Shown piece after piece: positions 1 to 64,000 of a DNA stretch of 64,000 bases (the stretch's first letter is position 1; every line of letters begins with the position of its first letter). Under the pieces are notes generated by a model, which was not told the origin of the DNA, made no database searches, and saw only the letters and a list, made by a program, of their open reading frames with translations. Made by a program: the position numbers and the translations under genes. This DNA comes from Streptomyces graminofaciens (lineage in GTDB: Bacteria; Actinomycetota; Actinomycetes; Streptomycetales; Streptomycetaceae): the NCBI RefSeq assembly GCF_030294945.1, contig NZ_AP018448.1, positions 7,408,001 to 7,472,000 on the forward strand, in the 5' to 3' direction.

Positions 1-429
1 GAGGCCCCGGACGCCCCGCAGCCCACCCTCGCCGACCTCGACGGCCTGCTCGCCAATGTGCGCGAGGCCGGCCTGACGGTGGACAAGGTGGTCACCGGAG
101 CGGTGCGCGAACTCCCGCAGGGCGTGGAGCTGTCGGCGTACCGGATCGTCCAGGAGGCCCTCAGCAACACCCTGCGGCACGCCCCGGGCGCGACGGCCCG
201 CGTGGAGATAGCCCATGTGCTCGGCGGTCTCGGCGTGCGCATAGTCAACGGCCCCTCCCCGGAGGTGACCCTGGTGAAGTCCACCCACGGCGCGGGCCAC
301 GGCCTGACCGGCATGCGCGAGCGCGTCACGATGCTGAACGGCGAGATGGCGACGGGCGAGACGGACGACGGAGGTTACGAGGTGACGGTGTTCCTGCCGG
401 TCGCCACCATGAGTGAGGCCGACGCATGA
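1..429 (+). CDS. Sensor histidine kinase, NarL/DesK type (C-terminal part only)
   Basis: The frame is open from the first base of the window, so only the last 142 codons are present. What remains is the GHKL ATPase domain: an N-box-like stretch (YRIVQEALSNTLRHA, near residue 50 of the fragment) and a G-box region (GHGLTGMRERV) near the end. This is the pattern of HisKA_3-type kinases that phosphorylate LuxR-type response regulators; the dimerisation helix with the phospho-accepting His lies outside the window. The stop overlaps the start of the downstream regulator in an ATGA, so the two are translationally coupled and almost certainly cognate. The input signal cannot be judged because the sensor part is missing. 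Confidence 0.9.
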   Translation, partial: EAPDAPQPTLADLDGLLANVREAGLTVDKVVTGAVRELPQGVELSAYRIVQEALSNTLRHAPGATARVEIAHVLGGLGVRIVNGPSPEVTLVKSTHGAGHGLTGMRERVTMLNGEMATGETDDGGYEVTVFLPVATMSEADA

Positions 430-1091
430 CCATCCGAGTGCTGATCGCCGACGACCAGATGATGGTCCGCGAGGGTTTCTCGGTGCTGCTCGGTGCGATG
501 CCGGACATCGAGGTGGTCGGCGAGGCGGTCAACGGCCGTGACGCGGTCGACCGGGTCCGGGAGCTCTCCCCGGACGTCGTCCTGATGGACATCCGCATGC
601 CCGAGCTGAACGGCATCGAGGCGACCCGGGAGATCGTGGCGGCGGACGGCGGCGCGAAGGTGCTGGTGCTGACGACGTTCGACCTGGACGAGTACGTGTA
701 CCAGGCGCTGCGCGCGGGGGCCTCCGGGTTCCTGCTCAAGGACGCCTCGGCGCGCCAGCTGGCCGACGGGGTGCGGGTGGTGGCGGCCGGCGAGGCCCTG
801 CTGGCGCCGTCCATCACCAAGCGGCTGATTACGGAGTTTTCCAAGCTCGCCGACACACCCCGGCCCTCGGCGGCGGCCCAGCTGGCGTACGGGGAGCTGA
901 CCGAACGGGAGACGGAGGTGCTGGTCCTCATCGCGCAGGGCCTGTCGAACGCGGAGATAGCGGAGCGACTGGTGGTCGCCGAGTCCACGATCAAGACCCA
1001 TGTGAGCCGTGTCCTGGTCAAGCTGGGCCTGCGCGACCGCACGCAGGCGGCGGTGTTCGCCTACGAGGCGCGGCTGGTCACACCGGGCTGA
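426..1091 (+). CDS. Two-component response regulator, NarL/LuxR family
   Basis: A 221-residue protein with a receiver domain (about residues 3-120) and a C-terminal LuxR-type helix-turn-helix (about 155-213). The acidic pair near residues 9-10, the probable phospho-acceptor Asp55 (in VVLMDIRMPE) and a conserved Lys near residue 105 (LLKDAS) are visible. The DNA-binding part has the usual LTERETEVL start and the VAESTIKTHV recognition helix. It overlaps the kinase gene by four bases, so it is its partner. Predicted to be a cytoplasmic transcription regulator activated by phosphorylation. The regulon is unknown; the small secreted-protein gene immediately downstream on the same strand is one candidate. 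Confidence 0.93.
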   Translation: MTIRVLIADDQMMVREGFSVLLGAMPDIEVVGEAVNGRDAVDRVRELSPDVVLMDIRMPELNGIEATREIVAADGGAKVLVLTTFDLDEYVYQALRAGASGFLLKDASARQLADGVRVVAAGEALLAPSITKRLITEFSKLADTPRPSAAAQLAYGELTERETEVLVLIAQGLSNAEIAERLVVAESTIKTHVSRVLVKLGLRDRTQAAVFAYEARLVTPG

Positions 1092-1205
1092 GATTCTCCG
1101 CAAGGTTTGGCTTCAAATGGCACCCCTCGGTGACCGGCTGAGGCTGGGGGGCGCTTTAAAATGATCTTTGCGATCGCTACCCCCACAGGACTGGAGAGTC
1201 GTCCC

Positions 1206-1568
1206 ATGCCGTCGCCCACCACCCCCCACGGCCGCAAGGCCATACTTGTCCTCACCGTCGCCGCCATGGCCGCAGCGGGATTGGCCTTCCCCCAGACCGC
1301 GCTGGCGGGGAGCAGTGGCCAGCGCATCCAGTTCTGCAGTTCTGCGGGCAAGGCCGGTTACGCGACTGCGGACGGCAACGACCACAACGGCAAACCCGCA
1401 ATAGGCAGGTACTGGCGTTTCGGCAGCAACGGCTGTGTCACTGACACAGAAGGCTGGTGGCAGGGACGCGTGAGGATCAACTGGCTCATGGACGACGCTT
1501 CGTCTCGGACGACCTACTGCGACGTACCGAAAAGTCAGGCCGGCGATGTCTTCACCTGCCGGGGCTGA
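1206..1568 (+). CDS. Small secreted cysteine-containing protein, unknown function
   Basis: A predicted 120-residue protein. The start at 1206 is chosen because it places a Lys/Arg-containing n-region and a hydrophobic stretch (AILVLTVAAMAAAGLAF) ahead of an ALA-type signal-peptidase site, giving a mature protein of about 85 residues. An ATG further upstream at 1161 is in frame but would bury the signal peptide. The mature part is rich in Gly, Ser, Trp and charged residues and has four Cys, which would suit two disulfides outside the cell. I recognise no family. It lies just downstream of a two-component system and upstream of the P450 gene; the 157 bases before the P450 contain no other gene. 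Confidence 0.7.
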   Translation: MPSPTTPHGRKAILVLTVAAMAAAGLAFPQTALAGSSGQRIQFCSSAGKAGYATADGNDHNGKPAIGRYWRFGSNGCVTDTEGWWQGRVRINWLMDDASSRTTYCDVPKSQAGDVFTCRG

Positions 1569-1713
1569 TGCTTGTCCTGAAAGTCGGCCTCGGGGGAATG
1601 AGCGGCTTCCGCAGGGCCGAGGCGCCGCCGACGGGAGGGGAGGGACCCCCGGAGGGGTGCCACCGAAAGGCCACGCACCGTGACACCCCTGGTCAGGAAG
1701 GGGTTCGCCGGGC

Positions 1714-1719
1714 TAGCGT
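1714..1719 (+). promoter_or_regulatory. Candidate -10 element for leaderless P450 transcript
   Basis: TAGCGT lies six bases before the P450 ATG at 1726, exactly where a -10 hexamer would sit if transcription began at the A of the start codon. No Shine-Dalgarno sequence is visible upstream of that ATG, which fits a leaderless mRNA, a common arrangement in actinobacteria. The -35 region is poor. This is inference from spacing only. Confidence 0.3.
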
Positions 1720-1725
1720 CCGACC

Positions 1726-2943
1726 ATGGCAGCTGCTTTCGACCTCGCTTTCGACCCTTGGGACCCGGCGTTCGTCGCCGACCCGTACCCGGCCTACGCC
1801 GAGCTGCGGGAGCTGGGCCGTGTGCACTACTTCGAGCGGACCAACCAGTGGCTGGTGTCGCACCACGCGGATGTCTCGGCGTTGCTGCGGGACCGGCGGC
1901 TCGGGCGGACGTATCAGCACAGGTTCACCCATGAGGACTTCGGCCGGAGTGCGCCGCCGGCGGAGCACGAGCCGTTCCACACGCTGAACGACCACGGGAT
2001 GCTGGACCTGGAGCCGCCGGACCACACGCGTATCCGGCGGCTCGTGTCGAAGGCGTTCACACCGCGCACGGTGGAGCAGCTCAAGCCGTACGTGCACGGG
2101 CTGGCGGGGGAACTGGTGGCCGAGCTGGTCGAGGCGGGCGGCGGTGACCTGCTGGCGGATGTCGCCGAGCCGCTGCCGGTGGCCGTGATCGCGGAGATGC
2201 TGGGCATCCCCGAGTCGGACCGGCCGCAGTTGCGGCCCTGGTCGGCGAACATCTGCGGGATGTACGAGCTGGACCCGTCGCAGGAGACCGCGAAGAAGGC
2301 GGTGCGGGCGTCGGTGGAGTTCTCGGAGTATCTCCGGGAGCTGATCGCGCACCGTAGGGAGCAGCCGGGTGAGGACCTGATCTCGGGCCTGATCGCGGCG
2401 TACGACGAGGGCGACCGGCTCACCGAGCAGGAGATGATCTCGACCTGTGTCCTGCTGCTGAACGCGGGGCACGAGGCGACGGTGAACGCGACGGTGAACG
2501 GCTGGGCGGTGCTGTTCCGCCACCCCGAGCAGTTGGCGGCCCTGCGTGCCGATCACTCGCTCGTGCCGTCGGCGGTGGAGGAGCTGATGCGCTACGACAC
2601 CCCGCTGCAGCTCTTCGAGCGGTGGGTACTGGACGACATCGAGATCGACGGGACGACGATCCCCCGAGGCGCGGAGATCGCGATGCTCTTCGGCTCGGCC
2701 AACCACGACCCGGCGGTCTTCACCGCCCCCGACCGGCTGGACCTGACCCGCGAGGACAACCCGCACATCTCGTTCAGCGCGGGTATCCACTACTGCATCG
2801 GCGCCCCCCTGGCCCGTATCGAACTGGCCGCCTCCATGACGGCCCTGCTGGAGAAGGCCCCGACCCTGACCCTGGCTGCCGAACCGCAGCGCAAGCCGAA
2901 CTTCGTGATCCGGGGGTTGGAGGGGCTGAAGGTAGCGGTGTGA
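1726..2943 (+). CDS. Cytochrome P450
   Basis: A 405-residue soluble bacterial P450, normal length for the class. The haem-binding loop (FSAGIHYCIGAPLA) puts the thiolate ligand at Cys357, the K-helix ExxR motif is Glu286-Arg289, and the I-helix reads AGHEAT at about 247-252. At the usual position of the catalytic Thr there is Ala251; some P450s such as EryF tolerate this because a substrate hydroxyl takes over proton delivery, so the substrate may be oxygenated. No ferredoxin gene is adjacent. The gene converges on a terpene synthase with about 20 bases between the stops, so a terpene oxidation role is plausible but unproven by the layout. Confidence 0.95.
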   Translation: MAAAFDLAFDPWDPAFVADPYPAYAELRELGRVHYFERTNQWLVSHHADVSALLRDRRLGRTYQHRFTHEDFGRSAPPAEHEPFHTLNDHGMLDLEPPDHTRIRRLVSKAFTPRTVEQLKPYVHGLAGELVAELVEAGGGDLLADVAEPLPVAVIAEMLGIPESDRPQLRPWSANICGMYELDPSQETAKKAVRASVEFSEYLRELIAHRREQPGEDLISGLIAAYDEGDRLTEQEMISTCVLLLNAGHEATVNATVNGWAVLFRHPEQLAALRADHSLVPSAVEELMRYDTPLQLFERWVLDDIEIDGTTIPRGAEIAMLFGSANHDPAVFTAPDRLDLTREDNPHISFSAGIHYCIGAPLARIELAASMTALLEKAPTLTLAAEPQRKPNFVIRGLEGLKVAV

Positions 2944-2964
2944 GTGAGCCCTGCCTCCTGTCCC

Positions 2965-4044
2965 TCACCTCGCCACGCAGGCCGAGGACCGGTCGGGCAG
3001 AAGAGCGGGAGTGAGGGCCGGGGCGACGCTCCAGTCGGGGCGAATGCCGTCTCCTTCGGCCAGCGCGGCGGGCATGTACGTGGCGACGTCGTTGTAGCGG
3101 GCGGCACTTCGGTGGTAGTCGAAGTTCGCCCGCACCAGGCCCTGGTAGCCCTCGACGACCTCCAGGGCGTCCGCGAAGACGTGCGGGCTGTAGTCGGCGC
3201 TCGCGCGGATCTGGGCGGGGGCGGCGGCGCAGGCGGCGAGGAACTGGTCGAGAAGGCCGTCGACCACGGCGGCGACGATGTCCACGGCTTCCTGCGTCGA
3301 GCACCGGCGGTGGGTGCGGGTGACCAGGACGGCGTTGTGCATGTAGCCGACGGATTCCTCCTTGTCCACGGAGTAGATGTCGTTGAAGAGCCCGGTCCAC
3401 TCGCAGGCGAGTTCGCGGGCCTGCCGCAGGGCGGGCAAGTTCCTTATGGCTACGGGGAGTTCGATGCCGCGCACATACTCCTGCAGATGCGCGAAGATGA
3501 ACTCGCAGACGCCGTTCCTGCGGTGCGGCAGGAACTCCTCGATCGTCATGACCCGCCCGGCCCGGCTGGCGAGGGCCTCGGGGACGAAGGTGTTCAGCCA
3601 GAGTGCGACGGACTCGCCCAGCAGCGCGCGCCACTGCGGTGACCGGCCCTCGGACAGGCCGTCGAATATCTCTTCGAGGGCGCGTCCGGTGTCCGTGCGC
3701 GGTCGCCGCTCCGCGTGGCACACGGCGATGAGTTCGTCCAGGAAGGCCGCGGCCGCCTCGATACCGCCGCCGCTGATGCTGTCGTCGAGGTTGTCGTCCA
3801 GGATGAACGCCCAGATCATGAACCGGTTGGGGATGCGCAGGTGCTCCTCGTCGGCGAGGGGCAGGTACACGGCCGTCGTCCAGGCGGGGCGGGTACGCAC
3901 CACGTGCCTGCGCGCCGCCTCGCCGGCGATGAGGTGGTGGCGGTCGGCCCATTCCCACATGTCCTCGACGACGGAGTCCATGGCGGGGGACGGTTTGACC
4001 TCCGGGAGGGGCATTTTGAACTTCGGCATGGTGAACGAGGGCAC
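2965..4044 (-). CDS. Class I terpene synthase (cyclase)
   Basis: About 359 residues, typical of bacterial mono/sesquiterpene cyclases. The GTG at 4044 is preferred because AGGAGG lies four bases upstream; an ATG at 4029 is the alternative but sits 19 bases from that site. Numbered from the GTG: aspartate-rich metal motif DDNLDD at 83-88, NSE triad NDIYSVDKE at 221-229, a candidate pyrophosphate-sensor Arg46 residues upstream of the NSE (Arg175), and the C-terminal RY pair at 316-317. All the elements needed to ionise a prenyl diphosphate are therefore present. Product and substrate chain length cannot be read from the sequence. It converges with a P450 gene; the opposite orientation distinguishes it from the co-directional EizA/CYP170 albaflavenone operon. 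Confidence 0.92.
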   Translation of the reverse strand: MPSFTMPKFKMPLPEVKPSPAMDSVVEDMWEWADRHHLIAGEAARRHVVRTRPAWTTAVYLPLADEEHLRIPNRFMIWAFILDDNLDDSISGGGIEAAAAFLDELIAVCHAERRPRTDTGRALEEIFDGLSEGRSPQWRALLGESVALWLNTFVPEALASRAGRVMTIEEFLPHRRNGVCEFIFAHLQEYVRGIELPVAIRNLPALRQARELACEWTGLFNDIYSVDKEESVGYMHNAVLVTRTHRRCSTQEAVDIVAAVVDGLLDQFLAACAAAPAQIRASADYSPHVFADALEVVEGYQGLVRANFDYHRSAARYNDVATYMPAALAEGDGIRPDWSVAPALTPALLPDRSSACVAR

Positions 4045-4364
4045 TTCTCCTCCTGGACGAACGAGGTCGGAGACGGTTTCGGGACGTTCACTGAGCGGCC
4101 GGGAGGTTCCTCCGCCGCGTGGGGGTACGTGTGCGGGCACCGGCGCGGGCGGATTTCCGCCCGGTGTTCGTCTCACTGGGCGAATAGAAGGTGTCTGTCC
4201 CGTCTGGTGGCCAAGTATGCGTCCGAACTGCGGCGCAGCCGCCCCGGGCACTGATCCGTAGGGCCCTGTCGTCACGTCACCGCCCCTCCTCATCAAGGAC
4301 CGCACACGTTCATCGGGCGGTGGTCATGTCGACTGCCGCCGGGGCGTCCGCTCACCTGGACGAG
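4045..4364. other. Intergenic region upstream of the terpene synthase
   Basis: About 320 bases between the terpene synthase start and the stop of the lipoprotein gene, both on the minus strand. I see no credible gene, hairpin or repeat here apart from the AGGAGG used by the synthase. It probably carries the synthase promoter, but I could not define one. Confidence 0.5.
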
Positions 4365-5126
4365 CTAGCCCGAAGTCCTGTCCGCCGCGTACAGCTCGGC
4401 CCGGATCCGCTGGGCGGTCCGCGCGGCGAGCGAGATGCCGGTTTCCTTGTCACCGCCGGACGACACGATGGCGAGCACGCCTCCGACGCGGACGTCGACG
4501 GCGTAGGACAGAGTGCCGTCGGGCTCGTCGCCGCCTGTTTGCCGCGAGGACTCCAGCAGCGCCTCGTCGCCGAGCGCGGTGATCTCCTGGGCTTCGCGGT
4601 GCTCCCGGACGGGGGCGGCCTCCGTGTCGACGGTGACATCCGGACAGGCTTCGTGGAGCCGGCGCCGGATCTCCAGATAGCGTTCGGCGCGCTCGGCGGG
4701 CATCGACACCAACTGTACGGTGACGATCCGGCCGTTCTCCGGGGCGCGTGCGAGGCGCACGGTCTGCTGTGCGCTGGCCCCCTCGAAGCCCCTCATCTCC
4801 ACGCGCAGGTCGTTCCCGGGCTCGCACTGGGTCCAGTCGCCTCCCCCGTACCGGCCGAACAGCCCCAGGTCGGTCCCGGTGACCTTCGCGTGCCTGCCGA
4901 ACGCCCCGGCGGGCGGGAGCGCAGCCTTCAACTCGGTTTCGGTGAAGACCTGTTCCGGGTCGGCCTCGCCGTCGACGCCGGGTGCCGTCGAGGGGGCGCC
5001 CGACGGGTCACCCGACGTGGCGGGACGCCCCGAATCAGGCGGTGACTCCGTGCCGCCGCACCCGGTGAGAAGGGCCGTAAGCATGACGGCGTGGCCTGCT
5101 ATTCCCGCGCGCACGGCGGCTCGCAC
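4365..5126 (-). CDS. Putative lipoprotein, unknown function
   Basis: A predicted 253-residue exported lipoprotein. The GTG at 5126 follows GGGAGG by about six bases and gives an Arg-containing n-region, a hydrophobic stretch and a lipobox (LLTGC) with the lipidated Cys at about residue 23. After it comes a Ser/Pro/Gly/Asp-rich linker of about 40 residues, common in streptomycete lipoproteins, then a folded region with two further Cys (in QCEPG and ACPDV) that could pair. It resembles the many DUF3558-like small lipoproteins in overall design, but I cannot assign it. It stands alone between the MOSC gene and the terpene synthase on the same strand. Confidence 0.75.
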   Translation of the reverse strand: MRAAVRAGIAGHAVMLTALLTGCGGTESPPDSGRPATSGDPSGAPSTAPGVDGEADPEQVFTETELKAALPPAGAFGRHAKVTGTDLGLFGRYGGGDWTQCEPGNDLRVEMRGFEGASAQQTVRLARAPENGRIVTVQLVSMPAERAERYLEIRRRLHEACPDVTVDTEAAPVREHREAQEITALGDEALLESSRQTGGDEPDGTLSYAVDVRVGGVLAIVSSGGDKETGISLAARTAQRIRAELYAADRTSG

Positions 5127-5265
5127 GGCGCCTCCCCCGGTTCGGCGAACAGTCGGACCGGACACGTTAGACGAATGAGTCAGAAGCCCTTCGGCCCTTT
5201 CGCTGATTCGCGACAAGGGCTTCACCGGACGGGACTTCGAAGCCGGGCACACAGGGCAAGGCCGG

Positions 5266-6123
5266 TCAGCCCTCCCGCGCGAACGTGTCACCGACACGCA
5301 CCGTGCCGGGCTCCAGGACATCCAGGTACACACCGACGCACGACAGCCGGCCGAGGTCGTGGACCGGCACCCGGTGTTCCCTGGCGACCGCGCGCATGAT
5401 CTCGGGATCGGGCGGCAGATCGTCGTGCCCGAGGGTGGGAACGACGCACCGGGGTGTGGGCACGACGACTCGGAAGAGTGCGTCGCCGATGCGCAGCTTC
5501 GCGTCGACCCAGGTGTCCTCGGGGAACCCCGTCCCGTCGGGCGTGGCGACGACGAGGTTGGGCCGGAAGCGGCGCGGGTCGAAGTCCCCGGCGGGGTGCG
5601 CGGCCCGCAGCCGGTCCAGGGCGGAGGTCGTGACGAGGTGGACGGTGCCGTAGTCGAAGAACGTCCCCGCCGCGACGCGCCCGGAGGTGATGGCCGCGCC
5701 GGTGGCGTCCACGGCGGCGGTGCTGCGCAGGGCGTCCGGGACGCCGCCCTCGTAGGCGGGTACGGCCCGTTCGAGCGTGCCCCCGTGCGTCGGCGGGGTG
5801 TCGGACAGGGACACCGGCCGCCCCAGCAACTTGGAGAGCCTCGCGTCGAGTTCGGGATCCCCGACGGGCAGGACGACACGGTCCGGCAGTTCGACCAGGA
5901 CAGTGCCGCGCCCGGTGTCAGGGTCGGCCAATCTGCTGCGGCAGCGCAGCAACCCACCCCACTTCCGGGGATGTTTGGCGCTGGCGACGGCCCCCGTCCC
6001 GTCGTCGAGCGCGGCGGCCACCCGGTCTCCGTGGAGCCCGCCTTCGGTGACCTCCACCGAGGTCAGAGCCTCGCCGAGCATGGACTTCACCGGATACCGG
6101 TAGAGCGCTGTCACAGTTCCCAT
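5266..6123 (-). CDS. MOSC domain-containing protein
   Basis: A 285-residue protein with the MOSC N-terminal beta-barrel (starting TVTALYRYPVKSM) followed by the MOSC domain (about 130-285). Conserved features include GGLHGDR near residue 30, a FRPNLVV segment in the middle, and the Cys of PRCVVP in the C-terminal half, the position that binds molybdenum cofactor sulfur in sulfurases and mARC/YcbX-type enzymes. Likely role: molybdenum-cofactor-dependent reduction or sulfur transfer in the cytoplasm. The start at 6123 is chosen because the family begins close to this Met; an upstream in-frame start at 6171 would add 16 non-conserved residues. Confidence 0.85.
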   Translation of the reverse strand: MGTVTALYRYPVKSMLGEALTSVEVTEGGLHGDRVAAALDDGTGAVASAKHPRKWGGLLRCRSRLADPDTGRGTVLVELPDRVVLPVGDPELDARLSKLLGRPVSLSDTPPTHGGTLERAVPAYEGGVPDALRSTAAVDATGAAITSGRVAAGTFFDYGTVHLVTTSALDRLRAAHPAGDFDPRRFRPNLVVATPDGTGFPEDTWVDAKLRIGDALFRVVVPTPRCVVPTLGHDDLPPDPEIMRAVAREHRVPVHDLGRLSCVGVYLDVLEPGTVRVGDTFAREG

Positions 6124-6247
6124 GGCGCAATCATGGTTTCCGCGCTCCTGGTGGTCCTCCGGTTTCGACAACGACGGCCGCCCCGTACGCGCCGCACGCG
6201 GGGCCGTTCGAACTCCGCCCGCGCCCGGGAGGGCGGTTGTGTCATGT

Positions 6248-6268
6248 GTAACCGCTTAAAGAGGTTAC
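6248..6268. promoter_or_regulatory. 21-bp palindrome, operator candidate
   Basis: GTAACC and GGTTAC flank a CTT-A-AAG core, giving a 21-bp dyad with a single mismatched pair. It sits in the 308-base gene-free stretch between the MOSC start and the small HTH gene. Its symmetry and length suit a dimeric repressor site, but there is no obvious gene immediately downstream on either strand, so it may be a relic of a lost gene. Confidence 0.35.
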
Positions 6269-6431
6269 GGATGGTGCGGGGTGCGGCAGGATCGGGGCCG
6301 CCCGTCCTCGTGGTGGTCTTCGTGCCGCTCGCGCCGGGCTCACGACTGCCGCGCCTGAGCGCCGCCCGGCTCCACAGGTGCGGTGCTGTCCGCCGCGAGC
6401 GCCATCCGATCGCCGCCGCCCTGCGCTCGCC

Positions 6432-6896
6432 CTACTTGTCCCCCTTCTCCTGCTTCTCCGCACCCGTATCGGTACGGCTGGCCAGCCGCTCATAGCGCTG
6501 CCGGGCCGCCTGGGGGGTCTGGAGGCCGAGGCCGAAGGCGATCTCCGGCCAGGTCATGCCCCGACCTCGGGCCATTTGCAGGAGGCCGATCTCCAGTTCG
6601 TCCATCTCGCCGCGCGCGAGAGGTATGAGGGTCAGCGCCGCCGTGATGTCCGCGCGGTCCACCTCCGGTTCGCCGCCCTCCGGCAGTGCGGCGCCGCTGA
6701 GCAGGAACGACACCAGCCGGATCGCCTCGTGCGGGCTGAGCATGTGCGGGTGCGTCTGGCGCCGCCGCTGCTCATCGGTCGCCGCGTGCCGCTCGGCGAT
6801 GCGGAAGAGGGAGGTGTACGTGCGCTGGGCTCGCGCCTCGTCCGCGCTCGGGGGTGTGAAGGGGTCGGTCGGCTGAGGAGAAGTTGACGACGACAT
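6432..6896 (-). CDS. Small helix-turn-helix protein
   Basis: A predicted 154-residue soluble protein, start at 6896 (MSSSTSP). The C-terminal part contains a segment that reads like a compact HTH (MTWPEIAFGLGLQTPQAARQ, about 112-131), as found in small streptomycete DNA-binding proteins that test whether the enzyme or regulator next door is needed. The N-terminal half is Ser/Pro/Thr-rich then helical. No clear Shine-Dalgarno is visible. Function unknown; it may regulate one of the neighbouring genes. Confidence 0.6.
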   Translation of the reverse strand: MSSSTSPQPTDPFTPPSADEARAQRTYTSLFRIAERHAATDEQRRRQTHPHMLSPHEAIRLVSFLLSGAALPEGGEPEVDRADITAALTLIPLARGEMDELEIGLLQMARGRGMTWPEIAFGLGLQTPQAARQRYERLASRTDTGAEKQEKGDK

Positions 6897-6941
6897 GCCG
6901 TCAGGCTGCCGTGCAAACAATCTGTTGTCAACGACTTATTT

Positions 6942-7136
6942 CTACTGCCGGGCAGCCCGAGCTGCCCGCCTCGCCTCGAGGTGCCGTCTGATCAGCCGTG
7001 CCACCCGGAGGCATGAGACTCCCTCCCTGCGGCAGTCGCCCGTGCACGCCACGGCGTGGTCGAGCAGGTCCTTGTAGGTGACCATGACCGGATCGGTCGG
7101 ATTGCCCGGGCACGCCCGCGTCGGTTCCTCGCTCAT
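6942..7136 (-). CDS. Small conserved-type protein, 64 aa
   Basis: A short gene whose ATG at 7136 overlaps the stop of the upstream gene (ATGA), so it is translated as part of that unit. The product has four Cys (RACPG, VACTGDC, VSCLRV) separated in a way that could bind a metal, followed by a strongly basic Arg/Ala-rich tail. Such tiny genes are common downstream of anti-sigma-like ATPases in streptomycetes. No function can be given. Confidence 0.55.
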   Translation of the reverse strand: MSEEPTRACPGNPTDPVMVTYKDLLDHAVACTGDCRREGVSCLRVARLIRRHLEARRAARAARQ

Positions 7137-7378
7137 GCCGGCCACTCCTCCCGCAAGTACGCCGTGACGTACGGCCGCACGATGTCCTCCTCGTCCAGGT
7201 ATTCGAGTTGCTCTACTGCTGGCGGGGCCGGGCGTTCCCAGCACGGTTCGCGGGGGAGCAGCGGCAGCCACCGCCTGTGCTTCTCCCAGTACCGCGCCCA
7301 CCGGCGCCACCGGGCACGCGCCGGGTTCAGTTCGGGCAAGGGGGCGCCTCGGGGAGCAGGAAGTACGCCCACACGCAC
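7133..7378 (-). CDS. Small hypothetical protein, 81 aa
   Basis: Starts with GTG at 7378, inside the 3' end of the anti-sigma-like ATPase gene (about 50 bases overlap), and overlaps the next small gene by four bases. The product is rich in Trp, Arg and Pro, with an acidic patch (LDEEDIV) near the C-terminus. I recognise no family. The tight overlaps on both sides argue that it is a translated member of a three-gene unit with the ATPase first. Confidence 0.5.
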   Translation of the reverse strand: MRVGVLPAPRGAPLPELNPARARWRRWARYWEKHRRWLPLLPREPCWERPAPPAVEQLEYLDEEDIVRPYVTAYLREEWPA

Positions 7379-7758
7379 TTGCTGTACGGCCGCAGCTCAT
7401 GCCCCCAGCGTTCGGTGAGCGCGTCGACGAGGACCAGCCCGAGTCCGCCGCCGCCCTCCGGGCCGTCCGCTGTGCGAGATGCCGGGAGCTTGTCCTTGTC
7501 GGGGTCCGACACCTCAAGCAGCAGGCCGCACCCCCGGATCGACAACGTCACCTCGACCTGGGCGTGACTCACCCGGCAGTGCCGTACGGCATTGGTGACC
7601 AGTTCGGTCGCGATGGTGGCGATGTCGTCGGCGAGTTCGCCGTCGAGGGCCCAGTCCTTGAGGACGCGTCGCACGTGCGCCCGCGCCTCCGGCACGTGTC
7701 TTCTGCGCTTGGGGATGCGGAACGTGTCGCGACGCGGGTGGGTGGTGGAGGTGGGCAT
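7327..7758 (-). CDS. ATP-binding protein, anti-sigma factor (SpoIIAB/RsbW-like HATPase)
   Basis: A 143-residue single-domain GHKL ATPase. The N-box (ATELVTNAVRHC, about residues 49-60) and the Gly-rich lid (GGGLGLVLVDAL) are clear, and no dimerisation or sensor domain is attached, which is the design of serine-kinase anti-sigma factors and of the numerous stand-alone regulatory ATPases of Streptomyces. It heads a leftward unit with two very small genes. It is divergent from an XRE/DUF397 regulator locus, a frequent pairing in streptomycetes; here that XRE gene has been broken by a mobile element, so the regulatory connection may be lost. Confidence 0.85.
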   Translation of the reverse strand: MPTSTTHPRRDTFRIPKRRRHVPEARAHVRRVLKDWALDGELADDIATIATELVTNAVRHCRVSHAQVEVTLSIRGCGLLLEVSDPDKDKLPASRTADGPEGGGGLGLVLVDALTERWGHELRPYSKCVWAYFLLPEAPPCPN

Positions 7759-7933
7759 GGCGATGAGACCCCCTGACTGTCGTCAAGACTGCGCGTACTT
7801 CGAAGCTAGGTCCAAATTCGAGACCGGTGCAATGAGGACGACTGAATACATGCAGAGGTGTCATTCGATCGTGTGATGCTGGCTCATGGTGACGACCGGC
7901 GTGGCATCGTTTCCGGTGGAGAGGGGAGTACTC

Positions 7934-8702
7934 ATGCCTGCAGGTGGACGGCCGACCGTGCGTAGTAGGCGCCTGGGTTCCGCGCTGAGGACGTATCGTC
8001 ATGCCGCCAAGCTGGACCAGCCGCAGGCGGCCGAGGTGATCGCCTCAAGTCAGGCCCGGATCAGCCGCATTGAGACCGGCCATGCGACGCCTCGCGTCAT
8101 CGAGGTTCGCCTGCTGCTGGACGCGTACGGCATCGCGGACCTAGAAGTCCGTGACAAATTGGAGGACTTGGCCAAACACTCGAAGAATCGGGGCTGGTGG
8201 CTGGAACACGCGGCGCACCTGCGGGCCGACTACCTCGATTACATCGCTCTGGAGGACGACGCGACGTACATCCGGGAGTGGCAGCCGCTTCTGGTGCCGG
8301 GGCTTCTGCAGACTCCAGCCTACGCAGAGGAAGTCATCGCGGCGACGCCTCACTACATCGCGCCCGAACGAATCGCTCAACTGGTGAAGGTGCGCGAGGG
8401 GCGACAGGCGAAGATCAAGGAAGGCGGGGCCACATACGCTGCCATCGTCTGGGAAGCGGCCATCGCCCACCCGGTCGTGAGCGGCGAGATTCACCGGGAG
8501 CAGTTGTCCGCGATCCTTGACGTGGGGAAGCGGCAGAATGTCACCGTGCAGGTGCTGCCGTTCAGCGCGGGAGCGATTGTGGGAGCCACCTCCGGTTTCT
8601 CCTCCTTCAGCTTCGAAGCCGAGCCGACCGTCGAAGCCGTAACCCTGGAGAACCTGCGGGGGACTTCGGTTCTTGAAGCTCCCGAGGATCTGGCGGCTTA
8701 CG
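7934..8702 (+). pseudogene. XRE-family regulator (DUF5753), 5' part, split by insertion
   Basis: The 256 intact codons encode an N-terminal Cro/C1-type HTH (about residues 15-70) followed by most of a DUF5753 domain (LVPGLLQTPAYAEEV; VLPFSAGA; LEAPEDLAAY). The start has a GAGGGGAG ribosome site. At codon 256 the homology stops where a mobile element begins. The frame runs on to 9127 through the element, antisense to the pentapeptide gene, adding about 155 meaningless residues. The missing C-terminus lies at 11131-11231 in the correct frame. Joining the two parts gives a 289-residue protein, normal for the family. Whether the truncated product still binds DNA is unknown. Confidence 0.88.
8698..8702 (+). 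repeat. 5-bp direct repeat (left), probable target duplication
   Basis: TTACG here is repeated at 11126-11130, at the other end of the mobile element. Removing the element and one copy restores the XRE reading frame exactly. Confidence 0.6.
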
Positions 8703-8703
8703 A

Positions 8704-8716
8704 CCTTGGGAGCGAT
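8704..8716 (+). repeat. Left 13-bp terminal inverted repeat
   Basis: CCTTGGGAGCGAT is a perfect inverted match to 11110-11122. It begins one base after the left direct repeat, exactly where the XRE homology ends. Confidence 0.75.
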
Positions 8717-8831
8717 ACCAGCCCCGGATCTGCCTGGCGGTCTGGGCCCCTGCGCGATCAGGACGCCGCTGAGGAGGAGTGGTGCCGTCAGGCGGATCGC
8801 GGTCGCCGCTGTCTTGACCGGCGTGTCTTGG

Positions 8832-10001
8832 TCAGGGAGTGGACCGCAGCGGTGGCGCCTGCCACGTCATCCCCGGGGGCTGGAGTAGGGGCGAGGGCTC
8901 GGGGCCAGGGTCATCGGTGTCGACGACTCCGGCGGCCGTGTGGTCGAAGTCGGCGGGCCAGCGGGTGTGCTCGCTGGCCACGGCGCCGGTCAGGCGTGCT
9001 TCGACAAGGTTGGCGGTGCTCAAGTCGGTGCCGCGCAAGTCGGCCATGCGGAGATCAGCGCGTTGGAAGACCGCTCCGTGGGCGACGGCCTTGCGCAGGT
9101 TCGCCTCGCGCAGGTCGGTCTCAGTGAAGTCGGCGTCACGCAAGTCGGTTTCGACCAGCTTCGCGCCCCGTAGGTCGGCCAGAATGCAGCGAGCCCGGCG
9201 GAGAATCGCAGTCGTGAGGTCGGCGTGCCGCAGGTTGACCGAGACCAGGGACGCCTGGGTCAGATTGGCGTGGTACAGGCCCGCGGCCTCCAGGCAAGCG
9301 CGGTCGAAGTTGACCTCGGGGAACCAGAGTCCGTCGCAGTCGGCCCGGCGCAAGTCGGTGATGCTGAGATTGACCCAGGACTGCTCCCGGTGCTGGCACA
9401 GCACGCCGAGCGCGGTCAGCGCCACCTGGGCGTCGGCGGCGCGAGTCTCCAGGGGTGCGATGTCGTTGATGGGCACGTCTGCCGCCGGTGATTCCGGCCC
9501 GGCGGGTGGCCAGGGCAGGTGCGTACGCAGATACGCGGCCTGGATGGAGATGATGGCCTCCCGGTCGCGGGCGGACTGCTCGGCGATCCGCCACAGCGCG
9601 TGCAACCCGCCGATGCGCACATCCAGCTTGTCGCTGCCGAGCTGGTCGACGGCCCGGCTGAATCGGTCGGTGACGTAGCCCTCCTGGGTGGCGCGCAAAC
9701 CGTCCTGACTCACCCGCAGTTGCCGCCAGGTGGCGTACGCGCCGAAGAGCACGACCAGGCCGCCGACCACCTGCAGAAGCGTCGTACGGACATCGTTCAC
9801 CGCCTTCAGTCGATCCTGTGCGGCGACGCTCGCCCCGGCGAGATCGTGGTCGACCACCACACCCGGCAGTACGACGAACACCGTGCCTAGAACGACCAGC
9901 CCCGCCGCCCCGGCCAGCAGAGCCACGGCTGCACGACGCCTGACCAGCCCGTCGCGCCATGCCCGCCGCCCGCGGTCCGGTTCCCCCATCTCCATGGGCA
10001 C
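8832..10001 (-). CDS. Membrane-anchored pentapeptide-repeat protein
   Basis: A 389-residue protein with two N-terminal membrane helices (about residues 24-50 and 73-92), a middle helical region, and a C-terminal stack of A(D/N)LXX-type pentapeptides (about 210-345: repeated units such as LRHADL, LRGAKL, LRDADF, LREANL). Pentapeptide repeats form a right-handed quadrilateral beta-helix, in some proteins a DNA mimic; here the membrane anchor argues for a scaffold or immunity-like role at the inner face. It lies inside the transposon and is divergent from the transposase with about 87 bases between the starts. Its presence there suggests it is carried cargo. Confidence 0.85.
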   Translation of the reverse strand: MPMEMGEPDRGRRAWRDGLVRRRAAVALLAGAAGLVVLGTVFVVLPGVVVDHDLAGASVAAQDRLKAVNDVRTTLLQVVGGLVVLFGAYATWRQLRVSQDGLRATQEGYVTDRFSRAVDQLGSDKLDVRIGGLHALWRIAEQSARDREAIISIQAAYLRTHLPWPPAGPESPAADVPINDIAPLETRAADAQVALTALGVLCQHREQSWVNLSITDLRRADCDGLWFPEVNFDRACLEAAGLYHANLTQASLVSVNLRHADLTTAILRRARCILADLRGAKLVETDLRDADFTETDLREANLRKAVAHGAVFQRADLRMADLRGTDLSTANLVEARLTGAVASEHTRWPADFDHTAAGVVDTDDPGPEPSPLLQPPGMTWQAPPLRSTP

Positions 10002-10088
10002 AGGAGCCTAGGCTCCACTCAGTAAACGATCAAGAGTGCTGTGGCACTGGCCCGTGACATGAGAACGGCCTTACGGGTTGGGTAAGTT

Positions 10089-11066
10089 GTGAGGTTTATT
10101 TGGGCCCGTGCGGCCTGTTCCCATCCTGCCCTGTCCGGGGTCCCGCGCGCACACTTCGGCGAGTTGCTCAAAGAACTCGCGCCCCGATGGCAGGCCGCGC
10201 GGGAGTCGGCGCTACACGAGCGGCGTGGCGGAGACCGGAGACGGGCGGCCGGCGCCGGGCCCAAGCAGCGCCTGGTCTTCGTCGACCGACTTCTGGTCAC
10301 GCTGGTCCACCTGCGGCTTGGGATCCCGCACGCCGCTCTAGCCGAGTTGTACGCAGTGGACCGCTCCACCGTCTCCGGAGCGATTCGCGAGGTCCGCCCG
10401 CTGCTGGCGGCCCGCGGCTTCGCCGTCCCGGACCGGCCGGGGGTGCGGCTGCGCACGCTGGAGGACCTGTTCGCCTACGCCGGCACGGAGGGCGTTGACC
10501 TGCGCATCGACGGCACCGAAGTGCAGGTCCGCCGCCCCCGCGCCCACCGCTCCGGCCGCAAGGCGTTCGTCTCCGGCAAGAAGAAGCAGAACACCATCAA
10601 GACCACCACCTTCAGTGACCCGCAGGGTCGCACCCTGTTCAGCGGCGTGGTCCGGCCGGGCCGCATGCACGACCAGACCGCCGTGCGCACCGAGGGCATC
10701 GCCGAGCAGTTCCTCCGGCACCCCAAGGTCAAGGCTGTAGTCGACGAGGGCTACCGGGGCCTGGCCAACGAGTTCCCCGGCCAGGTCAGTGCCCCGCCGA
10801 AGAAGCCGAAGGACGACGCGCCGCTGGGCGAGCACCACGCCTGGCGCGAGCAGCGACGCCGCCAGTCCTCCGCGCGGATCTGTGTGGAGCACACCAATGC
10901 CGAGTACAAGCAGTGGCGGCCCCTGCAGCGGTTCACCGGCCGCCGCGAGACCTACGCCGAGACTCACCTCGCGATCGCCACCCTGGTCTCTGACCGCTCC
11001 GCCCGGCGGGCGACCCGCCGCAAGGCGAGCACTGAGCTGGTGCTCGCCCGGCAGGCCGCCTGCTGA
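10089..11066 (+). CDS. DDE transposase (IS5-like, DDE_Tnp_4)
   Basis: A 325-residue transposase with an N-terminal helix-turn-helix (about 60-110, with the VDRSTVSGAI helix) and a DDE_Tnp_4 nuclease. Catalytic acids are visible in LRIDGTEV (first Asp), VVDEGYRGL (second Asp) and EHTNAEYKQW (Glu). No stop or frameshift interrupts it, so it looks functional. The annotated start is a GTG without a strong ribosome site; shorter starts are possible. It would act on the 13-bp inverted repeats at the ends of the element. A shorter, diverged relative is found at 12117-12234. Confidence 0.9.
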   Translation: MRFIWARAACSHPALSGVPRAHFGELLKELAPRWQAARESALHERRGGDRRRAAGAGPKQRLVFVDRLLVTLVHLRLGIPHAALAELYAVDRSTVSGAIREVRPLLAARGFAVPDRPGVRLRTLEDLFAYAGTEGVDLRIDGTEVQVRRPRAHRSGRKAFVSGKKKQNTIKTTTFSDPQGRTLFSGVVRPGRMHDQTAVRTEGIAEQFLRHPKVKAVVDEGYRGLANEFPGQVSAPPKKPKDDAPLGEHHAWREQRRRQSSARICVEHTNAEYKQWRPLQRFTGRRETYAETHLAIATLVSDRSARRATRRKASTELVLARQAAC

Positions 11067-11109
11067 TCACCCACCAGCCAACCCGCCAGGCCAGCACGCC
11101 CCGAACTCA

Positions 11110-11122
11110 ATCGCTCCCAAGG
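11110..11122 (-). repeat. Right 13-bp terminal inverted repeat
   Basis: ATCGCTCCCAAGG is the exact reverse complement of 8704-8716 and lies just past the transposase gene. Confidence 0.75.
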
Positions 11123-11125
11123 CTG

Positions 11126-11130
11126 TTACG
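11126..11130 (+). repeat. 5-bp direct repeat (right), probable target duplication
   Basis: Second copy of TTACG. The XRE coding frame resumes in the next base. Confidence 0.6.
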
Positions 11131-11231
11131 CCAATACATACGACCATCTACGATCGGCAGCGCTGGCACCGGACGCCAGTGCGCAGCTCATTCGGAGCGC
11201 ACTGCGAAGTAGCGAGGAAGACGCATCGTGA
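11131..11231 (+). pseudogene. XRE-family regulator (DUF5753), 3' part
   Basis: After the mobile element the XRE frame continues and encodes the family's C-terminus: a YDHLRSAAL-PDAS segment, then a short helix and a stop. The stop overlaps the GTG of the DUF397 gene (GTGA), the standard arrangement of these pairs and strong support that this fragment belongs with the 5' part at 7934-8702. It has no start of its own, so it is not expected to be translated separately, and coupled translation of the DUF397 gene is probably lost. Confidence 0.85.
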
Positions 11232-11425
11232 CCGAGGTCATAAGCCCCTTCTGGAAGTCGTCGTACACCGCAGGCGAGGGCAACTGCGTCGAGGTCGCTT
11301 TCACTTCCACCGGCGGCCGCGCCATCCGCGACAGCAAGAACCCCCACGGCCCCCTCCTCCACCTCACCCCCACCGGCTGGCGTGCCTTCCTCACCGCCAC
11401 CAAGGACGGCACCCTCGGCCTGTAA
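11228..11425 (+). CDS. DUF397 small protein
   Basis: A 65-residue protein with the DUF397 signature: a WKSSYT start, GNCVEVA in the middle and IRDSKNP before the C-terminal tail. DUF397 proteins are partners of XRE/DUF5753 regulators in Streptomyces, proposed to act like toxin/antitoxin or regulator/antagonist pairs related to the whiJ/bldB systems. The gene is intact with a GTG start, but its partner was split by the transposon, so it is now an orphan half of a broken pair. An intact pair of the same type is at 56198-57189. Confidence 0.85.
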   Translation: MTEVISPFWKSSYTAGEGNCVEVAFTSTGGRAIRDSKNPHGPLLHLTPTGWRAFLTATKDGTLGL

Positions 11426-11492
11426 CGACCTGGGGAGCAATTGAGCTCGACGTCGCGGCGGCCGTGTTGGGCGACGTTCCCTCTCCTGAGCC

Positions 11493-12035
11493 CTATTGCT
11501 TCCCCGGCCGCGACTTCGAGGCCGCTCGGATCAGATGCAGCTGCCCGATCTCAGCCACGTTCTTCATCAGTTCGGCGTTCAGCCAGGCGATCATGTGTCC
11601 GATGGTGTTGTCCGGCGGGGTCTGCCACGGCAGTGTGGAGGCTGCATCCAGATCGGCGTCGGTGAGTTTGTCGAGGACCGTCAGCCACTGGGTACGCAGC
11701 TCCTGTAACCAGGCGACGGCCGCCGGTCCGTTGCCGGGCCAGGTGATGTCGGTACGCTTCCGGGGCATACGTCCCTGCGCGTGATCGATGACAGTGCTCC
11801 ACCACCAGCCGATGTGCCAGCTCAGCCAGCCGATGGTGGGAACGGGAACGGGGTCGGGCTCGGTGTCGGCCCAGTCCGGCAGCCAGTTTCCGGCGGTGTC
11901 CGGGCGCACTGTCCACGACAAGTCAGTGGGCTCCCACAGAAAGTCCTCGGGTGCGAGCCGCTCCAGGTGGTACGTGAACAGTGACCAGGTCATGTCGAAC
12001 TGCCAACTCAGTAGCTCACGGCGGGGATTGTTCAT
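11493..12035 (-). CDS. DinB-superfamily protein
   Basis: A 180-residue protein of the DinB/YfiT four-helix-bundle superfamily. Three His in family positions are visible: FTYHLERL near residue 20, SWHIGWWW near residue 75 and IGHMIAWLN near residue 145; in DinB proteins these can bind a metal. Members include bacillithiol/mycothiol transferases and many of unknown activity. The start is the ATG at 12035. It is a single gene. Upstream (12036-12116) is a short gap, then an IS scrap. Confidence 0.8.
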   Translation of the reverse strand: MNNPRRELLSWQFDMTWSLFTYHLERLAPEDFLWEPTDLSWTVRPDTAGNWLPDWADTEPDPVPVPTIGWLSWHIGWWWSTVIDHAQGRMPRKRTDITWPGNGPAAVAWLQELRTQWLTVLDKLTDADLDAASTLPWQTPPDNTIGHMIAWLNAELMKNVAEIGQLHLIRAASKSRPGKQ

Positions 12036-12116
12036 CGTTCGATCCTCGCATGCTGCCCTGCCGGGCGGCATGGGATGAATTCACATGAGCGTCGCGGGCG
12101 AATGCGAAAGGCCGGG

Positions 12117-12234
12117 CGCCCCGGACGCAAGGCGTTTGTCTCCGGCAAGAAGAAGCAGAACACCATCAAGACGACCAGGTTCAGCGATCACCAGGGCCGT
12201 ACCCTGTTCTCCGGCGTGACACGGCCCGGCCGCA
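12117..12234 (+). pseudogene. Transposase fragment (relative of the 10089 transposase)
   Basis: About 40 codons match the middle of the intact transposase (GRKAFVSGKKKQN through the RPGR motif) but with many third-position differences, so this is an old relic of a related IS and not a recent copy of the neighbour. Similarity starts and stops abruptly. On the right it abuts a truncated VOC-type gene on the other strand at about 12235. Confidence 0.8.
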
Positions 12235-12235
12235 C

Positions 12236-12325
12236 CTTCAAGAAGTCGATGAGCCCGGCTGTGTCGCGCGAGATGATCCACGGCGTGACGGTGTGGTAGC
12301 CGTCCGGGATCGGTTTCACGGTCAT
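12236..12325 (-). pseudogene. Truncated VOC/PhnB-like gene (N-terminus only)
   Basis: On the minus strand an ATG at 12325, preceded by two GGAGG-type sequences (AGGAGGGA twice), opens a frame of about 30 codons: MTVKPIPDGYHTVTPWI, then IISRDTAGLIDFLK. This is the conserved start of PhnB-like glyoxalase/VOC proteins. The homology ends within a few bases of where the transposase fragment begins, so the rest of the gene was deleted when the IS was inserted or decayed. Confidence 0.65.
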
Positions 12326-12566
12326 CCGCTTCCCTCCTGATCCCTCCTGAGCGAGTGCTTCTCCCTCCGACGCTACGCAGCCTCTAGGTCAGGTTCTGGC
12401 CTATAAGGCCACCGATGGAGACACGTGGTCGGCCTCACGGCGCCGGGGCGGACGTGCGTCTGCATAGGCCTCTACGTAGAACCCCTGATGTGCCGACACG
12501 CCCGTCCCGGCGAGGATTGCGTGCTCACGTACTTTTCCCGGCCTGAGTGAGAGGGCGTCAGTTCCG

Positions 12567-13238
12567 ATGCTTCCGTGGATCATGTGGTCGGTCATCATCC
12601 TGGCGCCGTCCGTCGTCGGAGGAACCCTCGCGTTCCGTGCCGCGCGCCGGGCGAGCAAGGCGGACCGGGCGATGCGCGTGCTGGCCGAACGTCCCGGCTG
12701 GAGGCGGCTCGTGCCCGCCAAGGACGGCCTACCGTGGGCCGAGTACGCGGGCCACTTCCCCTGGCTGCTGCGGACCCATTACGGCACCGCCGTCGCCGGC
12801 CGTCTCGGCGAGCATCCGGTCACCGTCGCCAGGCTCTGGGAACCCGTCGGGCAACGGGACATGCAGCACTGGCTGGTCGTCTGCTTCGACGTGCCGGACA
12901 GCGGGCCGATGCTGCGTCTGGAGCGGCACTGGAGCGCGGCGGAGCTCGACCTCCGCTTCTCCGGGGAGATTCCGTACCTGGTACTGAGCAACGACCGTGC
13001 GGCGATGACCGAGCGGTTCTACGCCTCGGATCTGCCGGAACGGCTGACGCGGTTCGCCGGACCGGCGGTCTCGCACGCGAAGTTCGGGGTGTGCTTCGTC
13101 TACCCGATGCCGGACGTGGTGGACTTGGGCAGTCTCCTGAACGAACTGGCCGCCATGGTCCCGGACCTCGCCGCACTCGCCCGGTTCGCCGAACCGTCCG
13201 CACCGTCCGCACCGGAGGAGCCGCAGGACGCCTCCTAG
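12567..13238 (+). CDS. Hypothetical membrane-anchored protein
   Basis: A 223-residue protein with one N-terminal membrane helix (about residues 3-25) followed by a cytoplasmic-looking globular domain and a Pro/Ala/Glu tail. I recognise no family. Content and codon use are ordinary for the chromosome. It is a single gene downstream of the IS-scarred stretch; the 241 bases before it contain no gene, no hairpin and no repeat that I could see. Confidence 0.65.
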   Translation: MLPWIMWSVIILAPSVVGGTLAFRAARRASKADRAMRVLAERPGWRRLVPAKDGLPWAEYAGHFPWLLRTHYGTAVAGRLGEHPVTVARLWEPVGQRDMQHWLVVCFDVPDSGPMLRLERHWSAAELDLRFSGEIPYLVLSNDRAAMTERFYASDLPERLTRFAGPAVSHAKFGVCFVYPMPDVVDLGSLLNELAAMVPDLAALARFAEPSAPSAPEEPQDAS

Positions 13239-13353
13239 GGCCGATGCCGGTGGTGCGGTGTACTGAGCTTGACGCTTAACGTCGGTGAGGTCCGATCCGA
13301 CCCCACAGGCTCAGCCACTACACCTCCAACAGCCAGAACGAACGTCACCGCCC

Positions 13354-13455
13354 ATCCAACCGGAGCGCTTCGACACCGTCCTCCCCGCCAACCGGGCCCG
13401 GCTCGACGCCGTCGAGTAGTTGGCCGAGCTCGCCGACGAGGCCGGGCTGACCATG
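13354..13455 (+). pseudogene. Aldo/keto reductase relic
   Basis: A run of about 34 codons reads PERFDTVLPANRARLDAVE, then a TAG at 13417-13419, then LAELADEAGLTMIQ in the same frame. The pattern ...LPANxxxLDAVExLAxLAxEAGLT.. is the C-terminal third of AKR/YajO-type aldo-keto reductases. Upstream and downstream homology is gone. Interpreted as a decayed gene remnant between two intact genes; this is recognition by eye only. Confidence 0.4.
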
Positions 13456-13488
13456 ATCCAGCGTCGCACGACGGGTCGCCGACGAGCT

Positions 13489-15630
13489 TCAGCGACGGCT
13501 GAGGTCCCGGCGTACCCGCAGATGGTCCTGGAGCCGCGCATGGCGGAACTGGTACACCGCCCCCGCCCGGCGCAGTACGTCCCGGTCGCAGGCGTCCTCC
13601 AGGAACGCCACCAGCCGCCAGGGCAGACGGCCCGTCAACGGCAGCCAGATACGGGCCAGCGCCACCCACTGGCCCCACGCCGTGAGACACAGCCCGTAGC
13701 CGAGCCCGGCGCCGAACGCGCCCTCGATGCCGAAGACGAGCCCGAGCTGGAGGCTGCGGAGCGGGGTCTCGGTGAACGTCGCCCCGAGCCCCGCGACGAG
13801 TCCGCACACGAGGGCCCAGCCGAGGAGATGGGAGATCACATTCGCCCGGTTCTCCCGCAACAGGTCGGCGCAGCTGGGGGACTTCTTCCACTTGACGGGG
13901 GTCTCCAGCCAGGCCATCAGCGCCATCGCGATCCCGGCCGAGAGCCCGATCGTGAGCGGGAACTGGGCCGCGGCCACGAGCCCGCCCCCGAGTCCGTCGT
14001 CGAGCCCGGCCGACGGCAGGAGAAGCCGGTCCATGAGCACGAAGGCGAGCGCGATCCCGAAGCCGAGCAGGCTGCCCAGCACGACCTTGTGCGAGAACCC
14101 CTTGTCCGGCCGCCGATCACGGGTGAACAGCCGGGCCCGTACGGGCCGTGGCTTCAGCAGCTCGGAGTCGGTGCCGTCGGCACGCCAGTACACATAGCCG
14201 AGGGCCAGCCCGAACACGAGTCCGTGCAGCAGCCCCACGACCAGGCCGCGCCGGATCGCGAACCCGAGTCCGTACGAGGTGGCGACCAGGTTCACGGGGA
14301 TGTTCCCGATCGCGGTGGTGAGCGCCATGGACAGCCCCGCCATGAACGCGATCACGGCGGTGCGTGCCCGGCGGCTCATCGACGTGCCGAGCTCCCACCA
14401 GGTCAGGTCGGTCCGGCCGGCCAGATGCTCGGCGAGGTACCCGAGCCAGTGCTCGGCCCGTTCCGGGTCCCAGCCGACCCGCTTCGCCCCGTGGACCTGC
14501 TTGTCCTCGTAGGCCGCCGGGACGAAGCTGCTCAGCAGGTGTTCCTCGATGCTCTCCCGGGTGCGGAACCGGCCCTTCCGTAGCAGTTCGTTCGGGCTGC
14601 GTCGCGCGCCCTCGGGCCTGCTTCCGTCCGCTCCGCCCGGCCGCTCGCGGTAGATGTCACGGGCCAGGGCGACCATCAACGGCGTGGTCAGCACCCTGCG
14701 GAGATCCTTGGTGGCCCGGGCGCCGGCCGGGTCGCTCAGCCTGGCCAGCACCTCCTTCCACTCGGGCTTGACGACCTTGGCGCTGCCGGATTCCAGATAC
14801 TCCGCCGAGTCCTCCGGGACGAGCGGGGTGAGCCTGATCGCGGCGGCCCGCTCCAGACCCCGGGTGCCGTCCGTCGCGGAGGCGTACTGTCCGGTGCGGC
14901 TTGTCAGGACCAAGGGCATGTCGATGCGGGAGAGTCGTTTCAGCGCCTTCACCCGGAGGCCTTTGGCGATCTCGTCGAAGCCGTCCAGTACGGGCAGGAC
15001 GCGCCGCTTGCGGAGCAGCTCGGCGGCGAGTGTCCCGCCGCCGGCAGCGGGCCTCGCCAGGTTGGGATGGTCACGGATCAGCAGGCCGGTCAGCCACGTC
15101 TCCAGCGGTTCCTCGGGATTCCACGACCCCAGGCTGAAGATCTCCGGAACGGGTTCGCCCGGGCTTGGGTGCTTGAGGAGTTCCAGTACGAGCAGCAGGC
15201 TCAGACTGCTCTTCCCCGAGCCGGCTTCGCCCAGCACCACGAGCCGGCGGGTGGGGACGCGCCGGTAGACCTCGGCGATCGCGGCGGTCTCGCGCAGATT
15301 TCCGGCCAGGACCAGCGGAACGGCCTTCTCCCCGAGTGGGACGTCACAGATGTTCTCCCAGTGGTCCATCAGGGAGTCGCGCGCCGTCGTCCAGTGCACG
15401 GGAAGCCGCCGTTTGCCCACCAGGCCGCGCTGTTCCAGCTCGGGCTGCCAGCGGTATCTGACCTCGTCGGCGAGTACGTCCTCGGGCGACCGGCCCGGTG
15501 CCCCGTAGAGGTGGGTGTGGTTGTTCTGTGTGCCGACCTGAGTCACCGGCCCGTTGAAGGTGCCCCCGCTGATCTCGTTGTTCACCGTGATGTCGGGGGA
15601 CTCGTCGGGCTCGGGGGACACGTCAGTCAT
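13489..15630 (-). CDS. NACHT/STAND NTPase with RHIM-like N-terminus and membrane domain
   Basis: A 713-residue protein in four parts. Residues 14-43 form a short Asn/Gly-rich segment containing GPVTQVGTQN, close to the (I/V)Q(I/V)GxxN core of RHIM/bacterial amyloid signalling motifs. A NACHT-type NTPase follows, with Walker A GEAGSGKSS (134-142) and Walker B VLPVLDGFDE (211-220). Several hydrophobic segments (about 425-640) look like five to seven membrane helices. The C-terminus ends with YQFRHARLQDHL, typical of streptomycete NACHT membrane proteins. It overlaps the upstream DUF6801-like gene by eight bases. Proposed role: signal-sensing switch, possibly cell-death or phage-defence related. 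Confidence 0.85.
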   Translation of the reverse strand: MTDVSPEPDESPDITVNNEISGGTFNGPVTQVGTQNNHTHLYGAPGRSPEDVLADEVRYRWQPELEQRGLVGKRRLPVHWTTARDSLMDHWENICDVPLGEKAVPLVLAGNLRETAAIAEVYRRVPTRRLVVLGEAGSGKSSLSLLLVLELLKHPSPGEPVPEIFSLGSWNPEEPLETWLTGLLIRDHPNLARPAAGGGTLAAELLRKRRVLPVLDGFDEIAKGLRVKALKRLSRIDMPLVLTSRTGQYASATDGTRGLERAAAIRLTPLVPEDSAEYLESGSAKVVKPEWKEVLARLSDPAGARATKDLRRVLTTPLMVALARDIYRERPGGADGSRPEGARRSPNELLRKGRFRTRESIEEHLLSSFVPAAYEDKQVHGAKRVGWDPERAEHWLGYLAEHLAGRTDLTWWELGTSMSRRARTAVIAFMAGLSMALTTAIGNIPVNLVATSYGLGFAIRRGLVVGLLHGLVFGLALGYVYWRADGTDSELLKPRPVRARLFTRDRRPDKGFSHKVVLGSLLGFGIALAFVLMDRLLLPSAGLDDGLGGGLVAAAQFPLTIGLSAGIAMALMAWLETPVKWKKSPSCADLLRENRANVISHLLGWALVCGLVAGLGATFTETPLRSLQLGLVFGIEGAFGAGLGYGLCLTAWGQWVALARIWLPLTGRLPWRLVAFLEDACDRDVLRRAGAVYQFRHARLQDHLRVRRDLSRR

Positions 15631-16642
15631 CCCGGCCCTCCGCCCGACGCCGCCGCCTGCCCCACCAGCCGGCCCCGACCGCTGCCGCGCTCACCGCGAG
15701 GAACGCCGCGATCGCCCGCAGGGGCGCCGCGAAGTCCGTGCCGCCGGTCGCGGAGGCGTCGGGGGAGGTGACGTCCGGGGCGCCGGAGAGCGAGGCCGAT
15801 GCCGACGCCGTACCGCTGGGGGAGCCCGAGGGGGCCCGGACCTCGGTCGAGGCGGAGGCGGAGGCGGCGGCGGAGGACGACGCCGAGCCCGAGGCCGACC
15901 CAGATGCTTCAGGGTCGGCTGTCCCCGGTGCCCTGGAGGCGCCCGGCGGCTTCGACTTCCCTGGCGTGCCCGACTCGTCCGGCTCCTTCGCCGTCCCCGA
16001 CGCGGTCGGGCTCGGGCGCGTCGGCGGACGTACGACCGTGAACGACGCCAGCACCCCGTCCTGCCCGCCGTTCAGGTCGCACGACGTGTCGACCTTGCCC
16101 GCCAGCGTCTCGTCGCCGTCCCCGTCCCGTGGCGTGAGGTGCAGGTCGATCGCGCCGACGACGATCTTCGCCGGGCCCGGCCGACGGAAGGTGAGCGAGG
16201 GGATGGTCCCGTTCGCCGGGACGGTCAGCGGGCCGGACTCCGGTACGGCCGTCCTGGGCACCCTGAGCGTCACCTTCACCGGGATCCGGCCCTCCGGCGC
16301 GGCCACGACGGCGTGCACGTCCGCCGTGCCCTCGACGGTTCTCGCGCCGACGACCCGGAGCGTGTTGGTGACATCGGCGCCGACCTTCGCCGTCGTGTCG
16401 ATCGGCATCCGCGGGGTCGCCTTGCCCACCACATGCGTGTCCGAGGCGTTCCACACGACCGACGCCGTCATCGGCTGGTCGCCGATCAGCGGGAACGGGC
16501 AGGTGTAGCGCAGAGAGCGCGGAGCCGGGTCCGCCGACGCGGACCCGGCTCCGAACAGACCGGTACTTCCCGCGAGGGCCACTGCCGTGACCGTACGGGC
16601 GGTGCGCCACCGTAAGTGGCCAGTCGGTAACCCAGCGACCAT
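15623..16642 (-). CDS. DUF6801-like surface protein with C-terminal membrane anchor
   Basis: A 339-residue exported protein. It has an N-terminal signal peptide ending at a SASA-DP site (about residue 36), a beta-rich domain of about 165 residues starting LRYTCPFPLIGDQP (the DUF6801 pattern), then about 95 residues of low-complexity Ser/Ala/Pro/Gly linker, and a C-terminal membrane helix followed by an Arg-rich tail. No LPXTG is present, so it is held by the helix. The long linker would place the domain across the cell wall. It is first in a two-gene unit with the NACHT protein, an arrangement that suggests an outside sensor feeding an inside NTPase. Confidence 0.8.
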   Translation of the reverse strand: MVAGLPTGHLRWRTARTVTAVALAGSTGLFGAGSASADPAPRSLRYTCPFPLIGDQPMTASVVWNASDTHVVGKATPRMPIDTTAKVGADVTNTLRVVGARTVEGTADVHAVVAAPEGRIPVKVTLRVPRTAVPESGPLTVPANGTIPSLTFRRPGPAKIVVGAIDLHLTPRDGDGDETLAGKVDTSCDLNGGQDGVLASFTVVRPPTRPSPTASGTAKEPDESGTPGKSKPPGASRAPGTADPEASGSASGSASSSAAASASASTEVRAPSGSPSGTASASASLSGAPDVTSPDASATGGTDFAAPLRAIAAFLAVSAAAVGAGWWGRRRRRAEGRDD

Positions 16643-16704
16643 GCTTCGCACGGTACGGCGGCACACCCCGGATGACTGACGGGACCTCAGAACCCTTACG
16701 TCTC

Positions 16705-17373
16705 CTACGTTTCCTCTACGGCTCCCGTGTCTCGTCCGGTCCCTTCCGGATCTCGCCGGCCCCGCGCGACCCGCTCTTCGAGCCGCTTGCGGCACTCCGG
16801 CCACTCCTCCGCCGTGACGGAGAACATCGCCGAGTCGCGGAGCCTGCCGTCCTCGCCGGGTGCCCAGGAGAGGGACCAGTTCCGCAGTACGCCCTCGAAG
16901 CGGGCGCCCACTGCGGCGATCGCCGCCCTCGAACGGCCGTTGCGGGCGTCCGTCTTCAGGTCGACCCGTGCGACGTCCCACTCCTCGAACGCGTGCCGGA
17001 ACAGCAGGTACTTGCCCTCCGTGTTCACGCCCGTGCCCTGCGCCGACGCCGCGAGCCAGGTGCCGCCCACCTCGACCGCGTACAGGCCGTCCCTCGTCGG
17101 CCACCGCCGTGGGTCCCAGTAGCCGGTGACCCCGATCGCCCGCCCCGACGCCCGGTCCACCTGCGCGTACAGGACGACCTGCCCGGCGGCGACACGGGCG
17201 AGCTGGGCCTCGACGTACGACTCGACGTCGTCCGCCGTGGGCACCCACGTGAACCCGTACGAACTCCGGTTCTCCTCCGCCGCCACGGCCAGATCGGCCG
17301 TATGGCGGTGGGCCAGGGGCTCCAGACGCACGAGCGTGCCTTCCAGAACCGGTCCCTCGAACACGAAACTCAT
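16705..17373 (-). CDS. GNAT-family N-acetyltransferase
   Basis: A 222-residue RimJ/RimL-type GNAT. It starts with the usual LEGTLVRLEPLAHRH strand, and the acetyl-CoA-binding region is recognisable around GGTWLAASAQGTGVNTEGK (about 105-123), where the Q/RxxGxG/A loop is expected. The C-terminus is Arg/Glu-rich and uncertain. The substrate cannot be predicted; relatives acetylate protein N-termini or small molecules. It is separated by about 60 bases from the DUF6801-like gene and transcribed in the same direction. Confidence 0.85.
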   Translation of the reverse strand: MSFVFEGPVLEGTLVRLEPLAHRHTADLAVAAEENRSSYGFTWVPTADDVESYVEAQLARVAAGQVVLYAQVDRASGRAIGVTGYWDPRRWPTRDGLYAVEVGGTWLAASAQGTGVNTEGKYLLFRHAFEEWDVARVDLKTDARNGRSRAAIAAVGARFEGVLRNWSLSWAPGEDGRLRDSAMFSVTAEEWPECRKRLEERVARGRRDPEGTGRDTGAVEET

Positions 17374-17423
17374 CGATCACCAACCGAGGCTCAAACACAC
17401 CTACCGACCGGGTGCGCAGAGTT

Positions 17424-18146
17424 TCAGAGTCCTCGCCGCGTGTCGCGTGATATTCGGTCCGTGGGACGGGGGCGTTCAGGTGTGGCGAGGCGGCGTTGCA
17501 TGTCCTCGATCAGCCGTACCCACTCGCGTCGTTCCTCGACCTGGTCCGAGGTGACGGCACCGAACCCGGTGTGGTTCATGGGGTCGTCGGCCTGTGCCTG
17601 GACCATGCGGACCTTGTCGCTCTCGTGCTCGTGCAGGACGGCGAGCAGCGACGGACCGCACGGTTCGGGCCGGGCGTCCGGGCCGAAGGCGGGCAGGTAC
17701 TCGCGGCGGCTGCGATCCGACAGACCGAACACCGTGCTGCGGCCGGCCGCGAGTTCACCGGAGTGGTAGCAGAGCAGGGAACGGCCGTACCGCCCGTGGT
17801 GGCCGAGGGCGGTGAGCGGGATCAACCCGGGGTCGACGGCGAACGCCCGCATCTCGACGCCCCACATCGGACCGGGTTCCCACCGTGGATCACCCGTCCT
17901 CATGGGAACGGCGAGGTCCCACACCAGGCAGCCGCTGTCCACGAACTCGAACTCCAAGGCCTCGGGGTCGGTCCGGGCGAACAGGAAGAACTCGTCGGGG
18001 AACTCGACGCCGTAGCAGCGGCGGACGACCTCGCGGTCGGTGCAGCCGTGGTCGTGCAACGCCGCCGCGAAACGGATCATGGACTGGCGGTCGGTCCGGG
18101 ACGCGGCGGCCTTGAGACCCTTGAGCTCCTGCTTGGCCACCGACAT
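17424..18146 (-). CDS. Hypothetical protein, SUKH/SMI1-like features
   Basis: A predicted 240-residue cytoplasmic protein (start ATG 18146; a GTG at 18182 is in frame). The segment VEFPDEFFLFAR near residue 50 and a later LGHHGRYGRSLLCYHSG strand pattern resemble SMI1/KNR4 (SUKH) domains, which in bacteria are often immunity proteins against polymorphic toxins. No toxin gene is adjacent, and the match is by appearance only. The last 45 residues are charged and probably unstructured. Confidence 0.6.
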   Translation of the reverse strand: MSVAKQELKGLKAAASRTDRQSMIRFAAALHDHGCTDREVVRRCYGVEFPDEFFLFARTDPEALEFEFVDSGCLVWDLAVPMRTGDPRWEPGPMWGVEMRAFAVDPGLIPLTALGHHGRYGRSLLCYHSGELAAGRSTVFGLSDRSRREYLPAFGPDARPEPCGPSLLAVLHEHESDKVRMVQAQADDPMNHTGFGAVTSDQVEERREWVRLIEDMQRRLATPERPRPTDRISRDTRRGL

Positions 18147-18297
18147 CCCCCCAGGCGGCTGTCGCCGAAGGCCCCAGCCCACCGGCGGAGACCGGCCCCA
18201 GCCTAGGGCGTGTTTCGAAAGTCCCGTCTGCGACAGGCCCCAGGGCCCGCACCGACGCCGGTGCGGGCCCGACTGCCGTACGGCCGCCGCCCGTTGA

Positions 18298-19809
18298 CTA
18301 CCGCTCCTTCGTCTCCTCCAGCACCGTCCGCCCCAGCAGCGCGTACCGCTCGGGCGCCCGGTGCTTCAGATACTGCGCGTACACGATGCCGCCCACCGCG
18401 ACCAGCGCGACGATCCACGGGGTGGCCCGCAGGACGAAGGAACCGGACTCGGGCCCGGCGGCGACCGCCATGTTGGACACCAGCAGCACGACCACCGCGA
18501 GCATCGCCACCCCGCCCACCAGCGGAGCCACCAGCGTCCTGAACCAGTGGCGGCTCTCGGGGTGGTGGGAGCGGAAGTAGGCCAGCACCGCGAAGGAACA
18601 GACCGCCTGGACGACCAGGATGGCCATCGTGCCGAGGATCGCGAGCAGCACGTACGTACCGGTGTACGGGTCCTTTCCGGCCACGGCGAACGCGGCGAGC
18701 AGCACGCCGCTCACCACCGTCTGGACCAGGCCCGCGATGTGCGGGGAGCCGTGGTTCGGGTGGGTGCGGCCCACGGTGCGCTGGAGCGAGGGCAGGACGC
18801 CTTCGCGGCCGAGCGCGTACATGTAGCGTGCCGCGCAGTTGTGGAAGGCCATGCCGCAGGCCAGCGAGCCCGTGATCATCAGCCACTGCATGATGACGAC
18901 CGCCCAGTGGCCGACGTACTGCTCGGTGGGGTTGAAGAACATGGCGAGGGGGTTCGCGGAGGAGGCCGCGGCCACCGCCTCCTTCTCGCCGTTGCCGATG
19001 ATGGCCATCCAGGAGACGAAGACGTAGAAGACGCCGACGCCGAGGACGGAGATCATCGTCGCCTTGGGGATGATCTTCTTCGGGTCGCGGGACTCCTCGC
19101 CGTACATCGCCGTCGACTCGAAGCCGACCCACGACCAGAACGCGAAGAAGAGGCCGAGGCCCGCGGAGGTGCCCTGGAAGGCGTTCACGGGGTTGACGGG
19201 GCCGAAGGTGAAGCCGTGCGGGCCGCCGCCGTGGAACGCGACCGAGACGGCCATGGCGGCGAGGACCGTGACCTCGGTGGCGAGGAGGACGACGAGGAGC
19301 TTCTCGGCCACCGAGACGCCGAACCACGTGCCCATGGCGTTGATGCCCAGCATCAGGACCGCGAAGACCCACCAGGGCACCGACACCCCCGTCTGGTCCT
19401 TCAGGGTCGTCTCCGCGAAGACCGAGAAGATGCCGATGAGGGCCGGTTCGAAGACGACGTACGCGAAGGTCGCGAGGAGGCCGGAGGCGAGGCCGATCGT
19501 GCGGCCGAGGCCGTAGGAGATGAAGCCGTAGAAGGCTCCGGTTGACGTGATGTGCTTCGCCATCGAGGTGAAACCGACGGAAAAGATCGCCAGGACGACC
19601 ATTGCGACGAGATAACTTGCAGGGGCCCCGATGCCGTTGCCGGACGAGACCATGAAGGGCACGTTGCCCGTCATCGCGGTGATCGGGGCGGCCGTGGCGA
19701 CGGCCATGAACACCACACCGAGCAGGCCGACCGCATTGGGCTTGAGCCGGTGAACAGCCCCTTGTCCCGTTGTGCCCGCCGCCGGGGCGACGCCCTCGTC
19801 CACTGCCAT
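18298..19809 (-). CDS. APC-family amino acid permease
   Basis: A 503-residue integral membrane protein with about twelve hydrophobic helices, beginning LGVVFMAVATAAPITAMTGNVPF and including the GNGIGAPASY loop expected in helix 1-2 of amino acid-polyamine-organocation carriers. The N-terminal 25 residues are cytoplasmic. Likely a proton- or antiport-driven amino acid or amine transporter. It stands alone with its own upstream region of about 275 bases, which holds an 8-bp tandem repeat and the start of a lipoprotein gene on the other strand. Confidence 0.9.
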   Translation of the reverse strand: MAVDEGVAPAAGTTGQGAVHRLKPNAVGLLGVVFMAVATAAPITAMTGNVPFMVSSGNGIGAPASYLVAMVVLAIFSVGFTSMAKHITSTGAFYGFISYGLGRTIGLASGLLATFAYVVFEPALIGIFSVFAETTLKDQTGVSVPWWVFAVLMLGINAMGTWFGVSVAEKLLVVLLATEVTVLAAMAVSVAFHGGGPHGFTFGPVNPVNAFQGTSAGLGLFFAFWSWVGFESTAMYGEESRDPKKIIPKATMISVLGVGVFYVFVSWMAIIGNGEKEAVAAASSANPLAMFFNPTEQYVGHWAVVIMQWLMITGSLACGMAFHNCAARYMYALGREGVLPSLQRTVGRTHPNHGSPHIAGLVQTVVSGVLLAAFAVAGKDPYTGTYVLLAILGTMAILVVQAVCSFAVLAYFRSHHPESRHWFRTLVAPLVGGVAMLAVVVLLVSNMAVAAGPESGSFVLRATPWIVALVAVGGIVYAQYLKHRAPERYALLGRTVLEETKER

Positions 19810-20025
19810 CGGGTGGCCCCTCTCCTTGCCCGTCCACTACGCGCTGAACCGGAACTCTCTGGCCCGAATGAGTCGAGTAAGGGTCTCGGGGCGTTAAATG
19901 TTTGTCAACCAGACCATTAGAAATTTTTTCGCCCAGTGTTCCGCGCCGATTCCGCCCTTCACTCGATCGAATGGCGCCGCGCATACCGCCACAAACCCGG
20001 GGCATGCCTCGCTCCTCAGCACGTC

Positions 20026-20073
20026 GAAGTGCCGAAGTGCCGAAGTGCCGAAGTGCCGAAGTGCCGAAGTGGG
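20026..20073 (+). repeat. 8-bp tandem repeat (five exact units plus one variant)
   Basis: GAAGTGCC is repeated five times exactly from 20026 to 20065 and once more as GAAGTGGG. It lies directly upstream of the lipoprotein gene start (20085), between it and the divergent permease gene. Array length could vary by slippage and alter spacing in the promoter. Confidence 0.95.
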
Positions 20074-20084
20074 GAACACACCGC

Positions 20085-20657
20085 ATGCGCCAGCCCGTCC
20101 ACCGCCCGACGGCCGCCCTGCTGCTGCTCCTCCTCACCGCCGGCCCGCTGACCTCCTGCACGGACGCCCCGCCGCACCGCCCCGCCCCCGACGACGTCAT
20201 CAAGGCCGCCACCCAGCACCTCACCGACGCCTGTCTCGCCCGCCGGGGCCTCACCCCGCCCCGCCCGGGCCAGAGCCCTCCCCCCAAGGCGTCCCACAAG
20301 GTCACCGAGGCCCTGTTCGGCGCGGGCGAAGCCGAACTGTCGGTCCGCCTGACCACCGGATACGTCGTCCGCGCCCACACCGACGGCTGTCTGGCCTCCG
20401 CCCAGCGGCGGCTCTACGGCGACCAGCGCCGCTGGTTCCGCACCTCCGTCATCGTCAACAACCTCGGGCCCGAAGCCGCCCACAGCCACCGCACGCTCGC
20501 CGAGGTCCGCGCCGGCCGCCGCAGCGAACTCGCCGAGTGGCGACGGCTGCGTGCCCACGCCCTCACCGAAGCCACCACCGTGATCGACATCGACGACGTA
20601 CCCGTAGCGACGGTCGCCGTCGACAACCCCCCACCGAAAGGAAACGCACCACAGTGA
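20085..20657 (+). CDS. Putative lipoprotein
   Basis: A 190-residue exported lipoprotein: Arg in the n-region, a Leu-rich core (TAALLLLLLTAGPLTSC) and a lipobox Cys at about residue 25. The mature part has two further Cys (in DACLAR and DGCLAS) and is Arg/His-rich. No family recognised. Its stop overlaps the GTG of the next gene (GTGA), so it is co-translated with the I36-like inhibitor. The start lies 12 bases after the 8-bp repeat array, with only a weak GGGGAA ribosome site. Confidence 0.75.
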   Translation: MRQPVHRPTAALLLLLLTAGPLTSCTDAPPHRPAPDDVIKAATQHLTDACLARRGLTPPRPGQSPPPKASHKVTEALFGAGEAELSVRLTTGYVVRAHTDGCLASAQRRLYGDQRRWFRTSVIVNNLGPEAAHSHRTLAEVRAGRRSELAEWRRLRAHALTEATTVIDIDDVPVATVAVDNPPPKGNAPQ

Positions 20658-21025
20658 AGCGACTCATCGCCCTCCTCGGGGCTGGTCTGCTCACCGCCGG
20701 AGCCGTCCTCGTGACCTCCGTCAACGCCCAGGCGGCCGAGTGCCGCAGCGGCTACTTCTGCGTGTGGACGCACGCCAACTTCGACGGCATGAAGATCGAC
20801 CACAGCGGCGACGACCGCTGGTGGGAGGGCAACATGTCCAACCAGGACTCCTCCTGGGCCAACCACGGCACCTCCGGCCCCGGCGTCCCGGACCACGTGA
20901 AGGTGTACGACGGCCGTGAGCTGCTCGGGGCCGTCACCATCTGCCTCGCCCCGGGCCAGGAGGTCGGCTACAACGCGGGCGCCAACGACCGGGGCAGCTC
21001 GCACACCTGGTCGGTCCGCTGCTGA
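20654..21025 (+). CDS. Peptidase inhibitor family I36-like secreted protein
   Basis: A 123-residue secreted protein with a signal peptide (to about residue 28, ending AQAAE) and a small beta/gamma-crystallin-like domain: ECRSGYFCVWTHANFDG then a WWEGNMSNQDSSW stretch. This is the signature of family I36 (the SMI metalloproteinase inhibitor of Streptomyces and many relatives of unknown activity). Four Cys remain in the mature protein. It is translationally coupled to the lipoprotein upstream and followed by a strong hairpin terminator. Confidence 0.85.
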   Translation: MKRLIALLGAGLLTAGAVLVTSVNAQAAECRSGYFCVWTHANFDGMKIDHSGDDRWWEGNMSNQDSSWANHGTSGPGVPDHVKVYDGRELLGAVTICLAPGQEVGYNAGANDRGSSHTWSVRC

Positions 21026-21035
21026 CACCACCACC

Positions 21036-21062
21036 GAGGGCGCCCGCTCGCCGGGCGCCCTC
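21036..21062. terminator. Hairpin terminator between convergent genes
   Basis: GAGGGCGCCC and GGGCGCCCTC form a perfect 10-bp stem with a 7-base loop, 10 bases after the I36 stop. There is no U-run, as is usual in streptomycetes. Placed between convergent genes, it could serve both. Confidence 0.8.
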
Positions 21063-21116
21063 ACCGTCGCTCAGCCCGGCACCGTCGCTCAGCCCGGCAC
21101 CGTCGCTCAGCCCGGC
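21063..21116 (+). repeat. 18-bp tandem repeat, three exact units
   Basis: ACCGTCGCTCAGCCCGGC occurs three times in a row immediately after the terminator hairpin and runs into the last codons and stop of the DAGK-like gene on the minus strand (stop at 21107-21109). Each unit contains TCA (TGA on the other strand), so changes in copy number would not lengthen the protein. Confidence 0.95.
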
Positions 21117-21964
21117 AACGTCAGCCCCCAGGCCCCCTCCCGTACCGTCCACGTCCGCGTCCGTACCGGGCCCGAGACCATCGAGTCCGCCCCGTAGCGG
21201 AAGTCCGCCCCGGAGACCGTGACGCGATGGCCGACGGCCCGCAGGGGCGTGGCCTCGGCGCCCACCGACACCGGCCGGATCTCGACGTCCGCGCCGCCGG
21301 TCCCGTCCGTGGCGGGGGCGATCGACACCGCCTCCACCGGCTGGTCCAGGTCGACGAGGGTCACCCCGTCCACCTCCACCCGCAGCCGGGACGGGCCGAG
21401 CCGGGCCGGGGGCGCGATCCGTACCCGTGCGGGGCGCGGGGAGAGGGTGCGGACCAGGGACTCTCGGCAGACGCGCAGCCAGGAGGGGGGATGGGGTGGG
21501 ACCCCGGGCCCGACTGGGGGCGTCGGCGGTGGCGGCGGCGCCGGGATGCGCAGCGCGCCCAGCACCACCCCGTCGCTGTCGTCGACCAGCAGGTCGAGGC
21601 GCCGCTCGACCCCGTCGAGCACCGCCCGGGCCGCGGCCACCGCGCCCGTCGGCACCCCGAGGGAACGCGCCAAGGACTGGGCGGCCCCGACCGGCACCAC
21701 CGACAGCGCGCATCCGGCCAGCTCCCGCTGGCGATGCAAATGAGCCACCGCCCGCAGCAGCGCACGGTCGTCACCGACGACCACGGGCCGCCGGGAACCA
21801 CGCCTGGCGAGCGCACGTGCGAATTCCTCGGGCCCGTCGGGAAGGCAGACCTTGGTGTGCTCGGCACCCGCGCTGAGCACGTCTTTCACGATCCGAACCG
21901 CCTCACCGTCCGTGCGACGGGCGAGGGGGTCGATGACCACGAGAAGCTGGTCGTCAGTCGCCAC
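21107..21964 (-). CDS. Diacylglycerol kinase-like protein (catalytic motif altered)
   Basis: A predicted 285-residue cytoplasmic protein, GTG start at 21964 with AGGA five bases upstream. The N-terminal half resembles a DAGK/LCB5 lipid kinase domain: VVIDPLARR at the start, then [16 protein letters not shown] and [19 protein letters not shown]. The usual nucleotide motif GGDGT reads GDD here, and the usual GTGNDFA reads GAAQSLA, so key phosphate-binding residues are replaced. The middle has a Pro-rich insertion. From memory, relatives upstream of purA in other streptomycetes share these changes, so this is probably a conserved non-canonical member. It is divergent from purA. Confidence 0.75.
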
Positions 21965-22005
21965 CTCGGTCCTGCCTCGCTTCCTCGGGTAGCATCTTTG
22001 TGCAA

Positions 22006-22035
22006 GAGCCCCTTGCGCTATTGCGCCAGGGGCTT
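22006..22035 (+). promoter_or_regulatory. Stem-loop in the purA upstream region
   Basis: GAGCCCCT and GCGC pair with GCGC and AGGGGCTT around a TATT loop, with one internal mismatch, giving a 12-bp stem. It lies about 125 bases before the purA start and 42 bases from the divergent DAGK-like start. It has no U-run and does not resemble a known riboswitch; it could be an attenuator or a transcript-end barrier. Confidence 0.5.
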
Positions 22036-22159
22036 CGTCTATTCCGGGGCATCCGGGTCCACAGTCTGCGACCAACGGCGGTCGCGGTGCACGCGGCGGT
22101 ACGACCGTCGCGTACGCCCTCGACCTTGGACATGCCCCGCCCGGAAGGGGTGTACGCGC

Positions 22160-23443
<1,284 letters not shown>

Positions 23444-23491
23444 CGTCACGGACGGCGTTCCACGAGCAACCCGGTTCCACGAGCACGGCGG

Positions 23492-23526
23492 CGGCGGCCG
23501 GCCTCTTCGCAGGAGGCCGGCCGCCG
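23492..23526. terminator. Strong bidirectional hairpin terminator
   Basis: CGGCGGCCGGCCT pairs with AGGCCGGCCGCCG (13 bp) around a 9-base loop. It sits between the stops of purA and the MFS gene, which converge, and likely ends both transcripts. Confidence 0.85.
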
Positions 23527-23537
23527 TTGTCGTGGTC

Positions 23538-24845
23538 CTACTTGGTCGTTTCCTGTTCGTCGCGTCCCCAGACGGCCATCCCGCCGATGAGGACGAGCAC
23601 GAGGCCCACCGCCGCGCCCCAGAACAGGAAGCGCGGGCCGGCGGAGGCGATGAGGACGCCGCCGAGGGCCACGCCGATCGGCTCCACGCCGAACGACAGC
23701 GTGCGGAAGGCGCTGTTGACGCGGCCCTGGAGGGCGTCCGGGGTGGCGGAGAGCCGGTAGGTGACCAGGGACACCGCGAAGACCGGCCAGAGGAGGTTGG
23801 TGATCAGCAAGCCCGCCGTGAGCATGTAGATCGACGAGGCGCTCGCCATCATGGCGGCCGCGGCCGCCCACAGGAACACCGAGCCGAGGGTCAGTCCACG
23901 CAGCCCGACGTGGTCGCGCAGCCAGGAGGCCGCCAGCGCGCTGAGCACCGTGCCGAGACCGACGACGGCCAGGATCAGGCCGATCACCCCGGCGTTGACG
24001 TCCAGCTCGTCGGTGGCCAGGACGATGGTGGCCAGGTTCAACGGCGCCTGGAGGAAGTTGATCAGCGTGACCATGATCATGAGCAGCCGGAGCAGGCGCT
24101 GACGCCAGAGGAAGGACATGCCTTCCTTGAGGTCGGCCATGATCGAGCCGTCCTCCTTGGGTGTCCGCTCGTCCTGGAAGCCACTGCGGACGAACAGCAG
24201 GGACACCCCTGAGAACAGATACGTCACCGCGTCAACCGCGTAGCCGTAGACCGCGCCGAGGGTGGAGTTGCGGGCCAGCCCGATCAGCACGCCGGAGAGC
24301 GCGGATCCGCCCACGCCGGCGGCGGAGTCGCCGATCTCGTTGAGGGCGTTGGCGGACGCCAGCTGATCGTCGGTGACCAGCTTGGGGAGGGCGGACAGGT
24401 GCGCGATGTTGGAGAAGACGTGCCCGATGCCCTCGAGGAACGCCACCACCGCCAGGTGCAGGACGGTCAGGCTGTCCATGGCGTAGGCGAGCGGCACGGT
24501 CGCCAGCACCAGGAAGCGGCCCAAGTCGGCGACGATCATCACCCTGCGGCGGTCCCACCGGTCGACGAGAACGCCGGCCAGCAGGGTCAGCAGCAGATAG
24601 GGGGCGAGCCGGGCCGCTCCGACGAGACCGGCCAGCGCGGGCGAGCCCGAGATGCCGAGCGCGAGAATCGGCACGGCCAGGTTGGACAGCGAGGTCCCCA
24701 CCGACGAGACGGTGAAGCCGCTCCACAGGAGCATGAAGTCCCGGTTGGTCAGCACGCCGCGCCAACGGCCCTTCGCCGCCCCGGAGGCCTCCGGTGCCGG
24801 GCCGTCCTCCTGAGCGGGGGAGGACGCGGTTCCTTCAGTTGTCAT
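23538..24845 (-). CDS. MFS transporter (MFS_3/DHA3 type), probable product exporter
   Basis: A 435-residue protein with about twelve membrane helices. The N-terminal half carries the family loop motif (LLAGVLVDRWDRRRVM, between helices 2 and 3), and the layout matches the macrolide-efflux/enterobactin-exporter-like MFS_3 group. A hydrophilic N-terminus of about 28 residues precedes helix 1. It lies 52 bases downstream of the aminotransferase in the leftward unit, so it is probably the exporter and a self-resistance factor for the cluster's product. A hairpin terminator follows its stop. Confidence 0.9.
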   Translation of the reverse strand: MTTEGTASSPAQEDGPAPEASGAAKGRWRGVLTNRDFMLLWSGFTVSSVGTSLSNLAVPILALGISGSPALAGLVGAARLAPYLLLTLLAGVLVDRWDRRRVMIVADLGRFLVLATVPLAYAMDSLTVLHLAVVAFLEGIGHVFSNIAHLSALPKLVTDDQLASANALNEIGDSAAGVGGSALSGVLIGLARNSTLGAVYGYAVDAVTYLFSGVSLLFVRSGFQDERTPKEDGSIMADLKEGMSFLWRQRLLRLLMIMVTLINFLQAPLNLATIVLATDELDVNAGVIGLILAVVGLGTVLSALAASWLRDHVGLRGLTLGSVFLWAAAAAMMASASSIYMLTAGLLITNLLWPVFAVSLVTYRLSATPDALQGRVNSAFRTLSFGVEPIGVALGGVLIASAGPRFLFWGAAVGLVLVLIGGMAVWGRDEQETTK

Positions 24846-24897
24846 CTGCGCCGACCAACTCCCTTGTCATCCGTGGCGATCATGTCCCCGTTCGTCG

Positions 24898-26310
24898 TCA
24901 GCTGTACTTCCCCAGGAATGAGGCCAGTCCTTCGACCTGACGCTCGAAATCCGGGCGCTCGGTGGCGCAGCTGACCCGCAGCCAGCCGAACCCGCCGGGT
25001 GTCTTGGCCTCCGCGAGACCCGTGTCGCCCGTGAAACAGGCGAGCGGGAAGCAAGCCACCTGCGCCTCGTCGTACAGGCTGCGCCCGAAGACCGCGGGGT
25101 CGGGGTCCGGCAGGGGCACGCGGAGGAGGTGGTTGAACCCCGCCGCCATGGGCGTGGTGACGGCGTTCCACGGGGCCAGGGCGTCCTCGACCAGCCGCCG
25201 GTTGTCGAAGATCAGCTGGTACATGTCGTGCACCTCGTCGGCGTACTCGTCCAGCTGGGACGTGTCGCTCACGGCCAGGAGCGCGCGCGACTCCTCGTTG
25301 AGGTGCCCGAAGCGCTGCCACAGGGTGTCCGAGATCCCGGTGACGCCATGTCTGCGCCGCTGCAGGTACCCGGAGAAGGCCAGGTCGCGGGCGATGCCGA
25401 GGACCGCCACCAGGGGCGGGCAGCCGCCGAAGCGCCGGTTCTCTATGAAGGTGATGAAATCCGCGTGGCCGAGGACATAGCCGAATCTGAGGCCGCTCAC
25501 CGCGCGCCTTTTGGCAAGGCTGTCCACGACGAGAGTCCGGGCCCAATGGTCATGGCGGTCCAGCGCGGCTCCGTAATTCAATGTGCGGATTTCCTCATGG
25601 GCCGCGAAATCGGTACTGATCTTGTCCAGGACGAGTTGGACACCGCGTCTTTCGAGAATACCGATGATCTCGTCGAACTCCGCCTCGGTGTGTTGCTCGC
25701 CCGATGGGTTGTTCGGCTCGGTGAGGAGTAGTGCGGTGGCTCCGGTGGATTCCAGCGCGGCGTCGATCTCGGCGGGATCGGGAAGGAAACGCCCTTCGCT
25801 TCCGGAAAATACTTCGTGGAATCTCAGTCCGGCGGAAAGGATCGTCTGGTGGACGATGGAGTATTGCGGTCCGGCGACGAGTACGGTTTCCGTATTCCGC
25901 TCCTGGCGGAGAAACTCGAACGCCAGCCGGATTCCCTCCGCCGCGCCCACGGTGAGGGCCGAGTCGATCGGGGCGTCCAGGGGACTTCCCTTGAGGCTCT
26001 CCTCGTAGACGAGCGCGCCGCAGCGCAGTATCGACTCGCCCAGCGGACCGCAGTAGCAGTTGATGTACTTCCAGTCTCGGGCGTCTTCGGCGATGCTGCG
26101 CAGTATCACGGACGGCGGGCGCAGATAGTTGACGCCCGACGAGATCATATGGACCGTGCCGCCCTGGTAGCTCGAGTAGTCGACCGTGTTGTGGTGACGT
26201 TCGAGCTCGTTGATGAGCGACTCTTTCCAGGAGATCTTCTCGATCTGCCGTCCGAGCAGCAGCGCATCGCCATGCGTGGTCGCCATGGTGGGGTCCGTGC
26301 TCCAGTTCAT
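24898..26310 (-). CDS. PLP-dependent aminotransferase class I/II
   Basis: A 470-residue fold-type I PLP enzyme, somewhat longer than the usual 400. Visible features: EPNNPSGE (substrate/PLP Asn loop, about 210), LDKISTDFA (the usual Asp that contacts the pyridine N, changed context), and SLAKRRAVSG holding the probable Schiff-base Lys near residue 278. Codon choice is noticeably less GC-biased than in the neighbours in the first half of the gene, a hint of foreign origin. The reaction is unknown; in this cluster it could supply or remove an amino group on a lysine-derived or 2-oxo acid intermediate. It lies between the DAO-type oxidase and the exporter. Confidence 0.85.
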   Translation of the reverse strand: MNWSTDPTMATTHGDALLLGRQIEKISWKESLINELERHHNTVDYSSYQGGTVHMISSGVNYLRPPSVILRSIAEDARDWKYINCYCGPLGESILRCGALVYEESLKGSPLDAPIDSALTVGAAEGIRLAFEFLRQERNTETVLVAGPQYSIVHQTILSAGLRFHEVFSGSEGRFLPDPAEIDAALESTGATALLLTEPNNPSGEQHTEAEFDEIIGILERRGVQLVLDKISTDFAAHEEIRTLNYGAALDRHDHWARTLVVDSLAKRRAVSGLRFGYVLGHADFITFIENRRFGGCPPLVAVLGIARDLAFSGYLQRRRHGVTGISDTLWQRFGHLNEESRALLAVSDTSQLDEYADEVHDMYQLIFDNRRLVEDALAPWNAVTTPMAAGFNHLLRVPLPDPDPAVFGRSLYDEAQVACFPLACFTGDTGLAEAKTPGGFGWLRVSCATERPDFERQVEGLASFLGKYS

Positions 26311-26365
26311 CGTTGGATCGGGGATCGCGTGGGGTACGGGCGGACCGGACTGCCCGGGTGCGCGG

Positions 26366-27406
26366 CTACCCGAGTACGAGGTCGGCCGCGGCCTTGGCGA
26401 TCGCGGGTGCCAGCCGGTAGCCGGATCCGTTCGCGGCGCCGGCGAAGACCAGCCGGGGGTCGCCCGCGAGGGGCTGCACCAGCGGGGTCCGGTCCGGGCT
26501 GTAGGCGTCGCAGAACACGCGGCCGGACGAGGCGGCCGAGGCGAGGTCCGGCGCGTACCGCCCGAGCACGGCGCGCGCTTCGGCGATGTCCTGGCCGGTC
26601 AGGCAGGTGGGCAGGGTGTCCGGGGTGACGTCCCACTCCTGGCAGGTGTAGCTGAACAGCCAGTAGCCGCGTTCCCGCAGCGGCAGCAGGAAGGCGTCCT
26701 CGTCGTGGAGGACGACGAGCCGGTCGTCGGGACCGGGGCGGTCGGCGATGTGCAGGGCGACGACCTTCTTCACCCGCGCGCCCAGTGGGCCCACCAGCGG
26801 GGCCCAGGCATCGGCGTGCAGCCAGGGCCCGGGGGCCAGGACGACGCGGCCGGCCCGGATGGACTCACCCGTCGCGAGGCGGAGTTCGATGCCGTCGGGG
26901 GTCTGCTCCAGGCCTTGGACGTGGACGCCCTCGCGGACGACGACCCGGTCGCGCAGCTGGTTCACGAGGTGCGCCGTCAGCGCGGGGACGTCGGCGTAGT
27001 GGCAGCCGTGTCCGTGCCAGACGGAGGTCTCGGCCGGTGCCTTCGCGAAGCGATGGGTGAAATCCGCCGCGGGGGTCAGACCGGCAAGCGGCAGATACTT
27101 CTCCCGCTCGGCCTCGAACGTGTCCGCCGAGGCGATGACGGACATGGGAACGGGAAAGATGGGCAGCTCTGGCTGCTCGGATCTGAGCTGTTCGTAGAAA
27201 CGGTGACTGTAGGCCGTCGACTCGCGGACGCGAGCGTTTCCCCCGCGGGGAAAGTGCAAACCTGCGGATCTCCGGCTGGCGCCACCGGCCACCTCCGCCC
27301 GGTCGAGCAGGGCGATCGATGCCGATGGGGCGCGGGCGGCGATTTCCCGGGCGGTCATGCCGCCGATGATTCCCGCACCTAATACCGCGATGTCGACGCG
27401 TATCAT
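26366..27406 (-). CDS. FAD-dependent amine/amino-acid oxidase, DAO family
   Basis: A 346-residue DAO-fold flavoprotein: the N-terminal dinucleotide motif (VLGAGIIGGMTA, residues 8-19), the GG..RRSAGLHF segment that follows the FAD site, and the C-terminal FAD-contact FAGAANGSGYRLAPA. In s56-p1-type pathways a DAO enzyme (Spb39) oxidatively cleaves the lysyl-hydrazine intermediate to free hydrazinoacetate, and I propose the same role here. It is first in the leftward unit, starting opposite the oxygenase gene. Codon 9 is TTA (27380-27382), rare in Streptomyces, so translation may depend on bldA. Confidence 0.88.
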   Translation of the reverse strand: MIRVDIAVLGAGIIGGMTAREIAARAPSASIALLDRAEVAGGASRRSAGLHFPRGGNARVRESTAYSHRFYEQLRSEQPELPIFPVPMSVIASADTFEAEREKYLPLAGLTPAADFTHRFAKAPAETSVWHGHGCHYADVPALTAHLVNQLRDRVVVREGVHVQGLEQTPDGIELRLATGESIRAGRVVLAPGPWLHADAWAPLVGPLGARVKKVVALHIADRPGPDDRLVVLHDEDAFLLPLRERGYWLFSYTCQEWDVTPDTLPTCLTGQDIAEARAVLGRYAPDLASAASSGRVFCDAYSPDRTPLVQPLAGDPRLVFAGAANGSGYRLAPAIAKAAADLVLG

Positions 27407-27922
27407 ACCTGCCCCGCACGGAGCGGCAGAAGGCGCTCACGCTGCGGCAGACGGCTCTCTAAGCATGACGAAATGGTCATTCTTGCTCCCCCGTGCATCT
27501 TTTGGACGTGCTGGTCGGGCCGTGGTGTGCGGCTGCAACTTGCGTCAGTCAACTGTGCGGCGATCGAATCTGTCAACAGGCGGCAGCGGATTTCGTCGAT
27601 GTGACCCGGATCACTCACCTTATATTCGGCAATCCGGCAAAATTTGGACATCCGTGATAATTGAAAAGTAGATTGACCCGGGAATGGAGCGCAGGCTAAC
27701 TTGCCATTCGACGTCCATTCGGTTTCTTTATCGAGCCGGCAAGAATCGCTCGTAGATCCGGACTCGGCCGAAGCAGTAAATTTCCGGCCGACACCGATGT
27801 TTATACCGGTGGACTAGAGGTGAACGTTCGGTCGCCACACCCACCACTTCCTCGGGGCCCCGCCCCGTCACGCACATGCGCCATCGAAAGCAATGAGCCA
27901 CTCGTACGGGGAGGTACGCACT
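27407..27922. promoter_or_regulatory. Divergent promoter region of the hydrazine cluster
   Basis: A 516-base gene-free stretch between the two units. Its base composition is strikingly less GC-rich than the coding DNA (several AT-rich runs near 27480-27510 and 27620-27690), as expected for a regulatory region. A possible rightward promoter is TTGACC at 27673-27678 with TAACTT 18 bases later at 27697-27702, leaving a leader of over 200 bases. No clear long palindrome or riboswitch was found. Both units probably start here. Confidence 0.6.
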
Positions 27923-29068
27923 ATGCGTGGAACGTTGGTCAACCCGGTCATCGCCGACAGAAACCTTCGTTGGACGGTCTGCGACTGGGACTACTCCGGA
28001 CTCGACGAGGACCTGGTGTGGCAGGCGGGTCTGGCGGCCGGCGCGGCACAGACGTCCGGCCGGTTCACCGACGCCCTCAAGCTTCTGGTCGACGGCGAGT
28101 TCGTCAAGGATCCGAAGGCCTGGCCGGGAGGTCTCGGCTCGCCGGAAACGCCATGGGAGTGGCTCGACCGTGCCGTACGGTCCACCGAGGGCGGCGCGGA
28201 CGCCGTGCTCTACTACGCCCGGGGCCTTCAGGAGTACCACCGGGGTCTGTTCGAGGCACTGCTCGGCGGGCTGGCTCCGCTCCTCACCCGGATCGGGCTG
28301 CCCTGCGGCTACATAGAGTCCGAGCTTTTCCTCGGCCGGTACGCGGCCACCCCCGGTGGCATCCACCGGGAGGGGTGCACGAACCTGCACATGGTCCTCC
28401 AGGGCAAGAAGGTCATGCACCTGTGGGACAGCAACGACTGGATCCCGGCCGGCACGGATATCCGCGCCGACGTCGACCCGCTCGGCAACGTCGAGGAGGA
28501 GTACCTCCCCGACCTGCGCTTCAGCGAGGTCGAGCACCTCACCACCACGACCCTGCGGCCGGGCCCGGGCCAGGCGATGTTCTGGCGCAGCGGCATCTGG
28601 CACGTGGGCGACACCCCCGAGCCCTCGCTCTCGGTCAACGTGGCCATGTACACCGGCAGCTTCGACAACCCCCGGCCGTGGATCGACGTGCCCGTCGGCG
28701 CGGACGGGCAGCTGCCCGCCGAGTGGCTCGCCGAGTACCGGGACTTCGCCCGGATCGCCGACTCCGACGAGGAGGCGCTGGCCCTCGCCTCATCCATCGG
28801 CATGCGCGGCATCGCCACGCGGAACCCGCTGCCCGACGCCGCACCCGCCGCCGTCCGCCGACGCACCCCCGCACCCCTGCTGTGGGTCCGCAGCGGCGAG
28901 GACGCGCTGGTCGCGACGCACGGCGCGGTCGAGCGGTTCCCCGCCGCCACCGCGGACTGGGTGGCCGAGCTTGCGGCCCGCGGTACCGACGAGGAACTGG
29001 CCGTCACCCCGGCGACCAGGGACCTGGCCCGCTGGCTGGAGCGCCACTCGCTGGTCGACGGCTCCTGA
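27923..29068 (+). CDS. Cupin/JmjC-type Fe(II)/2-oxoglutarate oxygenase
   Basis: A 381-residue protein; ATG at 27923 chosen for the GGGAGG eight bases upstream. The central region holds a JmjC/cupin_8-like core: Gly-His148-x-Glu150 (GGIHREGCTNLHM) and a second His227 (WRSGIWHVGDT), forming the HxE...H iron triad, with LHMVLQGKKVMHLWD as the strand after the first His. The C-terminal 110 residues are a separate helical part. Expected reaction: oxygen- and 2-oxoglutarate-dependent hydroxylation. In a negamycin-like pathway the C5 hydroxyl of beta-lysine would need such an enzyme. First gene of the rightward unit. Confidence 0.8.
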   Translation: MRGTLVNPVIADRNLRWTVCDWDYSGLDEDLVWQAGLAAGAAQTSGRFTDALKLLVDGEFVKDPKAWPGGLGSPETPWEWLDRAVRSTEGGADAVLYYARGLQEYHRGLFEALLGGLAPLLTRIGLPCGYIESELFLGRYAATPGGIHREGCTNLHMVLQGKKVMHLWDSNDWIPAGTDIRADVDPLGNVEEEYLPDLRFSEVEHLTTTTLRPGPGQAMFWRSGIWHVGDTPEPSLSVNVAMYTGSFDNPRPWIDVPVGADGQLPAEWLAEYRDFARIADSDEEALALASSIGMRGIATRNPLPDAAPAAVRRRTPAPLLWVRSGEDALVATHGAVERFPAATADWVAELAARGTDEELAVTPATRDLARWLERHSLVDGS

Positions 29069-29177
29069 CCCCCGTCGCCGCCGGCGCCGGTTCGGCCATG
29101 TGCGCCGGATCAGCCCGCGGCGTCCGGTGCCGTGCGTCGCACGGCGGAGGGCTGCCCTCGTACGGGGGTACCCGGAT

Positions 29178-29252
29178 GTGCCCGACCAAGCGGCGGAGTG
29201 CGGTGCCCGACCACGCGGCGGGGCGCGGCGCCCGACCACGCGGCGGCGCACG
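29178..29252 (+). repeat. 25-bp tandem repeat, three units, in a 354-base gap
   Basis: Three head-to-tail copies of GTGCCCGACCACGCGGCGG plus six variable bases (units start at 29178, 29203, 29228), about 85 percent alike. They lie in the 354 bases (29069-29422) between the oxygenase and methyltransferase genes. I find no convincing gene in the gap; no ribosome site precedes the frames through it. The region splits the rightward unit and may hold a terminator/promoter or be transcribed leader. Confidence 0.85.
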
Positions 29253-29422
29253 GTGCCAGGCGTCGCGGGCACGGCCGGGGGATCGTCAGAGCCTGTGTCT
29301 CGACCCAGACCGGGCCCGCGAAGCAGACGCAGGCTCTCGGACAGGCCCCGGCCCCGCCCGCCCGGGCGACGGCCCAAGCGGGCACGTCCACAGAAGGCGT
29401 CACCACAACAGAAGGGACCAGC

Positions 29423-30154
29423 ATGACCGAGTCCGAGCAGGACTGGACCGAACAGGACTCCGCCGACTTCATCGCGTACGGGAAGTACTTCGTCCCGGAC
29501 CGGGAGGTCCAGGCCGACGTCGTGACCTCGGTCGTCCCCCGGCCACCGGCCGGGGCCCGGATCCTCGACCTGTGTTGCGGCCAGGGCCGGCTGAGCGAGG
29601 CGTTGCTGCGGGCCTTCCCCGAGGCGCACGTCACCGGCCTCGACATCAGCAAGACCATGCTGAGCAGTGCCGAGCAGGAACTCGCCGGGTTCGGCGACCG
29701 CTTCCGCACCGAGCAGTTCGACCTCGGTGCCGCCGACTGGCGCGTACGGGACGAGGCTCCGTGGGCGGTGGTCTCCTCCCTCGCCGTGCACCACCTCGAC
29801 GCCGAGGGCAAGCAGCGCCTGTTCGCCGACACGCACCGCATGCTGCGGCCGGGCGGCGCCCTCGTGCTGGCCGACCTGATCGACCCCACCGGCCCGCTCG
29901 GCGTGGAACTCGCCCGGCGGATGTGGGACGAGTCGGTGCGCCGGCAGAGCGAGGCGGCGGGCGCCCCCGAGGCGTACGAGAAGTTCCACGAACTGCAGTG
30001 GAGCCACTACCACTACCCGGACCCCCTGGACCGGCCCTCGCCGCTGGGCGACCAGCTCCAGTGGCTGCGTGAGGCCGGGTTCACACAGGTCGACGCGTAC
30101 TGGATGAAGGCCGGCCACGCGATCTTCGGCGGCATCAAGCAGGGAGAGCACTGA
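29423..30154 (+). CDS. Class I SAM-dependent methyltransferase
   Basis: A 243-residue Rossmann-fold methyltransferase. Motif I reads ILDLCCGQGRLS (about residues 47-58), the acidic residue of motif II is in VTGLDISKTML, and a WAVVSSLAVHHLD motif-IV region and RMLRPGGALVLADL motif VI are present, as in small-molecule N-, C- or O-methyltransferases. GAAGGGA is upstream of the ATG. In this cluster it is the best candidate for N-methylation of a hydrazine nitrogen. It is followed within three bases by the ATP-grasp gene, so they are co-transcribed. Confidence 0.88.
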   Translation: MTESEQDWTEQDSADFIAYGKYFVPDREVQADVVTSVVPRPPAGARILDLCCGQGRLSEALLRAFPEAHVTGLDISKTMLSSAEQELAGFGDRFRTEQFDLGAADWRVRDEAPWAVVSSLAVHHLDAEGKQRLFADTHRMLRPGGALVLADLIDPTGPLGVELARRMWDESVRRQSEAAGAPEAYEKFHELQWSHYHYPDPLDRPSPLGDQLQWLREAGFTQVDAYWMKAGHAIFGGIKQGEH

Positions 30155-30157
30155 GCC

Positions 30158-31447
30158 ATGACCGACCGCGCCCACCCCCGGATGTTCTTCGGCAACTTCG
30201 TCAACGAACTGATGGTCACCGTCCCGACAGCGCGCCACGCCAAGGCGCTCGTCGCAGTCTCACCCCGCAAGGTCTGGCTGACCCGCCCCGGCGACGTGGT
30301 GGTCCTCCCGACCCCGCCCGCCGAACCCCTCTGGGAGTACGCCACCGGACTGCTGGGCTTCTCCCGGTCCGACGTCACCGCCGTGGCCGCCCCCACCGAC
30401 GACCTGGTCACCCTCACCGAGGCGGTACGCCGGGCCGGACTCGTCGACCGCCTCAGGGAACTGGTGGCGGGCGCCCCGGGACTGCGGTTCCAGCCCTTCG
30501 CCATGGACCGGCCCGCGCTCGAACTGGCCGCCGAGATCGGTGCGCCCGTCGACGGCTACGACGGGGGCCGGCCCTCGGACGAGACCGTCGAGGCCGTCTA
30601 CCGGATCAACACCAAGCCCGGTTTCCGCGCCGCCGCCGGTGAACTCGGCATCAAGGTCGCGGACGGCCGGGTCGCACAGGACCGCGCCGGACTGCTGGAG
30701 GCGGCCCGGGAGACGGTGACCGAGTACGGCGGGGCGGTGATCAAGCCCGTCCGCGGCTCCAACGGCTACGGGGTGCGCTTCCTGTCGAAGGAGGACCTGA
30801 CCGGCCTGGAAGCCACGGTGGACGCGTATCTGGCCACCGTCGCCGATCAGCCGACGGGCTGGCTCGTGGAACAGCGGCTGGACCTGGCGCGCGTGGTGAC
30901 CGTGGAGATGGAGGCCACCGCCGAGGGCCCGAAGGTGCTGCACGTGGGCGAGATGCGGACCCCGAACGGCAGCTTCAGCGGTCAGGTGACCCCGATCGAG
31001 GAGAACTCGCCGGCCGTGGACAAGCTCGTCGCGGACGGCATGGCCTTCGGCGGCCATCTGCACCGCCTCGGCTACCGCGGCCCCTTCGACATCGACGGCG
31101 GCATCACGACCGACGGACAGCTCTACACGACCGAGAGCAACCTCCGCCGGACCGGTTGCACCTATCTCGATCTGCTGGTCAGGCGCCTGCTGGGCACCGA
31201 GAAGGCCGCCGACGCCGTATGGCTCGCCGACTCCCGGGCCGGCGGTGGCACCCCCGACTTCGCCACCGGCCTCGACCTGGTCCGCAAGGCGGGCCTGGCC
31301 TTCGAACCGGGCGGCGAGCAGGGCGTGGTGCTCACCGCCGACACCCTCGCCTTCGACGGCAAGTGGCGCTACCTGATCCTCGCCGACAGCCACCGAGGGG
31401 TCGAGGAACTGGAGAGCCGCCTGGCCGCCACGCTCCAACTGGTCTGA
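30158..31447 (+). CDS. ATP-grasp ligase with pre-ATP-grasp domain (PGM1-like)
   Basis: A 429-residue protein. It begins with a pre-ATP-grasp segment (MFFGNFVNELMVTVP) characteristic of PGM1-related peptide ligases, then the ATP-grasp fold: GAVIKPVRGSNGYGVRF (Lys and Gly-rich loop, about 192-208) and acidic metal ligands in PFDIDGG and TTESNLRRTG (about 310-332). PGM1 of pheganomycin synthesis joins a non-protein amino acid to a peptide. Here it may form the amide/hydrazide bond or add a protecting residue. No precursor peptide gene is visible. Starts three bases after the methyltransferase stop. Confidence 0.85.
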   Translation: MTDRAHPRMFFGNFVNELMVTVPTARHAKALVAVSPRKVWLTRPGDVVVLPTPPAEPLWEYATGLLGFSRSDVTAVAAPTDDLVTLTEAVRRAGLVDRLRELVAGAPGLRFQPFAMDRPALELAAEIGAPVDGYDGGRPSDETVEAVYRINTKPGFRAAAGELGIKVADGRVAQDRAGLLEAARETVTEYGGAVIKPVRGSNGYGVRFLSKEDLTGLEATVDAYLATVADQPTGWLVEQRLDLARVVTVEMEATAEGPKVLHVGEMRTPNGSFSGQVTPIEENSPAVDKLVADGMAFGGHLHRLGYRGPFDIDGGITTDGQLYTTESNLRRTGCTYLDLLVRRLLGTEKAADAVWLADSRAGGGTPDFATGLDLVRKAGLAFEPGGEQGVVLTADTLAFDGKWRYLILADSHRGVEELESRLAATLQLV

Positions 31448-31452
31448 CCCCG

Positions 31453-32097
31453 ATGCTGACCACCGGAATCGACATCCGCCCCAGCACCACCGACAACGTC
31501 GGCCTGTTCGCCACGGAACCGATCCCGGCCGGCACCGTGGTCTGGCTCCCCTGCGCCAAGTGCCCGACCTGGTCCGCCGGCGAGCTCGACGCGGTGCCCG
31601 CCGACCGGTTCGGGCTGCTGGACAAGTACGGCCATCTGCTGACCGACGGCAGCCTCCTGCTGCCCTGCATGGGCGCGTTCCTCATGAACCACTCCTGCGA
31701 GGCCAATGTGCTCGACACCGGCCTGGACTTCGGTCTCGCCGTCCGGGACATCGCCCCCGGCGACGAGGTGACCTGCGACTACGCCACGTTCACCGAGGAC
31801 GAGGGCTGGTCGATGACCTGCAACTGCGGCCTGCCGGGCTGCCGCGGCGCCATCACCACCGAACAGGGGCACGACCCGGAGCTGCGTGCGCGGCTGACGG
31901 CCCGCATCGACGCCGTACTGCCCCGCGTGGCCGAGGTGGACCAGCCCCTGCACGACGTCGTGTCCTCGGTGAGCCGCGCCTACGCCCGGGTCCGGCAGGG
32001 CGCGACCACCGTGGCACAGGCGGGCACCGGCACCACGGTCTGCTCCCCACCCCGGCCTCGCGCCCATCGCCCCACGGAACACGAGGTTCTGAAGTGA
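31453..32097 (+). CDS. SET-domain protein (putative methyltransferase)
   Basis: A 214-residue protein with the hallmark SET motifs: NHSCEAN at 79-85 (SAM and pseudoknot), GDEVTCDY at 103-110 with the catalytic-type Tyr, and a post-SET cluster CNCGLPGC (123-130) that would bind zinc. SET enzymes usually methylate lysine side-chain amines of proteins. Finding one inside a lysine-based biosynthetic cluster suggests it acts on a lysine-like amine or hydrazine of the small molecule or on a carrier protein. It overlaps the MetRS-like gene (GTGA), showing tight coupling. The last 50 residues look unstructured. Confidence 0.82.
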   Translation: MLTTGIDIRPSTTDNVGLFATEPIPAGTVVWLPCAKCPTWSAGELDAVPADRFGLLDKYGHLLTDGSLLLPCMGAFLMNHSCEANVLDTGLDFGLAVRDIAPGDEVTCDYATFTEDEGWSMTCNCGLPGCRGAITTEQGHDPELRARLTARIDAVLPRVAEVDQPLHDVVSSVSRAYARVRQGATTVAQAGTGTTVCSPPRPRAHRPTEHEVLK

Positions 32098-33716
32098 CGA
32101 CGAATCTGCTGGTCACCGCCACACCACCGACCCCCAACGGGGAACTCCACCTGGGCCACCTCTCCGGCCCCTACCTCTCCGGCGACGTCTTCGCGCGGCA
32201 CCAGACCCAGCTGGGCGTGAACGTCGCCTATCTCTCCGGCATCGACGACAACCAGAGCTACACCGAGTCCCGCGCCGTACTCGACGGCACGACAGCCGAG
32301 GAGACCGCCGACCGGTACGGCGCACTCATCGAGCGGGCCTGGACCGAGACCGGTGTCGCGTTCGATGTCGTCGGCCACCCCCGGCGGCTCCCGCTGCACC
32401 GGAAGCTGACCCGGGACATCTTCACCGCGCTGTACGAGCGCGGCGACATCGTGGCCCGCGTCAAACCCCTGCCCTACTGCGTACCGTGCGACCGCTGGGC
32501 CTACGAGGCCTACGTGGCGGGTGCCTGCCCGCACTGCGGAACGAAGTCCGGTGGCAACGCCTGCGAGGTCTGCGGCCGGCCCAACGACTGCGGCAACCTC
32601 GCCGACCCGCACTGCACGATCTGCGGCGAGCCCTGCGAACCGCGCGACTGCGAGCGCTTGTACCTCCCGCTGGAGCGGCACCGCCGGGCACTGGAGGAGT
32701 TCTGGCACACCGCCGACATGAACGGCCACCTCACCGCCCTGTGCCGGTCCCTGGCCGACGGCGGGCTCCCCGAGATCGCCGTGTCCCACCCGGCGGACTG
32801 GGGGATCGAGGTACCCGTCCAGGGCTTCACCGAGCAGCGGATCTACGTCTGGTTCGAGATGGCCGCCGGATATCTGGCCGCCGCGGACGAACTCGGCGAC
32901 TGGCGGGACTGGTGGTCCGGCGACGGCCGGGTCGTCCAGTTCTTCGGCTACGACAACGGCCTCTTCCACGCCGTGCTCTTCCCGGCGATCTTCTCCGCCT
33001 GGGACCCGGCGGTGAAGCTGCCCGTGGCGTTCGTGTCCAACGAGTTCTACCGGCTCGACGGGCTCAAGATCTCGACCAGCCGACGGCACGCGATCTGGAT
33101 CCTGGACGCGCTGAAGACCGTACCCGCCGACCATCTGCGCCTGTATCTGTGCTGGGACCGGCCCACCGCCGCCCAGAGCAGCTTCACCCGGGAGGAGTTC
33201 GACTCCTTCCTCCACGGTGACCTGCTGCCGCGCTGGCACGGCTGGCTGACCGCACTGGCGGGCCGCGCCGAGACCGCGGCCGCGGGGGCCGAGCAGCAGG
33301 ACCCCGGCCCGCGGGACCGACCGGCGGGGCGCCTGCGGACCCGTACCCGGCGGCTGCTGGAGCTCGTCGACGAGGCGTACGCCCTGCCGGACTTCTCGCC
33401 GCGCACCGCCATCCAGCTCCTCGACGTGCTCGTACGGGAGGCCGCCGAGGCCGGTGAGGACGCCGACCACATCGCCGACGAGCCCGGTCTGCGCGAGGAG
33501 TTCGCCCAGCGCGTCGCCGCCCAGCTGTCGGCGGCCGCGGCCCTCGCGGTCGGCCTGCATCCCGTGGCTCCGGCCATGGCCCAGCAGCTGTGGGCCGGGC
33601 TGCAACTGCCCGGCGACGTCGCCGAGGTGCGCTGGGCGCAGGCACTGGAAGGGATCTCCGTCCCCGCCAAGATCGCGGACCTCGGCGGCGTGTGTTCCCT
33701 GTTCGCGCCGCGGTGA
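32094..33716 (+). CDS. Methionyl-tRNA synthetase-like enzyme (hydrazine synthetase component)
   Basis: A 540-residue class I synthetase-like protein. The HIGH signature is HLGH (19-22) and the KMSKS signature is KISTS (325-329). A knuckle region with several CxxC pairs (129-132, 145-148, 157-160, 174-177) sits in the connective domain as in MetRS, and a helical C-terminal domain follows. In Spb40/PyrN-type enzymes a MetRS-like domain activates an amino acid that is coupled to N6-hydroxylysine by a fused cupin to form an N-N bond. Here the cupin is a separate gene two positions downstream. Housekeeping MetRS is unlikely: the gene overlaps a cluster gene and the KMSKS motif is altered. Confidence 0.85.
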   Translation: MTTNLLVTATPPTPNGELHLGHLSGPYLSGDVFARHQTQLGVNVAYLSGIDDNQSYTESRAVLDGTTAEETADRYGALIERAWTETGVAFDVVGHPRRLPLHRKLTRDIFTALYERGDIVARVKPLPYCVPCDRWAYEAYVAGACPHCGTKSGGNACEVCGRPNDCGNLADPHCTICGEPCEPRDCERLYLPLERHRRALEEFWHTADMNGHLTALCRSLADGGLPEIAVSHPADWGIEVPVQGFTEQRIYVWFEMAAGYLAAADELGDWRDWWSGDGRVVQFFGYDNGLFHAVLFPAIFSAWDPAVKLPVAFVSNEFYRLDGLKISTSRRHAIWILDALKTVPADHLRLYLCWDRPTAAQSSFTREEFDSFLHGDLLPRWHGWLTALAGRAETAAAGAEQQDPGPRDRPAGRLRTRTRRLLELVDEAYALPDFSPRTAIQLLDVLVREAAEAGEDADHIADEPGLREEFAQRVAAQLSAAAALAVGLHPVAPAMAQQLWAGLQLPGDVAEVRWAQALEGISVPAKIADLGGVCSLFAPR

Positions 33717-33749
33717 CGGCGGCCACGACTCACCGACAGAAGGGGTCAC

Positions 33750-35054
33750 ATGGAAGACCACGACCTCGTGGGGATCGGGATCGGCCCCTCGAACCTGAGC
33801 CTCGCCGCGCTCGCCGAGCCGATACGCGGCATCTCCGCCCGCTTCCTCGACGCCAAACCGGAATTCAGCTGGCACTCCGGAATGATGGTGCCCGACGCGG
33901 AACTCCAGGTGTCCTATCTGAAGGACCTCGTCACCACGGTCGATCCCACGAGCCGGTTCTCCTTCCTCAACTACCTGGCCGAGAGCGGGCGTCTGTTCCG
34001 CGCTCTGGTCGCCAACCGTGACACCTGCTCCCGGCAGGAGTTCGAGCACTACTACTGGTGGGCGGCCGGCCAACTGCCCAGCCTGCGCTGGAAACAGCAG
34101 GTGACCGAGGTCCGGCTGCGCGGCGACCGCCTGGAGGTGCGCACCGACCAGGCCCGCCGCACCACCACGTCACTGGTCCTCGGCAGCGGACGGGTGCCCG
34201 CGCTGCCGGCCTTCGCCGAGCCGTTACGCGGTCCACGCGTGCTGCACAGCGCGGACCTCATGCACGTCCGGCCGCGGACACGGGGCAAGGACGTCCTCGT
34301 GGTCGGCGGCGGCCAGAGCGGCGCCGAGGTCGTCAACCACCTGCTGGCGACGGACACGGAGCTGCCCGACCGGCTCACCTGGATCTCCAGCCGCCCCGGA
34401 TTCCAGCCCCTGGACGACTCGCCGTTCACCAACGAATGGTTCGCACCGCCCTACGTCGACCACTTCCACTCACTGCCCCAGCGGCGCCGCGCCGAGCTGC
34501 TGCGCCACCAGCGCCTGGCCAGCGACGGGATCACAGAGTCCCTGCTGGAGGCCATCTACCGGCGCCTGTACCAGCTGGACTTCGTGGCCGGCGCACCCGT
34601 ACGCCACCGGCTGCTCTCCAGCCGGCGAGTCCTCGCCCTGGACCCCGACGGCGACCGTCTGGTGGCCACCGTCCACGACCAGGACCACGACCGGCAGGAG
34701 GCACACGCGGCGGACATAGTCGTCCTCTGCACCGGCTACCGCCGACAGCTCCCCACGTACCTGGCCCCGCTGTCGGACCGGTTGTCCGGCGAGGACGGTG
34801 AGCCCGAGGTCCGCCGGGACTACTCCCTGCGCTGGGACGGCCCCGCCGGCGTCGGCATCTATGTGCAGAACTTCGCCGAGCCCACCCATGGCGTGGCGGA
34901 CCCCAACCTCAGCCTGGCCGCCTGGCGCAGCGCCCAGATCCTCAACTCCGTGACCGGGCGCAAGGTGTACCGCCTCGACCACGTGACGACCACGGCCGCG
35001 TGGGACCACGACCCCGCACCGGCCGACCACTCACCGACCACCGGGAGCTCTTGA
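33750..35054 (+). CDS. L-lysine/ornithine N-monooxygenase (SidA/IucD family)
   Basis: A 434-residue flavoprotein. FAD motif GIGIGPSNLSLAAL (8-21), NADPH-binding VVGGGQSGAEV (about 188-198) and the C-terminal FAEPTHGVADPNLSL region typical of N-hydroxylating monooxygenases are all present. It oxidises the terminal amine of Lys (or Orn) to the hydroxylamine. Beside a MetRS-like gene and a cupin it matches the first step of hydrazine formation, giving N6-hydroxylysine. No siderophore synthetase is nearby. Codon 159 is TTA (34224-34226), a bldA signature. Its stop overlaps the cupin start (TGATG). Confidence 0.92.
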   Translation: MEDHDLVGIGIGPSNLSLAALAEPIRGISARFLDAKPEFSWHSGMMVPDAELQVSYLKDLVTTVDPTSRFSFLNYLAESGRLFRALVANRDTCSRQEFEHYYWWAAGQLPSLRWKQQVTEVRLRGDRLEVRTDQARRTTTSLVLGSGRVPALPAFAEPLRGPRVLHSADLMHVRPRTRGKDVLVVGGGQSGAEVVNHLLATDTELPDRLTWISSRPGFQPLDDSPFTNEWFAPPYVDHFHSLPQRRRAELLRHQRLASDGITESLLEAIYRRLYQLDFVAGAPVRHRLLSSRRVLALDPDGDRLVATVHDQDHDRQEAHAADIVVLCTGYRRQLPTYLAPLSDRLSGEDGEPEVRRDYSLRWDGPAGVGIYVQNFAEPTHGVADPNLSLAAWRSAQILNSVTGRKVYRLDHVTTTAAWDHDPAPADHSPTTGSS

Positions 35055-35392
35055 TGCCCCAGCCCATCAGGGCGGCCTTCGGTCGTCCGCAGAACCTGCC
35101 CGGCATGGTGGTGGAGGAGATCGCCGCCGACGCCGGCTCGCCACTCTCCCTTCCCTTCGAGGGGTCACGCTTCAGCGTCCCGCCCGGGGCGACCAGCGTG
35201 CGCGACGAGCACGCCGTCGCCGAGATCTGGCTGATCCGCTCCGGCACCGGGACCGTCGTCTCCTCGGACACCAGCACCGAGGTGGGGCCCGGCGACGCCC
35301 TCTACTACCCGCCCTGGGTGCCGCACCAGGTCACCAACACCGGATCCGGCCCGTTGGAGGTCTTCAGCCTCTGGTGGACCGCGGACGCGTAG
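35054..35392 (+). CDS. Stand-alone cupin (probable hydrazine-synthetase subunit)
   Basis: A 112-residue single-domain cupin_2 protein. Metal-binding-type residues are His53 and Glu57 (DEHAVAEIW) and His91 (WVPHQV), set in the GTGTVV and GPGDALYYPP strands. Its ATG overlaps the N-hydroxylase stop, so the two are made together. In known hydrazine synthetases a cupin domain, fused to a MetRS-like domain, rearranges the O-acylated hydroxylamine to form the N-N bond. I infer that this small protein supplies that activity in trans. Alternatives such as an isomerase cannot be excluded. Confidence 0.8.
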   Translation: MPQPIRAAFGRPQNLPGMVVEEIAADAGSPLSLPFEGSRFSVPPGATSVRDEHAVAEIWLIRSGTGTVVSSDTSTEVGPGDALYYPPWVPHQVTNTGSGPLEVFSLWWTADA

Positions 35393-35459
35393 TGGCAGCC
35401 GGCGCACGGATCCCCTTTCAGGGACGGCGCACAGCACTCCGAAGGAAGGAGCACGTCAC

Positions 35460-36854
35460 TTGAGTGACGCACCGGTCCAGCCGTACACATACCGTCGCCC
35501 GCTGCTCGGGGAACCCGACTGGCGGCGCTTCCCGGGATGGCGGCACGTCACCCAGGCCGAATGGGAGTCGGAGCAGTGGCAGCGCCTGAACAGCGTCAGG
35601 AACGCCCGCCAGTTACGGGCCGTCCTCGGCGATCTGGTCGGTGAGACCTTCTACGCCGACCTGGCGCGCGACCGCGCCGAGCGCGCGACGATGTCGCTGC
35701 TCGTTCCGCCGCAGATCCTCAACACGATGGCGAGCGGGGAGCCGGTCGCGGGGGCCGGCAGCCTCACCGACGCCTTCTACTCGGACCCGGTACGCCGCTA
35801 CATCCTGCCCGTCTTCTCCGACCGGCGTGCCGACTGGCCGTCCCATCCACGGGCGACCCGGGACGCACTGCACGAGCAGGAGATGTGGACCGTCGAGGGG
35901 CTGACCCACCGTTACCCCACGAAGGTGCTGGCCGAGGTCGTCCCCACCTGTCCGCAGTACTGCGGACACTGCACCCGGATGGACCTCGTCGGGCAGAACA
36001 CGCCCCAGGTCACCAAGACGAAGTTCACCATCAAGCCGACGGACCGGCTGGCCGCCATCCTGGCCTATCTGCGCGCCCACCCCGAGGTCCGCGACGTCGT
36101 CGTCTCCGGCGGTGACGTGGCGAACGTCCCCTGGCGCCGGCTGGAGGCGTTCACCGCGCAGTTGCTGGACATCGACAGCATCCGCGACATCCGGCTGGCC
36201 TCCAAGGCGCTCGTCACCCTTCCCCAGTACTGGCTGTCGAGCGAGGTCCTCTCCGGGATGGAGCGCCTGGCGAAGGTCGCCCGCGACCGGGATGTGCACA
36301 TCGCCGTGCACACCCATGCCAACTCCGCCCGGTCGGTCACCCCGCTGGCCGCACGGGCGGCGCGCGCGGTACTCGGCACGGGCATCCGGGACGTACGCAA
36401 CCAGGGCGTCCTGATGCACGGCGTCAACGACTCGGCGGAGCAACTGCTCGACCTGTGCTTCGCCCTGGTCGACGGCGCCGGGATCACGCCGTACTACTTC
36501 TACCTCTGCGACATGATCCCGTTCAGTGAGCACTGGCGGATCCCGCTGTCCCGGGCACAGCGGCTCCAGGACGAGATCATGGGATATCTCCCCGGGTTCG
36601 CGACGCCGAGGATCGTCTGCGACGTCCCCTACGTCGGAAAGCGCTGGGTGCATCAGACGGTCGAGTACGACCGGACGCGCGGCATCTCGTACTGGGACAA
36701 GAACTACCGAACTCCTCTGGAAGCGGACGACACGGACGCGTTGGCGCGTCGACACGAGTACCTGGACCCGATCCACACATTGCCGGAGGAAGGCCAGGAA
36801 TGGTGGCGCAGGGAAGCCCTTCAGGGGGCGGGCGGCCCGTCGCACGAGGGATGA
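35460..36854 (+). CDS. Lysine 2,3-aminomutase-like radical SAM/PLP enzyme (KamA family)
   Basis: A 464-residue protein with the radical SAM [4Fe-4S] motif C164-xxx-C168-xx-C171 (CPQYCGHC) and a C-terminal region where a Lys in DVPYVGKRW takes the place of the PLP-binding Lys of the usual PGGGGK motif. TTG start, preceded by GGAAGGAG at nine bases. Lysine 2,3-aminomutases make beta-lysine, the core of negamycin, streptothricin and viomycin-type antibiotics. The changed PLP motif means that another amino acid (for example arginine or a lysine derivative) is possible. Codon 52 is TTA (35613-35615). Overlaps the next gene by four bases. Confidence 0.85.
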   Translation: MSDAPVQPYTYRRPLLGEPDWRRFPGWRHVTQAEWESEQWQRLNSVRNARQLRAVLGDLVGETFYADLARDRAERATMSLLVPPQILNTMASGEPVAGAGSLTDAFYSDPVRRYILPVFSDRRADWPSHPRATRDALHEQEMWTVEGLTHRYPTKVLAEVVPTCPQYCGHCTRMDLVGQNTPQVTKTKFTIKPTDRLAAILAYLRAHPEVRDVVVSGGDVANVPWRRLEAFTAQLLDIDSIRDIRLASKALVTLPQYWLSSEVLSGMERLAKVARDRDVHIAVHTHANSARSVTPLAARAARAVLGTGIRDVRNQGVLMHGVNDSAEQLLDLCFALVDGAGITPYYFYLCDMIPFSEHWRIPLSRAQRLQDEIMGYLPGFATPRIVCDVPYVGKRWVHQTVEYDRTRGISYWDKNYRTPLEADDTDALARRHEYLDPIHTLPEEGQEWWRREALQGAGGPSHEG

Positions 36855-37795
36855 CCATGGAAATAGTCGAACAACACGACCTGCGTATCGCCGTACTCGA
36901 CGCCCGGGAGGCCGAGAGCGGAGACACCCTGCCGGACGAGCCCGGCATCGACATGGTGCGGATCGTCGATCCCACCCCGCAACTGTGCGCCGAACTGGCC
37001 CCGAGGGGCTTCCTGTTCAAGCCCCAGTGGCTCTTCTGGTCGCGCCCGGTGCACCCCACCGTCGAGGCCTACCTGGACACGCTCGGCGCCCGCACGCGCA
37101 AGCACACCCGCCAGGCGCTGCGGAAGACCGCGCAGGGGCACCGGCTGGAGGTCGAGACGCCGATCGACCCGGCACGCCTCGACGTCTGGTACCGCCTGTA
37201 CGAGCGCCATATCGCCTCCCTCCCGAGGGGCACCCTGTACGCCGCCGAGGACCTGGCCGACTTCCGCGCCCACCCCGACCGGGTGGTGGGCCTCTACCTG
37301 TACGACGGCGACCGGATGGCCGCGGGGCTGATCTGTCTGAAGGTGCCGCGCAACGACATGCTGCGCATCACCTACTTCGCCGCCGACCAGGAGCGTCCCG
37401 ACCCGGGCATCACGCCGTACATGTACGTCCAGGCGGGCGTCGTCGCGGCCGAACTCGGTTACGGGAAGCTCTCCGCCGGCGCCGACCCGAACTTCTACGG
37501 CCATGACGTCGCCACCGGTCTGTACCGGCTGAAGAAGAGGCTCGGTTTCCGGGCCGACCCCCTGTGGCGTTTCGAGGCGGACGACCCGCCCGTGCTGGAA
37601 CGGGTGGTGTCCCTGGCGCGCTGTGAGGACCCGTCCTTCTGCGTCAGCTACAGCGGCTTCGACCCGACGGAATCCACCCTGGTCGGAAATGTCTTCTCGG
37701 CGCGCCCCGACATCGACACGACGCACTTCGGAGCACCTATGTTCTCTTCGGTCGAGGCCCGTCCCGTGACCGAGCGCGAGGTGGAGTTCCTGTGA
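36851..37795 (+). CDS. BioF2/FemX-like acyltransferase (GNAT superfamily)
   Basis: A 314-residue protein of the GNAT-fold group that includes BioF2-type and FemX-like enzymes. The conserved basic stretch RTRKHTRQALRK (about 80-91), the middle LYLYDGDRMAAGLI strand and GITPYMYVQAGVVAAELGY (expected acyl-CoA or tRNA-binding helix) support this. Such proteins use acyl-CoA or aminoacyl-tRNA as donors. In this cluster it may aminoacylate or acylate the product, for assembly or self-protection (leucyl-negamycin-type conjugates are known compounds). Overlaps both neighbours (ATGA before, GTGA after). Confidence 0.75.
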   Translation: MTMEIVEQHDLRIAVLDAREAESGDTLPDEPGIDMVRIVDPTPQLCAELAPRGFLFKPQWLFWSRPVHPTVEAYLDTLGARTRKHTRQALRKTAQGHRLEVETPIDPARLDVWYRLYERHIASLPRGTLYAAEDLADFRAHPDRVVGLYLYDGDRMAAGLICLKVPRNDMLRITYFAADQERPDPGITPYMYVQAGVVAAELGYGKLSAGADPNFYGHDVATGLYRLKKRLGFRADPLWRFEADDPPVLERVVSLARCEDPSFCVSYSGFDPTESTLVGNVFSARPDIDTTHFGAPMFSSVEARPVTEREVEFL

Positions 37796-39063
37796 CACGC
37801 AGACTGCTGCTACTGGACTGGGACGAGCGCTACCGCTCCTATGTGCTGGAGGCGAGCCGTGCGCTCGGCCTGACTGTGCACCTGGTGCTGCGGGAGCCGC
37901 TCGACCCGCTGCCCGAGGGCGTGGACCGCGTCCATGTGCTGCCCGGCCTCTACGACGACCCCGTGCTGTGGGTCTCCGACCTCGCCCGGTACGCCCGCGA
38001 GCACGACATCGCCGGAGTCCTCACCCACGAGGACGAACTCGTCGAGCTCAGCGCCGCGTTGAGCGAGGAGCTGGGCCTGCCCGGCGCCTCCCTGGCCGCC
38101 GTGCACTCCTGCATGGACAAGGGCATCACCCGCGAACTCCTCACCGCCGCCGGGGTACCCGGACCGCGGCACCGGATCGCGACCTCCCTGGAGGAGGCGC
38201 GGGCGGCGCTGGCCGAACTGACGCTGCCCGTGGTCCTCAAGCCGGTGGCCGCCTCCGGTGGCCAAGGGGTGACGAAGCTGTCGGACGCCGCCGCACTGCC
38301 GCAGGCCTGGCAGTGGGCGAGCGAGCCGTACAGCTATCTGCCGTCGGCCTACCACCACGTGATCATCGAGGAGTTCCTGGAGGGGCCCCTGGTGAGTGTG
38401 GAGGCGGCGGTGCTGGACGGGGAGGTCCATGTCGTCGCCACCACGGACGGACTGCAGACGATCGAGCCGATCGGTCCGACCCAGTCGCGTTTCGTGTACG
38501 ACGGCCTCCTCGTGCCCTCCCGGCTGCCCGAGGACGACCACCGCGAGCTGAGCCACTGGACACGGGAAGCGATCCGCGCGCTGGACATCCGCACCGGCGT
38601 CGTCCACACCGAGTTCAAGCGCACCCCCGAGGGCGTCCGCGTGGTCGAGGTCAATCCGCGGCTGCCCGGCGTCTACATCCCGGAGTTGGTGCGTCGCGCC
38701 CTGGGCGTCGACCTCGCAGGCGTCGCCCTGCAACTGGCTCTCGGCGAGCGCCCCGACCTCACCGAGCGCCATCGGCGGGGGGCCTGCGTACGGCTGCTGC
38801 TGGCGCAGGACTCCGGCACGGTCGTCGACATCGAGGGACTGGCTCAGGCCGCCGCCGCGCCCCATGTCGTACGGGCGCGCCTGTTCGCCGAACCGGGCGA
38901 CTGGATCGCACCCCCGCAGCAGGGGGAGATCGAGTCGCGCCTCGGCTATGTGCTCACCGAGCACGACGACGGCCCGCATCAGGCGTTGAGCGCGGCCGAG
39001 GAGGGGCTGGACATGCTGGCGGTGCGGGTGACGGGCGCCGGTCTTTCGGGAGCGAGGCGGTGA
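37792..39063 (+). CDS. ATP-grasp carboxylate-amine ligase
   Basis: A 423-residue ATP-grasp enzyme of the carbamoyl-phosphate synthase/D-Ala-D-Ala-ligase type: an N-terminal Rossmann-like domain (to about 110), PVVLKPVAASGGQGVTKL (Lys and Gly-rich loop, about 144-161), the EEFLEGPLVSVE strand (about 191-202) with metal-binding Glu, and VVEVNPRLPG (about 281-290) with the final Glu and Asn that bind Mg2+. It is the second ligase of the cluster and differs from the PGM1-like one. It probably forms an amide, hydrazide or peptide bond between two amino-acid-derived units. GTG start overlapping the previous stop, and its own stop overlaps the fusion gene. Confidence 0.9.
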   Translation: MTRRLLLLDWDERYRSYVLEASRALGLTVHLVLREPLDPLPEGVDRVHVLPGLYDDPVLWVSDLARYAREHDIAGVLTHEDELVELSAALSEELGLPGASLAAVHSCMDKGITRELLTAAGVPGPRHRIATSLEEARAALAELTLPVVLKPVAASGGQGVTKLSDAAALPQAWQWASEPYSYLPSAYHHVIIEEFLEGPLVSVEAAVLDGEVHVVATTDGLQTIEPIGPTQSRFVYDGLLVPSRLPEDDHRELSHWTREAIRALDIRTGVVHTEFKRTPEGVRVVEVNPRLPGVYIPELVRRALGVDLAGVALQLALGERPDLTERHRRGACVRLLLAQDSGTVVDIEGLAQAAAAPHVVRARLFAEPGDWIAPPQQGEIESRLGYVLTEHDDGPHQALSAAEEGLDMLAVRVTGAGLSGARR

Positions 39064-42014
39064 CCACTGGTTCCTTCGCCCCGCTCATCGACGTCGAGGG
39101 CATACGCGAGCGGCATGGGATACCCGGGCTGGCCCTGGCCCTCGTGGACGCGGACGGCGTCGTACGGGCCGAGGGCTTCGGCCGTACGAGTGCGGAGGAG
39201 GACGGCTCGGCGGTCTCGGCCGGGACACTGTTCCGGCTGGGGTCGGTCACCAAGTCGCTGACCGCGACCGCGGTGCTGCGGCTGTGCGAGCAAGGTCTGA
39301 TCGACCTCGACCGTCCGGTCACCGACGTGCTGCCCGCGCTCACCGGCACCGGCTACCCGGACATCGAGCGGATCACGCCACGGATGCTGCTGGGCCACAC
39401 GGCCGGGCTGCCCGACGACTTCTTCCTCACCGGCAGCCGTGACCCGCGGGACCTGGGCCGGGTCGTCCCGGCACTCCTGCGGACGTACACACCTCTCGCG
39501 CCCCCGGGCACGGCGTACTCGTACAGCAATCCCGGCTACGACCTGGCCGGCCTGCTGGCCGCCTCCGTCGCGGGCACCACGTTCCCCGAGGTCCTCGACG
39601 ACACGCTCCTCGGGCCGCTGGGCATGACGCGTACGCTCTTCGACCCGGACGTGGCCGTGACCCACCCGCACGCCCTGTCCCACGACTTCGGCGTCGACGG
39701 GGTGCCGACCGTGGAGCGCGGGCTCATCGACAATGTCGCGCACTACCCGTCCGCTTTCGCGTGGTCGAGCGCGCTCGACCTGGCGCGGTTGGTCGCCATG
39801 GTCCTGAACGAGGGACGGCACGGGGCGCACAGCCTGCTCACGCCCGAAACCGTACGGCTGATGACGACGGCACACGCTTCGCTCCACCTCCCGGACCGGC
39901 GGGCGAGCACACTGGGTCTTCGGCGGTGGCGGTGGCAGGGCCGCACGTTCGTCGGCCACCCCGGCGAGATGTGCGGGTACGGCACCTGGCTGCTCATGCT
40001 TCCCGAGGAGCGCGTCGGGGCGGTGCTGCTGGTGAACGCGCGGCCGCCAGGATTCGATGGCGCGGCCTTGCTGCACCGGGTACTGGAGACGAGCGCCCCG
40101 CCGGCCTCGTCAGCCCCGCCGCGACCGCGCGCCGAGGGCCGGGCGCGGGAGAGCGGCGGGCCCCCACCCGGCTGCGCGGGGGTCTTCGTCGGGCAGGCCA
40201 CCGGGCTGGTACGGCTCACCGTCGAGGACTGTGGACTGGTCGCGGAGATCAACGAACAGCGGGTCGCTCTCAAGGCCACCCCGGACGGCCGGTACGAGGG
40301 AGACCTCGGCGGCGACACCGTGTCCCTGGGCTTCGTGCCGGCCACGGACGGCGATGTGACCTATGTGATGGTCGACGGAGAGCTGTGCCGGCGCTTCGAC
40401 GAACGCCGGCTGGAGCGCCCGGACGCGGCCGACCTGGAGCGTTACACCGGCACGTACACCCGCCTCGACCAGGTCGAGGTCTTCGTCCGGGACGGAGAGC
40501 TGTATCTGTACTCCGAGGAGGACCGCAGCGAGCTGCGGTGCCTGCCGATCACCCGCACGATGTTCGCCTTCCAGGGAGGGGTGTTCGAGTTCATGGTGGA
40601 CGACGCGGGCGACGTCACCGGTATGCGGGCCCGGAACGCCGTGACGCTGAGGAGGACGGGGCCGCCCACGGACGCGCTCGACGTGCCCCCGCCCGCCCCG
40701 GTCGTACCGCCCGCCCCGCCCGCCCAGGTCGTCCTGGACGCCGCCGACCTCCACTCCTCGGTGCACGACCCCGTCCTCACCTCCATGACGCTGCTGAACG
40801 ACATCGCCGGCCGGTATCCCCAGGCCGTCTCCTTCGCGGCCGGGCGCCCCTACGAGGGTTTCTACGACGTCGGCTCGCTGCCCCGGCAACTGGGCGCCTT
40901 CGAGCGGTATCTGGAGAGCGAACTGGGCCTGGGCCCCGAGGAGGTGCGCCGCACCTTCTTCCAGTACGGCCGCACGAAGGGGGTCATCCACCGGCTGATC
41001 GCCCGGCACCTCGAACTCGACGAGCGGATGACCGTCGACCCCGAGTCCCTGGTCGTGACCACCGGCTGCCAGGAGGCCATGGTCCTGGTCCTGCGCGCGC
41101 TGCGCCGCGACGAGCGGGACGTGGTGCTGACCGCCGTACCGGCCTATGTGGGCTTCCTCGGCGCGACCCGGATCGTCGACATGGCCGTACGCGAGGTGCG
41201 GGAGGGGCCGGGCGGTATCGACCTGGACGACCTGGCGGAACAGATCCGCCGCGCCAGGGCCGCGGGCCTGCGGCCACGAGCCTGCTATGTCGTGCCCGAC
41301 TTCGCCAACCCCAGCGGGGTCAGCATGTCCCTGGCGGACCGGCGGCGGCTGCTGGAACTGGCGGAGCGGGAGGACCTGCTGATCCTGGAGGACAACCCGT
41401 ACTCCTTCTTCCACTCGGGGACGGGACGGCTGCCCACCCTCAAGGTCCTCGACCGGACACGGAGGGTGGTCTACTTCGGCTCGTTCGCCAAGACGGCGTT
41501 CGCGGGCGCCCGGGTCGGCTATGTGGTGGCCGACCAGCCGGTCGCGGGGGAGGGACTGTTCGCGGACCAGCTGGCCCGACTGAAGAGCATGCTGACGCTG
41601 AACACCTCGACCGTCGCCCAGGCCGTGATCGGCGGGTACCTCGTCGAGAACGAGTGCAGCCTGGAACGCGCGACGCTGCGAGAGGCGGCCGTCTACCGAA
41701 GGAACCTGCGCGCCGCGCTTGACGGTCTGGAACAACGCCTCGGCGCGGGCACCCCGGCCGGTCCGGTCTCCTGGAACACCCCGGGCGGCGGCATGTTCCT
41801 CGTCCTCACCCTGCCCTTCGCCGCCGACGAGGCGATGCTCGAACTGTCGGCGAGGAAGTTCGGCGTGCTCTGGACCCCGATGCACCACTTCTACGGCGGC
41901 TCCGGCGGCTCCCATCAGATCCGGCTCTCGCTGAGCGTCCTGTCCCCGGAGCAGATTGCGCTCGGCCTGGACCGACTGGCCGCGTTCGTCATCGAGGCGC
42001 CGCGGATTTCGTGA
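39060..42014 (+). CDS. Serine beta-lactamase-fold hydrolase fused to PLP aminotransferase
   Basis: A 984-residue two-enzyme fusion. Residues 1-345 are a class C beta-lactamase/DD-peptidase fold with S62VTK65 (SxxK), Y155-S-N157 (YxN) and a HPG motif near 300 (in place of KTG). Residues 365-530 are a beta-rich linker domain resembling the extra domain of D-aminopeptidase-like enzymes, and 535-555 is Pro-rich. Residues 570-984 are a class I/II aminotransferase of the LysN/2-aminoadipate type, with a SFAKTAFAGARVG Schiff-base Lys near 815. No break or frameshift is seen. The hydrolase half could be a peptide cleaver, esterase or transacylase (as in CapW). I know no identical fusion. Confidence 0.85.
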   Translation: MTTGSFAPLIDVEGIRERHGIPGLALALVDADGVVRAEGFGRTSAEEDGSAVSAGTLFRLGSVTKSLTATAVLRLCEQGLIDLDRPVTDVLPALTGTGYPDIERITPRMLLGHTAGLPDDFFLTGSRDPRDLGRVVPALLRTYTPLAPPGTAYSYSNPGYDLAGLLAASVAGTTFPEVLDDTLLGPLGMTRTLFDPDVAVTHPHALSHDFGVDGVPTVERGLIDNVAHYPSAFAWSSALDLARLVAMVLNEGRHGAHSLLTPETVRLMTTAHASLHLPDRRASTLGLRRWRWQGRTFVGHPGEMCGYGTWLLMLPEERVGAVLLVNARPPGFDGAALLHRVLETSAPPASSAPPRPRAEGRARESGGPPPGCAGVFVGQATGLVRLTVEDCGLVAEINEQRVALKATPDGRYEGDLGGDTVSLGFVPATDGDVTYVMVDGELCRRFDERRLERPDAADLERYTGTYTRLDQVEVFVRDGELYLYSEEDRSELRCLPITRTMFAFQGGVFEFMVDDAGDVTGMRARNAVTLRRTGPPTDALDVPPPAPVVPPAPPAQVVLDAADLHSSVHDPVLTSMTLLNDIAGRYPQAVSFAAGRPYEGFYDVGSLPRQLGAFERYLESELGLGPEEVRRTFFQYGRTKGVIHRLIARHLELDERMTVDPESLVVTTGCQEAMVLVLRALRRDERDVVLTAVPAYVGFLGATRIVDMAVREVREGPGGIDLDDLAEQIRRARAAGLRPRACYVVPDFANPSGVSMSLADRRRLLELAEREDLLILEDNPYSFFHSGTGRLPTLKVLDRTRRVVYFGSFAKTAFAGARVGYVVADQPVAGEGLFADQLARLKSMLTLNTSTVAQAVIGGYLVENECSLERATLREAAVYRRNLRAALDGLEQRLGAGTPAGPVSWNTPGGGMFLVLTLPFAADEAMLELSARKFGVLWTPMHHFYGGSGGSHQIRLSLSVLSPEQIALGLDRLAAFVIEAPRIS

Positions 42015-42042
42015 ACGCCTCAACTGCCGTGTATGCCCTGAA

Positions 42043-42084
42043 CCTGTTCCGGACCTGTTCGGGACCTGTTCGGGACCTGTAGGA
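42043..42084 (+). repeat. 11-bp tandem repeat after the cluster
   Basis: CCTGTTCGGGA repeats nearly three times with a partial fourth (first copy has one change), 28 bases past the fusion gene stop and before the convergent gene at 42153. It contains no hairpin. It may be a slipped-strand array in a non-coding gap. Confidence 0.9.
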
Positions 42085-42152
42085 CAGCTCCCGGATACCT
42101 TCCGTCGCCGGGCCGTTCTTCACGCAAGGGGCTGTCCCAGGTCCACCGAGCC

Positions 42153-42803
42153 TCAGCTGAACACGATCATCGACCCCTGCGCCAGACTCCGCGTCGCCGC
42201 CGCGTGCAGCCCCAGCCACACATGCCGTTCGCGGGCGAAGGGGCTCGGATCGTACGGGGCCGGAACGGCCGGTTCCTCCAACTCCGTCGGCGTCAGCGGT
42301 GCCTCGGGGGGTGCCGGGGGGTTCGCCGGGTCGATGCCGATCGACGGGGCGACGAACTCCAGCTCCCGCAGCAGCGCCTGGGAGGAACCCAACGGGCCGC
42401 CCCCGGCGAGGAGTTCGTCGCTCGACAGCGGCTGTGGGAAGTCGACCGGCACGTACGCGCCCGCGTGGTCGTAGTGCCAGACCAGGTGCGACTGCTGGGC
42501 CGTCCCCTCGAACATCTCCAGCAGCTGTTCGTAGTCGCCGCCCAGTTCGTCCACCGGGGTCACCGCGAGCCCGCACACCTGGAGCAGATACGCCCGGCGC
42601 AGGAAGTGCAGCGCGTCGTAGTCGAAGCCGGCGACCGGGGCCACCTCGCCGCTCAGGCCCGGCATGTACTGGTAGACCGGCACCGGCGGCAGCCCGGCCT
42701 CTCCCAGCAGCTTGTTGTAGAGCGCGAGTTCCTCGGCGAAGGGATTGTCGGGGGTGTGGCACAACACGTCGATGAGCGGGACGAGCCAGAGGTCACAGGC
42801 CAA
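42153..42803 (-). CDS. Conserved hypothetical protein
   Basis: A 216-residue cytoplasmic protein beginning with TTG (GGAG eight bases upstream). It is acidic, rich in Pro, Leu and Glu, with LVPLIDVLCHTPDNPF at the N-terminus and a Pro/Glu-rich stretch at 165-195. From memory, similar proteins are common in streptomycetes near this core position, but no function is known. Its position marks the return from the biosynthetic cluster to the conserved backbone. Confidence 0.7.
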   Translation of the reverse strand: MACDLWLVPLIDVLCHTPDNPFAEELALYNKLLGEAGLPPVPVYQYMPGLSGEVAPVAGFDYDALHFLRRAYLLQVCGLAVTPVDELGGDYEQLLEMFEGTAQQSHLVWHYDHAGAYVPVDFPQPLSSDELLAGGGPLGSSQALLRELEFVAPSIGIDPANPPAPPEAPLTPTELEEPAVPAPYDPSPFARERHVWLGLHAAATRSLAQGSMIVFS

Positions 42804-42891
42804 AAGAGCTCCTCGGGTCTACGGCGCACAGCGGTCGGTGGGCATGACACCGGGTTCGGTGGTCAGGGAAGCGTAGTCGCTGAACGCGGCT

Positions 42892-45351
42892 TCAGTCCCC
42901 GTCCGTCGCGGCAGTGGCTCCTGCCAGATCCCATACCCACACACCGCCCACCCACCTACCCGGCTCGCCCACCAGCTTGTCCACCGCCTCGCGCAACCGC
43001 TCGTCGTACAGCTGCGGAGCGAGGACCAGCGCCCCCGCGTGCCAGTACGCGAAGTCCGCGCGGGCCTGCGCCCGCCAGTTCTTCCCGATGGTCGGGACCT
43101 CGCCGCCATAACGGATGTCACGCAGGAGGTTGGAGGTGTGGCGGGGGACGGCGCCGTAGATCCCGACCCGGTCCTCGCCGAAGGGGCCGTTGAAGTAGCC
43201 GCCGGGCATCCGGAAGCCGAAGTCGGCCGTGGTCTGCCAGTGCAGCGCCGTCGCGTTGCCCGGGTCCGGCAGCGGCACGGGCACCAGGGTCTCGCCGGCC
43301 TCGGTGTCGACGTACGACTTCCACGTCCCGTCGGCGATGAACGCCGGGACGTCCGGGCGTTCGACCGACTTCAGGGGGGCCGGGACGATCGGCAGCAGCG
43401 CGAGGGTGATCGCGAGGAAGCCGACGTACCGGGTGCCGAGGCTCCGCACCGACGCCAGCCGTTCGCAGGCGAGGGCCAGCAGCATGCCGAGTACCGGGGC
43501 GCAGACCATCGCCACGCGGCCCTCGATGACCGACTCGAACAACGGCAGGTCGGCGAGCAGCGCCCAAGGGCCGGGGACGACCAGGTCCGTCTGCGGGAGG
43601 CGGATCTTCGGGCCCAGGGAGAGCAGGGCCGCCGCCGTCGCCGTGCACGCGAGCGCCTTCACCAACGGCCGCTCCCACAGGCGTACGACGATGCCGAGGG
43701 CCAGCAGGACGAGCGGCCAGCCGTAGAAGGCGTTCTGCTCGGTCGGGTTGAGGGAGAGGGCGTTCGCACGGTCCTGGTCGCCCGCGAGGAGCGAGCGCTC
43801 GGCGAAGGAGAGGAGGGCCAGAGGACTGTTGCCCGCGTTGTCGCCGTGCAGCACGCTCTTGTAGCTCTGCGGGCCGAAGAACTGCCAGGACAGCGGGAAC
43901 GCGACGAGGGGGAGCGCGACCAGCGCCGCGATGCCCAGGCCCTTGAGGAGGGGGCGCCAGGCGGCACGGGCCACGTCACGGCGTACGACCGCGTACGCGG
44001 CGGCGAACAGCAGCATCCCCATCGCGGCGAGCAGCAGCGGCTCCTCGCCGAGGAAGACCTGGTACGCGGCCATCAGCCCCAGGACGACGCCGTCCCGTCG
44101 CGTGCGGGCGCCCGTGCACAGCCGCAGCGCCCGGTCGATGATCAGCGGCATCATGAACAGCACGACGAAGTTCGGGTGCGCGTTGGCGTGGCTGACCATC
44201 GGCGGCGCGAAGGCGGCGAGGACCGCGCCCGCGAAGGCCGCTCCCCGGTGTCGGACCACCCTTTTGACGATCAGCCAGTACCAGGCGGCGGCCGTGCCGG
44301 CGAGGCCCAGGGTCATGACCAGGGCGAGCGAGACGGACGGACCCAGGGCGAGCGTGACGGGCGTGAAGGGCACGGACAGGCCGAGCATGACCGTGTTGGC
44401 CATCAGGTTCACACCGTCGGGAAAGCCCTGGAAGTCGGTGAACAGCGGGTTTCTGAGGTGGACGACGTTGTCGGCCGTGACCGCGAGGAACCACTCCCAC
44501 TGGTTCTGGTCCTGGAGGGAGTCCGGCAGATAGCGGCCGTTCGGGTCGATCCACCGTCCGGCGTGGAGCAGCACGGACAGCAACAGGAAGGCGATGACGG
44601 CGAGAACGTCGGCCGGGCGTACGGATCGGGCCTTCAGGGCGGCGAGTTCGCCGAGGACGCGGGCGTAGTCGTGCGGCCGGATCTTCGAACCGGGCTGGTG
44701 CGACCAGCGGATCGGCACCTCGGCGACGGCCCAGCCGGAGTGCCGGAAGTGCTGGAGTATCTCGATGTCTATGCCGAACCCGTTGAGGCGGGAGACGGCG
44801 AAGGCCGCGCGGGCCCGGTCGCCGTCGAACAGCTTGAAGCCGCACTGGGTGTCCCGGATGCCCGGCACCGCGAGCCCGCGTATCAGCAGGTTCCCGGCGC
44901 GGCCGAGGCTCTCGCGCACCCGGTGCTGACGCCGCTCGATGTCCGCGCCCGGCGCCTCGCGGGAACCGATCGCGGCCGCGTGCCCGTCGGAGAGCGCTTT
45001 GTCGAGCCGCTCCAACTCGCCGATGGGCGCGGCGAGATCGGCGTCCGTGACGAGGATGCGCCGCCCGTAGGAGGCGAGGACGCCGAGGCGCAGGGCGTGG
45101 CCCTTGCCGAGGTTGCGGGGTCCGCCGACGACGAGTTGGACGCGGGCGTCCCGGGCGGTGGCGGCGGCCACGACGTCCCGGGTGCCGTCCGTCGAGCCGT
45201 CGTCGACGACGATGACCTCCCAGGTGGCGGCGGCCTGTGTCGCCGTCAGATGGGCGACGACCGCGTCCAGGGTCGGGGCGAGGCGCTGCTCCTCGTTGTA
45301 GGCCGGGATGACGACGGAGAGATCGACGGTGGGGGTCGCGATCGTGCTCAT
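42892..45351 (-). CDS. Family 2 glycosyltransferase with large membrane domain
   Basis: An 819-residue protein. Residues 10-235 are a GT2 (dolichyl-phosphate mannose synthase-like) domain with VVIPAYNEE, VVDDGSTDGT and TDADLAAP motifs for nucleotide-sugar binding. Residues 245-690 contain about ten membrane helices resembling a lipid-linked sugar transferase/integral membrane domain, and the last 120 residues look extracytoplasmic. The likely role is transfer of a sugar to a polyprenyl phosphate and then on to a surface polymer or protein. The start overlaps the stop of the GntR-type regulator (ATGA). Confidence 0.88.
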   Translation of the reverse strand: MSTIATPTVDLSVVIPAYNEEQRLAPTLDAVVAHLTATQAAATWEVIVVDDGSTDGTRDVVAAATARDARVQLVVGGPRNLGKGHALRLGVLASYGRRILVTDADLAAPIGELERLDKALSDGHAAAIGSREAPGADIERRQHRVRESLGRAGNLLIRGLAVPGIRDTQCGFKLFDGDRARAAFAVSRLNGFGIDIEILQHFRHSGWAVAEVPIRWSHQPGSKIRPHDYARVLGELAALKARSVRPADVLAVIAFLLLSVLLHAGRWIDPNGRYLPDSLQDQNQWEWFLAVTADNVVHLRNPLFTDFQGFPDGVNLMANTVMLGLSVPFTPVTLALGPSVSLALVMTLGLAGTAAAWYWLIVKRVVRHRGAAFAGAVLAAFAPPMVSHANAHPNFVVLFMMPLIIDRALRLCTGARTRRDGVVLGLMAAYQVFLGEEPLLLAAMGMLLFAAAYAVVRRDVARAAWRPLLKGLGIAALVALPLVAFPLSWQFFGPQSYKSVLHGDNAGNSPLALLSFAERSLLAGDQDRANALSLNPTEQNAFYGWPLVLLALGIVVRLWERPLVKALACTATAAALLSLGPKIRLPQTDLVVPGPWALLADLPLFESVIEGRVAMVCAPVLGMLLALACERLASVRSLGTRYVGFLAITLALLPIVPAPLKSVERPDVPAFIADGTWKSYVDTEAGETLVPVPLPDPGNATALHWQTTADFGFRMPGGYFNGPFGEDRVGIYGAVPRHTSNLLRDIRYGGEVPTIGKNWRAQARADFAYWHAGALVLAPQLYDERLREAVDKLVGEPGRWVGGVWVWDLAGATAATDGD

Positions 45352-46043
45352 TCGGCGGCCAGGCGCTCGACGAGGTCGAGGGAGTGGGCGTCGTACGCGG
45401 CGATGATCTCCTGCGCGGTCTGCGCGTCCCGGCGGGTGAGGGCGTCGACGAGGTCGGTGTGGCTCGCCCACAGCCGCCCCTTGAGCCCGTCGGGGCCCTT
45501 CACCCGGCGCAGGAACTGCACCGCGCACACCCAGGCCTGAACGCGCAGCCGGTGCAGGAAGTCGGCGAGGTAGGGGTTGCCGAAGAGAATGCTCAACTCG
45601 CGCCAGAAACGCAGGTCGTAGCCGATGAGGATGTCCAGGTCACCGGCGGTGGCGGCACGTCGGGCCTCCTCGCCGCGACGCCGGACTCCCGCGAGCGCGG
45701 CGGCCGCACGGGGATCGACCTTCCGTTCCCCCAGCCGCCGGAACATGCCGTCGGTGACCAGGATGCGGGCCTCGACCATGTGCCGGTAGTCGTCCAGCGA
45801 GTACTCGTGCACCTGGAAGCCGCGGTGCTGCACGGCGTCCAGCAGTCCCTGCGCGGACAGATCCACCAGCGCCTCGCGCACGGGCGTCGCCGACACCCCG
45901 TACTGCTCGGCGATCTCCTTGACCGTGAACTCCTGCCCCGGCTGGAGACGGCCGCCCAGCACCTCGTCACGGAGCGCGTCCGCGAGCTGTTGCCGCAGGG
46001 TGCTACGGGTCACGGCGCCATTGCCGCCGCCGGTGCCGGGCAT
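45348..46043 (-). CDS. GntR-family transcriptional regulator (FCD/FadR subfamily)
   Basis: A 231-residue regulator with an N-terminal winged helix (about 11-75: RSTLRQQLADALRDEVL, FTVKEIAEQYGVSATPVREAL) and a C-terminal all-helical FCD ligand domain (about 85-225) whose helices carry Asp and His positions that can hold a metal and an acid ligand. The start at 46043 is chosen because the family begins a few residues before the winged helix. It precedes and is coupled to the GT2 membrane gene, and is divergent from the EF-Tu-like gene; either could be its target. Confidence 0.9.
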   Translation of the reverse strand: MPGTGGGNGAVTRSTLRQQLADALRDEVLGGRLQPGQEFTVKEIAEQYGVSATPVREALVDLSAQGLLDAVQHRGFQVHEYSLDDYRHMVEARILVTDGMFRRLGERKVDPRAAAALAGVRRRGEEARRAATAGDLDILIGYDLRFWRELSILFGNPYLADFLHRLRVQAWVCAVQFLRRVKGPDGLKGRLWASHTDLVDALTRRDAQTAQEIIAAYDAHSLDLVERLAAE

Positions 46044-46205
46044 TGTGGTCTGGGTCCCCCTCCGCGTACGGGTGCGGGTCTGCCGCACATGTGCTCTCTG
46101 CACGCCTGTTACGTGCTTTCTGTGTTCTCTTACGAGCACGTCACCTTACGCGTTCGGGTTCGGGCCAAGGTGTTTTGGTCTTTTGTCGACCGAGGGGGAG
46201 CGAGA

Positions 46206-47309
46206 GTGGAGTTCGAGTGGCAGCCCCGGTTGGGTCTGGGCACCCTGGGACAGGCCGGCCACGGCAGGAGCACCCTGGCGGCGGCCCTGAGCCGTCGCCA
46301 CGGATATGTGGACTGTTTCGAGCACACCGACGGTGTCCGTGACCTGATCGTCGGCGGGGCCCGGGTGGACGCCGTGATCCTCGTGGTCGCCGCGGACGAG
46401 GGGGTGCGGGCGCAGACCCGCGAGCAGGTACGGGTGGCCCGGCGGGTGGGGGTGGCGTGTGTCGTCGTGTTCCTCAACAAGTGCGACTTGGTGGAGGACG
46501 GGGACATGCTGGGGCTGGCGGAGGCGGAGGTCCGTGAGCTGCTGTCGGCGCACGGATTCCCGGGCGCCGAGATCCCTGTCGTACGCGGGTCCGCGCTGCG
46601 GGCGCTGGAGGAGGACCCCGAGGCGGTCGAGGAGATCGACGAACTCGCCCGGCGCCTGGACACATACGTCCCCGACCGGGTGCGGGAGGCCGACCGCCCG
46701 TTCCTGCTGGCGATCGAGGGCGTCTTCGACCGCCCCGGGGACGCAGGCCCGGTCGTCACCGGCCGGATCCTGCGGGGCACGGTCCGGTCCGGCGACGAGA
46801 TCGAGATCGTCGGGGGCAGGGCCTCGGCGGGCCGGGTGATCTGTGCCGGGGTGGAGATATTCGGCAGACCTGTGGTCGAGGGGGAGGCGGGCCACGGCGT
46901 CGGGGTGCTGTTGCGCGGGGTCGGACCCGAGGGCCCCGAGGTCGCACGAGGGCAGGTGCTGGCGGCGCCGGGCACTGCCACGGCGTACCGCGCTTTCGAG
47001 GCCGAGGTGTATCTGCGGTCCGAGGAAGAAGGAGGCTTCGGGGCGCCTGTCGCCGAGGGCCGGAAGGCACGGTTCTTCTTCCGCTCCGCCGAGTTCACCG
47101 GCACGATCGGGCTGCCCGAGGGCGTGCGGGAGGCGGCGCCCGGGGCGCACAGCCGGATGAGGGTGACTCTGGAGCGGCCGGTCGCCATGGAGGTCGGGCT
47201 GCGGTTCGTGATCCTGGAGGGTGGGCGGCCGGTGGGAGTGGGGGTCGTGGCGGGTGTGGCGGGTGTGGGTGGTGTATCGGGTGGTTCGGTATCGGGTGGT
47301 TCCGCGTGA
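46206..47309 (+). CDS. Degenerate EF-Tu-like GTPase
   Basis: A 367-residue EF-Tu relative with a GTG start preceded by GGGGGAG. The P-loop reads GQAGHGRST (15-23) instead of GHVDHGKT, the NKxD motif NKCD (91-94) is present, and domains 2 and 3 follow (GPVVTGRILRGTVRSGDEIEIVG; ...). The stretch between P-loop and the usual DCPGH is only about 14 residues instead of about 60 and reads DCFEH, so switch I and much of the effector region are missing. The C-terminus ends in a Gly/Val/Ser repeat tail. Streptomyces has divergent EF-Tus (for example tuf3), but this one should not function in ordinary elongation. Confidence 0.82.
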   Translation: MEFEWQPRLGLGTLGQAGHGRSTLAAALSRRHGYVDCFEHTDGVRDLIVGGARVDAVILVVAADEGVRAQTREQVRVARRVGVACVVVFLNKCDLVEDGDMLGLAEAEVRELLSAHGFPGAEIPVVRGSALRALEEDPEAVEEIDELARRLDTYVPDRVREADRPFLLAIEGVFDRPGDAGPVVTGRILRGTVRSGDEIEIVGGRASAGRVICAGVEIFGRPVVEGEAGHGVGVLLRGVGPEGPEVARGQVLAAPGTATAYRAFEAEVYLRSEEEGGFGAPVAEGRKARFFFRSAEFTGTIGLPEGVREAAPGAHSRMRVTLERPVAMEVGLRFVILEGGRPVGVGVVAGVAGVGGVSGGSVSGGSA

Positions 47310-47323
47310 GGTGAGCAACGGCG

Positions 47324-47357
47324 AGGGCGCCCCCGGCGCGGAAGCCGGGAGCGCCCT
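47324..47357. terminator. Hairpin terminator between EF-Tu-like and aminotransferase genes
   Basis: AGGGCGC and CCCGGC pair with GCCGGG and GCGCCCT around a 6-base loop, a 14-pair stem with one mismatch, followed by TTTC. It lies between convergent stops at 47309 and 47442. Downstream to 47465 are short direct repeats (GTGTACTCG, GTGCTGGTCAG). Confidence 0.85.
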
Positions 47358-47441
47358 TTCGTGAAGTCCTCGCGGCCTCAGGCCGTGTACTCGACCGACT
47401 GTGTACTCGTCAGATCACGTGCTGGTCAGGCCATGTGCTGG

Positions 47442-48797
47442 TCAGACCGTGTACTCGTCCGCCACCGAAAGCGCCGCGTCCAGGGCCGCCAGGCCCTCCT
47501 TGGCCTCGGCCTCCGTGATGTTGCACGGGGGGACGACGTGGGTGCGGTTCATGTTGACGAAGGGCCAGATGCCGTTCGCCTTGGCGGCGGAGGCGAAGGC
47601 GACCATGGGGGCGTTGGCCTCGCCGGCCGCGTTGTAGGGGACCAGGGGTTCGCGGGTCTCGCGGTCCTTCACCAGCTCCAGGGCCCAGAACATGCCGACA
47701 CCGCGTACCTCACCCACCGACGGGTGGCGCTCGGCCAGCTCGCGCAGGGCGGGCCCGATGAGCGAGGCGCCCAGGTTCTCGGCGTTCTCGATGACGCCCT
47801 CCTCCGCCATGACGTTGATCGTCGCGACGGCGGCGGCGCAGGCCAGGGGGTGCCCGGAGTACGTCAGACCGCCCGGGTACGGCCGCTTGCCGAAGGTCTC
47901 GGCGATGGCGGGCGAGATGGCGACGCCGCCGAGGGGGACGTAACCGGAGTTCACTCCCTTGGCGAAGGTCATGAGGTCGGGCACCACACCGAAGAGGTCG
48001 GCGGCGAACCACTCGCCGGTCCGCCCGAACCCCGTCATGACCTCGTCCAGGACGAAGACGATCCCGTACTTGTCGCAGAGGTCCCGGACCCCGGCCAGAT
48101 AGCCCGGCGGCGGGATCATGATGCCGGCGGTGCCCGGGATGGTCTCCAGGATGATCGCGGCGATGGTCGCCGGCCCCTCGAAGGCGATCGTCGTCTCCAG
48201 GTGCTCCAGCGCGCGGGCGGTCTCCTGCTCCTCGGTCTCCGCGTAGAAACGGGAGCGGTAGAGGAAGGGTGCCCAGAAGTGCACGACACCGGCGCTCGCG
48301 CTGTCGGAGGCCCAGCGGCGGGGGTCGCCGGTGATGTTGACGGCCTGCTGGGTGCCACCGTGGTACGAGCGGTAGGCGGAGAGCACCTTGGGGCGGCCGG
48401 TGTGCAGCCGGGCCATGCGTACGGCGTGCTCGACCGCGTCCGCGCCGCCGTTGGTGAAGAAGATCTTGTCCAGGTCGCCGGGGGTGCGCTCGGCGATCAG
48501 CCGGGCCGCCTCGGAGCGGGCCTCGATCGCGAAGGCGGGGGCGAAGGTGGACAGGGTGGCGGCCTGTTCCTGGATCGCGGCGACGACCTTCGGGTGCTGG
48601 TAGCCGATGTTCGTGTAGACGAGGCCGCTGGTGAAGTCGAGGTACCGGTTGCCGTCGTAGTCCCAGAAGTACGAACCCTCCGCGCCGGCGACGGCTAGCG
48701 GGTCGATGAGCTCCTGTGCGGACCAGGAGTGGAACACATGTGCCCGGTCCGCGGCCTTTACGGCCGCGCCGACCTGGGGATTCGACTGAGGGGTCAT
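47442..48797 (-). CDS. Class III aminotransferase (aspartate aminotransferase family)
   Basis: A 451-residue fold-type I class III PLP enzyme. Present are FFTNGGADAVEHAVRMAR (PLP phosphate region, about 115), a YHGGT motif (about 145), VLDEVMTGFGRTG (Asp that holds PLP, about 250) and TFAKGVNSGY with the Schiff-base Lys (about 280). Relatives include omega-amino acid:pyruvate and GABA transaminases. Often annotated as an aspartate aminotransferase family protein in Streptomyces. The substrate cannot be deduced. ATG at 48797. It is divergent from the Ser/Thr kinase with 267 bases between that hold no other gene. Confidence 0.92.
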   Translation of the reverse strand: MTPQSNPQVGAAVKAADRAHVFHSWSAQELIDPLAVAGAEGSYFWDYDGNRYLDFTSGLVYTNIGYQHPKVVAAIQEQAATLSTFAPAFAIEARSEAARLIAERTPGDLDKIFFTNGGADAVEHAVRMARLHTGRPKVLSAYRSYHGGTQQAVNITGDPRRWASDSASAGVVHFWAPFLYRSRFYAETEEQETARALEHLETTIAFEGPATIAAIILETIPGTAGIMIPPPGYLAGVRDLCDKYGIVFVLDEVMTGFGRTGEWFAADLFGVVPDLMTFAKGVNSGYVPLGGVAISPAIAETFGKRPYPGGLTYSGHPLACAAAVATINVMAEEGVIENAENLGASLIGPALRELAERHPSVGEVRGVGMFWALELVKDRETREPLVPYNAAGEANAPMVAFASAAKANGIWPFVNMNRTHVVPPCNITEAEAKEGLAALDAALSVADEYTV

Positions 48798-49064
48798 GGG
48801 ACGAGGCTAGGCGTGCGGAGGACGGGCGGGATATCGGCGTCCTGTCTGCGCCTCGGCCGGGAACACGACAGTGTGTCGCCCCCTTGTGCAACTGTGCGAT
48901 CGACCACGACGTACTCGCACCCGCCTACGAACCCCTCCCACCCGAGCTCTCATGCGCGGGCGGCCGTTACGGAACCGTAGACACCGCTCCATCCACCTCC
49001 CCGGATGCCCGCATTACGATCGGTCCGTTGTGCACCTATTGGGGGAAGACGGGGGGCAGCGGAC

Positions 49065-50990
49065 ATGGAGAAGCTCGGGCCTGGTGATCCGCAGCGGATC
49101 GGGGCGTACCGCCTGCTCGCGCGGCTCGGCGCGGGGGGCATGGGCCAGGTGTACCTGGCCCGGTCCGACCGCGGCCGCACGGTCGCCGTCAAGCTCGTCC
49201 GGCAGGAGCTGGCCGAGCAGGAGGAGTTCCGGGCCCGCTTCCGGCAGGAGGTGCAGGCCGCCCGCCAGGTCGGCGGCTACTGGACCGCCCCGGTCCTGGA
49301 CGCCGACACCGACGCCGACATCCCCTGGGTCGCCACCGGCTACGTCGCCGGCCCCAGCCTCCAGAGCGTCGTCGGACACGACCACGGCGCCCTCCCCGAG
49401 CGCTCCGTACGCATCCTCGCCGCCGGGCTCGCCCACGCGCTCCAGGACATCCACACCGCCGGGCTGATCCACCGCGACCTCAAGCCGTCCAACGTCCTCG
49501 TGACCATCGACGGACCCCGCGTCATCGACTTCGGTATCGCGCGCGCCCTGGAGACCGTCACCGACGGTGGCCTCACCCGCACCGGCGCGCTCGTCGGCTC
49601 GCCCGGCTTCATGGCCCCCGAGCAGGTGCGCGGCGACCGCGTCACCTCCGCCTGCGACGTCTTCTGCCTGGGCTCCGTCCTCGCCTACGCCGCCACCGGC
49701 GCCCTGCCCTTCGGCAGCGCCAACTCCGGTGTGCACGCGCTGATGTTCCGTATCGCGCAGGAGGAACCCGACCTGGAGGAGCTGCCCGAGGGCCTCCACG
49801 ACCTCGTACGGGACTGCCTGAAGAAGGAGCCCGCCGAGCGGCCGACGCTGGCGCAGATCCTGGAGCGTACGGGCGCCGAAAACACGGTCTTCGCCGGACG
49901 CTCCCGCGACCCGTGGCTGCCGAGCGCCCTCGTCGCCCAACTCGGCCGCCGTGCCGTGGAGCTGCTCGACACGGAGGACCCGGAGGACCCCATCGCGCCC
50001 AAGGGGACGGGCGGTCCGGAGGGCGCGGCCGGTCCGGGAAGGCCCGACCTCACCAAGGAAGCCGCCTCCGCCCCCGCCGCTCTTCCCGCGCTCCCGCCGG
50101 CCCCGCCCGAGCACGCCCCGGCCGCGCCCGGCGCTGCCCCGCTGGACCGGCTGCCCACCCAGATCGCGGGCGCCCAGCCGCCCCCGCCGGCCACCCCGCC
50201 GGGCCCCGCCGTGTACGGCTACCCGCAGCAGCACCCCCAGCCCGCCCCCGGCTACGGCTACCCGCAGAACCCCTACGGGCAGCAGCCACAGGGCTACGGC
50301 GCGTACGGCGGGGCGGCCGCCCCGGCCCTGGGCCCCACGCCGCCCTACGGCCCCACACCCCCGTACGGTCCGGGCGGGGCCGCCCCGCAGCCGCAGCCCG
50401 AGCCCCCACGCAAGAACCGCAAGTCCTCAGTCCTCCTCGTGATCGTCGCCCTGGTCGTGGCGCTCGCCGCCGGTGGCTCGGTGTACGCGCTGATGAAGAG
50501 GGGCGACGACGGCGGCAAGGAGGACGACGCCAAGGGCGGGAAGAGCACCAGCGCGGCGCCGACCCCCGGGCCCACGACGTCCGAGCCGACGGATCCGCCC
50601 AGCTCGGCGGAGCCCTCCGAGTCCGAGGACGACGGCACGATCCCCGAGGAGTTCCTCGGCACCTGGAACGCCACCATCGACAACGCCGACGGCGAGAACA
50701 CCCGTGAACTCGTCATCCAGCAGGGCGAGGTGGGCGACACCGTGCTCTCGCTCACGGCGGACGGCCCGGCGGGCAGCGGCACCTACCACTGCGTGTTCGA
50801 GGCCGAACTGACCGAGGAACCGGACGACGACGGCCCCCTCCAGATCGGCCCGTCCACGGTCACGGTCGGCGAACCGGCGACGTCCTGCACCCCGGGCGAG
50901 GCCACCGAGGTCAGCCTCCTCCCCGACGGCCGCCTGCGCCGGGTCAACACGGAGTCGGGCGAATCACTGACGTACGCGAAGACCTCGTAA
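49065..50990 (+). CDS. Membrane Ser/Thr protein kinase (PknB-like)
   Basis: A 641-residue eukaryotic-type kinase. The kinase domain (about 12-280) has GAGGMGQV (P-loop), an AVKLV Lys, HRDLKPSN and DFGIA, and SPGFMAPEQV. After it is a Pro/Ala/Gly/Gln-rich low-complexity stretch (about 305-450), one membrane helix (about 457-480) and an external Asp/Gly/Ser-rich linker with a beta-rich domain of about 110 residues. No PASTA repeats are seen. Thus an outside signal may control the inside kinase. The start at 49065 fits the MEKLGPGDPQRIG N-terminus of these proteins. The SLATT gene downstream converges. Confidence 0.93.
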   Translation: MEKLGPGDPQRIGAYRLLARLGAGGMGQVYLARSDRGRTVAVKLVRQELAEQEEFRARFRQEVQAARQVGGYWTAPVLDADTDADIPWVATGYVAGPSLQSVVGHDHGALPERSVRILAAGLAHALQDIHTAGLIHRDLKPSNVLVTIDGPRVIDFGIARALETVTDGGLTRTGALVGSPGFMAPEQVRGDRVTSACDVFCLGSVLAYAATGALPFGSANSGVHALMFRIAQEEPDLEELPEGLHDLVRDCLKKEPAERPTLAQILERTGAENTVFAGRSRDPWLPSALVAQLGRRAVELLDTEDPEDPIAPKGTGGPEGAAGPGRPDLTKEAASAPAALPALPPAPPEHAPAAPGAAPLDRLPTQIAGAQPPPPATPPGPAVYGYPQQHPQPAPGYGYPQNPYGQQPQGYGAYGGAAAPALGPTPPYGPTPPYGPGGAAPQPQPEPPRKNRKSSVLLVIVALVVALAAGGSVYALMKRGDDGGKEDDAKGGKSTSAAPTPGPTTSEPTDPPSSAEPSESEDDGTIPEEFLGTWNATIDNADGENTRELVIQQGEVGDTVLSLTADGPAGSGTYHCVFEAELTEEPDDDGPLQIGPSTVTVGEPATSCTPGEATEVSLLPDGRLRRVNTESGESLTYAKTS

Positions 50991-51134
50991 GGGGCGCGGG
51001 GCCGTGCCGATACGCGGCTCCGCCACGTGGGCGCGAGCAACCACGACGATCGCGCACCCGCCGACGCACGAGAACCCGCCGCGCTCTCCAAGAACCCACC
51101 CGGCTCTCCCAAGAACCCGCCGCACCCCGAGGTG

Positions 51135-51872
51135 TCACCGAGCCTCCGGCGGCCGCTGCCGAGGCATGTTCGGCCGAGCCCCCGGAGGCATGGGCATGCG
51201 CCCCACACCCCCGCCTTCGGCCCCCCGCCCGACGACCCCGACCGTCTGGATCCCCAGCGGCCCGGTCCCGCTCCGGAACTCCACCATCCAGTCCGCCGTC
51301 TCGGCCCGCACCAGCTCCGTCACGTCCTCACAGAACCGCCGCAGCACCCCGAGACACCGCTCCGCCGCCTCCCCGGCCGTCCCCTCCGCCGGCCCGAGCA
51401 CCTCCCGCACGCTCTCCGACGCCCAGTCGAACTGCAGCACCTGGAGCCGCCGCTGCACCGCCTGCGCCGTGGCCACGTCCCGCATCCACCCGGAGGTCAC
51501 CCCGAAGAACCGGTCCCCGGCCACGCACGCCACACACAGCAGCAGTGCCAGATATCCCCAGGGCGCCACCCCGCCCATCACCCCGGTCAGATCGATCAAC
51601 GGCAGCGCGCCCCCGATCAGCGCCCCCGCCGCGGCCCCCACCCGCAGCACTCGCGCCCCCCGCCGCTTCCACACCCGGTCGGCGAGATACCACGCGGCGG
51701 TGTCCAGCGCCCCCCGCTCCACCCACCGGTACAGCTCGTCCAGCCGTTCCGCCGGCGCCCCCCAGTCCCCGTGCGGAAACGGCCGCCCGGTCAGATCGCC
51801 GACCCAGGGCAGGGCCCCGTCCCCCCACCCGTCGTACGGGACCCCCTCGGGCTGCATCTCCGGCTGACTCAC
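51135..51872 (-). CDS. SLATT-domain-like two-helix membrane protein
   Basis: A 245-residue protein. The middle carries two close hydrophobic helices (about 78-96 and 102-122) flanked by soluble helices, LDELYRWVERGALDTAAWYLADRVWKR before and a long helix after; this is the layout of SLATT domains, 2TM effectors tied in some bacteria to nucleotide-sensing (SMODS/SLOG) defence systems. No SMODS or SLOG gene is next to it. In streptomycetes a SLATT-type gene is commonly found beside ybaB-recR, so it may be housekeeping here. It is divergent from ybaB. Confidence 0.75.
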   Translation of the reverse strand: MSQPEMQPEGVPYDGWGDGALPWVGDLTGRPFPHGDWGAPAERLDELYRWVERGALDTAAWYLADRVWKRRGARVLRVGAAAGALIGGALPLIDLTGVMGGVAPWGYLALLLCVACVAGDRFFGVTSGWMRDVATAQAVQRRLQVLQFDWASESVREVLGPAEGTAGEAAERCLGVLRRFCEDVTELVRAETADWMVEFRSGTGPLGIQTVGVVGRGAEGGGVGRMPMPPGARPNMPRQRPPEAR

Positions 51873-52123
51873 CCGGCACTCCCTACCTACTGACGACGGT
51901 GACGGTGCGCACGTGCGTCGGGGTGGCTCCTGACGCGCGGGACCCCTTCCTACCGCCCAATGGGTGGCGAAGACTCCGGTTTCACCACTTTTCCCCCTGG
52001 AAAGAGCCCTTGATCAGGTATACGAATCCCCGCAGACTCACTCGAAAGAGTGGCTGAGCACGGGCGGTGCCGACCACGTAGGCTCGGTGCCGAAGCCCCA
52101 GGAACTCATGCGAGGAGCTGATC

Positions 52124-52468
52124 GTGATCCCCGGTGGTGGCCAGCCCAATATGCAGGCGCTGCTCCAGCAGGCCCAGAAGATGCAGCAGGACCTGGCGAA
52201 GGCGCAGGAGGAACTCGCGCGGACGGAGGTCGACGGCCAGGCGGGCGGCGGTCTGGTGAGGGCCACCGTCACGGGCTCCGGCGAACTGCGCGCGCTCAAG
52301 ATCGACCCCAAGGCGGTGGACCCGGAGGACACGGAGACCCTCGCCGACCTGATCGTCGCGGCCGTCCAGGCGGCCAACGAGAACGCCCAGACCCTCCAGC
52401 AGCAGAAGCTCGGTCCGCTGGCCCAGGGCCTCGGCGGCGGCAGCGGCATCCCCGGCCTGCCTTTCTAA
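52124..52468 (+). CDS. YbaB/EbfC nucleoid-associated protein
   Basis: A 114-residue protein with a GTG start. Gln/Met-rich helix ([19 protein letters not shown]) and a central [18 protein letters not shown] strand pair are the YbaB signature. It binds DNA as a dimer and lies next to recR in most bacteria, as it does here with about 59 bases between. The C-terminal Gly-rich tail is as in other actinobacteria. Likely role: chromosome organisation and support of repair. Confidence 0.95.
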
Positions 52469-52527
52469 GGAGGCGGGTGGCCAACTACCGTACGTACTGA
52501 ACGAACCCAGGGAAGGACGGCAGTCCG

Positions 52528-53127
52528 TTGTACGAAGGCGTGGTCCAGGACCTCATCGACGAGCTGGGGCGGCTGCCCGGCGTCGGTCCCAAGAGCGCGC
52601 AGCGGATCGCCTTCCACATCCTGCAGGCGGAGCCGACGGACGTGCGGCGTCTGGCGCAGGCCCTCCTCGAAGTGAAGGCGAAGGTCCGCTTCTGCGCGAC
52701 CTGCGGCAATGTCGCACAGGAGGAGCTGTGCAACATCTGCCGCGACACGCGCCGCGACCCCACGGTCATCTGTGTCGTGGAGGAGCCCAAGGACGTGGTC
52801 GCCGTCGAGCGCACCCGCGAGTTCAGGGGCCGCTACCACGTCCTCGGCGGCGCGATCAGCCCGATCGAGGGCGTCGGCCCCGACGACCTGCGCATACGAG
52901 AGCTGCTGGCCCGCCTGGCCGACGGAACGGTCACCGAACTGATCCTCGCCACGGACCCGAATCTCGAAGGCGAGGCCACGGCCACGTACCTCGCCCGCAT
53001 GATCAAACCCATGGGCCTCAAGGTCACCCGCCTGGCCAGCGGCCTCCCGGTGGGCGGCGACCTGGAATACGCGGACGAGGTGACCCTCGGCCGCGCCTTC
53101 GAGGGGAGACGATTGCTGGATGTCTGA
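52528..53127 (+). CDS. recR: Recombination mediator RecR
   Basis: A 199-residue protein, TTG start. Helix-hairpin-helix [17 protein letters not shown] at about 12-28, zinc finger CATCGN...CNIC (about 57-72), and a Toprim domain with VVEEPKDV (about 81-88) are all recognised. RecR, with RecF/RecO, loads RecA on gapped DNA. Overlaps the next gene by eight bases. Standard length. Confidence 0.98.
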
Positions 53128-53788
53128 CGCCACGCTGCACGCGACAGGTCAGAACCCGGACGACTTCGCGGTTCAGATCGCGGACCAGATCGAGAGCTTC
53201 CTGGTCGCCGTCTCGGAGGTGGCGAAGGGCGACGAGCCGGACTCGGCCGTCCCCTTCCTCCTCCTGGAGGTCTCCCAGCTGCTCCTGGCCGGCGGTCGCC
53301 TCGGCGCGCACGAGGACATCGTCCCCGACGAGCGGTACGAGCCCGACCTGGGCCCCGAGGGCGACGTCGACGTGCTGCGCGAACGCCTCGCCACGATGCT
53401 CGAACCGATCGACGTCTACTCCGAGGTCTTCGACCCGTACGAGCCCCGCAAGGCGCCGGTGCCCGCCCGGATCTCCGACGACCTCGCCGATGTGATCGCC
53501 GACCTCCGCCACGGCATGGCCCACTACCGCGCGGGCCGCCACACGGAGGCCCTGTGGTGGTGGCAGTTCTCGTACTTCTCCAACTGGGGCTCGACGGCCT
53601 CGGCGACGCTCCGCGCGCTCCAGTCGCTGGTGGCGCACGTCCGCCTGAACCAGCCTCTCGCCGAACTGGACGGTCTCGACACCGACCAGGAAATGATGGG
53701 CGACGAGACCCTGGAGTTCGAGGCGGGCCAGGTCATGGCGGAGGAGATCGGGGGCCCGCTGGGCCTCGGGAAGGCGAAGCAGCCGTAG
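53120..53788 (+). CDS. DUF5063 protein
   Basis: A 222-residue acidic protein. All-helical in prediction ([49 protein letters not shown]). It is found after recR in many streptomycetes and probably acts with the same process, though no function is known. It overlaps recR by eight bases and a perfect hairpin follows its stop. The HTEALWWWQ motif is the most recognisable part of the family. Confidence 0.9.
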
Positions 53789-53808
53789 CCGCGGCGGACG
53801 CCGGGCAC

Positions 53809-53837
53809 TGTCCCTTCGGCCGACACCCGAAGGGACA
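53809..53837. terminator. Hairpin terminator after ybaB-recR-DUF5063
   Basis: TGTCCCTTCGG and CCGAAGGGACA form a perfect 11-bp stem with a 7-base loop, 20 bases past the DUF5063 stop. Confidence 0.9.
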
Positions 53838-53908
53838 ATACCGGCCAACTCCCTTGATCCGTAGGTTGATCGCACCAGCCAGATCAACGCCTACGCAAGG
53901 GGAGAACC

Positions 53909-54688
53909 GTGCGCGACAGCTCCGCCCGCCGCCTCACGACAGCCGCCGTAGCCGCGGCGGCCGGACTGGCCGTACTGGCCCCGACGGCCGCCCAGGCCCT
54001 GGACTCGACCGCCGCGCGGCCGACCGCGATATCCCGGTCGATCGCGTCGGCCGCGCCGGTCGGGTCGGTCGCGTCGGCCGCGGCGAAGCAGCCGGCCAAG
54101 CTCACGGTCGCGAGCTACATCACGTACCTCAAGCAGCAGAAGACCCCCGAGGCCAGGAAGACGCTCGCCGCCTTCCGTTCGCTGTCGAAGACCCGGCAGG
54201 CCAAGTTCGTCGGCTATCTCCAGAACCGGAAGGTCTACTGGCAGCTGGTCGACCACTCCTGGGGCAAGATCGGCCAGAGCGTCCACCACGTGGAGACGGC
54301 GTTCAACAAGGACGTCAAGATCGTCAGCGACGCGACCAGCAAGCGGGCCAAGGACAAGAACCGCACGGTCACACTGACGCACACGGTCACCGAGTACATC
54401 TACGGCATCCCCGTGACCTCGGAGCAGGTCCACCTCTCCTACCGCGCCCCCGCCGACCGCATCACCGCCGTCGTGAGCGCCAAGGCCAAGGTGACGAACG
54501 TCAACGCCGCGATCACGATCAAGGGCGACACCCGCTCCGCCATCGGAGCGGAGGGCTCCAGCGCGAGCGCGGCCACGTTCTGGATCGCCACCCCGAACGT
54601 GAAGTCCTTCGGCAAGGCGGAGCGCTCCGAACACCGCGTCTCGGGCCGACCGGAGGGCACGTGGGAGGCACAGCTGCACAGCTACTGA
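53909..54688 (+). CDS. Secreted protein of unknown function
   Basis: A 259-residue exported protein. GTG start with GGGGAGA eight bases before; signal peptide ends at AAQALDS (about residue 31). The first 65 residues of the mature part are Ala/Ser-rich, then comes a Lys-rich helical and beta region (YITYLKQQKTPEARKTLAAF; NKDVKIV). No Cys and no membrane segment in the mature part. I recognise no family. Monocistronic between two hairpin-bounded genes. Confidence 0.7.
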   Translation: MRDSSARRLTTAAVAAAAGLAVLAPTAAQALDSTAARPTAISRSIASAAPVGSVASAAAKQPAKLTVASYITYLKQQKTPEARKTLAAFRSLSKTRQAKFVGYLQNRKVYWQLVDHSWGKIGQSVHHVETAFNKDVKIVSDATSKRAKDKNRTVTLTHTVTEYIYGIPVTSEQVHLSYRAPADRITAVVSAKAKVTNVNAAITIKGDTRSAIGAEGSSASAATFWIATPNVKSFGKAERSEHRVSGRPEGTWEAQLHSY

Positions 54689-54792
54689 CTTCCTCACGGG
54701 GCTCGGCGGAGGGCGGTTACGGGCGGTAGCGTAGGCACCGCCGTACCCGCCCGTACCCCCGACCGCACCCGACAAGAACCGGAGTCAGCGAC

Positions 54793-55728
54793 GTGGCCGT
54801 CCTCCTGTTCCTGCTCATCGCCGTGGCCCTGACCGCCGCCGTGCTGGGCCCCCGCGCCCTGCTGAGGGCGGCCTGGTCGGAACGGGAACCGGTGGTGGCG
54901 CTCTGGGCATGGCAGTGCCTGGTGGCCACGGCGTTGCTGAGCTGCCTGGCCGCCCTGGTCCTGGGCGCGGCGGCGGTCTTCGAGACGGTCCGCACGCACG
55001 CCTTCGCTCCCGCGCCCCCGGCCGTCACCGCGGCGTACGACCTGACGGCCGCGCCGCGCTGGACGGCCGTACTGACCCTGCTGCTGGCCTGCGGGGCGGC
55101 GTGGAGTGGCGCGATGCTGGTCAGGGAGCTGGTCGAGGCCGGCCGCCGACGCCACCTGCGCCGGGCGCACCTGCGTGAGCGGGCCCCCGACCTCCCGGCG
55201 GGCCTGCCGCAGCCGAAGGGCCCGTTGCTGGTCCTGGAGGACGAGTACCCCGACGCCTGGTTGATGCACGGCACGCCACCCCAACTGGTCGTGACGACAG
55301 GCGCGTTGGCCAAACTGAGCGACCGTCAGCTGGACGCGGTACTGGCCCATGAACTCGGCCACGCCCGCGCCCGCCACGACTGGCTCCTCCACCTCTCCAC
55401 GGCCCTAGCCACGGGTTTCCCCCGCATCCCCCTCTTCGCCCACTTCGCCGACCAGACCCACCGCCTGGTCGAACTGGCAGCCGACGACACGGCGTCCCGC
55501 CGCTGCGGCCACCTCACGACGGCCCTGGCCCTGATCGAGCTGAACCAACACCGAGGCGTCCTGACCTGCGCGAACACCCGCCGCCTCCTGGGCGACCGAG
55601 TGGAACGCCTGCTGGAGCCCCCGCCCCGCCTGGACCGAGTCCGCCGCACGGCAACGACAGCTGCCGCAGGCCTCCTGGCCCTCGTCCCCCTCCTCATCGC
55701 GTTCGCACCGGCGCTGGGGACGCTGTGA
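54793..55728 (+). CDS. M56-family membrane metallopeptidase (BlaR1-like)
   Basis: A 311-residue protein with two or three N-terminal membrane helices, then a gluzincin domain with HELGHARARHDW (HExxH at about 187-191), a conserved ExxADxxA (ELAADDTASR) helix downstream, and one C-terminal membrane helix. M56 proteins are membrane proteases that often degrade a BlaI/CopY-type repressor. No BlaI gene is adjacent, so this is an orphan. GTG start. Its 3' end overlaps the next gene on the opposite strand by about 35 bases. Confidence 0.88.
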   Translation: MAVLLFLLIAVALTAAVLGPRALLRAAWSEREPVVALWAWQCLVATALLSCLAALVLGAAAVFETVRTHAFAPAPPAVTAAYDLTAAPRWTAVLTLLLACGAAWSGAMLVRELVEAGRRRHLRRAHLRERAPDLPAGLPQPKGPLLVLEDEYPDAWLMHGTPPQLVVTTGALAKLSDRQLDAVLAHELGHARARHDWLLHLSTALATGFPRIPLFAHFADQTHRLVELAADDTASRRCGHLTTALALIELNQHRGVLTCANTRRLLGDRVERLLEPPPRLDRVRRTATTAAAGLLALVPLLIAFAPALGTL

Positions 55729-56119
55729 TGGAGTCGAGCAGCAGCTCGGCGTCCACATAAGGGGATTCGCGCGTCGGGTTGGACCACCAGCGCAGTGGCC
55801 AGGTGTTCCCCTCCAGGGCCGGGATGCCGACGAAGGTGACGGTACGGATGTTCGTCATCCCGAAGCGGTGCACGCCGAGCGGCCACTCGTGCCGCTGCAC
55901 CGACCCCGGCGGCACCAGGAAGTACAGCCACCGGTTCCCCGTCACCTCGTACACGATCGGCCCGGCGTCCCCGTCCGCCGCGTCGATGAGCCGCCACGCG
56001 ACGGCCCGTCCGCGATCGCCCTCGATCCGCACGGCGTCGAAGTGCACGCCGATCACCCGGAGCCGGTGTCCTGACATTGGGACCCAGTGGGGTCGCTGAA
56101 TTGCGCTGGTCATGGTCAC
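55694..56119 (-). CDS. Hypothetical protein
   Basis: A 141-residue protein (GTG at 56119 or ATG at 56113; no clear ribosome site). Beta-rich, with GNRWLYFLVPPGSVQRH in the middle and many Val and Trp, no Cys, no membrane segment. It converges with and overlaps the M56 gene and is divergent from an XRE regulator. Found near XRE/DUF397 pairs in other streptomycetes as far as I recall, but with no known function. Confidence 0.6.
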   Translation of the reverse strand: MTMTSAIQRPHWVPMSGHRLRVIGVHFDAVRIEGDRGRAVAWRLIDAADGDAGPIVYEVTGNRWLYFLVPPGSVQRHEWPLGVHRFGMTNIRTVTFVGIPALEGNTWPLRWWSNPTRESPYVDAELLLDSITASPAPVRTR

Positions 56120-56197
56120 ACGGTGGCGATGGGAGGGCTACGCTCGGTAGTGACTGAGGTGATACACGCCGAGGTGTATCGGTCGGAGGTGCGCGCT

Positions 56198-57010
56198 GTG
56201 TCGGGCCAGTACAACTCCAATTCACAACCGCCGGTTGCCTGGCGGTACGGCGGCAACCAGATGAAGCGCTGGCGCACGAAGGCGAACGTGAGTCGGGAGG
56301 AGCTGGCGGAGGCCGCGAACTACTCGCCGGACACGATCAAGTCGATGGAGCAGGGGGTGCGGATGCCGACCCCGAGAGCGCTCGATGTGGCGGACGAGTT
56401 GTGCAGGGCGGAGGGGTTGCTGAGTGCGGCCAAGGACTACTTGCAGAGGGAGAAGTACCCCGCGCGGGCGCAGGACTTCATGCTGCGTGAGAGGGAAGCG
56501 ATCAGTCGGTGGTCGTACGAGGTGGCGTTGGTGCCGGGGTTGTTGCAGACGGAGGGGTACGCCAGGACCCTGATCGAGAGCCGCTATCCACCCCTGGACG
56601 AGGCGACGGTAAAGGAACGGATCGCGGCACGTCTGGAGAGGCAGAGCATTCTTACGGAGCGAAAGCCGCCGGTGGCCTTGAGCTTCGTGCTCTATGAGGC
56701 GGTGCTGCGCAGTCCCCAGGTGAACGCTGAGCAGCTGCACCGCTTCCTGGATGCGGGGCGCCTGCGGAACGTCCTGCTGCAGGTGCTGCCTTTCGAACGA
56801 GCCATCAGCGCGGCGCTCTTGGGGCCGATGGTGGTGCTGGAGACGCATGACCACGAGCGGTTCGTCTTCACGGAGGGCCCGTTCGCCAGCGAACTCACGG
56901 CCGACCCGGAGATTGTCAGCCGTGTGACCGAGCGACTTAGCATGATCCGCGCGCAGGCCCTCAGCCCCGCTGAATCGGCCCGTTTCATCGAGCGGATGGT
57001 GGATGAGTGA
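56198..57010 (+). CDS. XRE-family regulator with DUF5753
   Basis: A 270-residue regulator, GTG at 56198 with GGAGG eight bases upstream. Residues 25-75 are a Cro/C1 HTH (ANVSREELAEAANYSPDTIKSMEQG), and 95-268 are DUF5753 (VPGLLQTEGYARTL, VLPFERAIS, ...RAQALSPAESARFIERM). Its stop overlaps the DUF397 gene (GTGA). This intact pair shows what the split locus at 7934-11425 looked like before the insertion. Confidence 0.92.
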   Translation: MSGQYNSNSQPPVAWRYGGNQMKRWRTKANVSREELAEAANYSPDTIKSMEQGVRMPTPRALDVADELCRAEGLLSAAKDYLQREKYPARAQDFMLREREAISRWSYEVALVPGLLQTEGYARTLIESRYPPLDEATVKERIAARLERQSILTERKPPVALSFVLYEAVLRSPQVNAEQLHRFLDAGRLRNVLLQVLPFERAISAALLGPMVVLETHDHERFVFTEGPFASELTADPEIVSRVTERLSMIRAQALSPAESARFIERMVDE

Positions 57011-57189
57011 TGAAGTGGTTCAAGTCGACCTACAGCGACGACGAAGGGGGCGACTGCGTCGAAGTCGCCTTCTCCACCGCTCACTTGACGGTGCACGTCC
57101 GCGACTCCAAAAACCCAACCGGCCCCACCCTCACCCTCGCCGCCCCCGCCTGGAACGCCTTCATCTCCGCAGGTCAGCCCGGAGCTTGA
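57007..57189 (+). CDS. DUF397 small protein
   Basis: A 60-residue protein with the DUF397 pattern: WFKSTYS, GDCVEVAF and VRDSKNPTGP. It overlaps the XRE gene by GTGA (an ATG follows at 57010) and is its natural partner. The DUF397 product is thought to modulate its XRE neighbour in Streptomyces developmental or antibiotic regulation. After it, 248 bases without genes. Confidence 0.9.
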   Translation: MMKWFKSTYSDDEGGDCVEVAFSTAHLTVHVRDSKNPTGPTLTLAAPAWNAFISAGQPGA

Positions 57190-57437
57190 GCCCCGGGACC
57201 CGAGCTCTTCCATGGGGTTTCCAAGATTCTGGGCTGGGTGAAAAACCAACCCAACCAACCCTGTCTGTACGTGAGTTGAAGGGGCGTAACTCGAACGGGT
57301 GACGTTCCGTGATCGACTTGCTTCGGAACGTGAAGCCACTCTAGGTTCGCGGCAACCGACCAAATAGATCGGCCCCGGCCGGTGCGCCAACACCAGTGCC
57401 AGGGCCTAGACCTACGCATCGAAGAGGAAGTTCGATC

Positions 57438-58496
57438 GTGGCTTACGCGCAGCCTAGTCCTGCCCTGCCTTCCCCGTCCCACCCGATGGCCAAAACGGGT
57501 TACGGAAAGCGTTCCGTGGGTGACGAAGACCCGCACGCGGACCCGGACTTCGCACACCTGAGCCCTCGCGACGCCGAGATTGCCGTCTTCATCGACCACC
57601 TCGAAGACGGTCACGCCATGAGCCAGAAGGCGATCGCGGAGGCACACCCCCGCTACGGCCAGCAAGCCGTGCGCACCTCGACGGGGCGCCTCGTCCACGC
57701 CGGCCATCTGCGCTGGATCAGGGAGCACCTCACGATCGAGGGCAACTCGATGCGGTGGGTGACGCGGACGTACTGGTCGCGTATGCCCAGGCCGGTGGAG
57801 TGGTGGGCGAACTTCGCGCGGGAGCGCGACGGCAGGGACGTGACGGAGCACTACCAGTCGGGACTGGCCCGGATCGAGGAGAACGGGCCCGCCGACGAGG
57901 CGCACGAAGAACCGGCCCAGGAGGCCGAGCCCGCCGAGCCCGTTGACGCTGAGCCCGCCGCCCCTGAGCCCGGCACCGCCTATCAGACCCTCGCCGAACT
58001 CCGCTCCGCAGACGCCCGTATGCCGCTGTCCGACGCGGACTGCCACTCGCTCGAATCCCTCGTCACGGAATGGCTGTCGCGTGGTGCGACGCCGCACGAC
58101 GTCACCAAGGCCCTGACCGACGGTCTGCCGTCCTCCGTGACCAACCCGGGCGGATTCGCCCGCAAACGATTGGAGAACAAGATGCCCCCGATGAAGCCGA
58201 AGCGCGCGAAGGTCAGGCAGAAGGCCGCCGGACGTCGCGCCCGTGTCGACCGAGTGATCATGATCTGCGGTATGTGCGAGGCCGACGAACGAACGGTCGA
58301 GCTCGTCAACGGGCTGTGCCGTGAGTGCCTGGCGTTGTGCGAAGCCGAGGGGCCGATGCCGGTGTACAGCTTCGTCCCGGACACGTTCCTCCCCGCCCCG
58401 CGCGACGGCGGCCTGCCGGGCGCCGACGAGGTCGTGGACGTCACGGCCCGGGTGGAGGAGCTGCGCCGAGCGGCGGGCGTGGGGCGCTGGAAGTGA
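57438..58496 (+). CDS. Winged-helix/zinc-ribbon protein, unknown function
   Basis: A 352-residue protein with GTG at 57438 (GAGGAAG eight bases upstream). An N-terminal winged-helix-like region (about 45-100: DAEIAVFIDHLEDGHAMSQ, AVRTSTGRLVHAGHL) resembles MarR-type DNA binders. The middle is acidic (Glu/Ala/Pro-rich 150-185), and at about 275-305 is a four-Cys zinc ribbon (CGMCEA...CRECLALC). Such proteins recur in streptomycetes as MarR-like regulators of unknown target. It is followed by a Uma2 gene, possibly co-transcribed (64 bases). Confidence 0.7.
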   Translation: MAYAQPSPALPSPSHPMAKTGYGKRSVGDEDPHADPDFAHLSPRDAEIAVFIDHLEDGHAMSQKAIAEAHPRYGQQAVRTSTGRLVHAGHLRWIREHLTIEGNSMRWVTRTYWSRMPRPVEWWANFARERDGRDVTEHYQSGLARIEENGPADEAHEEPAQEAEPAEPVDAEPAAPEPGTAYQTLAELRSADARMPLSDADCHSLESLVTEWLSRGATPHDVTKALTDGLPSSVTNPGGFARKRLENKMPPMKPKRAKVRQKAAGRRARVDRVIMICGMCEADERTVELVNGLCRECLALCEAEGPMPVYSFVPDTFLPAPRDGGLPGADEVVDVTARVEELRRAAGVGRWK

Positions 58497-58560
58497 CGCG
58501 GCCCGCACACCACGAGCGGGGCGGTCCTCCTGTGGGAGACCCGCCGGAAGGGAGGGACGT

Positions 58561-59193
58561 ATGAGCGTGCAGGACGTGCCGGTCAGGGCACCATGGAGTC
58601 GAGGAGGCGACGCCATGACCCCCAGGACCGAGCACCGGCCACAGATGTCCGTCGAGGAGTTCGAGGAGCTGGAACGCCATGCCCCGGAGACCGTGTGGCT
58701 GGAGTTCATCAATGGAAGGGTCGTGGTCAAGCCCATGGCGGACGGCAACCATCGCGAGATGATCGCATGGCTGCAGCGGGTGTGCATGCAGCATCGCCCT
58801 GATCTTTGGCTGCACCCGGAGAGTGGCCTCAAGACGGAGCGTTACCGCAAGGGGCGCGCCCGTGCCGATGGGGTTCTTGTGCGTGTGGGCGGTCTCAAGG
58901 GGCAAGGCGAGTGGTCGGAGGCCGACAGCGCGCTGATGGCAGTGGAGGTCACGTCGTACGACTCCGATACGCACCAGCGTGACCGAATCGAGAAGCCCGA
59001 CGGTTACGCCGCCGCAGGCATTCCCGTCTACCTCCTCATCGACCGTGACGACGGCTCGGTCGTGGTGTTCAACCAGCCGGAGGGCGGGCGGTACCGGCAC
59101 GAGGAGAAGCTGCCCTTCGGAGCCACCGTCAAGCTCCCCGACCCGGTGAACATCACCCTCGACACCGAGCCCCTCAAGGAGTTCGTGGACTGA
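58561..59193 (+). CDS. Uma2-family (DUF820) putative endonuclease
   Basis: A 210-residue protein with ATG at 58561 after a GGGAGGG site. The Uma2 pattern is clear: VSVEEFEELE-type start (about 30), GRVVVKP, the Arg-Ala-Asp (KGRARADGVL), VAVEVTSYDS-type core (Glu in a PD-(D/E)XK fold) and YAAAGIPVYLLID. The family is widespread in multi-copy in actinobacteria and cyanobacteria; nuclease activity is inferred from the fold, not shown. Not part of an obvious defence set here. Confidence 0.9.
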   Translation: MSVQDVPVRAPWSRGGDAMTPRTEHRPQMSVEEFEELERHAPETVWLEFINGRVVVKPMADGNHREMIAWLQRVCMQHRPDLWLHPESGLKTERYRKGRARADGVLVRVGGLKGQGEWSEADSALMAVEVTSYDSDTHQRDRIEKPDGYAAAGIPVYLLIDRDDGSVVVFNQPEGGRYRHEEKLPFGATVKLPDPVNITLDTEPLKEFVD

Positions 59194-59393
59194 GCCGACC
59201 CCGGCCCCGGGGTGGCCACCTACACCCCCACCGAGGGTGATCGAGTCGTCGCCGTACGTCAATTGGCGGGCTCTTGTCCGGCCCCTGTACATCCGCTGCA
59301 CAGGCCCTAACCGGCGGAACGCGAATCTGGAGTCACTTCCACCGCACAAGAAGCGGAGGCAAGTAACACCCCGCATTCGCACAGGAGTTAGCG

Positions 59394-59906
59394 ATGACCC
59401 GCAAGAACCGCATACGCGCCGCCATCGTCACTGCCACCGCCCTCGCCACCGTCGGTACCGTCACCGCCGGCGTCAGCATGGCCGGAGCCGAGCACCACGC
59501 GCCGAAGAAGCCGAAGAAGGCTTCCGAGAAGCAGATCGCCGCGCTGTTCGACGGCTGGAACAAGTCCCTGCGGACCGGCGACGCCAAGAAGGTCGCCGAC
59601 CGGTACGCCAAGGACGCGGTGCTCCTCCCGACCGTTTCGAACAAGGTCCGCACCGACCGCGCCGGGATCGTCGACTACTTCGAGCACTTCCTCGCCAACA
59701 AGCCGGTCGGCAAGAAGATCGAGACCCACATCAACATCCTCGACAGCAACTCAGCCCTCGACGCCGGTGTGTACGAGTTCACACTCACCGACCCGAAGAC
59801 GGGCAAGAAGCGCGTCGTCGAGGCCCGCTACACCTACGAGTACGAGAAGCGGAACGGCGTGTGGAAGATCGTCAACCACCACTCCTCCGCGATGCCCGAG
59901 GGCTGA
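59394..59906 (+). CDS. Secreted SgcJ/EcaC-family (SnoaL/CaMKII-AD-like) protein
   Basis: A 170-residue exported protein: signal peptide (to about residue 33, AGA-EH) then a Lys-rich spacer and a cone-shaped alpha+beta barrel domain (KQIAALFDGWNKSLRTGDAKKVADRYAKDAVLLPTVS; ...). This is the SgcJ/EcaC or CaMKII association-domain group in the NTF2-like superfamily. Members bind hydrophobic ligands or form oligomers, and the role of the secreted ones is unknown. A hairpin terminator follows. Confidence 0.85.
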   Translation: MTRKNRIRAAIVTATALATVGTVTAGVSMAGAEHHAPKKPKKASEKQIAALFDGWNKSLRTGDAKKVADRYAKDAVLLPTVSNKVRTDRAGIVDYFEHFLANKPVGKKIETHINILDSNSALDAGVYEFTLTDPKTGKKRVVEARYTYEYEKRNGVWKIVNHHSSAMPEG

Positions 59907-59932
59907 TCACCGACACCGGCCTCCACAGCCGT

Positions 59933-59961
59933 GGCTGAGCCGACCACCCCCCGGCTCAGCC
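59933..59961. terminator. Hairpin terminator between convergent genes
   Basis: GGCTGAGCC and GGCTCAGCC form a perfect 9-bp stem with an 11-base loop, between the SgcJ-like stop (59906) and the histidine kinase stop (59976). Confidence 0.8.
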
Positions 59962-59975
59962 CCCTTCCCCGGCGC

Positions 59976-61346
59976 TCAGCCCCCCGCGTGCCGCGCCGCA
60001 CGCAGCGTGAGCGCCACGCACAACCCGCCCCCGGGCGCGTCCCGCAGGGTCACGGTGCCGCCGTCGTCCGTCACCAGTTGCTTGACGACGGCGAGCCCGA
60101 GGCCCGAACCGGACTTCCCGGTGAGGCCCTGGCCGCGCCAGAAGCGGTCGAAGGCGCGGGACTTCTCGGCATCCGACATGCCGGGCCCCTCGTCCAGCAG
60201 CGACAGCTCCACCTCGTCGCCCCGGGCGTCCACCCGAACCGTGATCATGCCGCCGTCCGGCGACACCTCCAAAGCGTTCGAGAGCACGTTGTCCAGGACC
60301 TGGTCCAGATGACCGGGACTGGCCAGCACAAGCAGCCGGCCGTCGGCACTCCCCCTGAGCGTGATGGTGACTCCACGCTCGTCGGCGGCCGGCCTCCACA
60401 CGTCCAGCCGCTCCTGGATGACGTCCCGGAGCGTCAGCGGTTCCGCCGCCGTCACCTTCGCCTCGGCCCGCGCCAGCACCAGCAGGCCGTTGACCAGGCG
60501 GCTCATCCGGACCACCTCGGCCGTGGCCTGCTCCACGTCCTCCCGTACGAACTCGTCGTCCGTCCCGTCCGCGATGTTGTCCAGGGACAGCCGCAGAGCG
60601 GTCAACGGCGTGCGGAGCTGGTGCGAGGCGTCGGCCACGAAGATGCGCTGCGAGGCGATCAGGGTGTCCAGGCGCTCACCGGCCTGGTTCAGCGTGCGGG
60701 CCAGGGTCTGGGTCTCCTGGGGGCCCGTCACGGGGGAACGGGCCGTCAGGTCCCCGTCGCTGAGCTTGCTCGCCATCTCGTTGAGCTGGAGGAGGGGGCG
60801 GGTGAGGCGGCGGGCCACGAAGACGCCGATGACGGCCGCCGCCCCGAGGACGAGGACGGCCAGCGCGGCCCGGAAGCCCCAGATCGTCCAGAGGCGGGTG
60901 GTGAGGTCGTCGGTGGAGAACACGACGCGTACGGCGCCGACCACCTCGTCCGCCCCCGCCGCGCGGGCGGGGACCGTGACCACCAGGTGCTTGCCCCAGA
61001 TGAAGTCCGAGCCCCAGTCCTCTGTCTTCTTGCCGTCCCGCAGCGCCTTGGTCAGCGCCGAGTCCTGGGCGGGCGCGTCCAGGCCTTTCGCCGTGCACCC
61101 GTTGGTGGCGGTCACCTGGACCGTGATCTCGTCGCGGTCGTACGCCTTGGCCATACGGGTCAGGGCCGCGCAGGACGCTTCGTCGCCGTTGCCCAGCAGC
61201 TTGGCCATGGTCTTGGCCTCGCGCCCGACCGAGTTGACGGTGTCACCCCGCAGCTGCGCGGTCAGCGTGAACGCCACCGGCACGGTGAACAGCGCGATCG
61301 CGACGGCGACAAGGAGGACGTAACTGCGGAGCAGCTGACGGATCAT
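59976..61346 (-). CDS. Sensor histidine kinase (OmpR-system partner)
   Basis: A 456-residue membrane kinase: N-terminal helix (about 8-30), external sensor domain with two Cys (about 31-160), second helix (about 163-182), HAMP (RRLTRPLLQLNEMASKLSDGDL), HisKA with ADASHQLRTPLTAL (His of the H-box), and a HATPase_c domain with N-box (VLSNALEVSPDGG) and GSGLGLAVVKQL. It is coupled to the response regulator (ATGA). The two sensor-domain Cys could form a redox-sensing disulfide. Signal unknown. Confidence 0.95.
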   Translation of the reverse strand: MIRQLLRSYVLLVAVAIALFTVPVAFTLTAQLRGDTVNSVGREAKTMAKLLGNGDEASCAALTRMAKAYDRDEITVQVTATNGCTAKGLDAPAQDSALTKALRDGKKTEDWGSDFIWGKHLVVTVPARAAGADEVVGAVRVVFSTDDLTTRLWTIWGFRAALAVLVLGAAAVIGVFVARRLTRPLLQLNEMASKLSDGDLTARSPVTGPQETQTLARTLNQAGERLDTLIASQRIFVADASHQLRTPLTALRLSLDNIADGTDDEFVREDVEQATAEVVRMSRLVNGLLVLARAEAKVTAAEPLTLRDVIQERLDVWRPAADERGVTITLRGSADGRLLVLASPGHLDQVLDNVLSNALEVSPDGGMITVRVDARGDEVELSLLDEGPGMSDAEKSRAFDRFWRGQGLTGKSGSGLGLAVVKQLVTDDGGTVTLRDAPGGGLCVALTLRAARHAGG

Positions 61347-62062
61347 GACGCGCCGGAGCCCTCACTGCCGGCGCCGCCCGCCCCCGCGCTCTCGTTCACG
61401 ATGAGCCGGAACCCCACCCCCCGCACCGCCTCGATCGTGATCGCCCCCGCCAGCTTCCGCCGCAGTGCCGCCACATGCACATCGAGCGTCTTCGTCGGGC
61501 CGAACCAGTTCGCGTCCCAGACGGCCTCCATGATCTGCTCGCGCGACATCAGCGCGCCCGGCTCCTCGGTGAGGAAGGCCAGCAGGTCGTACTCCTTGGG
61601 GGCCAGCGCCACCTCCGTGCCGTCCAGGTGGACGCGCGCGGCCTTGCGGTCGACGGTGAGCCGGTCGCCGTAGCGGTCGGGGCCGGCCGGGGGAGCGTCG
61701 GCGGCGCGCGGCTGCACGCGGCGCATCACCGCCCTTATCCGGGCGATGACCTCGCGTACGCCGAAGGGCTTGGAGACGTAGTCGTCGGCGCCCAGCTCCA
61801 GACCGACCACCCGGTCCGTCTCGTCGCTGCGCGCGCTGATCACGATGATCGGCACAGCACTGCGGTCCCGCAGCGACTTGCAGACGTCGAGGCCGTCGGT
61901 GTCGGGCAGGCCGAGGTCGAGCAGCACGACGTCGTACGGCTCCTCGTACGAGAGCGCCGCGCCGCCCGTCGACACCCATTCCACCTCGAAGCCGTATCGC
62001 AGCAGCCCACGCCGGAGCGACTCGGCGACCGGCTCGTCGTCTTCCACCAGAAGTACGCGCAC
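61343..62062 (-). CDS. OmpR-family response regulator
   Basis: A 239-residue regulator. Receiver domain (2-115) with phospho-acceptor Asp in VVLLDLGLPD (about 50) and Lys in YVSKPFG; winged-helix domain (about 135-225) with the LTxxEYDLL-like APKEYDLLAFL motif and VAALRRKL recognition helix. GTG start at 62062. It is transcribed first, followed by the kinase, and is divergent from the ask gene. The C-terminus is Gly/Ser/Ala-rich and probably disordered. Confidence 0.95.
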   Translation of the reverse strand: MRVLLVEDDEPVAESLRRGLLRYGFEVEWVSTGGAALSYEEPYDVVLLDLGLPDTDGLDVCKSLRDRSAVPIIVISARSDETDRVVGLELGADDYVSKPFGVREVIARIRAVMRRVQPRAADAPPAGPDRYGDRLTVDRKAARVHLDGTEVALAPKEYDLLAFLTEEPGALMSREQIMEAVWDANWFGPTKTLDVHVAALRRKLAGAITIEAVRGVGFRLIVNESAGAGGAGSEGSGAS

Positions 62063-62376
62063 GGGCCGACCTTAATACTTGAAAGTTGCGCTTCCGCTTG
62101 GATCGGTGGCTCTCGTGTGACTCGGGGCACTTTTCCGCACTGTCGCAGACTGTTCGGTGACGGTGTGGGCAGAGACGTTCCCGGAGCGGTCGGATGTCCG
62201 GGCGAGAAGCCGGGTGAAAACCGGGGGACGTCCGGAGAAAACCCAGGTGATCAAGGGGTGAGCGGGACATCTCACCATGCGGTACCAGGGGAGGGCATTT
62301 CGACCGCTCGTTAGACTGAGCCGACCGCAGTACGTGTGTATGTGCGGAACAGGACTGAACCGAGCGAGGAGCGCAC
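62063..62376. promoter_or_regulatory. Divergent promoter region upstream of ask
   Basis: A 314-base gene-free stretch between the response regulator and ask. TAGACT at 62312-62317 is a good -10-type hexamer for ask, 60 bases before its start, but no matching -35 lies at 17-18 bases. No lysine riboswitch-like structure was seen. Confidence 0.45.
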
Positions 62377-63657
62377 GTGGGCCTTGTCGTGCAGAAGTAC
62401 GGAGGTTCCTCCGTAGCCGATGCCGAGGGCATCAAGCGCGTCGCCAAGCGAATCGTGGAAGCGAAGAAGAACGGCCACCAGGTGGTCGTCGTCGTTTCCG
62501 CGATGGGCGACACGACGGACGAGCTGATCGATCTCGCCGAGCAGGTATCGCCGATTCCTGCCGGACGCGAGTTCGACATGCTGCTGACCGCCGGAGAGCG
62601 GATCTCCATGGCACTGCTGGCCATGGCGATCAAAAACCTGGGCCACGAGGCCCAGTCGTTCACCGGCAGCCAGGCAGGCGTCATCACCGACTCGGTCCAC
62701 AACAAAGCCCGGATCATCGACGTCACGCCCGGTCGGATCCGTACGGCGCTGGACGAGGGCAACATCGCGATCGTCGCCGGGTTCCAGGGCGTCAGCGCGG
62801 ACAGCAAGGACATCACGACCCTCGGTCGTGGCGGGTCGGACACGACCGCCGTCGCGCTGGCCGCCGCGCTCGACGCCGAGGTCTGTGAGATCTACACCGA
62901 CGTCGACGGCGTCTTCACCGCCGACCCGCGGGTCGTGAAGAAGGCGAAGAAGATCGACTGGATCTCTTCCGAGGACATGCTCGAACTGGCCTCGTCCGGT
63001 TCGAAGGTGCTGCTCCACCGCTGTGTGGAGTACGCCCGCCGCTACAACATCCCGATCCACGTCCGCTCGTCCTTCTCCGGACTGCCGGGCACCTGGGTCA
63101 GCAACGAGAAGCCAGAGTCGCAAGGGGACCACAAGGTGGAGCACGCCATCATCTCCGGAGTCGCCCACGACGTCTCCGAGGCCAAGGTCACGGTCGTCGG
63201 CGTCCCGGACAAGCCGGGCGAGGCCGCCGCGATCTTCCGCGCCATCGCGGACGCCGAGGTCAACATCGACATGGTGGTGCAGAACGTCTCCGCCGTGACG
63301 ACCGGTCTGACGGACATCTCCTTCACCCTCCCCAAGACCGAGGGCCGCAAGGCCATCGAGGCCCTGGAGAAGAACAAGGGCGCCATCGGCTTCGACTCGC
63401 TGCGCTACGACGACCAGATCGGCAAGATCTCCCTGGTCGGCGCCGGGATGAAGACCAACCCGGGAGTCACCGCCTCCTTCTTCGAGGCGCTCTCCGACGC
63501 GGGCGTGAACATCGAGCTGATCTCGACCTCCGAGATCCGCATCTCGGTCGTCACCCGCGCCGACGACGTCCCGAACGCCGTGCGTGCCGTGCACACGGCG
63601 TTCGGTCTCGACTCCGACAGCGACGAGGCCGTGGTCTACGGAGGCACCGGCCGATGA
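62377..63657 (+). CDS. ask: Aspartate kinase
   Basis: A 426-residue enzyme that phosphorylates aspartate, the first step to lysine, threonine, methionine and diaminopimelate. Kinase motifs [13 protein letters not shown] (7-19), [22 protein letters not shown] and [15 protein letters not shown] are all present, followed by two ACT domains (about 265-410) for feedback control. GTG start. It precedes asd in the usual actinobacterial order. As in the alpha2beta2 aspartokinases of corynebacteria, a start inside the gene (63136) could make the shorter regulatory subunit. Confidence 0.97.
63122..63138 (+). promoter_or_regulatory. Possible internal start for the aspartokinase beta subunit
   Basis: AAGGGG at 63122-63127 lies eight bases before an in-frame GTG (63136-63138) at codon 254, just before the ACT domains. 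In alpha2beta2 aspartokinases (for example LysC of Corynebacterium) the beta subunit starts at this place. Support here is spacing and known biology of the family. Confidence 0.45.
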
Positions 63658-63694
63658 ACGTCCGTTCCGCCCATGCCGGAGACCCCGGCCGTTG

Positions 63695-64000
63695 ATGGCC
63701 GGGTCCGCCAAGGCGGTCGGGCCGACGCTCGCGGTCGTGGGTGCGACCGGGGCCGTCGGCACGGTCATGCTCCAGATCCTGTCCCACCGCGCGGACATCT
63801 GGGGCGAGATCCGTCTGATCGCCTCCCCGCGCTCGGCCGGCCGCAAGCTGGCCGTGCGCGGGAGGCAGGTCGAGGTCGTGGCCCTGTCGGAGGAAGCCTT
63901 CGACGGGGTCGACATCGCCCTGTTCGACGTACCGGACGAGGTGGCGGCCCACTGGGCGCCGATCGCCGTGTCCAAGGGCGCGGTCGTGGTGGACAACTCG
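63695..64000 (+). CDS. asd: Aspartate-semialdehyde dehydrogenase (N-terminal part)
   Basis: The first 102 codons of a gene cut by the window end. The N-terminal Rossmann motif ([18 protein letters not shown]) and a later [10 protein letters not shown] and [10 protein letters not shown] segment match the NADP-binding domain of Asd, which reduces aspartyl phosphate to the semialdehyde after aspartate kinase. It starts 37 bases after ask and is surely co-transcribed. The catalytic Cys lies beyond the window. Confidence 0.93.

What the first reader, a model, noticed from the sequence alone, without database searches (positions are those of the whole stretch)
23538..42014. Complete-looking hydrazine/hydrazide antibiotic cluster, negamycin-like in logic, with no NRPS or PKS
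Seen: adjacent genes for an SidA-family N-hydroxylase, MetRS-like protein, cupin, DAO oxidase, KamA-type aminomutase, cupin/JmjC oxygenase, class I methyltransferase, two ATP-grasp ligases and an exporter. Known: N-hydroxylase + MetRS-like/cupin + DAO (Spb38/40/39 type) convert lysine and glycine to hydrazinoacetate. Inference: an aminomutase gives beta-lysine, an oxygenase hydroxylates it, a methyltransferase methylates the hydrazine, and a ligase makes the hydrazide. That is the list of parts of negamycin (5-hydroxy-beta-lysine + 1-methylhydrazinoacetate). I cannot tell whether this exact cluster has been described.
Basis: partly seen in the sequence, partly recalled or inferred. Interest (0 to 1): 0.95.

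Follow-up and report, generated by a model that had tools for sequence, protein, structure and literature searches.

The report
Negamycin-type operon with swapped hydrazine maker
This Streptomyces genome holds an operon that shares a run of four genes, in the same order, with the gene cluster of the negamycin-producing bacterium, but it has a set of genes predicted to make the nitrogen-nitrogen bond from lysine where that cluster has a haem enzyme, so one kind of antibiotic is likely built by two unrelated chemistries.

Summary
That cluster makes its hydrazine with the haem enzyme NegJ. The window genome gave no NegJ match. Directly after SET it has MetRS-like + SidA N-hydroxylase + zinc cupin, with a DAO oxidase on the other strand. 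In 11 compared loci the core carries NegJ (5) or the lysine cassette (6); none of the fetched stretches shows both. Locus L109 has a core 73-76% identical to K. purpeofusca's with the lysine cassette, and a seven-locus tree of three core genes rejects a single NegJ clade (p-AU 0.0008). So N-N modules were exchanged between negamycin-type operons. Predicted product: a hydroxy-beta-lysyl (methyl)hydrazinoacetate, negamycin or a close isomer, possibly aminoacylated. Not shown: glycine as the MetRS substrate, the hydroxylation site, any metabolite. A preprint floated interchangeability in the reverse direction. New variant of a known kind.

The parts
23538..24845 (-). MFS exporter
   Evidence: PF05977/PF07690
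24898..26310 (-). fold-type I PLP enzyme (aminotransferase class I/II; best NCBIfam hit GntC, far below its cut-off), role unknown
   Evidence: PF00155; NCBIfam 87 bits against a cut-off of 415; PDB hits weak
26366..27406 (-). DAO-family flavin oxidase (Spb39-like role: release of hydrazinoacetate, inferred)
   Evidence: PF01266; 53-57% to DAO of L074/L075/L103, 29% to L073, 35% to L109
27923..29068 (+). JmjC-fold Fe(II)/2-oxoglutarate oxygenase, predicted beta-lysine hydroxylase; alternative start 27893
29423..30154 (+). class I SAM methyltransferase, predicted hydrazine N-methyltransferase
   Evidence: PF13649; best match of K. purpeofusca MT in the whole genome, 46%, E 9.7e-59, next 6.8e-14
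30158..31447 (+). PreATP-grasp/PGM1_C ligase, predicted hydrazide (beta-lysyl) ligase
   Evidence: PF18604, PF18105; 37% to K. purpeofusca; only full-length match in its genome
31453..32097 (+).
   Evidence: PF00856; 49% over 142 residues to K. purpeofusca; NHSC and post-SET CxCxxxxC seen in alignment
32094..33716 (+). MetRS-like half of hydrazine synthetase, GTG start overlaps the SET stop
   Evidence: PF09334 264 bits; LHLGH and KISTS seen (motif meaning recalled)
33750..35054 (+). SidA-family N-hydroxylase (lysine N6, inferred)
   Evidence: PF13434 355.6 bits
35054..35392 (+). zinc cupin half of hydrazine synthetase
   Evidence: matches RHS1 (5uqp) E 1.9e-16 with Asp63, His65, Glu69, His103 all kept
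35460..36854 (+). KamA-family radical SAM protein, predicted lysine 2,3-aminomutase, viomycin-type subfamily, TTG start
   Evidence: 2a5h L-lysine 2,3-aminomutase E 2.9e-37; 68% to KamA of a viomycin-type cluster
36851..37795 (+). FemXAB/GNAT-type protein, possible aminoacyl transfer; same Pfam family as the GNAT gene of the K. purpeofusca cluster
   Evidence: PF13480 22.3 bits, cut-off 22; K. purpeofusca gene PF13480 52.6 bits; no BLAST match between them, hhalign probability 15.5
37792..39063 (+). second ATP-grasp ligase, L-amino acid ligase type, possible aminoacylation of the product
   Evidence: PF18603, PF13535
39060..42014 (+). class C beta-lactamase domain fused to an aminotransferase domain
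   Evidence: PF00144 212.8 bits, PF00155; SVTK and YSN motifs; beta-lactamase part 39% over 129 residues to the K. purpeofusca one

Best explanation
This is a negamycin-type operon that shares four colinear core genes with the cluster of the negamycin producer but carries the lysine-type hydrazine cassette in place of the haem enzyme NegJ, and it is predicted to make a hydroxylated beta-lysyl (methyl)hydrazinoacetate, negamycin or a near isomer. Predicted steps: (1) SidA would hydroxylate the side-chain nitrogen of lysine; (2) the MetRS-like protein would activate an amino acid, likely glycine, and esterify it to hydroxylysine; (3) the zinc cupin would rearrange the ester to the N-N bond; (4) the DAO oxidase would cleave off hydrazinoacetate; (5) the class I methyltransferase would N-methylate it; (6) KamA would turn lysine into beta-lysine; (7) the JmjC oxygenase would hydroxylate it; (8) the PreATP-grasp ligase would join the two halves as a hydrazide; (9) the second ATP-grasp, the FemX-like protein and the beta-lactamase/aminotransferase fusion may add or remove an aminoacyl cap, as leucyl-negamycin suggests. 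Shown here: gene content, order, families, active-site residues, similarity of the core to the negamycin producer, and phylogenetic evidence that the N-N module was exchanged on negamycin-type cores. Steps 1-9 on this cluster's own enzymes are inferred from families and context.
Against: NegJ, the published N-N enzyme of the negamycin cluster, is absent, and the window KamA is only 30% identical to the K. purpeofusca one. In the unrooted ligase tree unrelated PreATP-grasp proteins fall on the window's side, so the ligase alone does not prove one origin of the two cores. The MT, SET, KamA and JmjC trees without L109 each need only one change of module and so do not show the exchange; the JmjC tree even sorts by module (99/97), with L073 a long branch. 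The exchange test rests on L109 and covers the K. purpeofusca-type core, not the window's own core lineage directly. MetRS amino-acid specificity (gatekeeper according to PMC8664883) was not tested; known relatives use Gly, Ala, Ser, Glu or Tyr. The window's JmjC and KamA are nearest to those of a viomycin-type cluster, so the hydroxyl may sit elsewhere than in negamycin. The PLP enzyme, the LAL ligase and the aminotransferase half of the fusion matched nothing in the K. purpeofusca cluster. SET has no assigned role and is missing in L109. No metabolite data.
Confidence: 0.8

Rival explanations
1. The operon makes a hydrazide of beta-lysine that is not negamycin: the hydroxyl is at another carbon (as expected if JmjC works like the viomycin-type one) and the second ligase and FemX-like protein permanently extend it with further amino acids.
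For: Window KamA and JmjC group with those of the viomycin-type locus (JmjC 97/92); LAL-type ligase and FemX-like gene overlap in the operon. That some tuberactinomycins carry gamma-hydroxy-beta-lysine is recalled, not read.
Against: The four-gene order matches the negamycin producer; leucyl-negamycin shows that an aminoacyl cap occurs within the negamycin family (PMC12797225 passages).
Confidence: 0.4
2. The cluster makes an azaserine/N-nitroglycine/triacsin-like product, in which hydrazinoacetate is oxidised further instead of acylated.
For: The same N-hydroxylase/MetRS/cupin/flavin oxidase route to hydrazinoacetate feeds those pathways (PMC11705231 and PMC13274452 passages).
Against: No NRPS or carrier-protein domain in the assigned genes; KamA and a PreATP-grasp ligase are present in a gene order shared with the negamycin producer.
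Confidence: 0.06
3. SidA, MetRS and cupin are an unrelated insertion (for example a siderophore fragment) beside a broken negamycin-type cluster that lost NegJ.
For: The genome has three other full-length SidA genes.
Against: MetRS-SidA-cupin follows SET in L073 and follows the ligase in L109; SET stop and MetRS start overlap in the window; the three other SidA loci show no MetRS or cupin match in their 1.5 kb flanks; all 14 reading frames are intact.
Confidence: 0.05

Closest known systems
negamycin (neg) cluster, Kitasatospora purpeofusca NRRL B-1817 (L012)
   Same: JmjC-MT-PreATP-grasp-SET in the same order and strand; a KamA-family protein, an MFS exporter, a PF13480 transferase and a class C beta-lactamase-type domain
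   Different: NegJ haem enzyme replaced by SidA/MetRS/cupin/DAO; KamA of another subfamily (30%); extra LAL ligase, PLP enzyme and aminotransferase half of the fusion; no match to its alpha/beta hydrolase
lysine-type hydrazine synthetase pathways (Spb38-40 of s56-p1, Tri26-28, azaserine, NngKLM, RHS1)
   Same: N-hydroxylase + MetRS-like + zinc cupin + flavin oxidase; zinc site of RHS1 complete
   Different: feeds a negamycin-type core instead of NRPS, PKS or oxidation steps; cupin and MetRS are separate proteins (as for RHS1)
viomycin/tuberactinomycin-type cluster of Streptomyces cinnamoneus (L011, L070, L071)
   Same: nearest named KamA (68%) and a JmjC at its edge (48%)
   Different: NRPS peptide cluster; no match there to MT, ligase, SET or the hydrazine genes
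deoxy-type relatives L074 (ligase identical to P0022, Streptomyces mashuensis), L075, L103
   Same: MT-ligase-SET-KamA at 63-67% and SidA, DAO, MetRS
   Different: no JmjC match; distant MetRS (33-34%), with a cupin pattern in front of it in L074

Membership tests
lysine-type hydrazine synthetase cassette | SidA-family N-hydroxylase | tested here: met
   PF13434 355.6 bits, cut-off 21.3
lysine-type hydrazine synthetase cassette | MetRS-like protein with class I synthetase motifs | tested here: met
   PF09334 264 bits; LHLGH and KISTS in the alignment, motif meaning recalled
lysine-type hydrazine synthetase cassette | zinc cupin with ligands Asp63, His65, Glu69, His103, Glu69 being the invariant catalytic residue | tested here: met
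   alignment to 5uqp/RHS1, residues from PMC8664883, pattern check
lysine-type hydrazine synthetase cassette | flavin oxidase that releases the hydrazino acid | tested here: met
   DAO PF01266, by family only
lysine-type hydrazine synthetase cassette | glycine as the activated amino acid | not tested
   no characterised glycine-specific sequence was at hand
negamycin (neg) cluster as published | colinear JmjC, MT, PreATP-grasp, SET core | tested here: met
   that these four are defining is my choice, from L012 itself
negamycin (neg) cluster as published | NegJ (KinJ-family) haem enzyme | tested here: not met
   no match in 11.6 Mb; the query gene finds L016 and L072 relatives at 45-46% by tblastn. 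Hence filed as a variant, not as a neg cluster
negamycin (neg) cluster as published | KamA-family aminomutase for beta-lysine | tested here: met
   matches 2a5h L-lysine 2,3-aminomutase, but another KamA subfamily than K. purpeofusca's (30%); activity not tested
negamycin (neg) cluster as published | production of negamycin | not testable with these tools
   no metabolite data
JmjC 2-oxoglutarate oxygenases | JmjC double-stranded beta-helix with HxD/E...H metal triad | tested here: met

The most novel reading that the evidence does not exclude
One hydrazide antibiotic family is built on a movable-parts operon: a beta-lysine/ligase/methyltransferase core into which unrelated N-N bond chemistries (nitrite-haem NegJ, standalone MetRS/cupin, fused cupin-MetRS) have been plugged repeatedly in the same stretch behind the ligase. 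The window is a lysine-plugged negamycin operon that makes negamycin or a hydroxyl isomer of it without nitrite.
Probability: 0.7. Interest if true: 0.85.

Novelty: new variant of a known kind. Interest (0 to 1): 0.78.

Why it matters
N-N bonds are among the hardest bonds for biology to make, and two unrelated enzyme systems for hydrazinoacetate are known. Here they appear to be exchangeable parts of one antibiotic operon: core genes 73-76% identical to the negamycin producer's sit next to the lysine system in L109, and next to NegJ in the producer. That makes plug-in replacement of N-N modules directly testable, suggests a nitrite- and ferredoxin-free route to a negamycin-type antibiotic, and gives a compact MT-ligase-SET handle for finding hydrazide antibiotics in genomes, including a predicted deoxynegamycin group. 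The comparison across loci also narrows the roles of the unassigned core enzymes.

Tried and rejected
Considered and rejected: siderophore role of SidA (operon context); azaserine/N-nitroglycine-like product (no NRPS or carrier domain). The ligase as sole proof of common origin was dropped: in the 68-row tree unrelated PreATP-grasp rows fall on the window side. Orthology of the window FemX-like protein and the K. purpeofusca GNAT was not shown (same Pfam family, but hhalign probability 15.5). MT, SET, KamA and JmjC trees of 10, 10, 11 and 15 rows without L109 each need one change of module only and do not show an exchange; the JmjC tree sorts by module (99/97). L073 is a long branch, and its place in the MT tree is unsupported (49/3). 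P0004, a short broken-off relative, was left out of the JmjC tree. Only 25 of the 120 listed MetRS relatives went into the MetRS tree, and 11 of 36 ligase relatives into the 24-row ligase tree, chosen by hand for spread. Cupin patterns were found in the window, L073 and L074 of five loci and, with a looser pattern, in L109; L075 and L103 matched neither, not followed up. Glycine specificity of MetRS could not be tested. Gamma-hydroxy-beta-lysine in tuberactinomycins was looked for and not read; it stays recalled. The Nat Chem Biol 2025 NegJ paper is not held, so what it says about other clusters is unknown to me.

Full report
OBSERVATION. The window is G000:C1:7408001-7472000 of a single-contig 11.6 Mb genome. 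Its genus is taken as Streptomyces: the same-genus genome G018 has its JmjC match on a contig of the same length as Streptomyces cinnamoneus L011. Between the purA domain match (within 21227-23443) and 42014 I assign 14 genes. Minus strand: MFS exporter, PLP enzyme, DAO oxidase. Plus strand: JmjC-type oxygenase, class I methyltransferase (MT), PreATP-grasp/PGM1_C ligase, SET-domain protein, MetRS-like protein, SidA N-hydroxylase, cupin, KamA radical SAM enzyme, FemX/GNAT-type protein, LAL-type ATP-grasp, beta-lactamase/aminotransferase fusion. SET and MetRS, KamA and FemX, FemX and LAL, LAL and the fusion overlap by four bases. No NRPS or PKS domain was found.

CORE SIMILARITY TO THE NEGAMYCIN PRODUCER. 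The JmjC protein has no Pfam family, and a search of 5.8 billion proteins listed 9 with E <= 0.001, itself included (7,996 candidates scored). A scan of named genomes with their alignment gave 9 loci, among them Kitasatospora purpeofusca NRRL B-1817, named in PMC12154649 as the negamycin producer. There the order is beta-lactamase, KamA, JmjC, MT, PreATP-grasp, SET, FemAB/GNAT-type, alpha/beta hydrolase, MFS, NegJ. Window versus K. purpeofusca: JmjC 42%, MT 45%, ligase 37%, SET 49% over 142 residues, same order and strand; KamA only 30%. The K. purpeofusca MT finds the window MT as its best match in the whole window genome (46%, E 9.7e-59; next 29%, 6.8e-14). The window ligase is the only full-length match to itself in its genome. 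The FemX-like gene shares Pfam family PF13480 with the K. purpeofusca GNAT, and the beta-lactamase domain matches over 129 residues at 39%.

THE N-N MODULE DIFFERS. In K. purpeofusca the hydrazinoacetate is reported to come from NegJ, a KinJ-family haem enzyme acting on glycine (PMC12154649; the primary NegJ paper is not held). Five NegJ candidates in my loci (L012, L013, L016, L072, L107) contain the pattern RM..N.WH by which I anchored KinJ R497, M498, N501 and H504, and all five then also have H541, R551 and R570 at KinJ's spacing (C468 not tested). The window genome gives no match to NegJ (the tool warns that an empty answer needs a control; the same gene's protein finds relatives at 45-46% in L016 and L072 by tblastn). 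In its place the window has MetRS, SidA and cupin straight after SET, and DAO. The cupin aligns with RHS1 (PDB 5uqp) with all four zinc ligands, including the catalytic Glu69. Separate MetRS and cupin proteins are known to work together (PMC8664883 passages).

THE SWAP IN OTHER LOCI. Scans with the ligase found matches in 33 of 392 genus genomes (E <= 1e-30) and 33 of 394 family genomes (E <= 1e-50), own genome included. Of 66 held loci (L041 and later) with a ligase hit, some places counted twice and one of them the window's, 48 show no other core gene, 2 show KamA only and 16 show MT as well (most of these loci reach only 1.5 kb beyond the ligase). Scans with JmjC matched 20 of 392 genus genomes at E <= 1e-3, five of them better than 1e-40, 3 of 199 relatives and 2 of 394 genomes of the class, the last two at E <= 1e-20, own genome included each time. 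Gene orders of ten core loci plus L109: KamA 11 of 11, MT 11 of 11, ligase 11 of 11, SET 10 of 11, JmjC 7 of 11. Five have NegJ and six the lysine cassette; none of the fetched stretches shows both. L073 (G460, another family of the class) has KamA (60% to K. purpeofusca)-JmjC-MT-ligase-SET followed by MetRS-SidA-cupin-DAO, the same SET-MetRS-SidA-cupin order as the window. L074, L075 and L103 have MT-ligase-SET-KamA-SidA-DAO-MetRS and no JmjC match; in L074 a cupin pattern precedes MetRS in one reading frame. L109 (G139, same genus) has beta-lactamase 62%, KamA 73%, MT 76% and ligase 76% to K. purpeofusca, then MetRS 58%, SidA 59%, cupin 46% and DAO 35% to the window, with no match to SET, JmjC or NegJ in its 19 kb.

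PHYLOGENY. The concatenated KamA+MT+ligase tree of seven loci nests L109 with L012, L013 and L107 (100/100), apart from the NegJ loci L016 and L072; holding the five NegJ loci together is rejected (p-AU 0.0008). The ligase tree of 24 rows needs at least two changes of module even on starred branches. MetRS of the window, L073 and L109 fall in one supported set of 18 rows, away from the three MetRS proteins of L074, L075 and L103, so lysine-type modules of two lineages are involved. Against this: the MT, SET, KamA and JmjC trees made without L109 need one change each, and JmjC sorts by module; L073 is a long branch; unrelated PreATP-grasp rows lie on the window side of the larger ligase tree. 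So the exchange is shown on the K. purpeofusca-type core through L109; for the window's own core lineage it rests on the shared gene order and on L073.

WHAT IS KNOWN IN PRINT. Searches listed, by title and start of abstract, no paper on a lysine-type cassette in a negamycin-type cluster. I read passages only of PMC13274452, PMC8664883, PMC12797225, PMC9403184, PMC11705231 and PMC13061610, and of PMC12154649 part 1 of 7, passages and section 10. That section notes KinJ genes beside azaserine-, triacsin- and N-nitroglycine-type genes and raises the possibility that KinJ and AzaEFG are interchangeable. The present result is the reverse case, inside negamycin-type operons, with a phylogenetic test. 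The library lacks most subscription papers, including the NegJ paper, so I cannot say that nobody has reported it.

VERDICT. Confirmed observation, supported interpretation, improved by the finding that the N-N module is the swapped part. Not filed as a neg cluster because NegJ was tested and not met; it works like one. New variant of a known kind; interest 0.78.

Noticed in passing
window 13489-15630 (-): 713 aa protein with a NACHT NTPase domain (Pfam), outside the cluster.
   Followed up: no
window 10089-11066 (+): DDE_Tnp_4 transposase.
   Followed up: no
window 62377-63657 (+): amino acid kinase with ACT domains, aspartokinase-like, first step towards lysine, about 20 kb from a lysine-consuming cluster; probably housekeeping.
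   Followed up: no
L110 (G219:C46:108001-128000) and L111 (G060:C1:228001-248000): negamycin-type KamA (72-76%) and ligase (64-66%) paired with an EamA transporter but with no match to MT, SET or an N-N module: possibly another beta-lysyl product family.
   Followed up: partly
L011 10001-11152, with L070 and L071: viomycin-type cluster of Streptomyces cinnamoneus with a JmjC gene at its edge, a candidate beta-lysine hydroxylase for hydroxylated tuberactinomycins.
   Followed up: partly
window 31453-32097; L012, L013, L016, L072-L075, L103, L107: a SET-domain protein sits after the ligase in 10 of 11 loci beside a separate class I methyltransferase, though negamycin has one N-methyl group (recalled): the role of the second methyltransferase is unexplained.
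   Followed up: partly
P0105: MetRS-like protein with GNAT domains also annotated (710 aa, Streptomyces sp. NPDC048564), an unusual hydrazine-synthetase-like fusion.
   Followed up: no
L014, L015, L017: JmjC relatives (35-38%) beside LAL-type ATP-grasp matches (25-31%) and without the MT-ligase-SET core, likely other amino acid hydroxylases.
   Followed up: no
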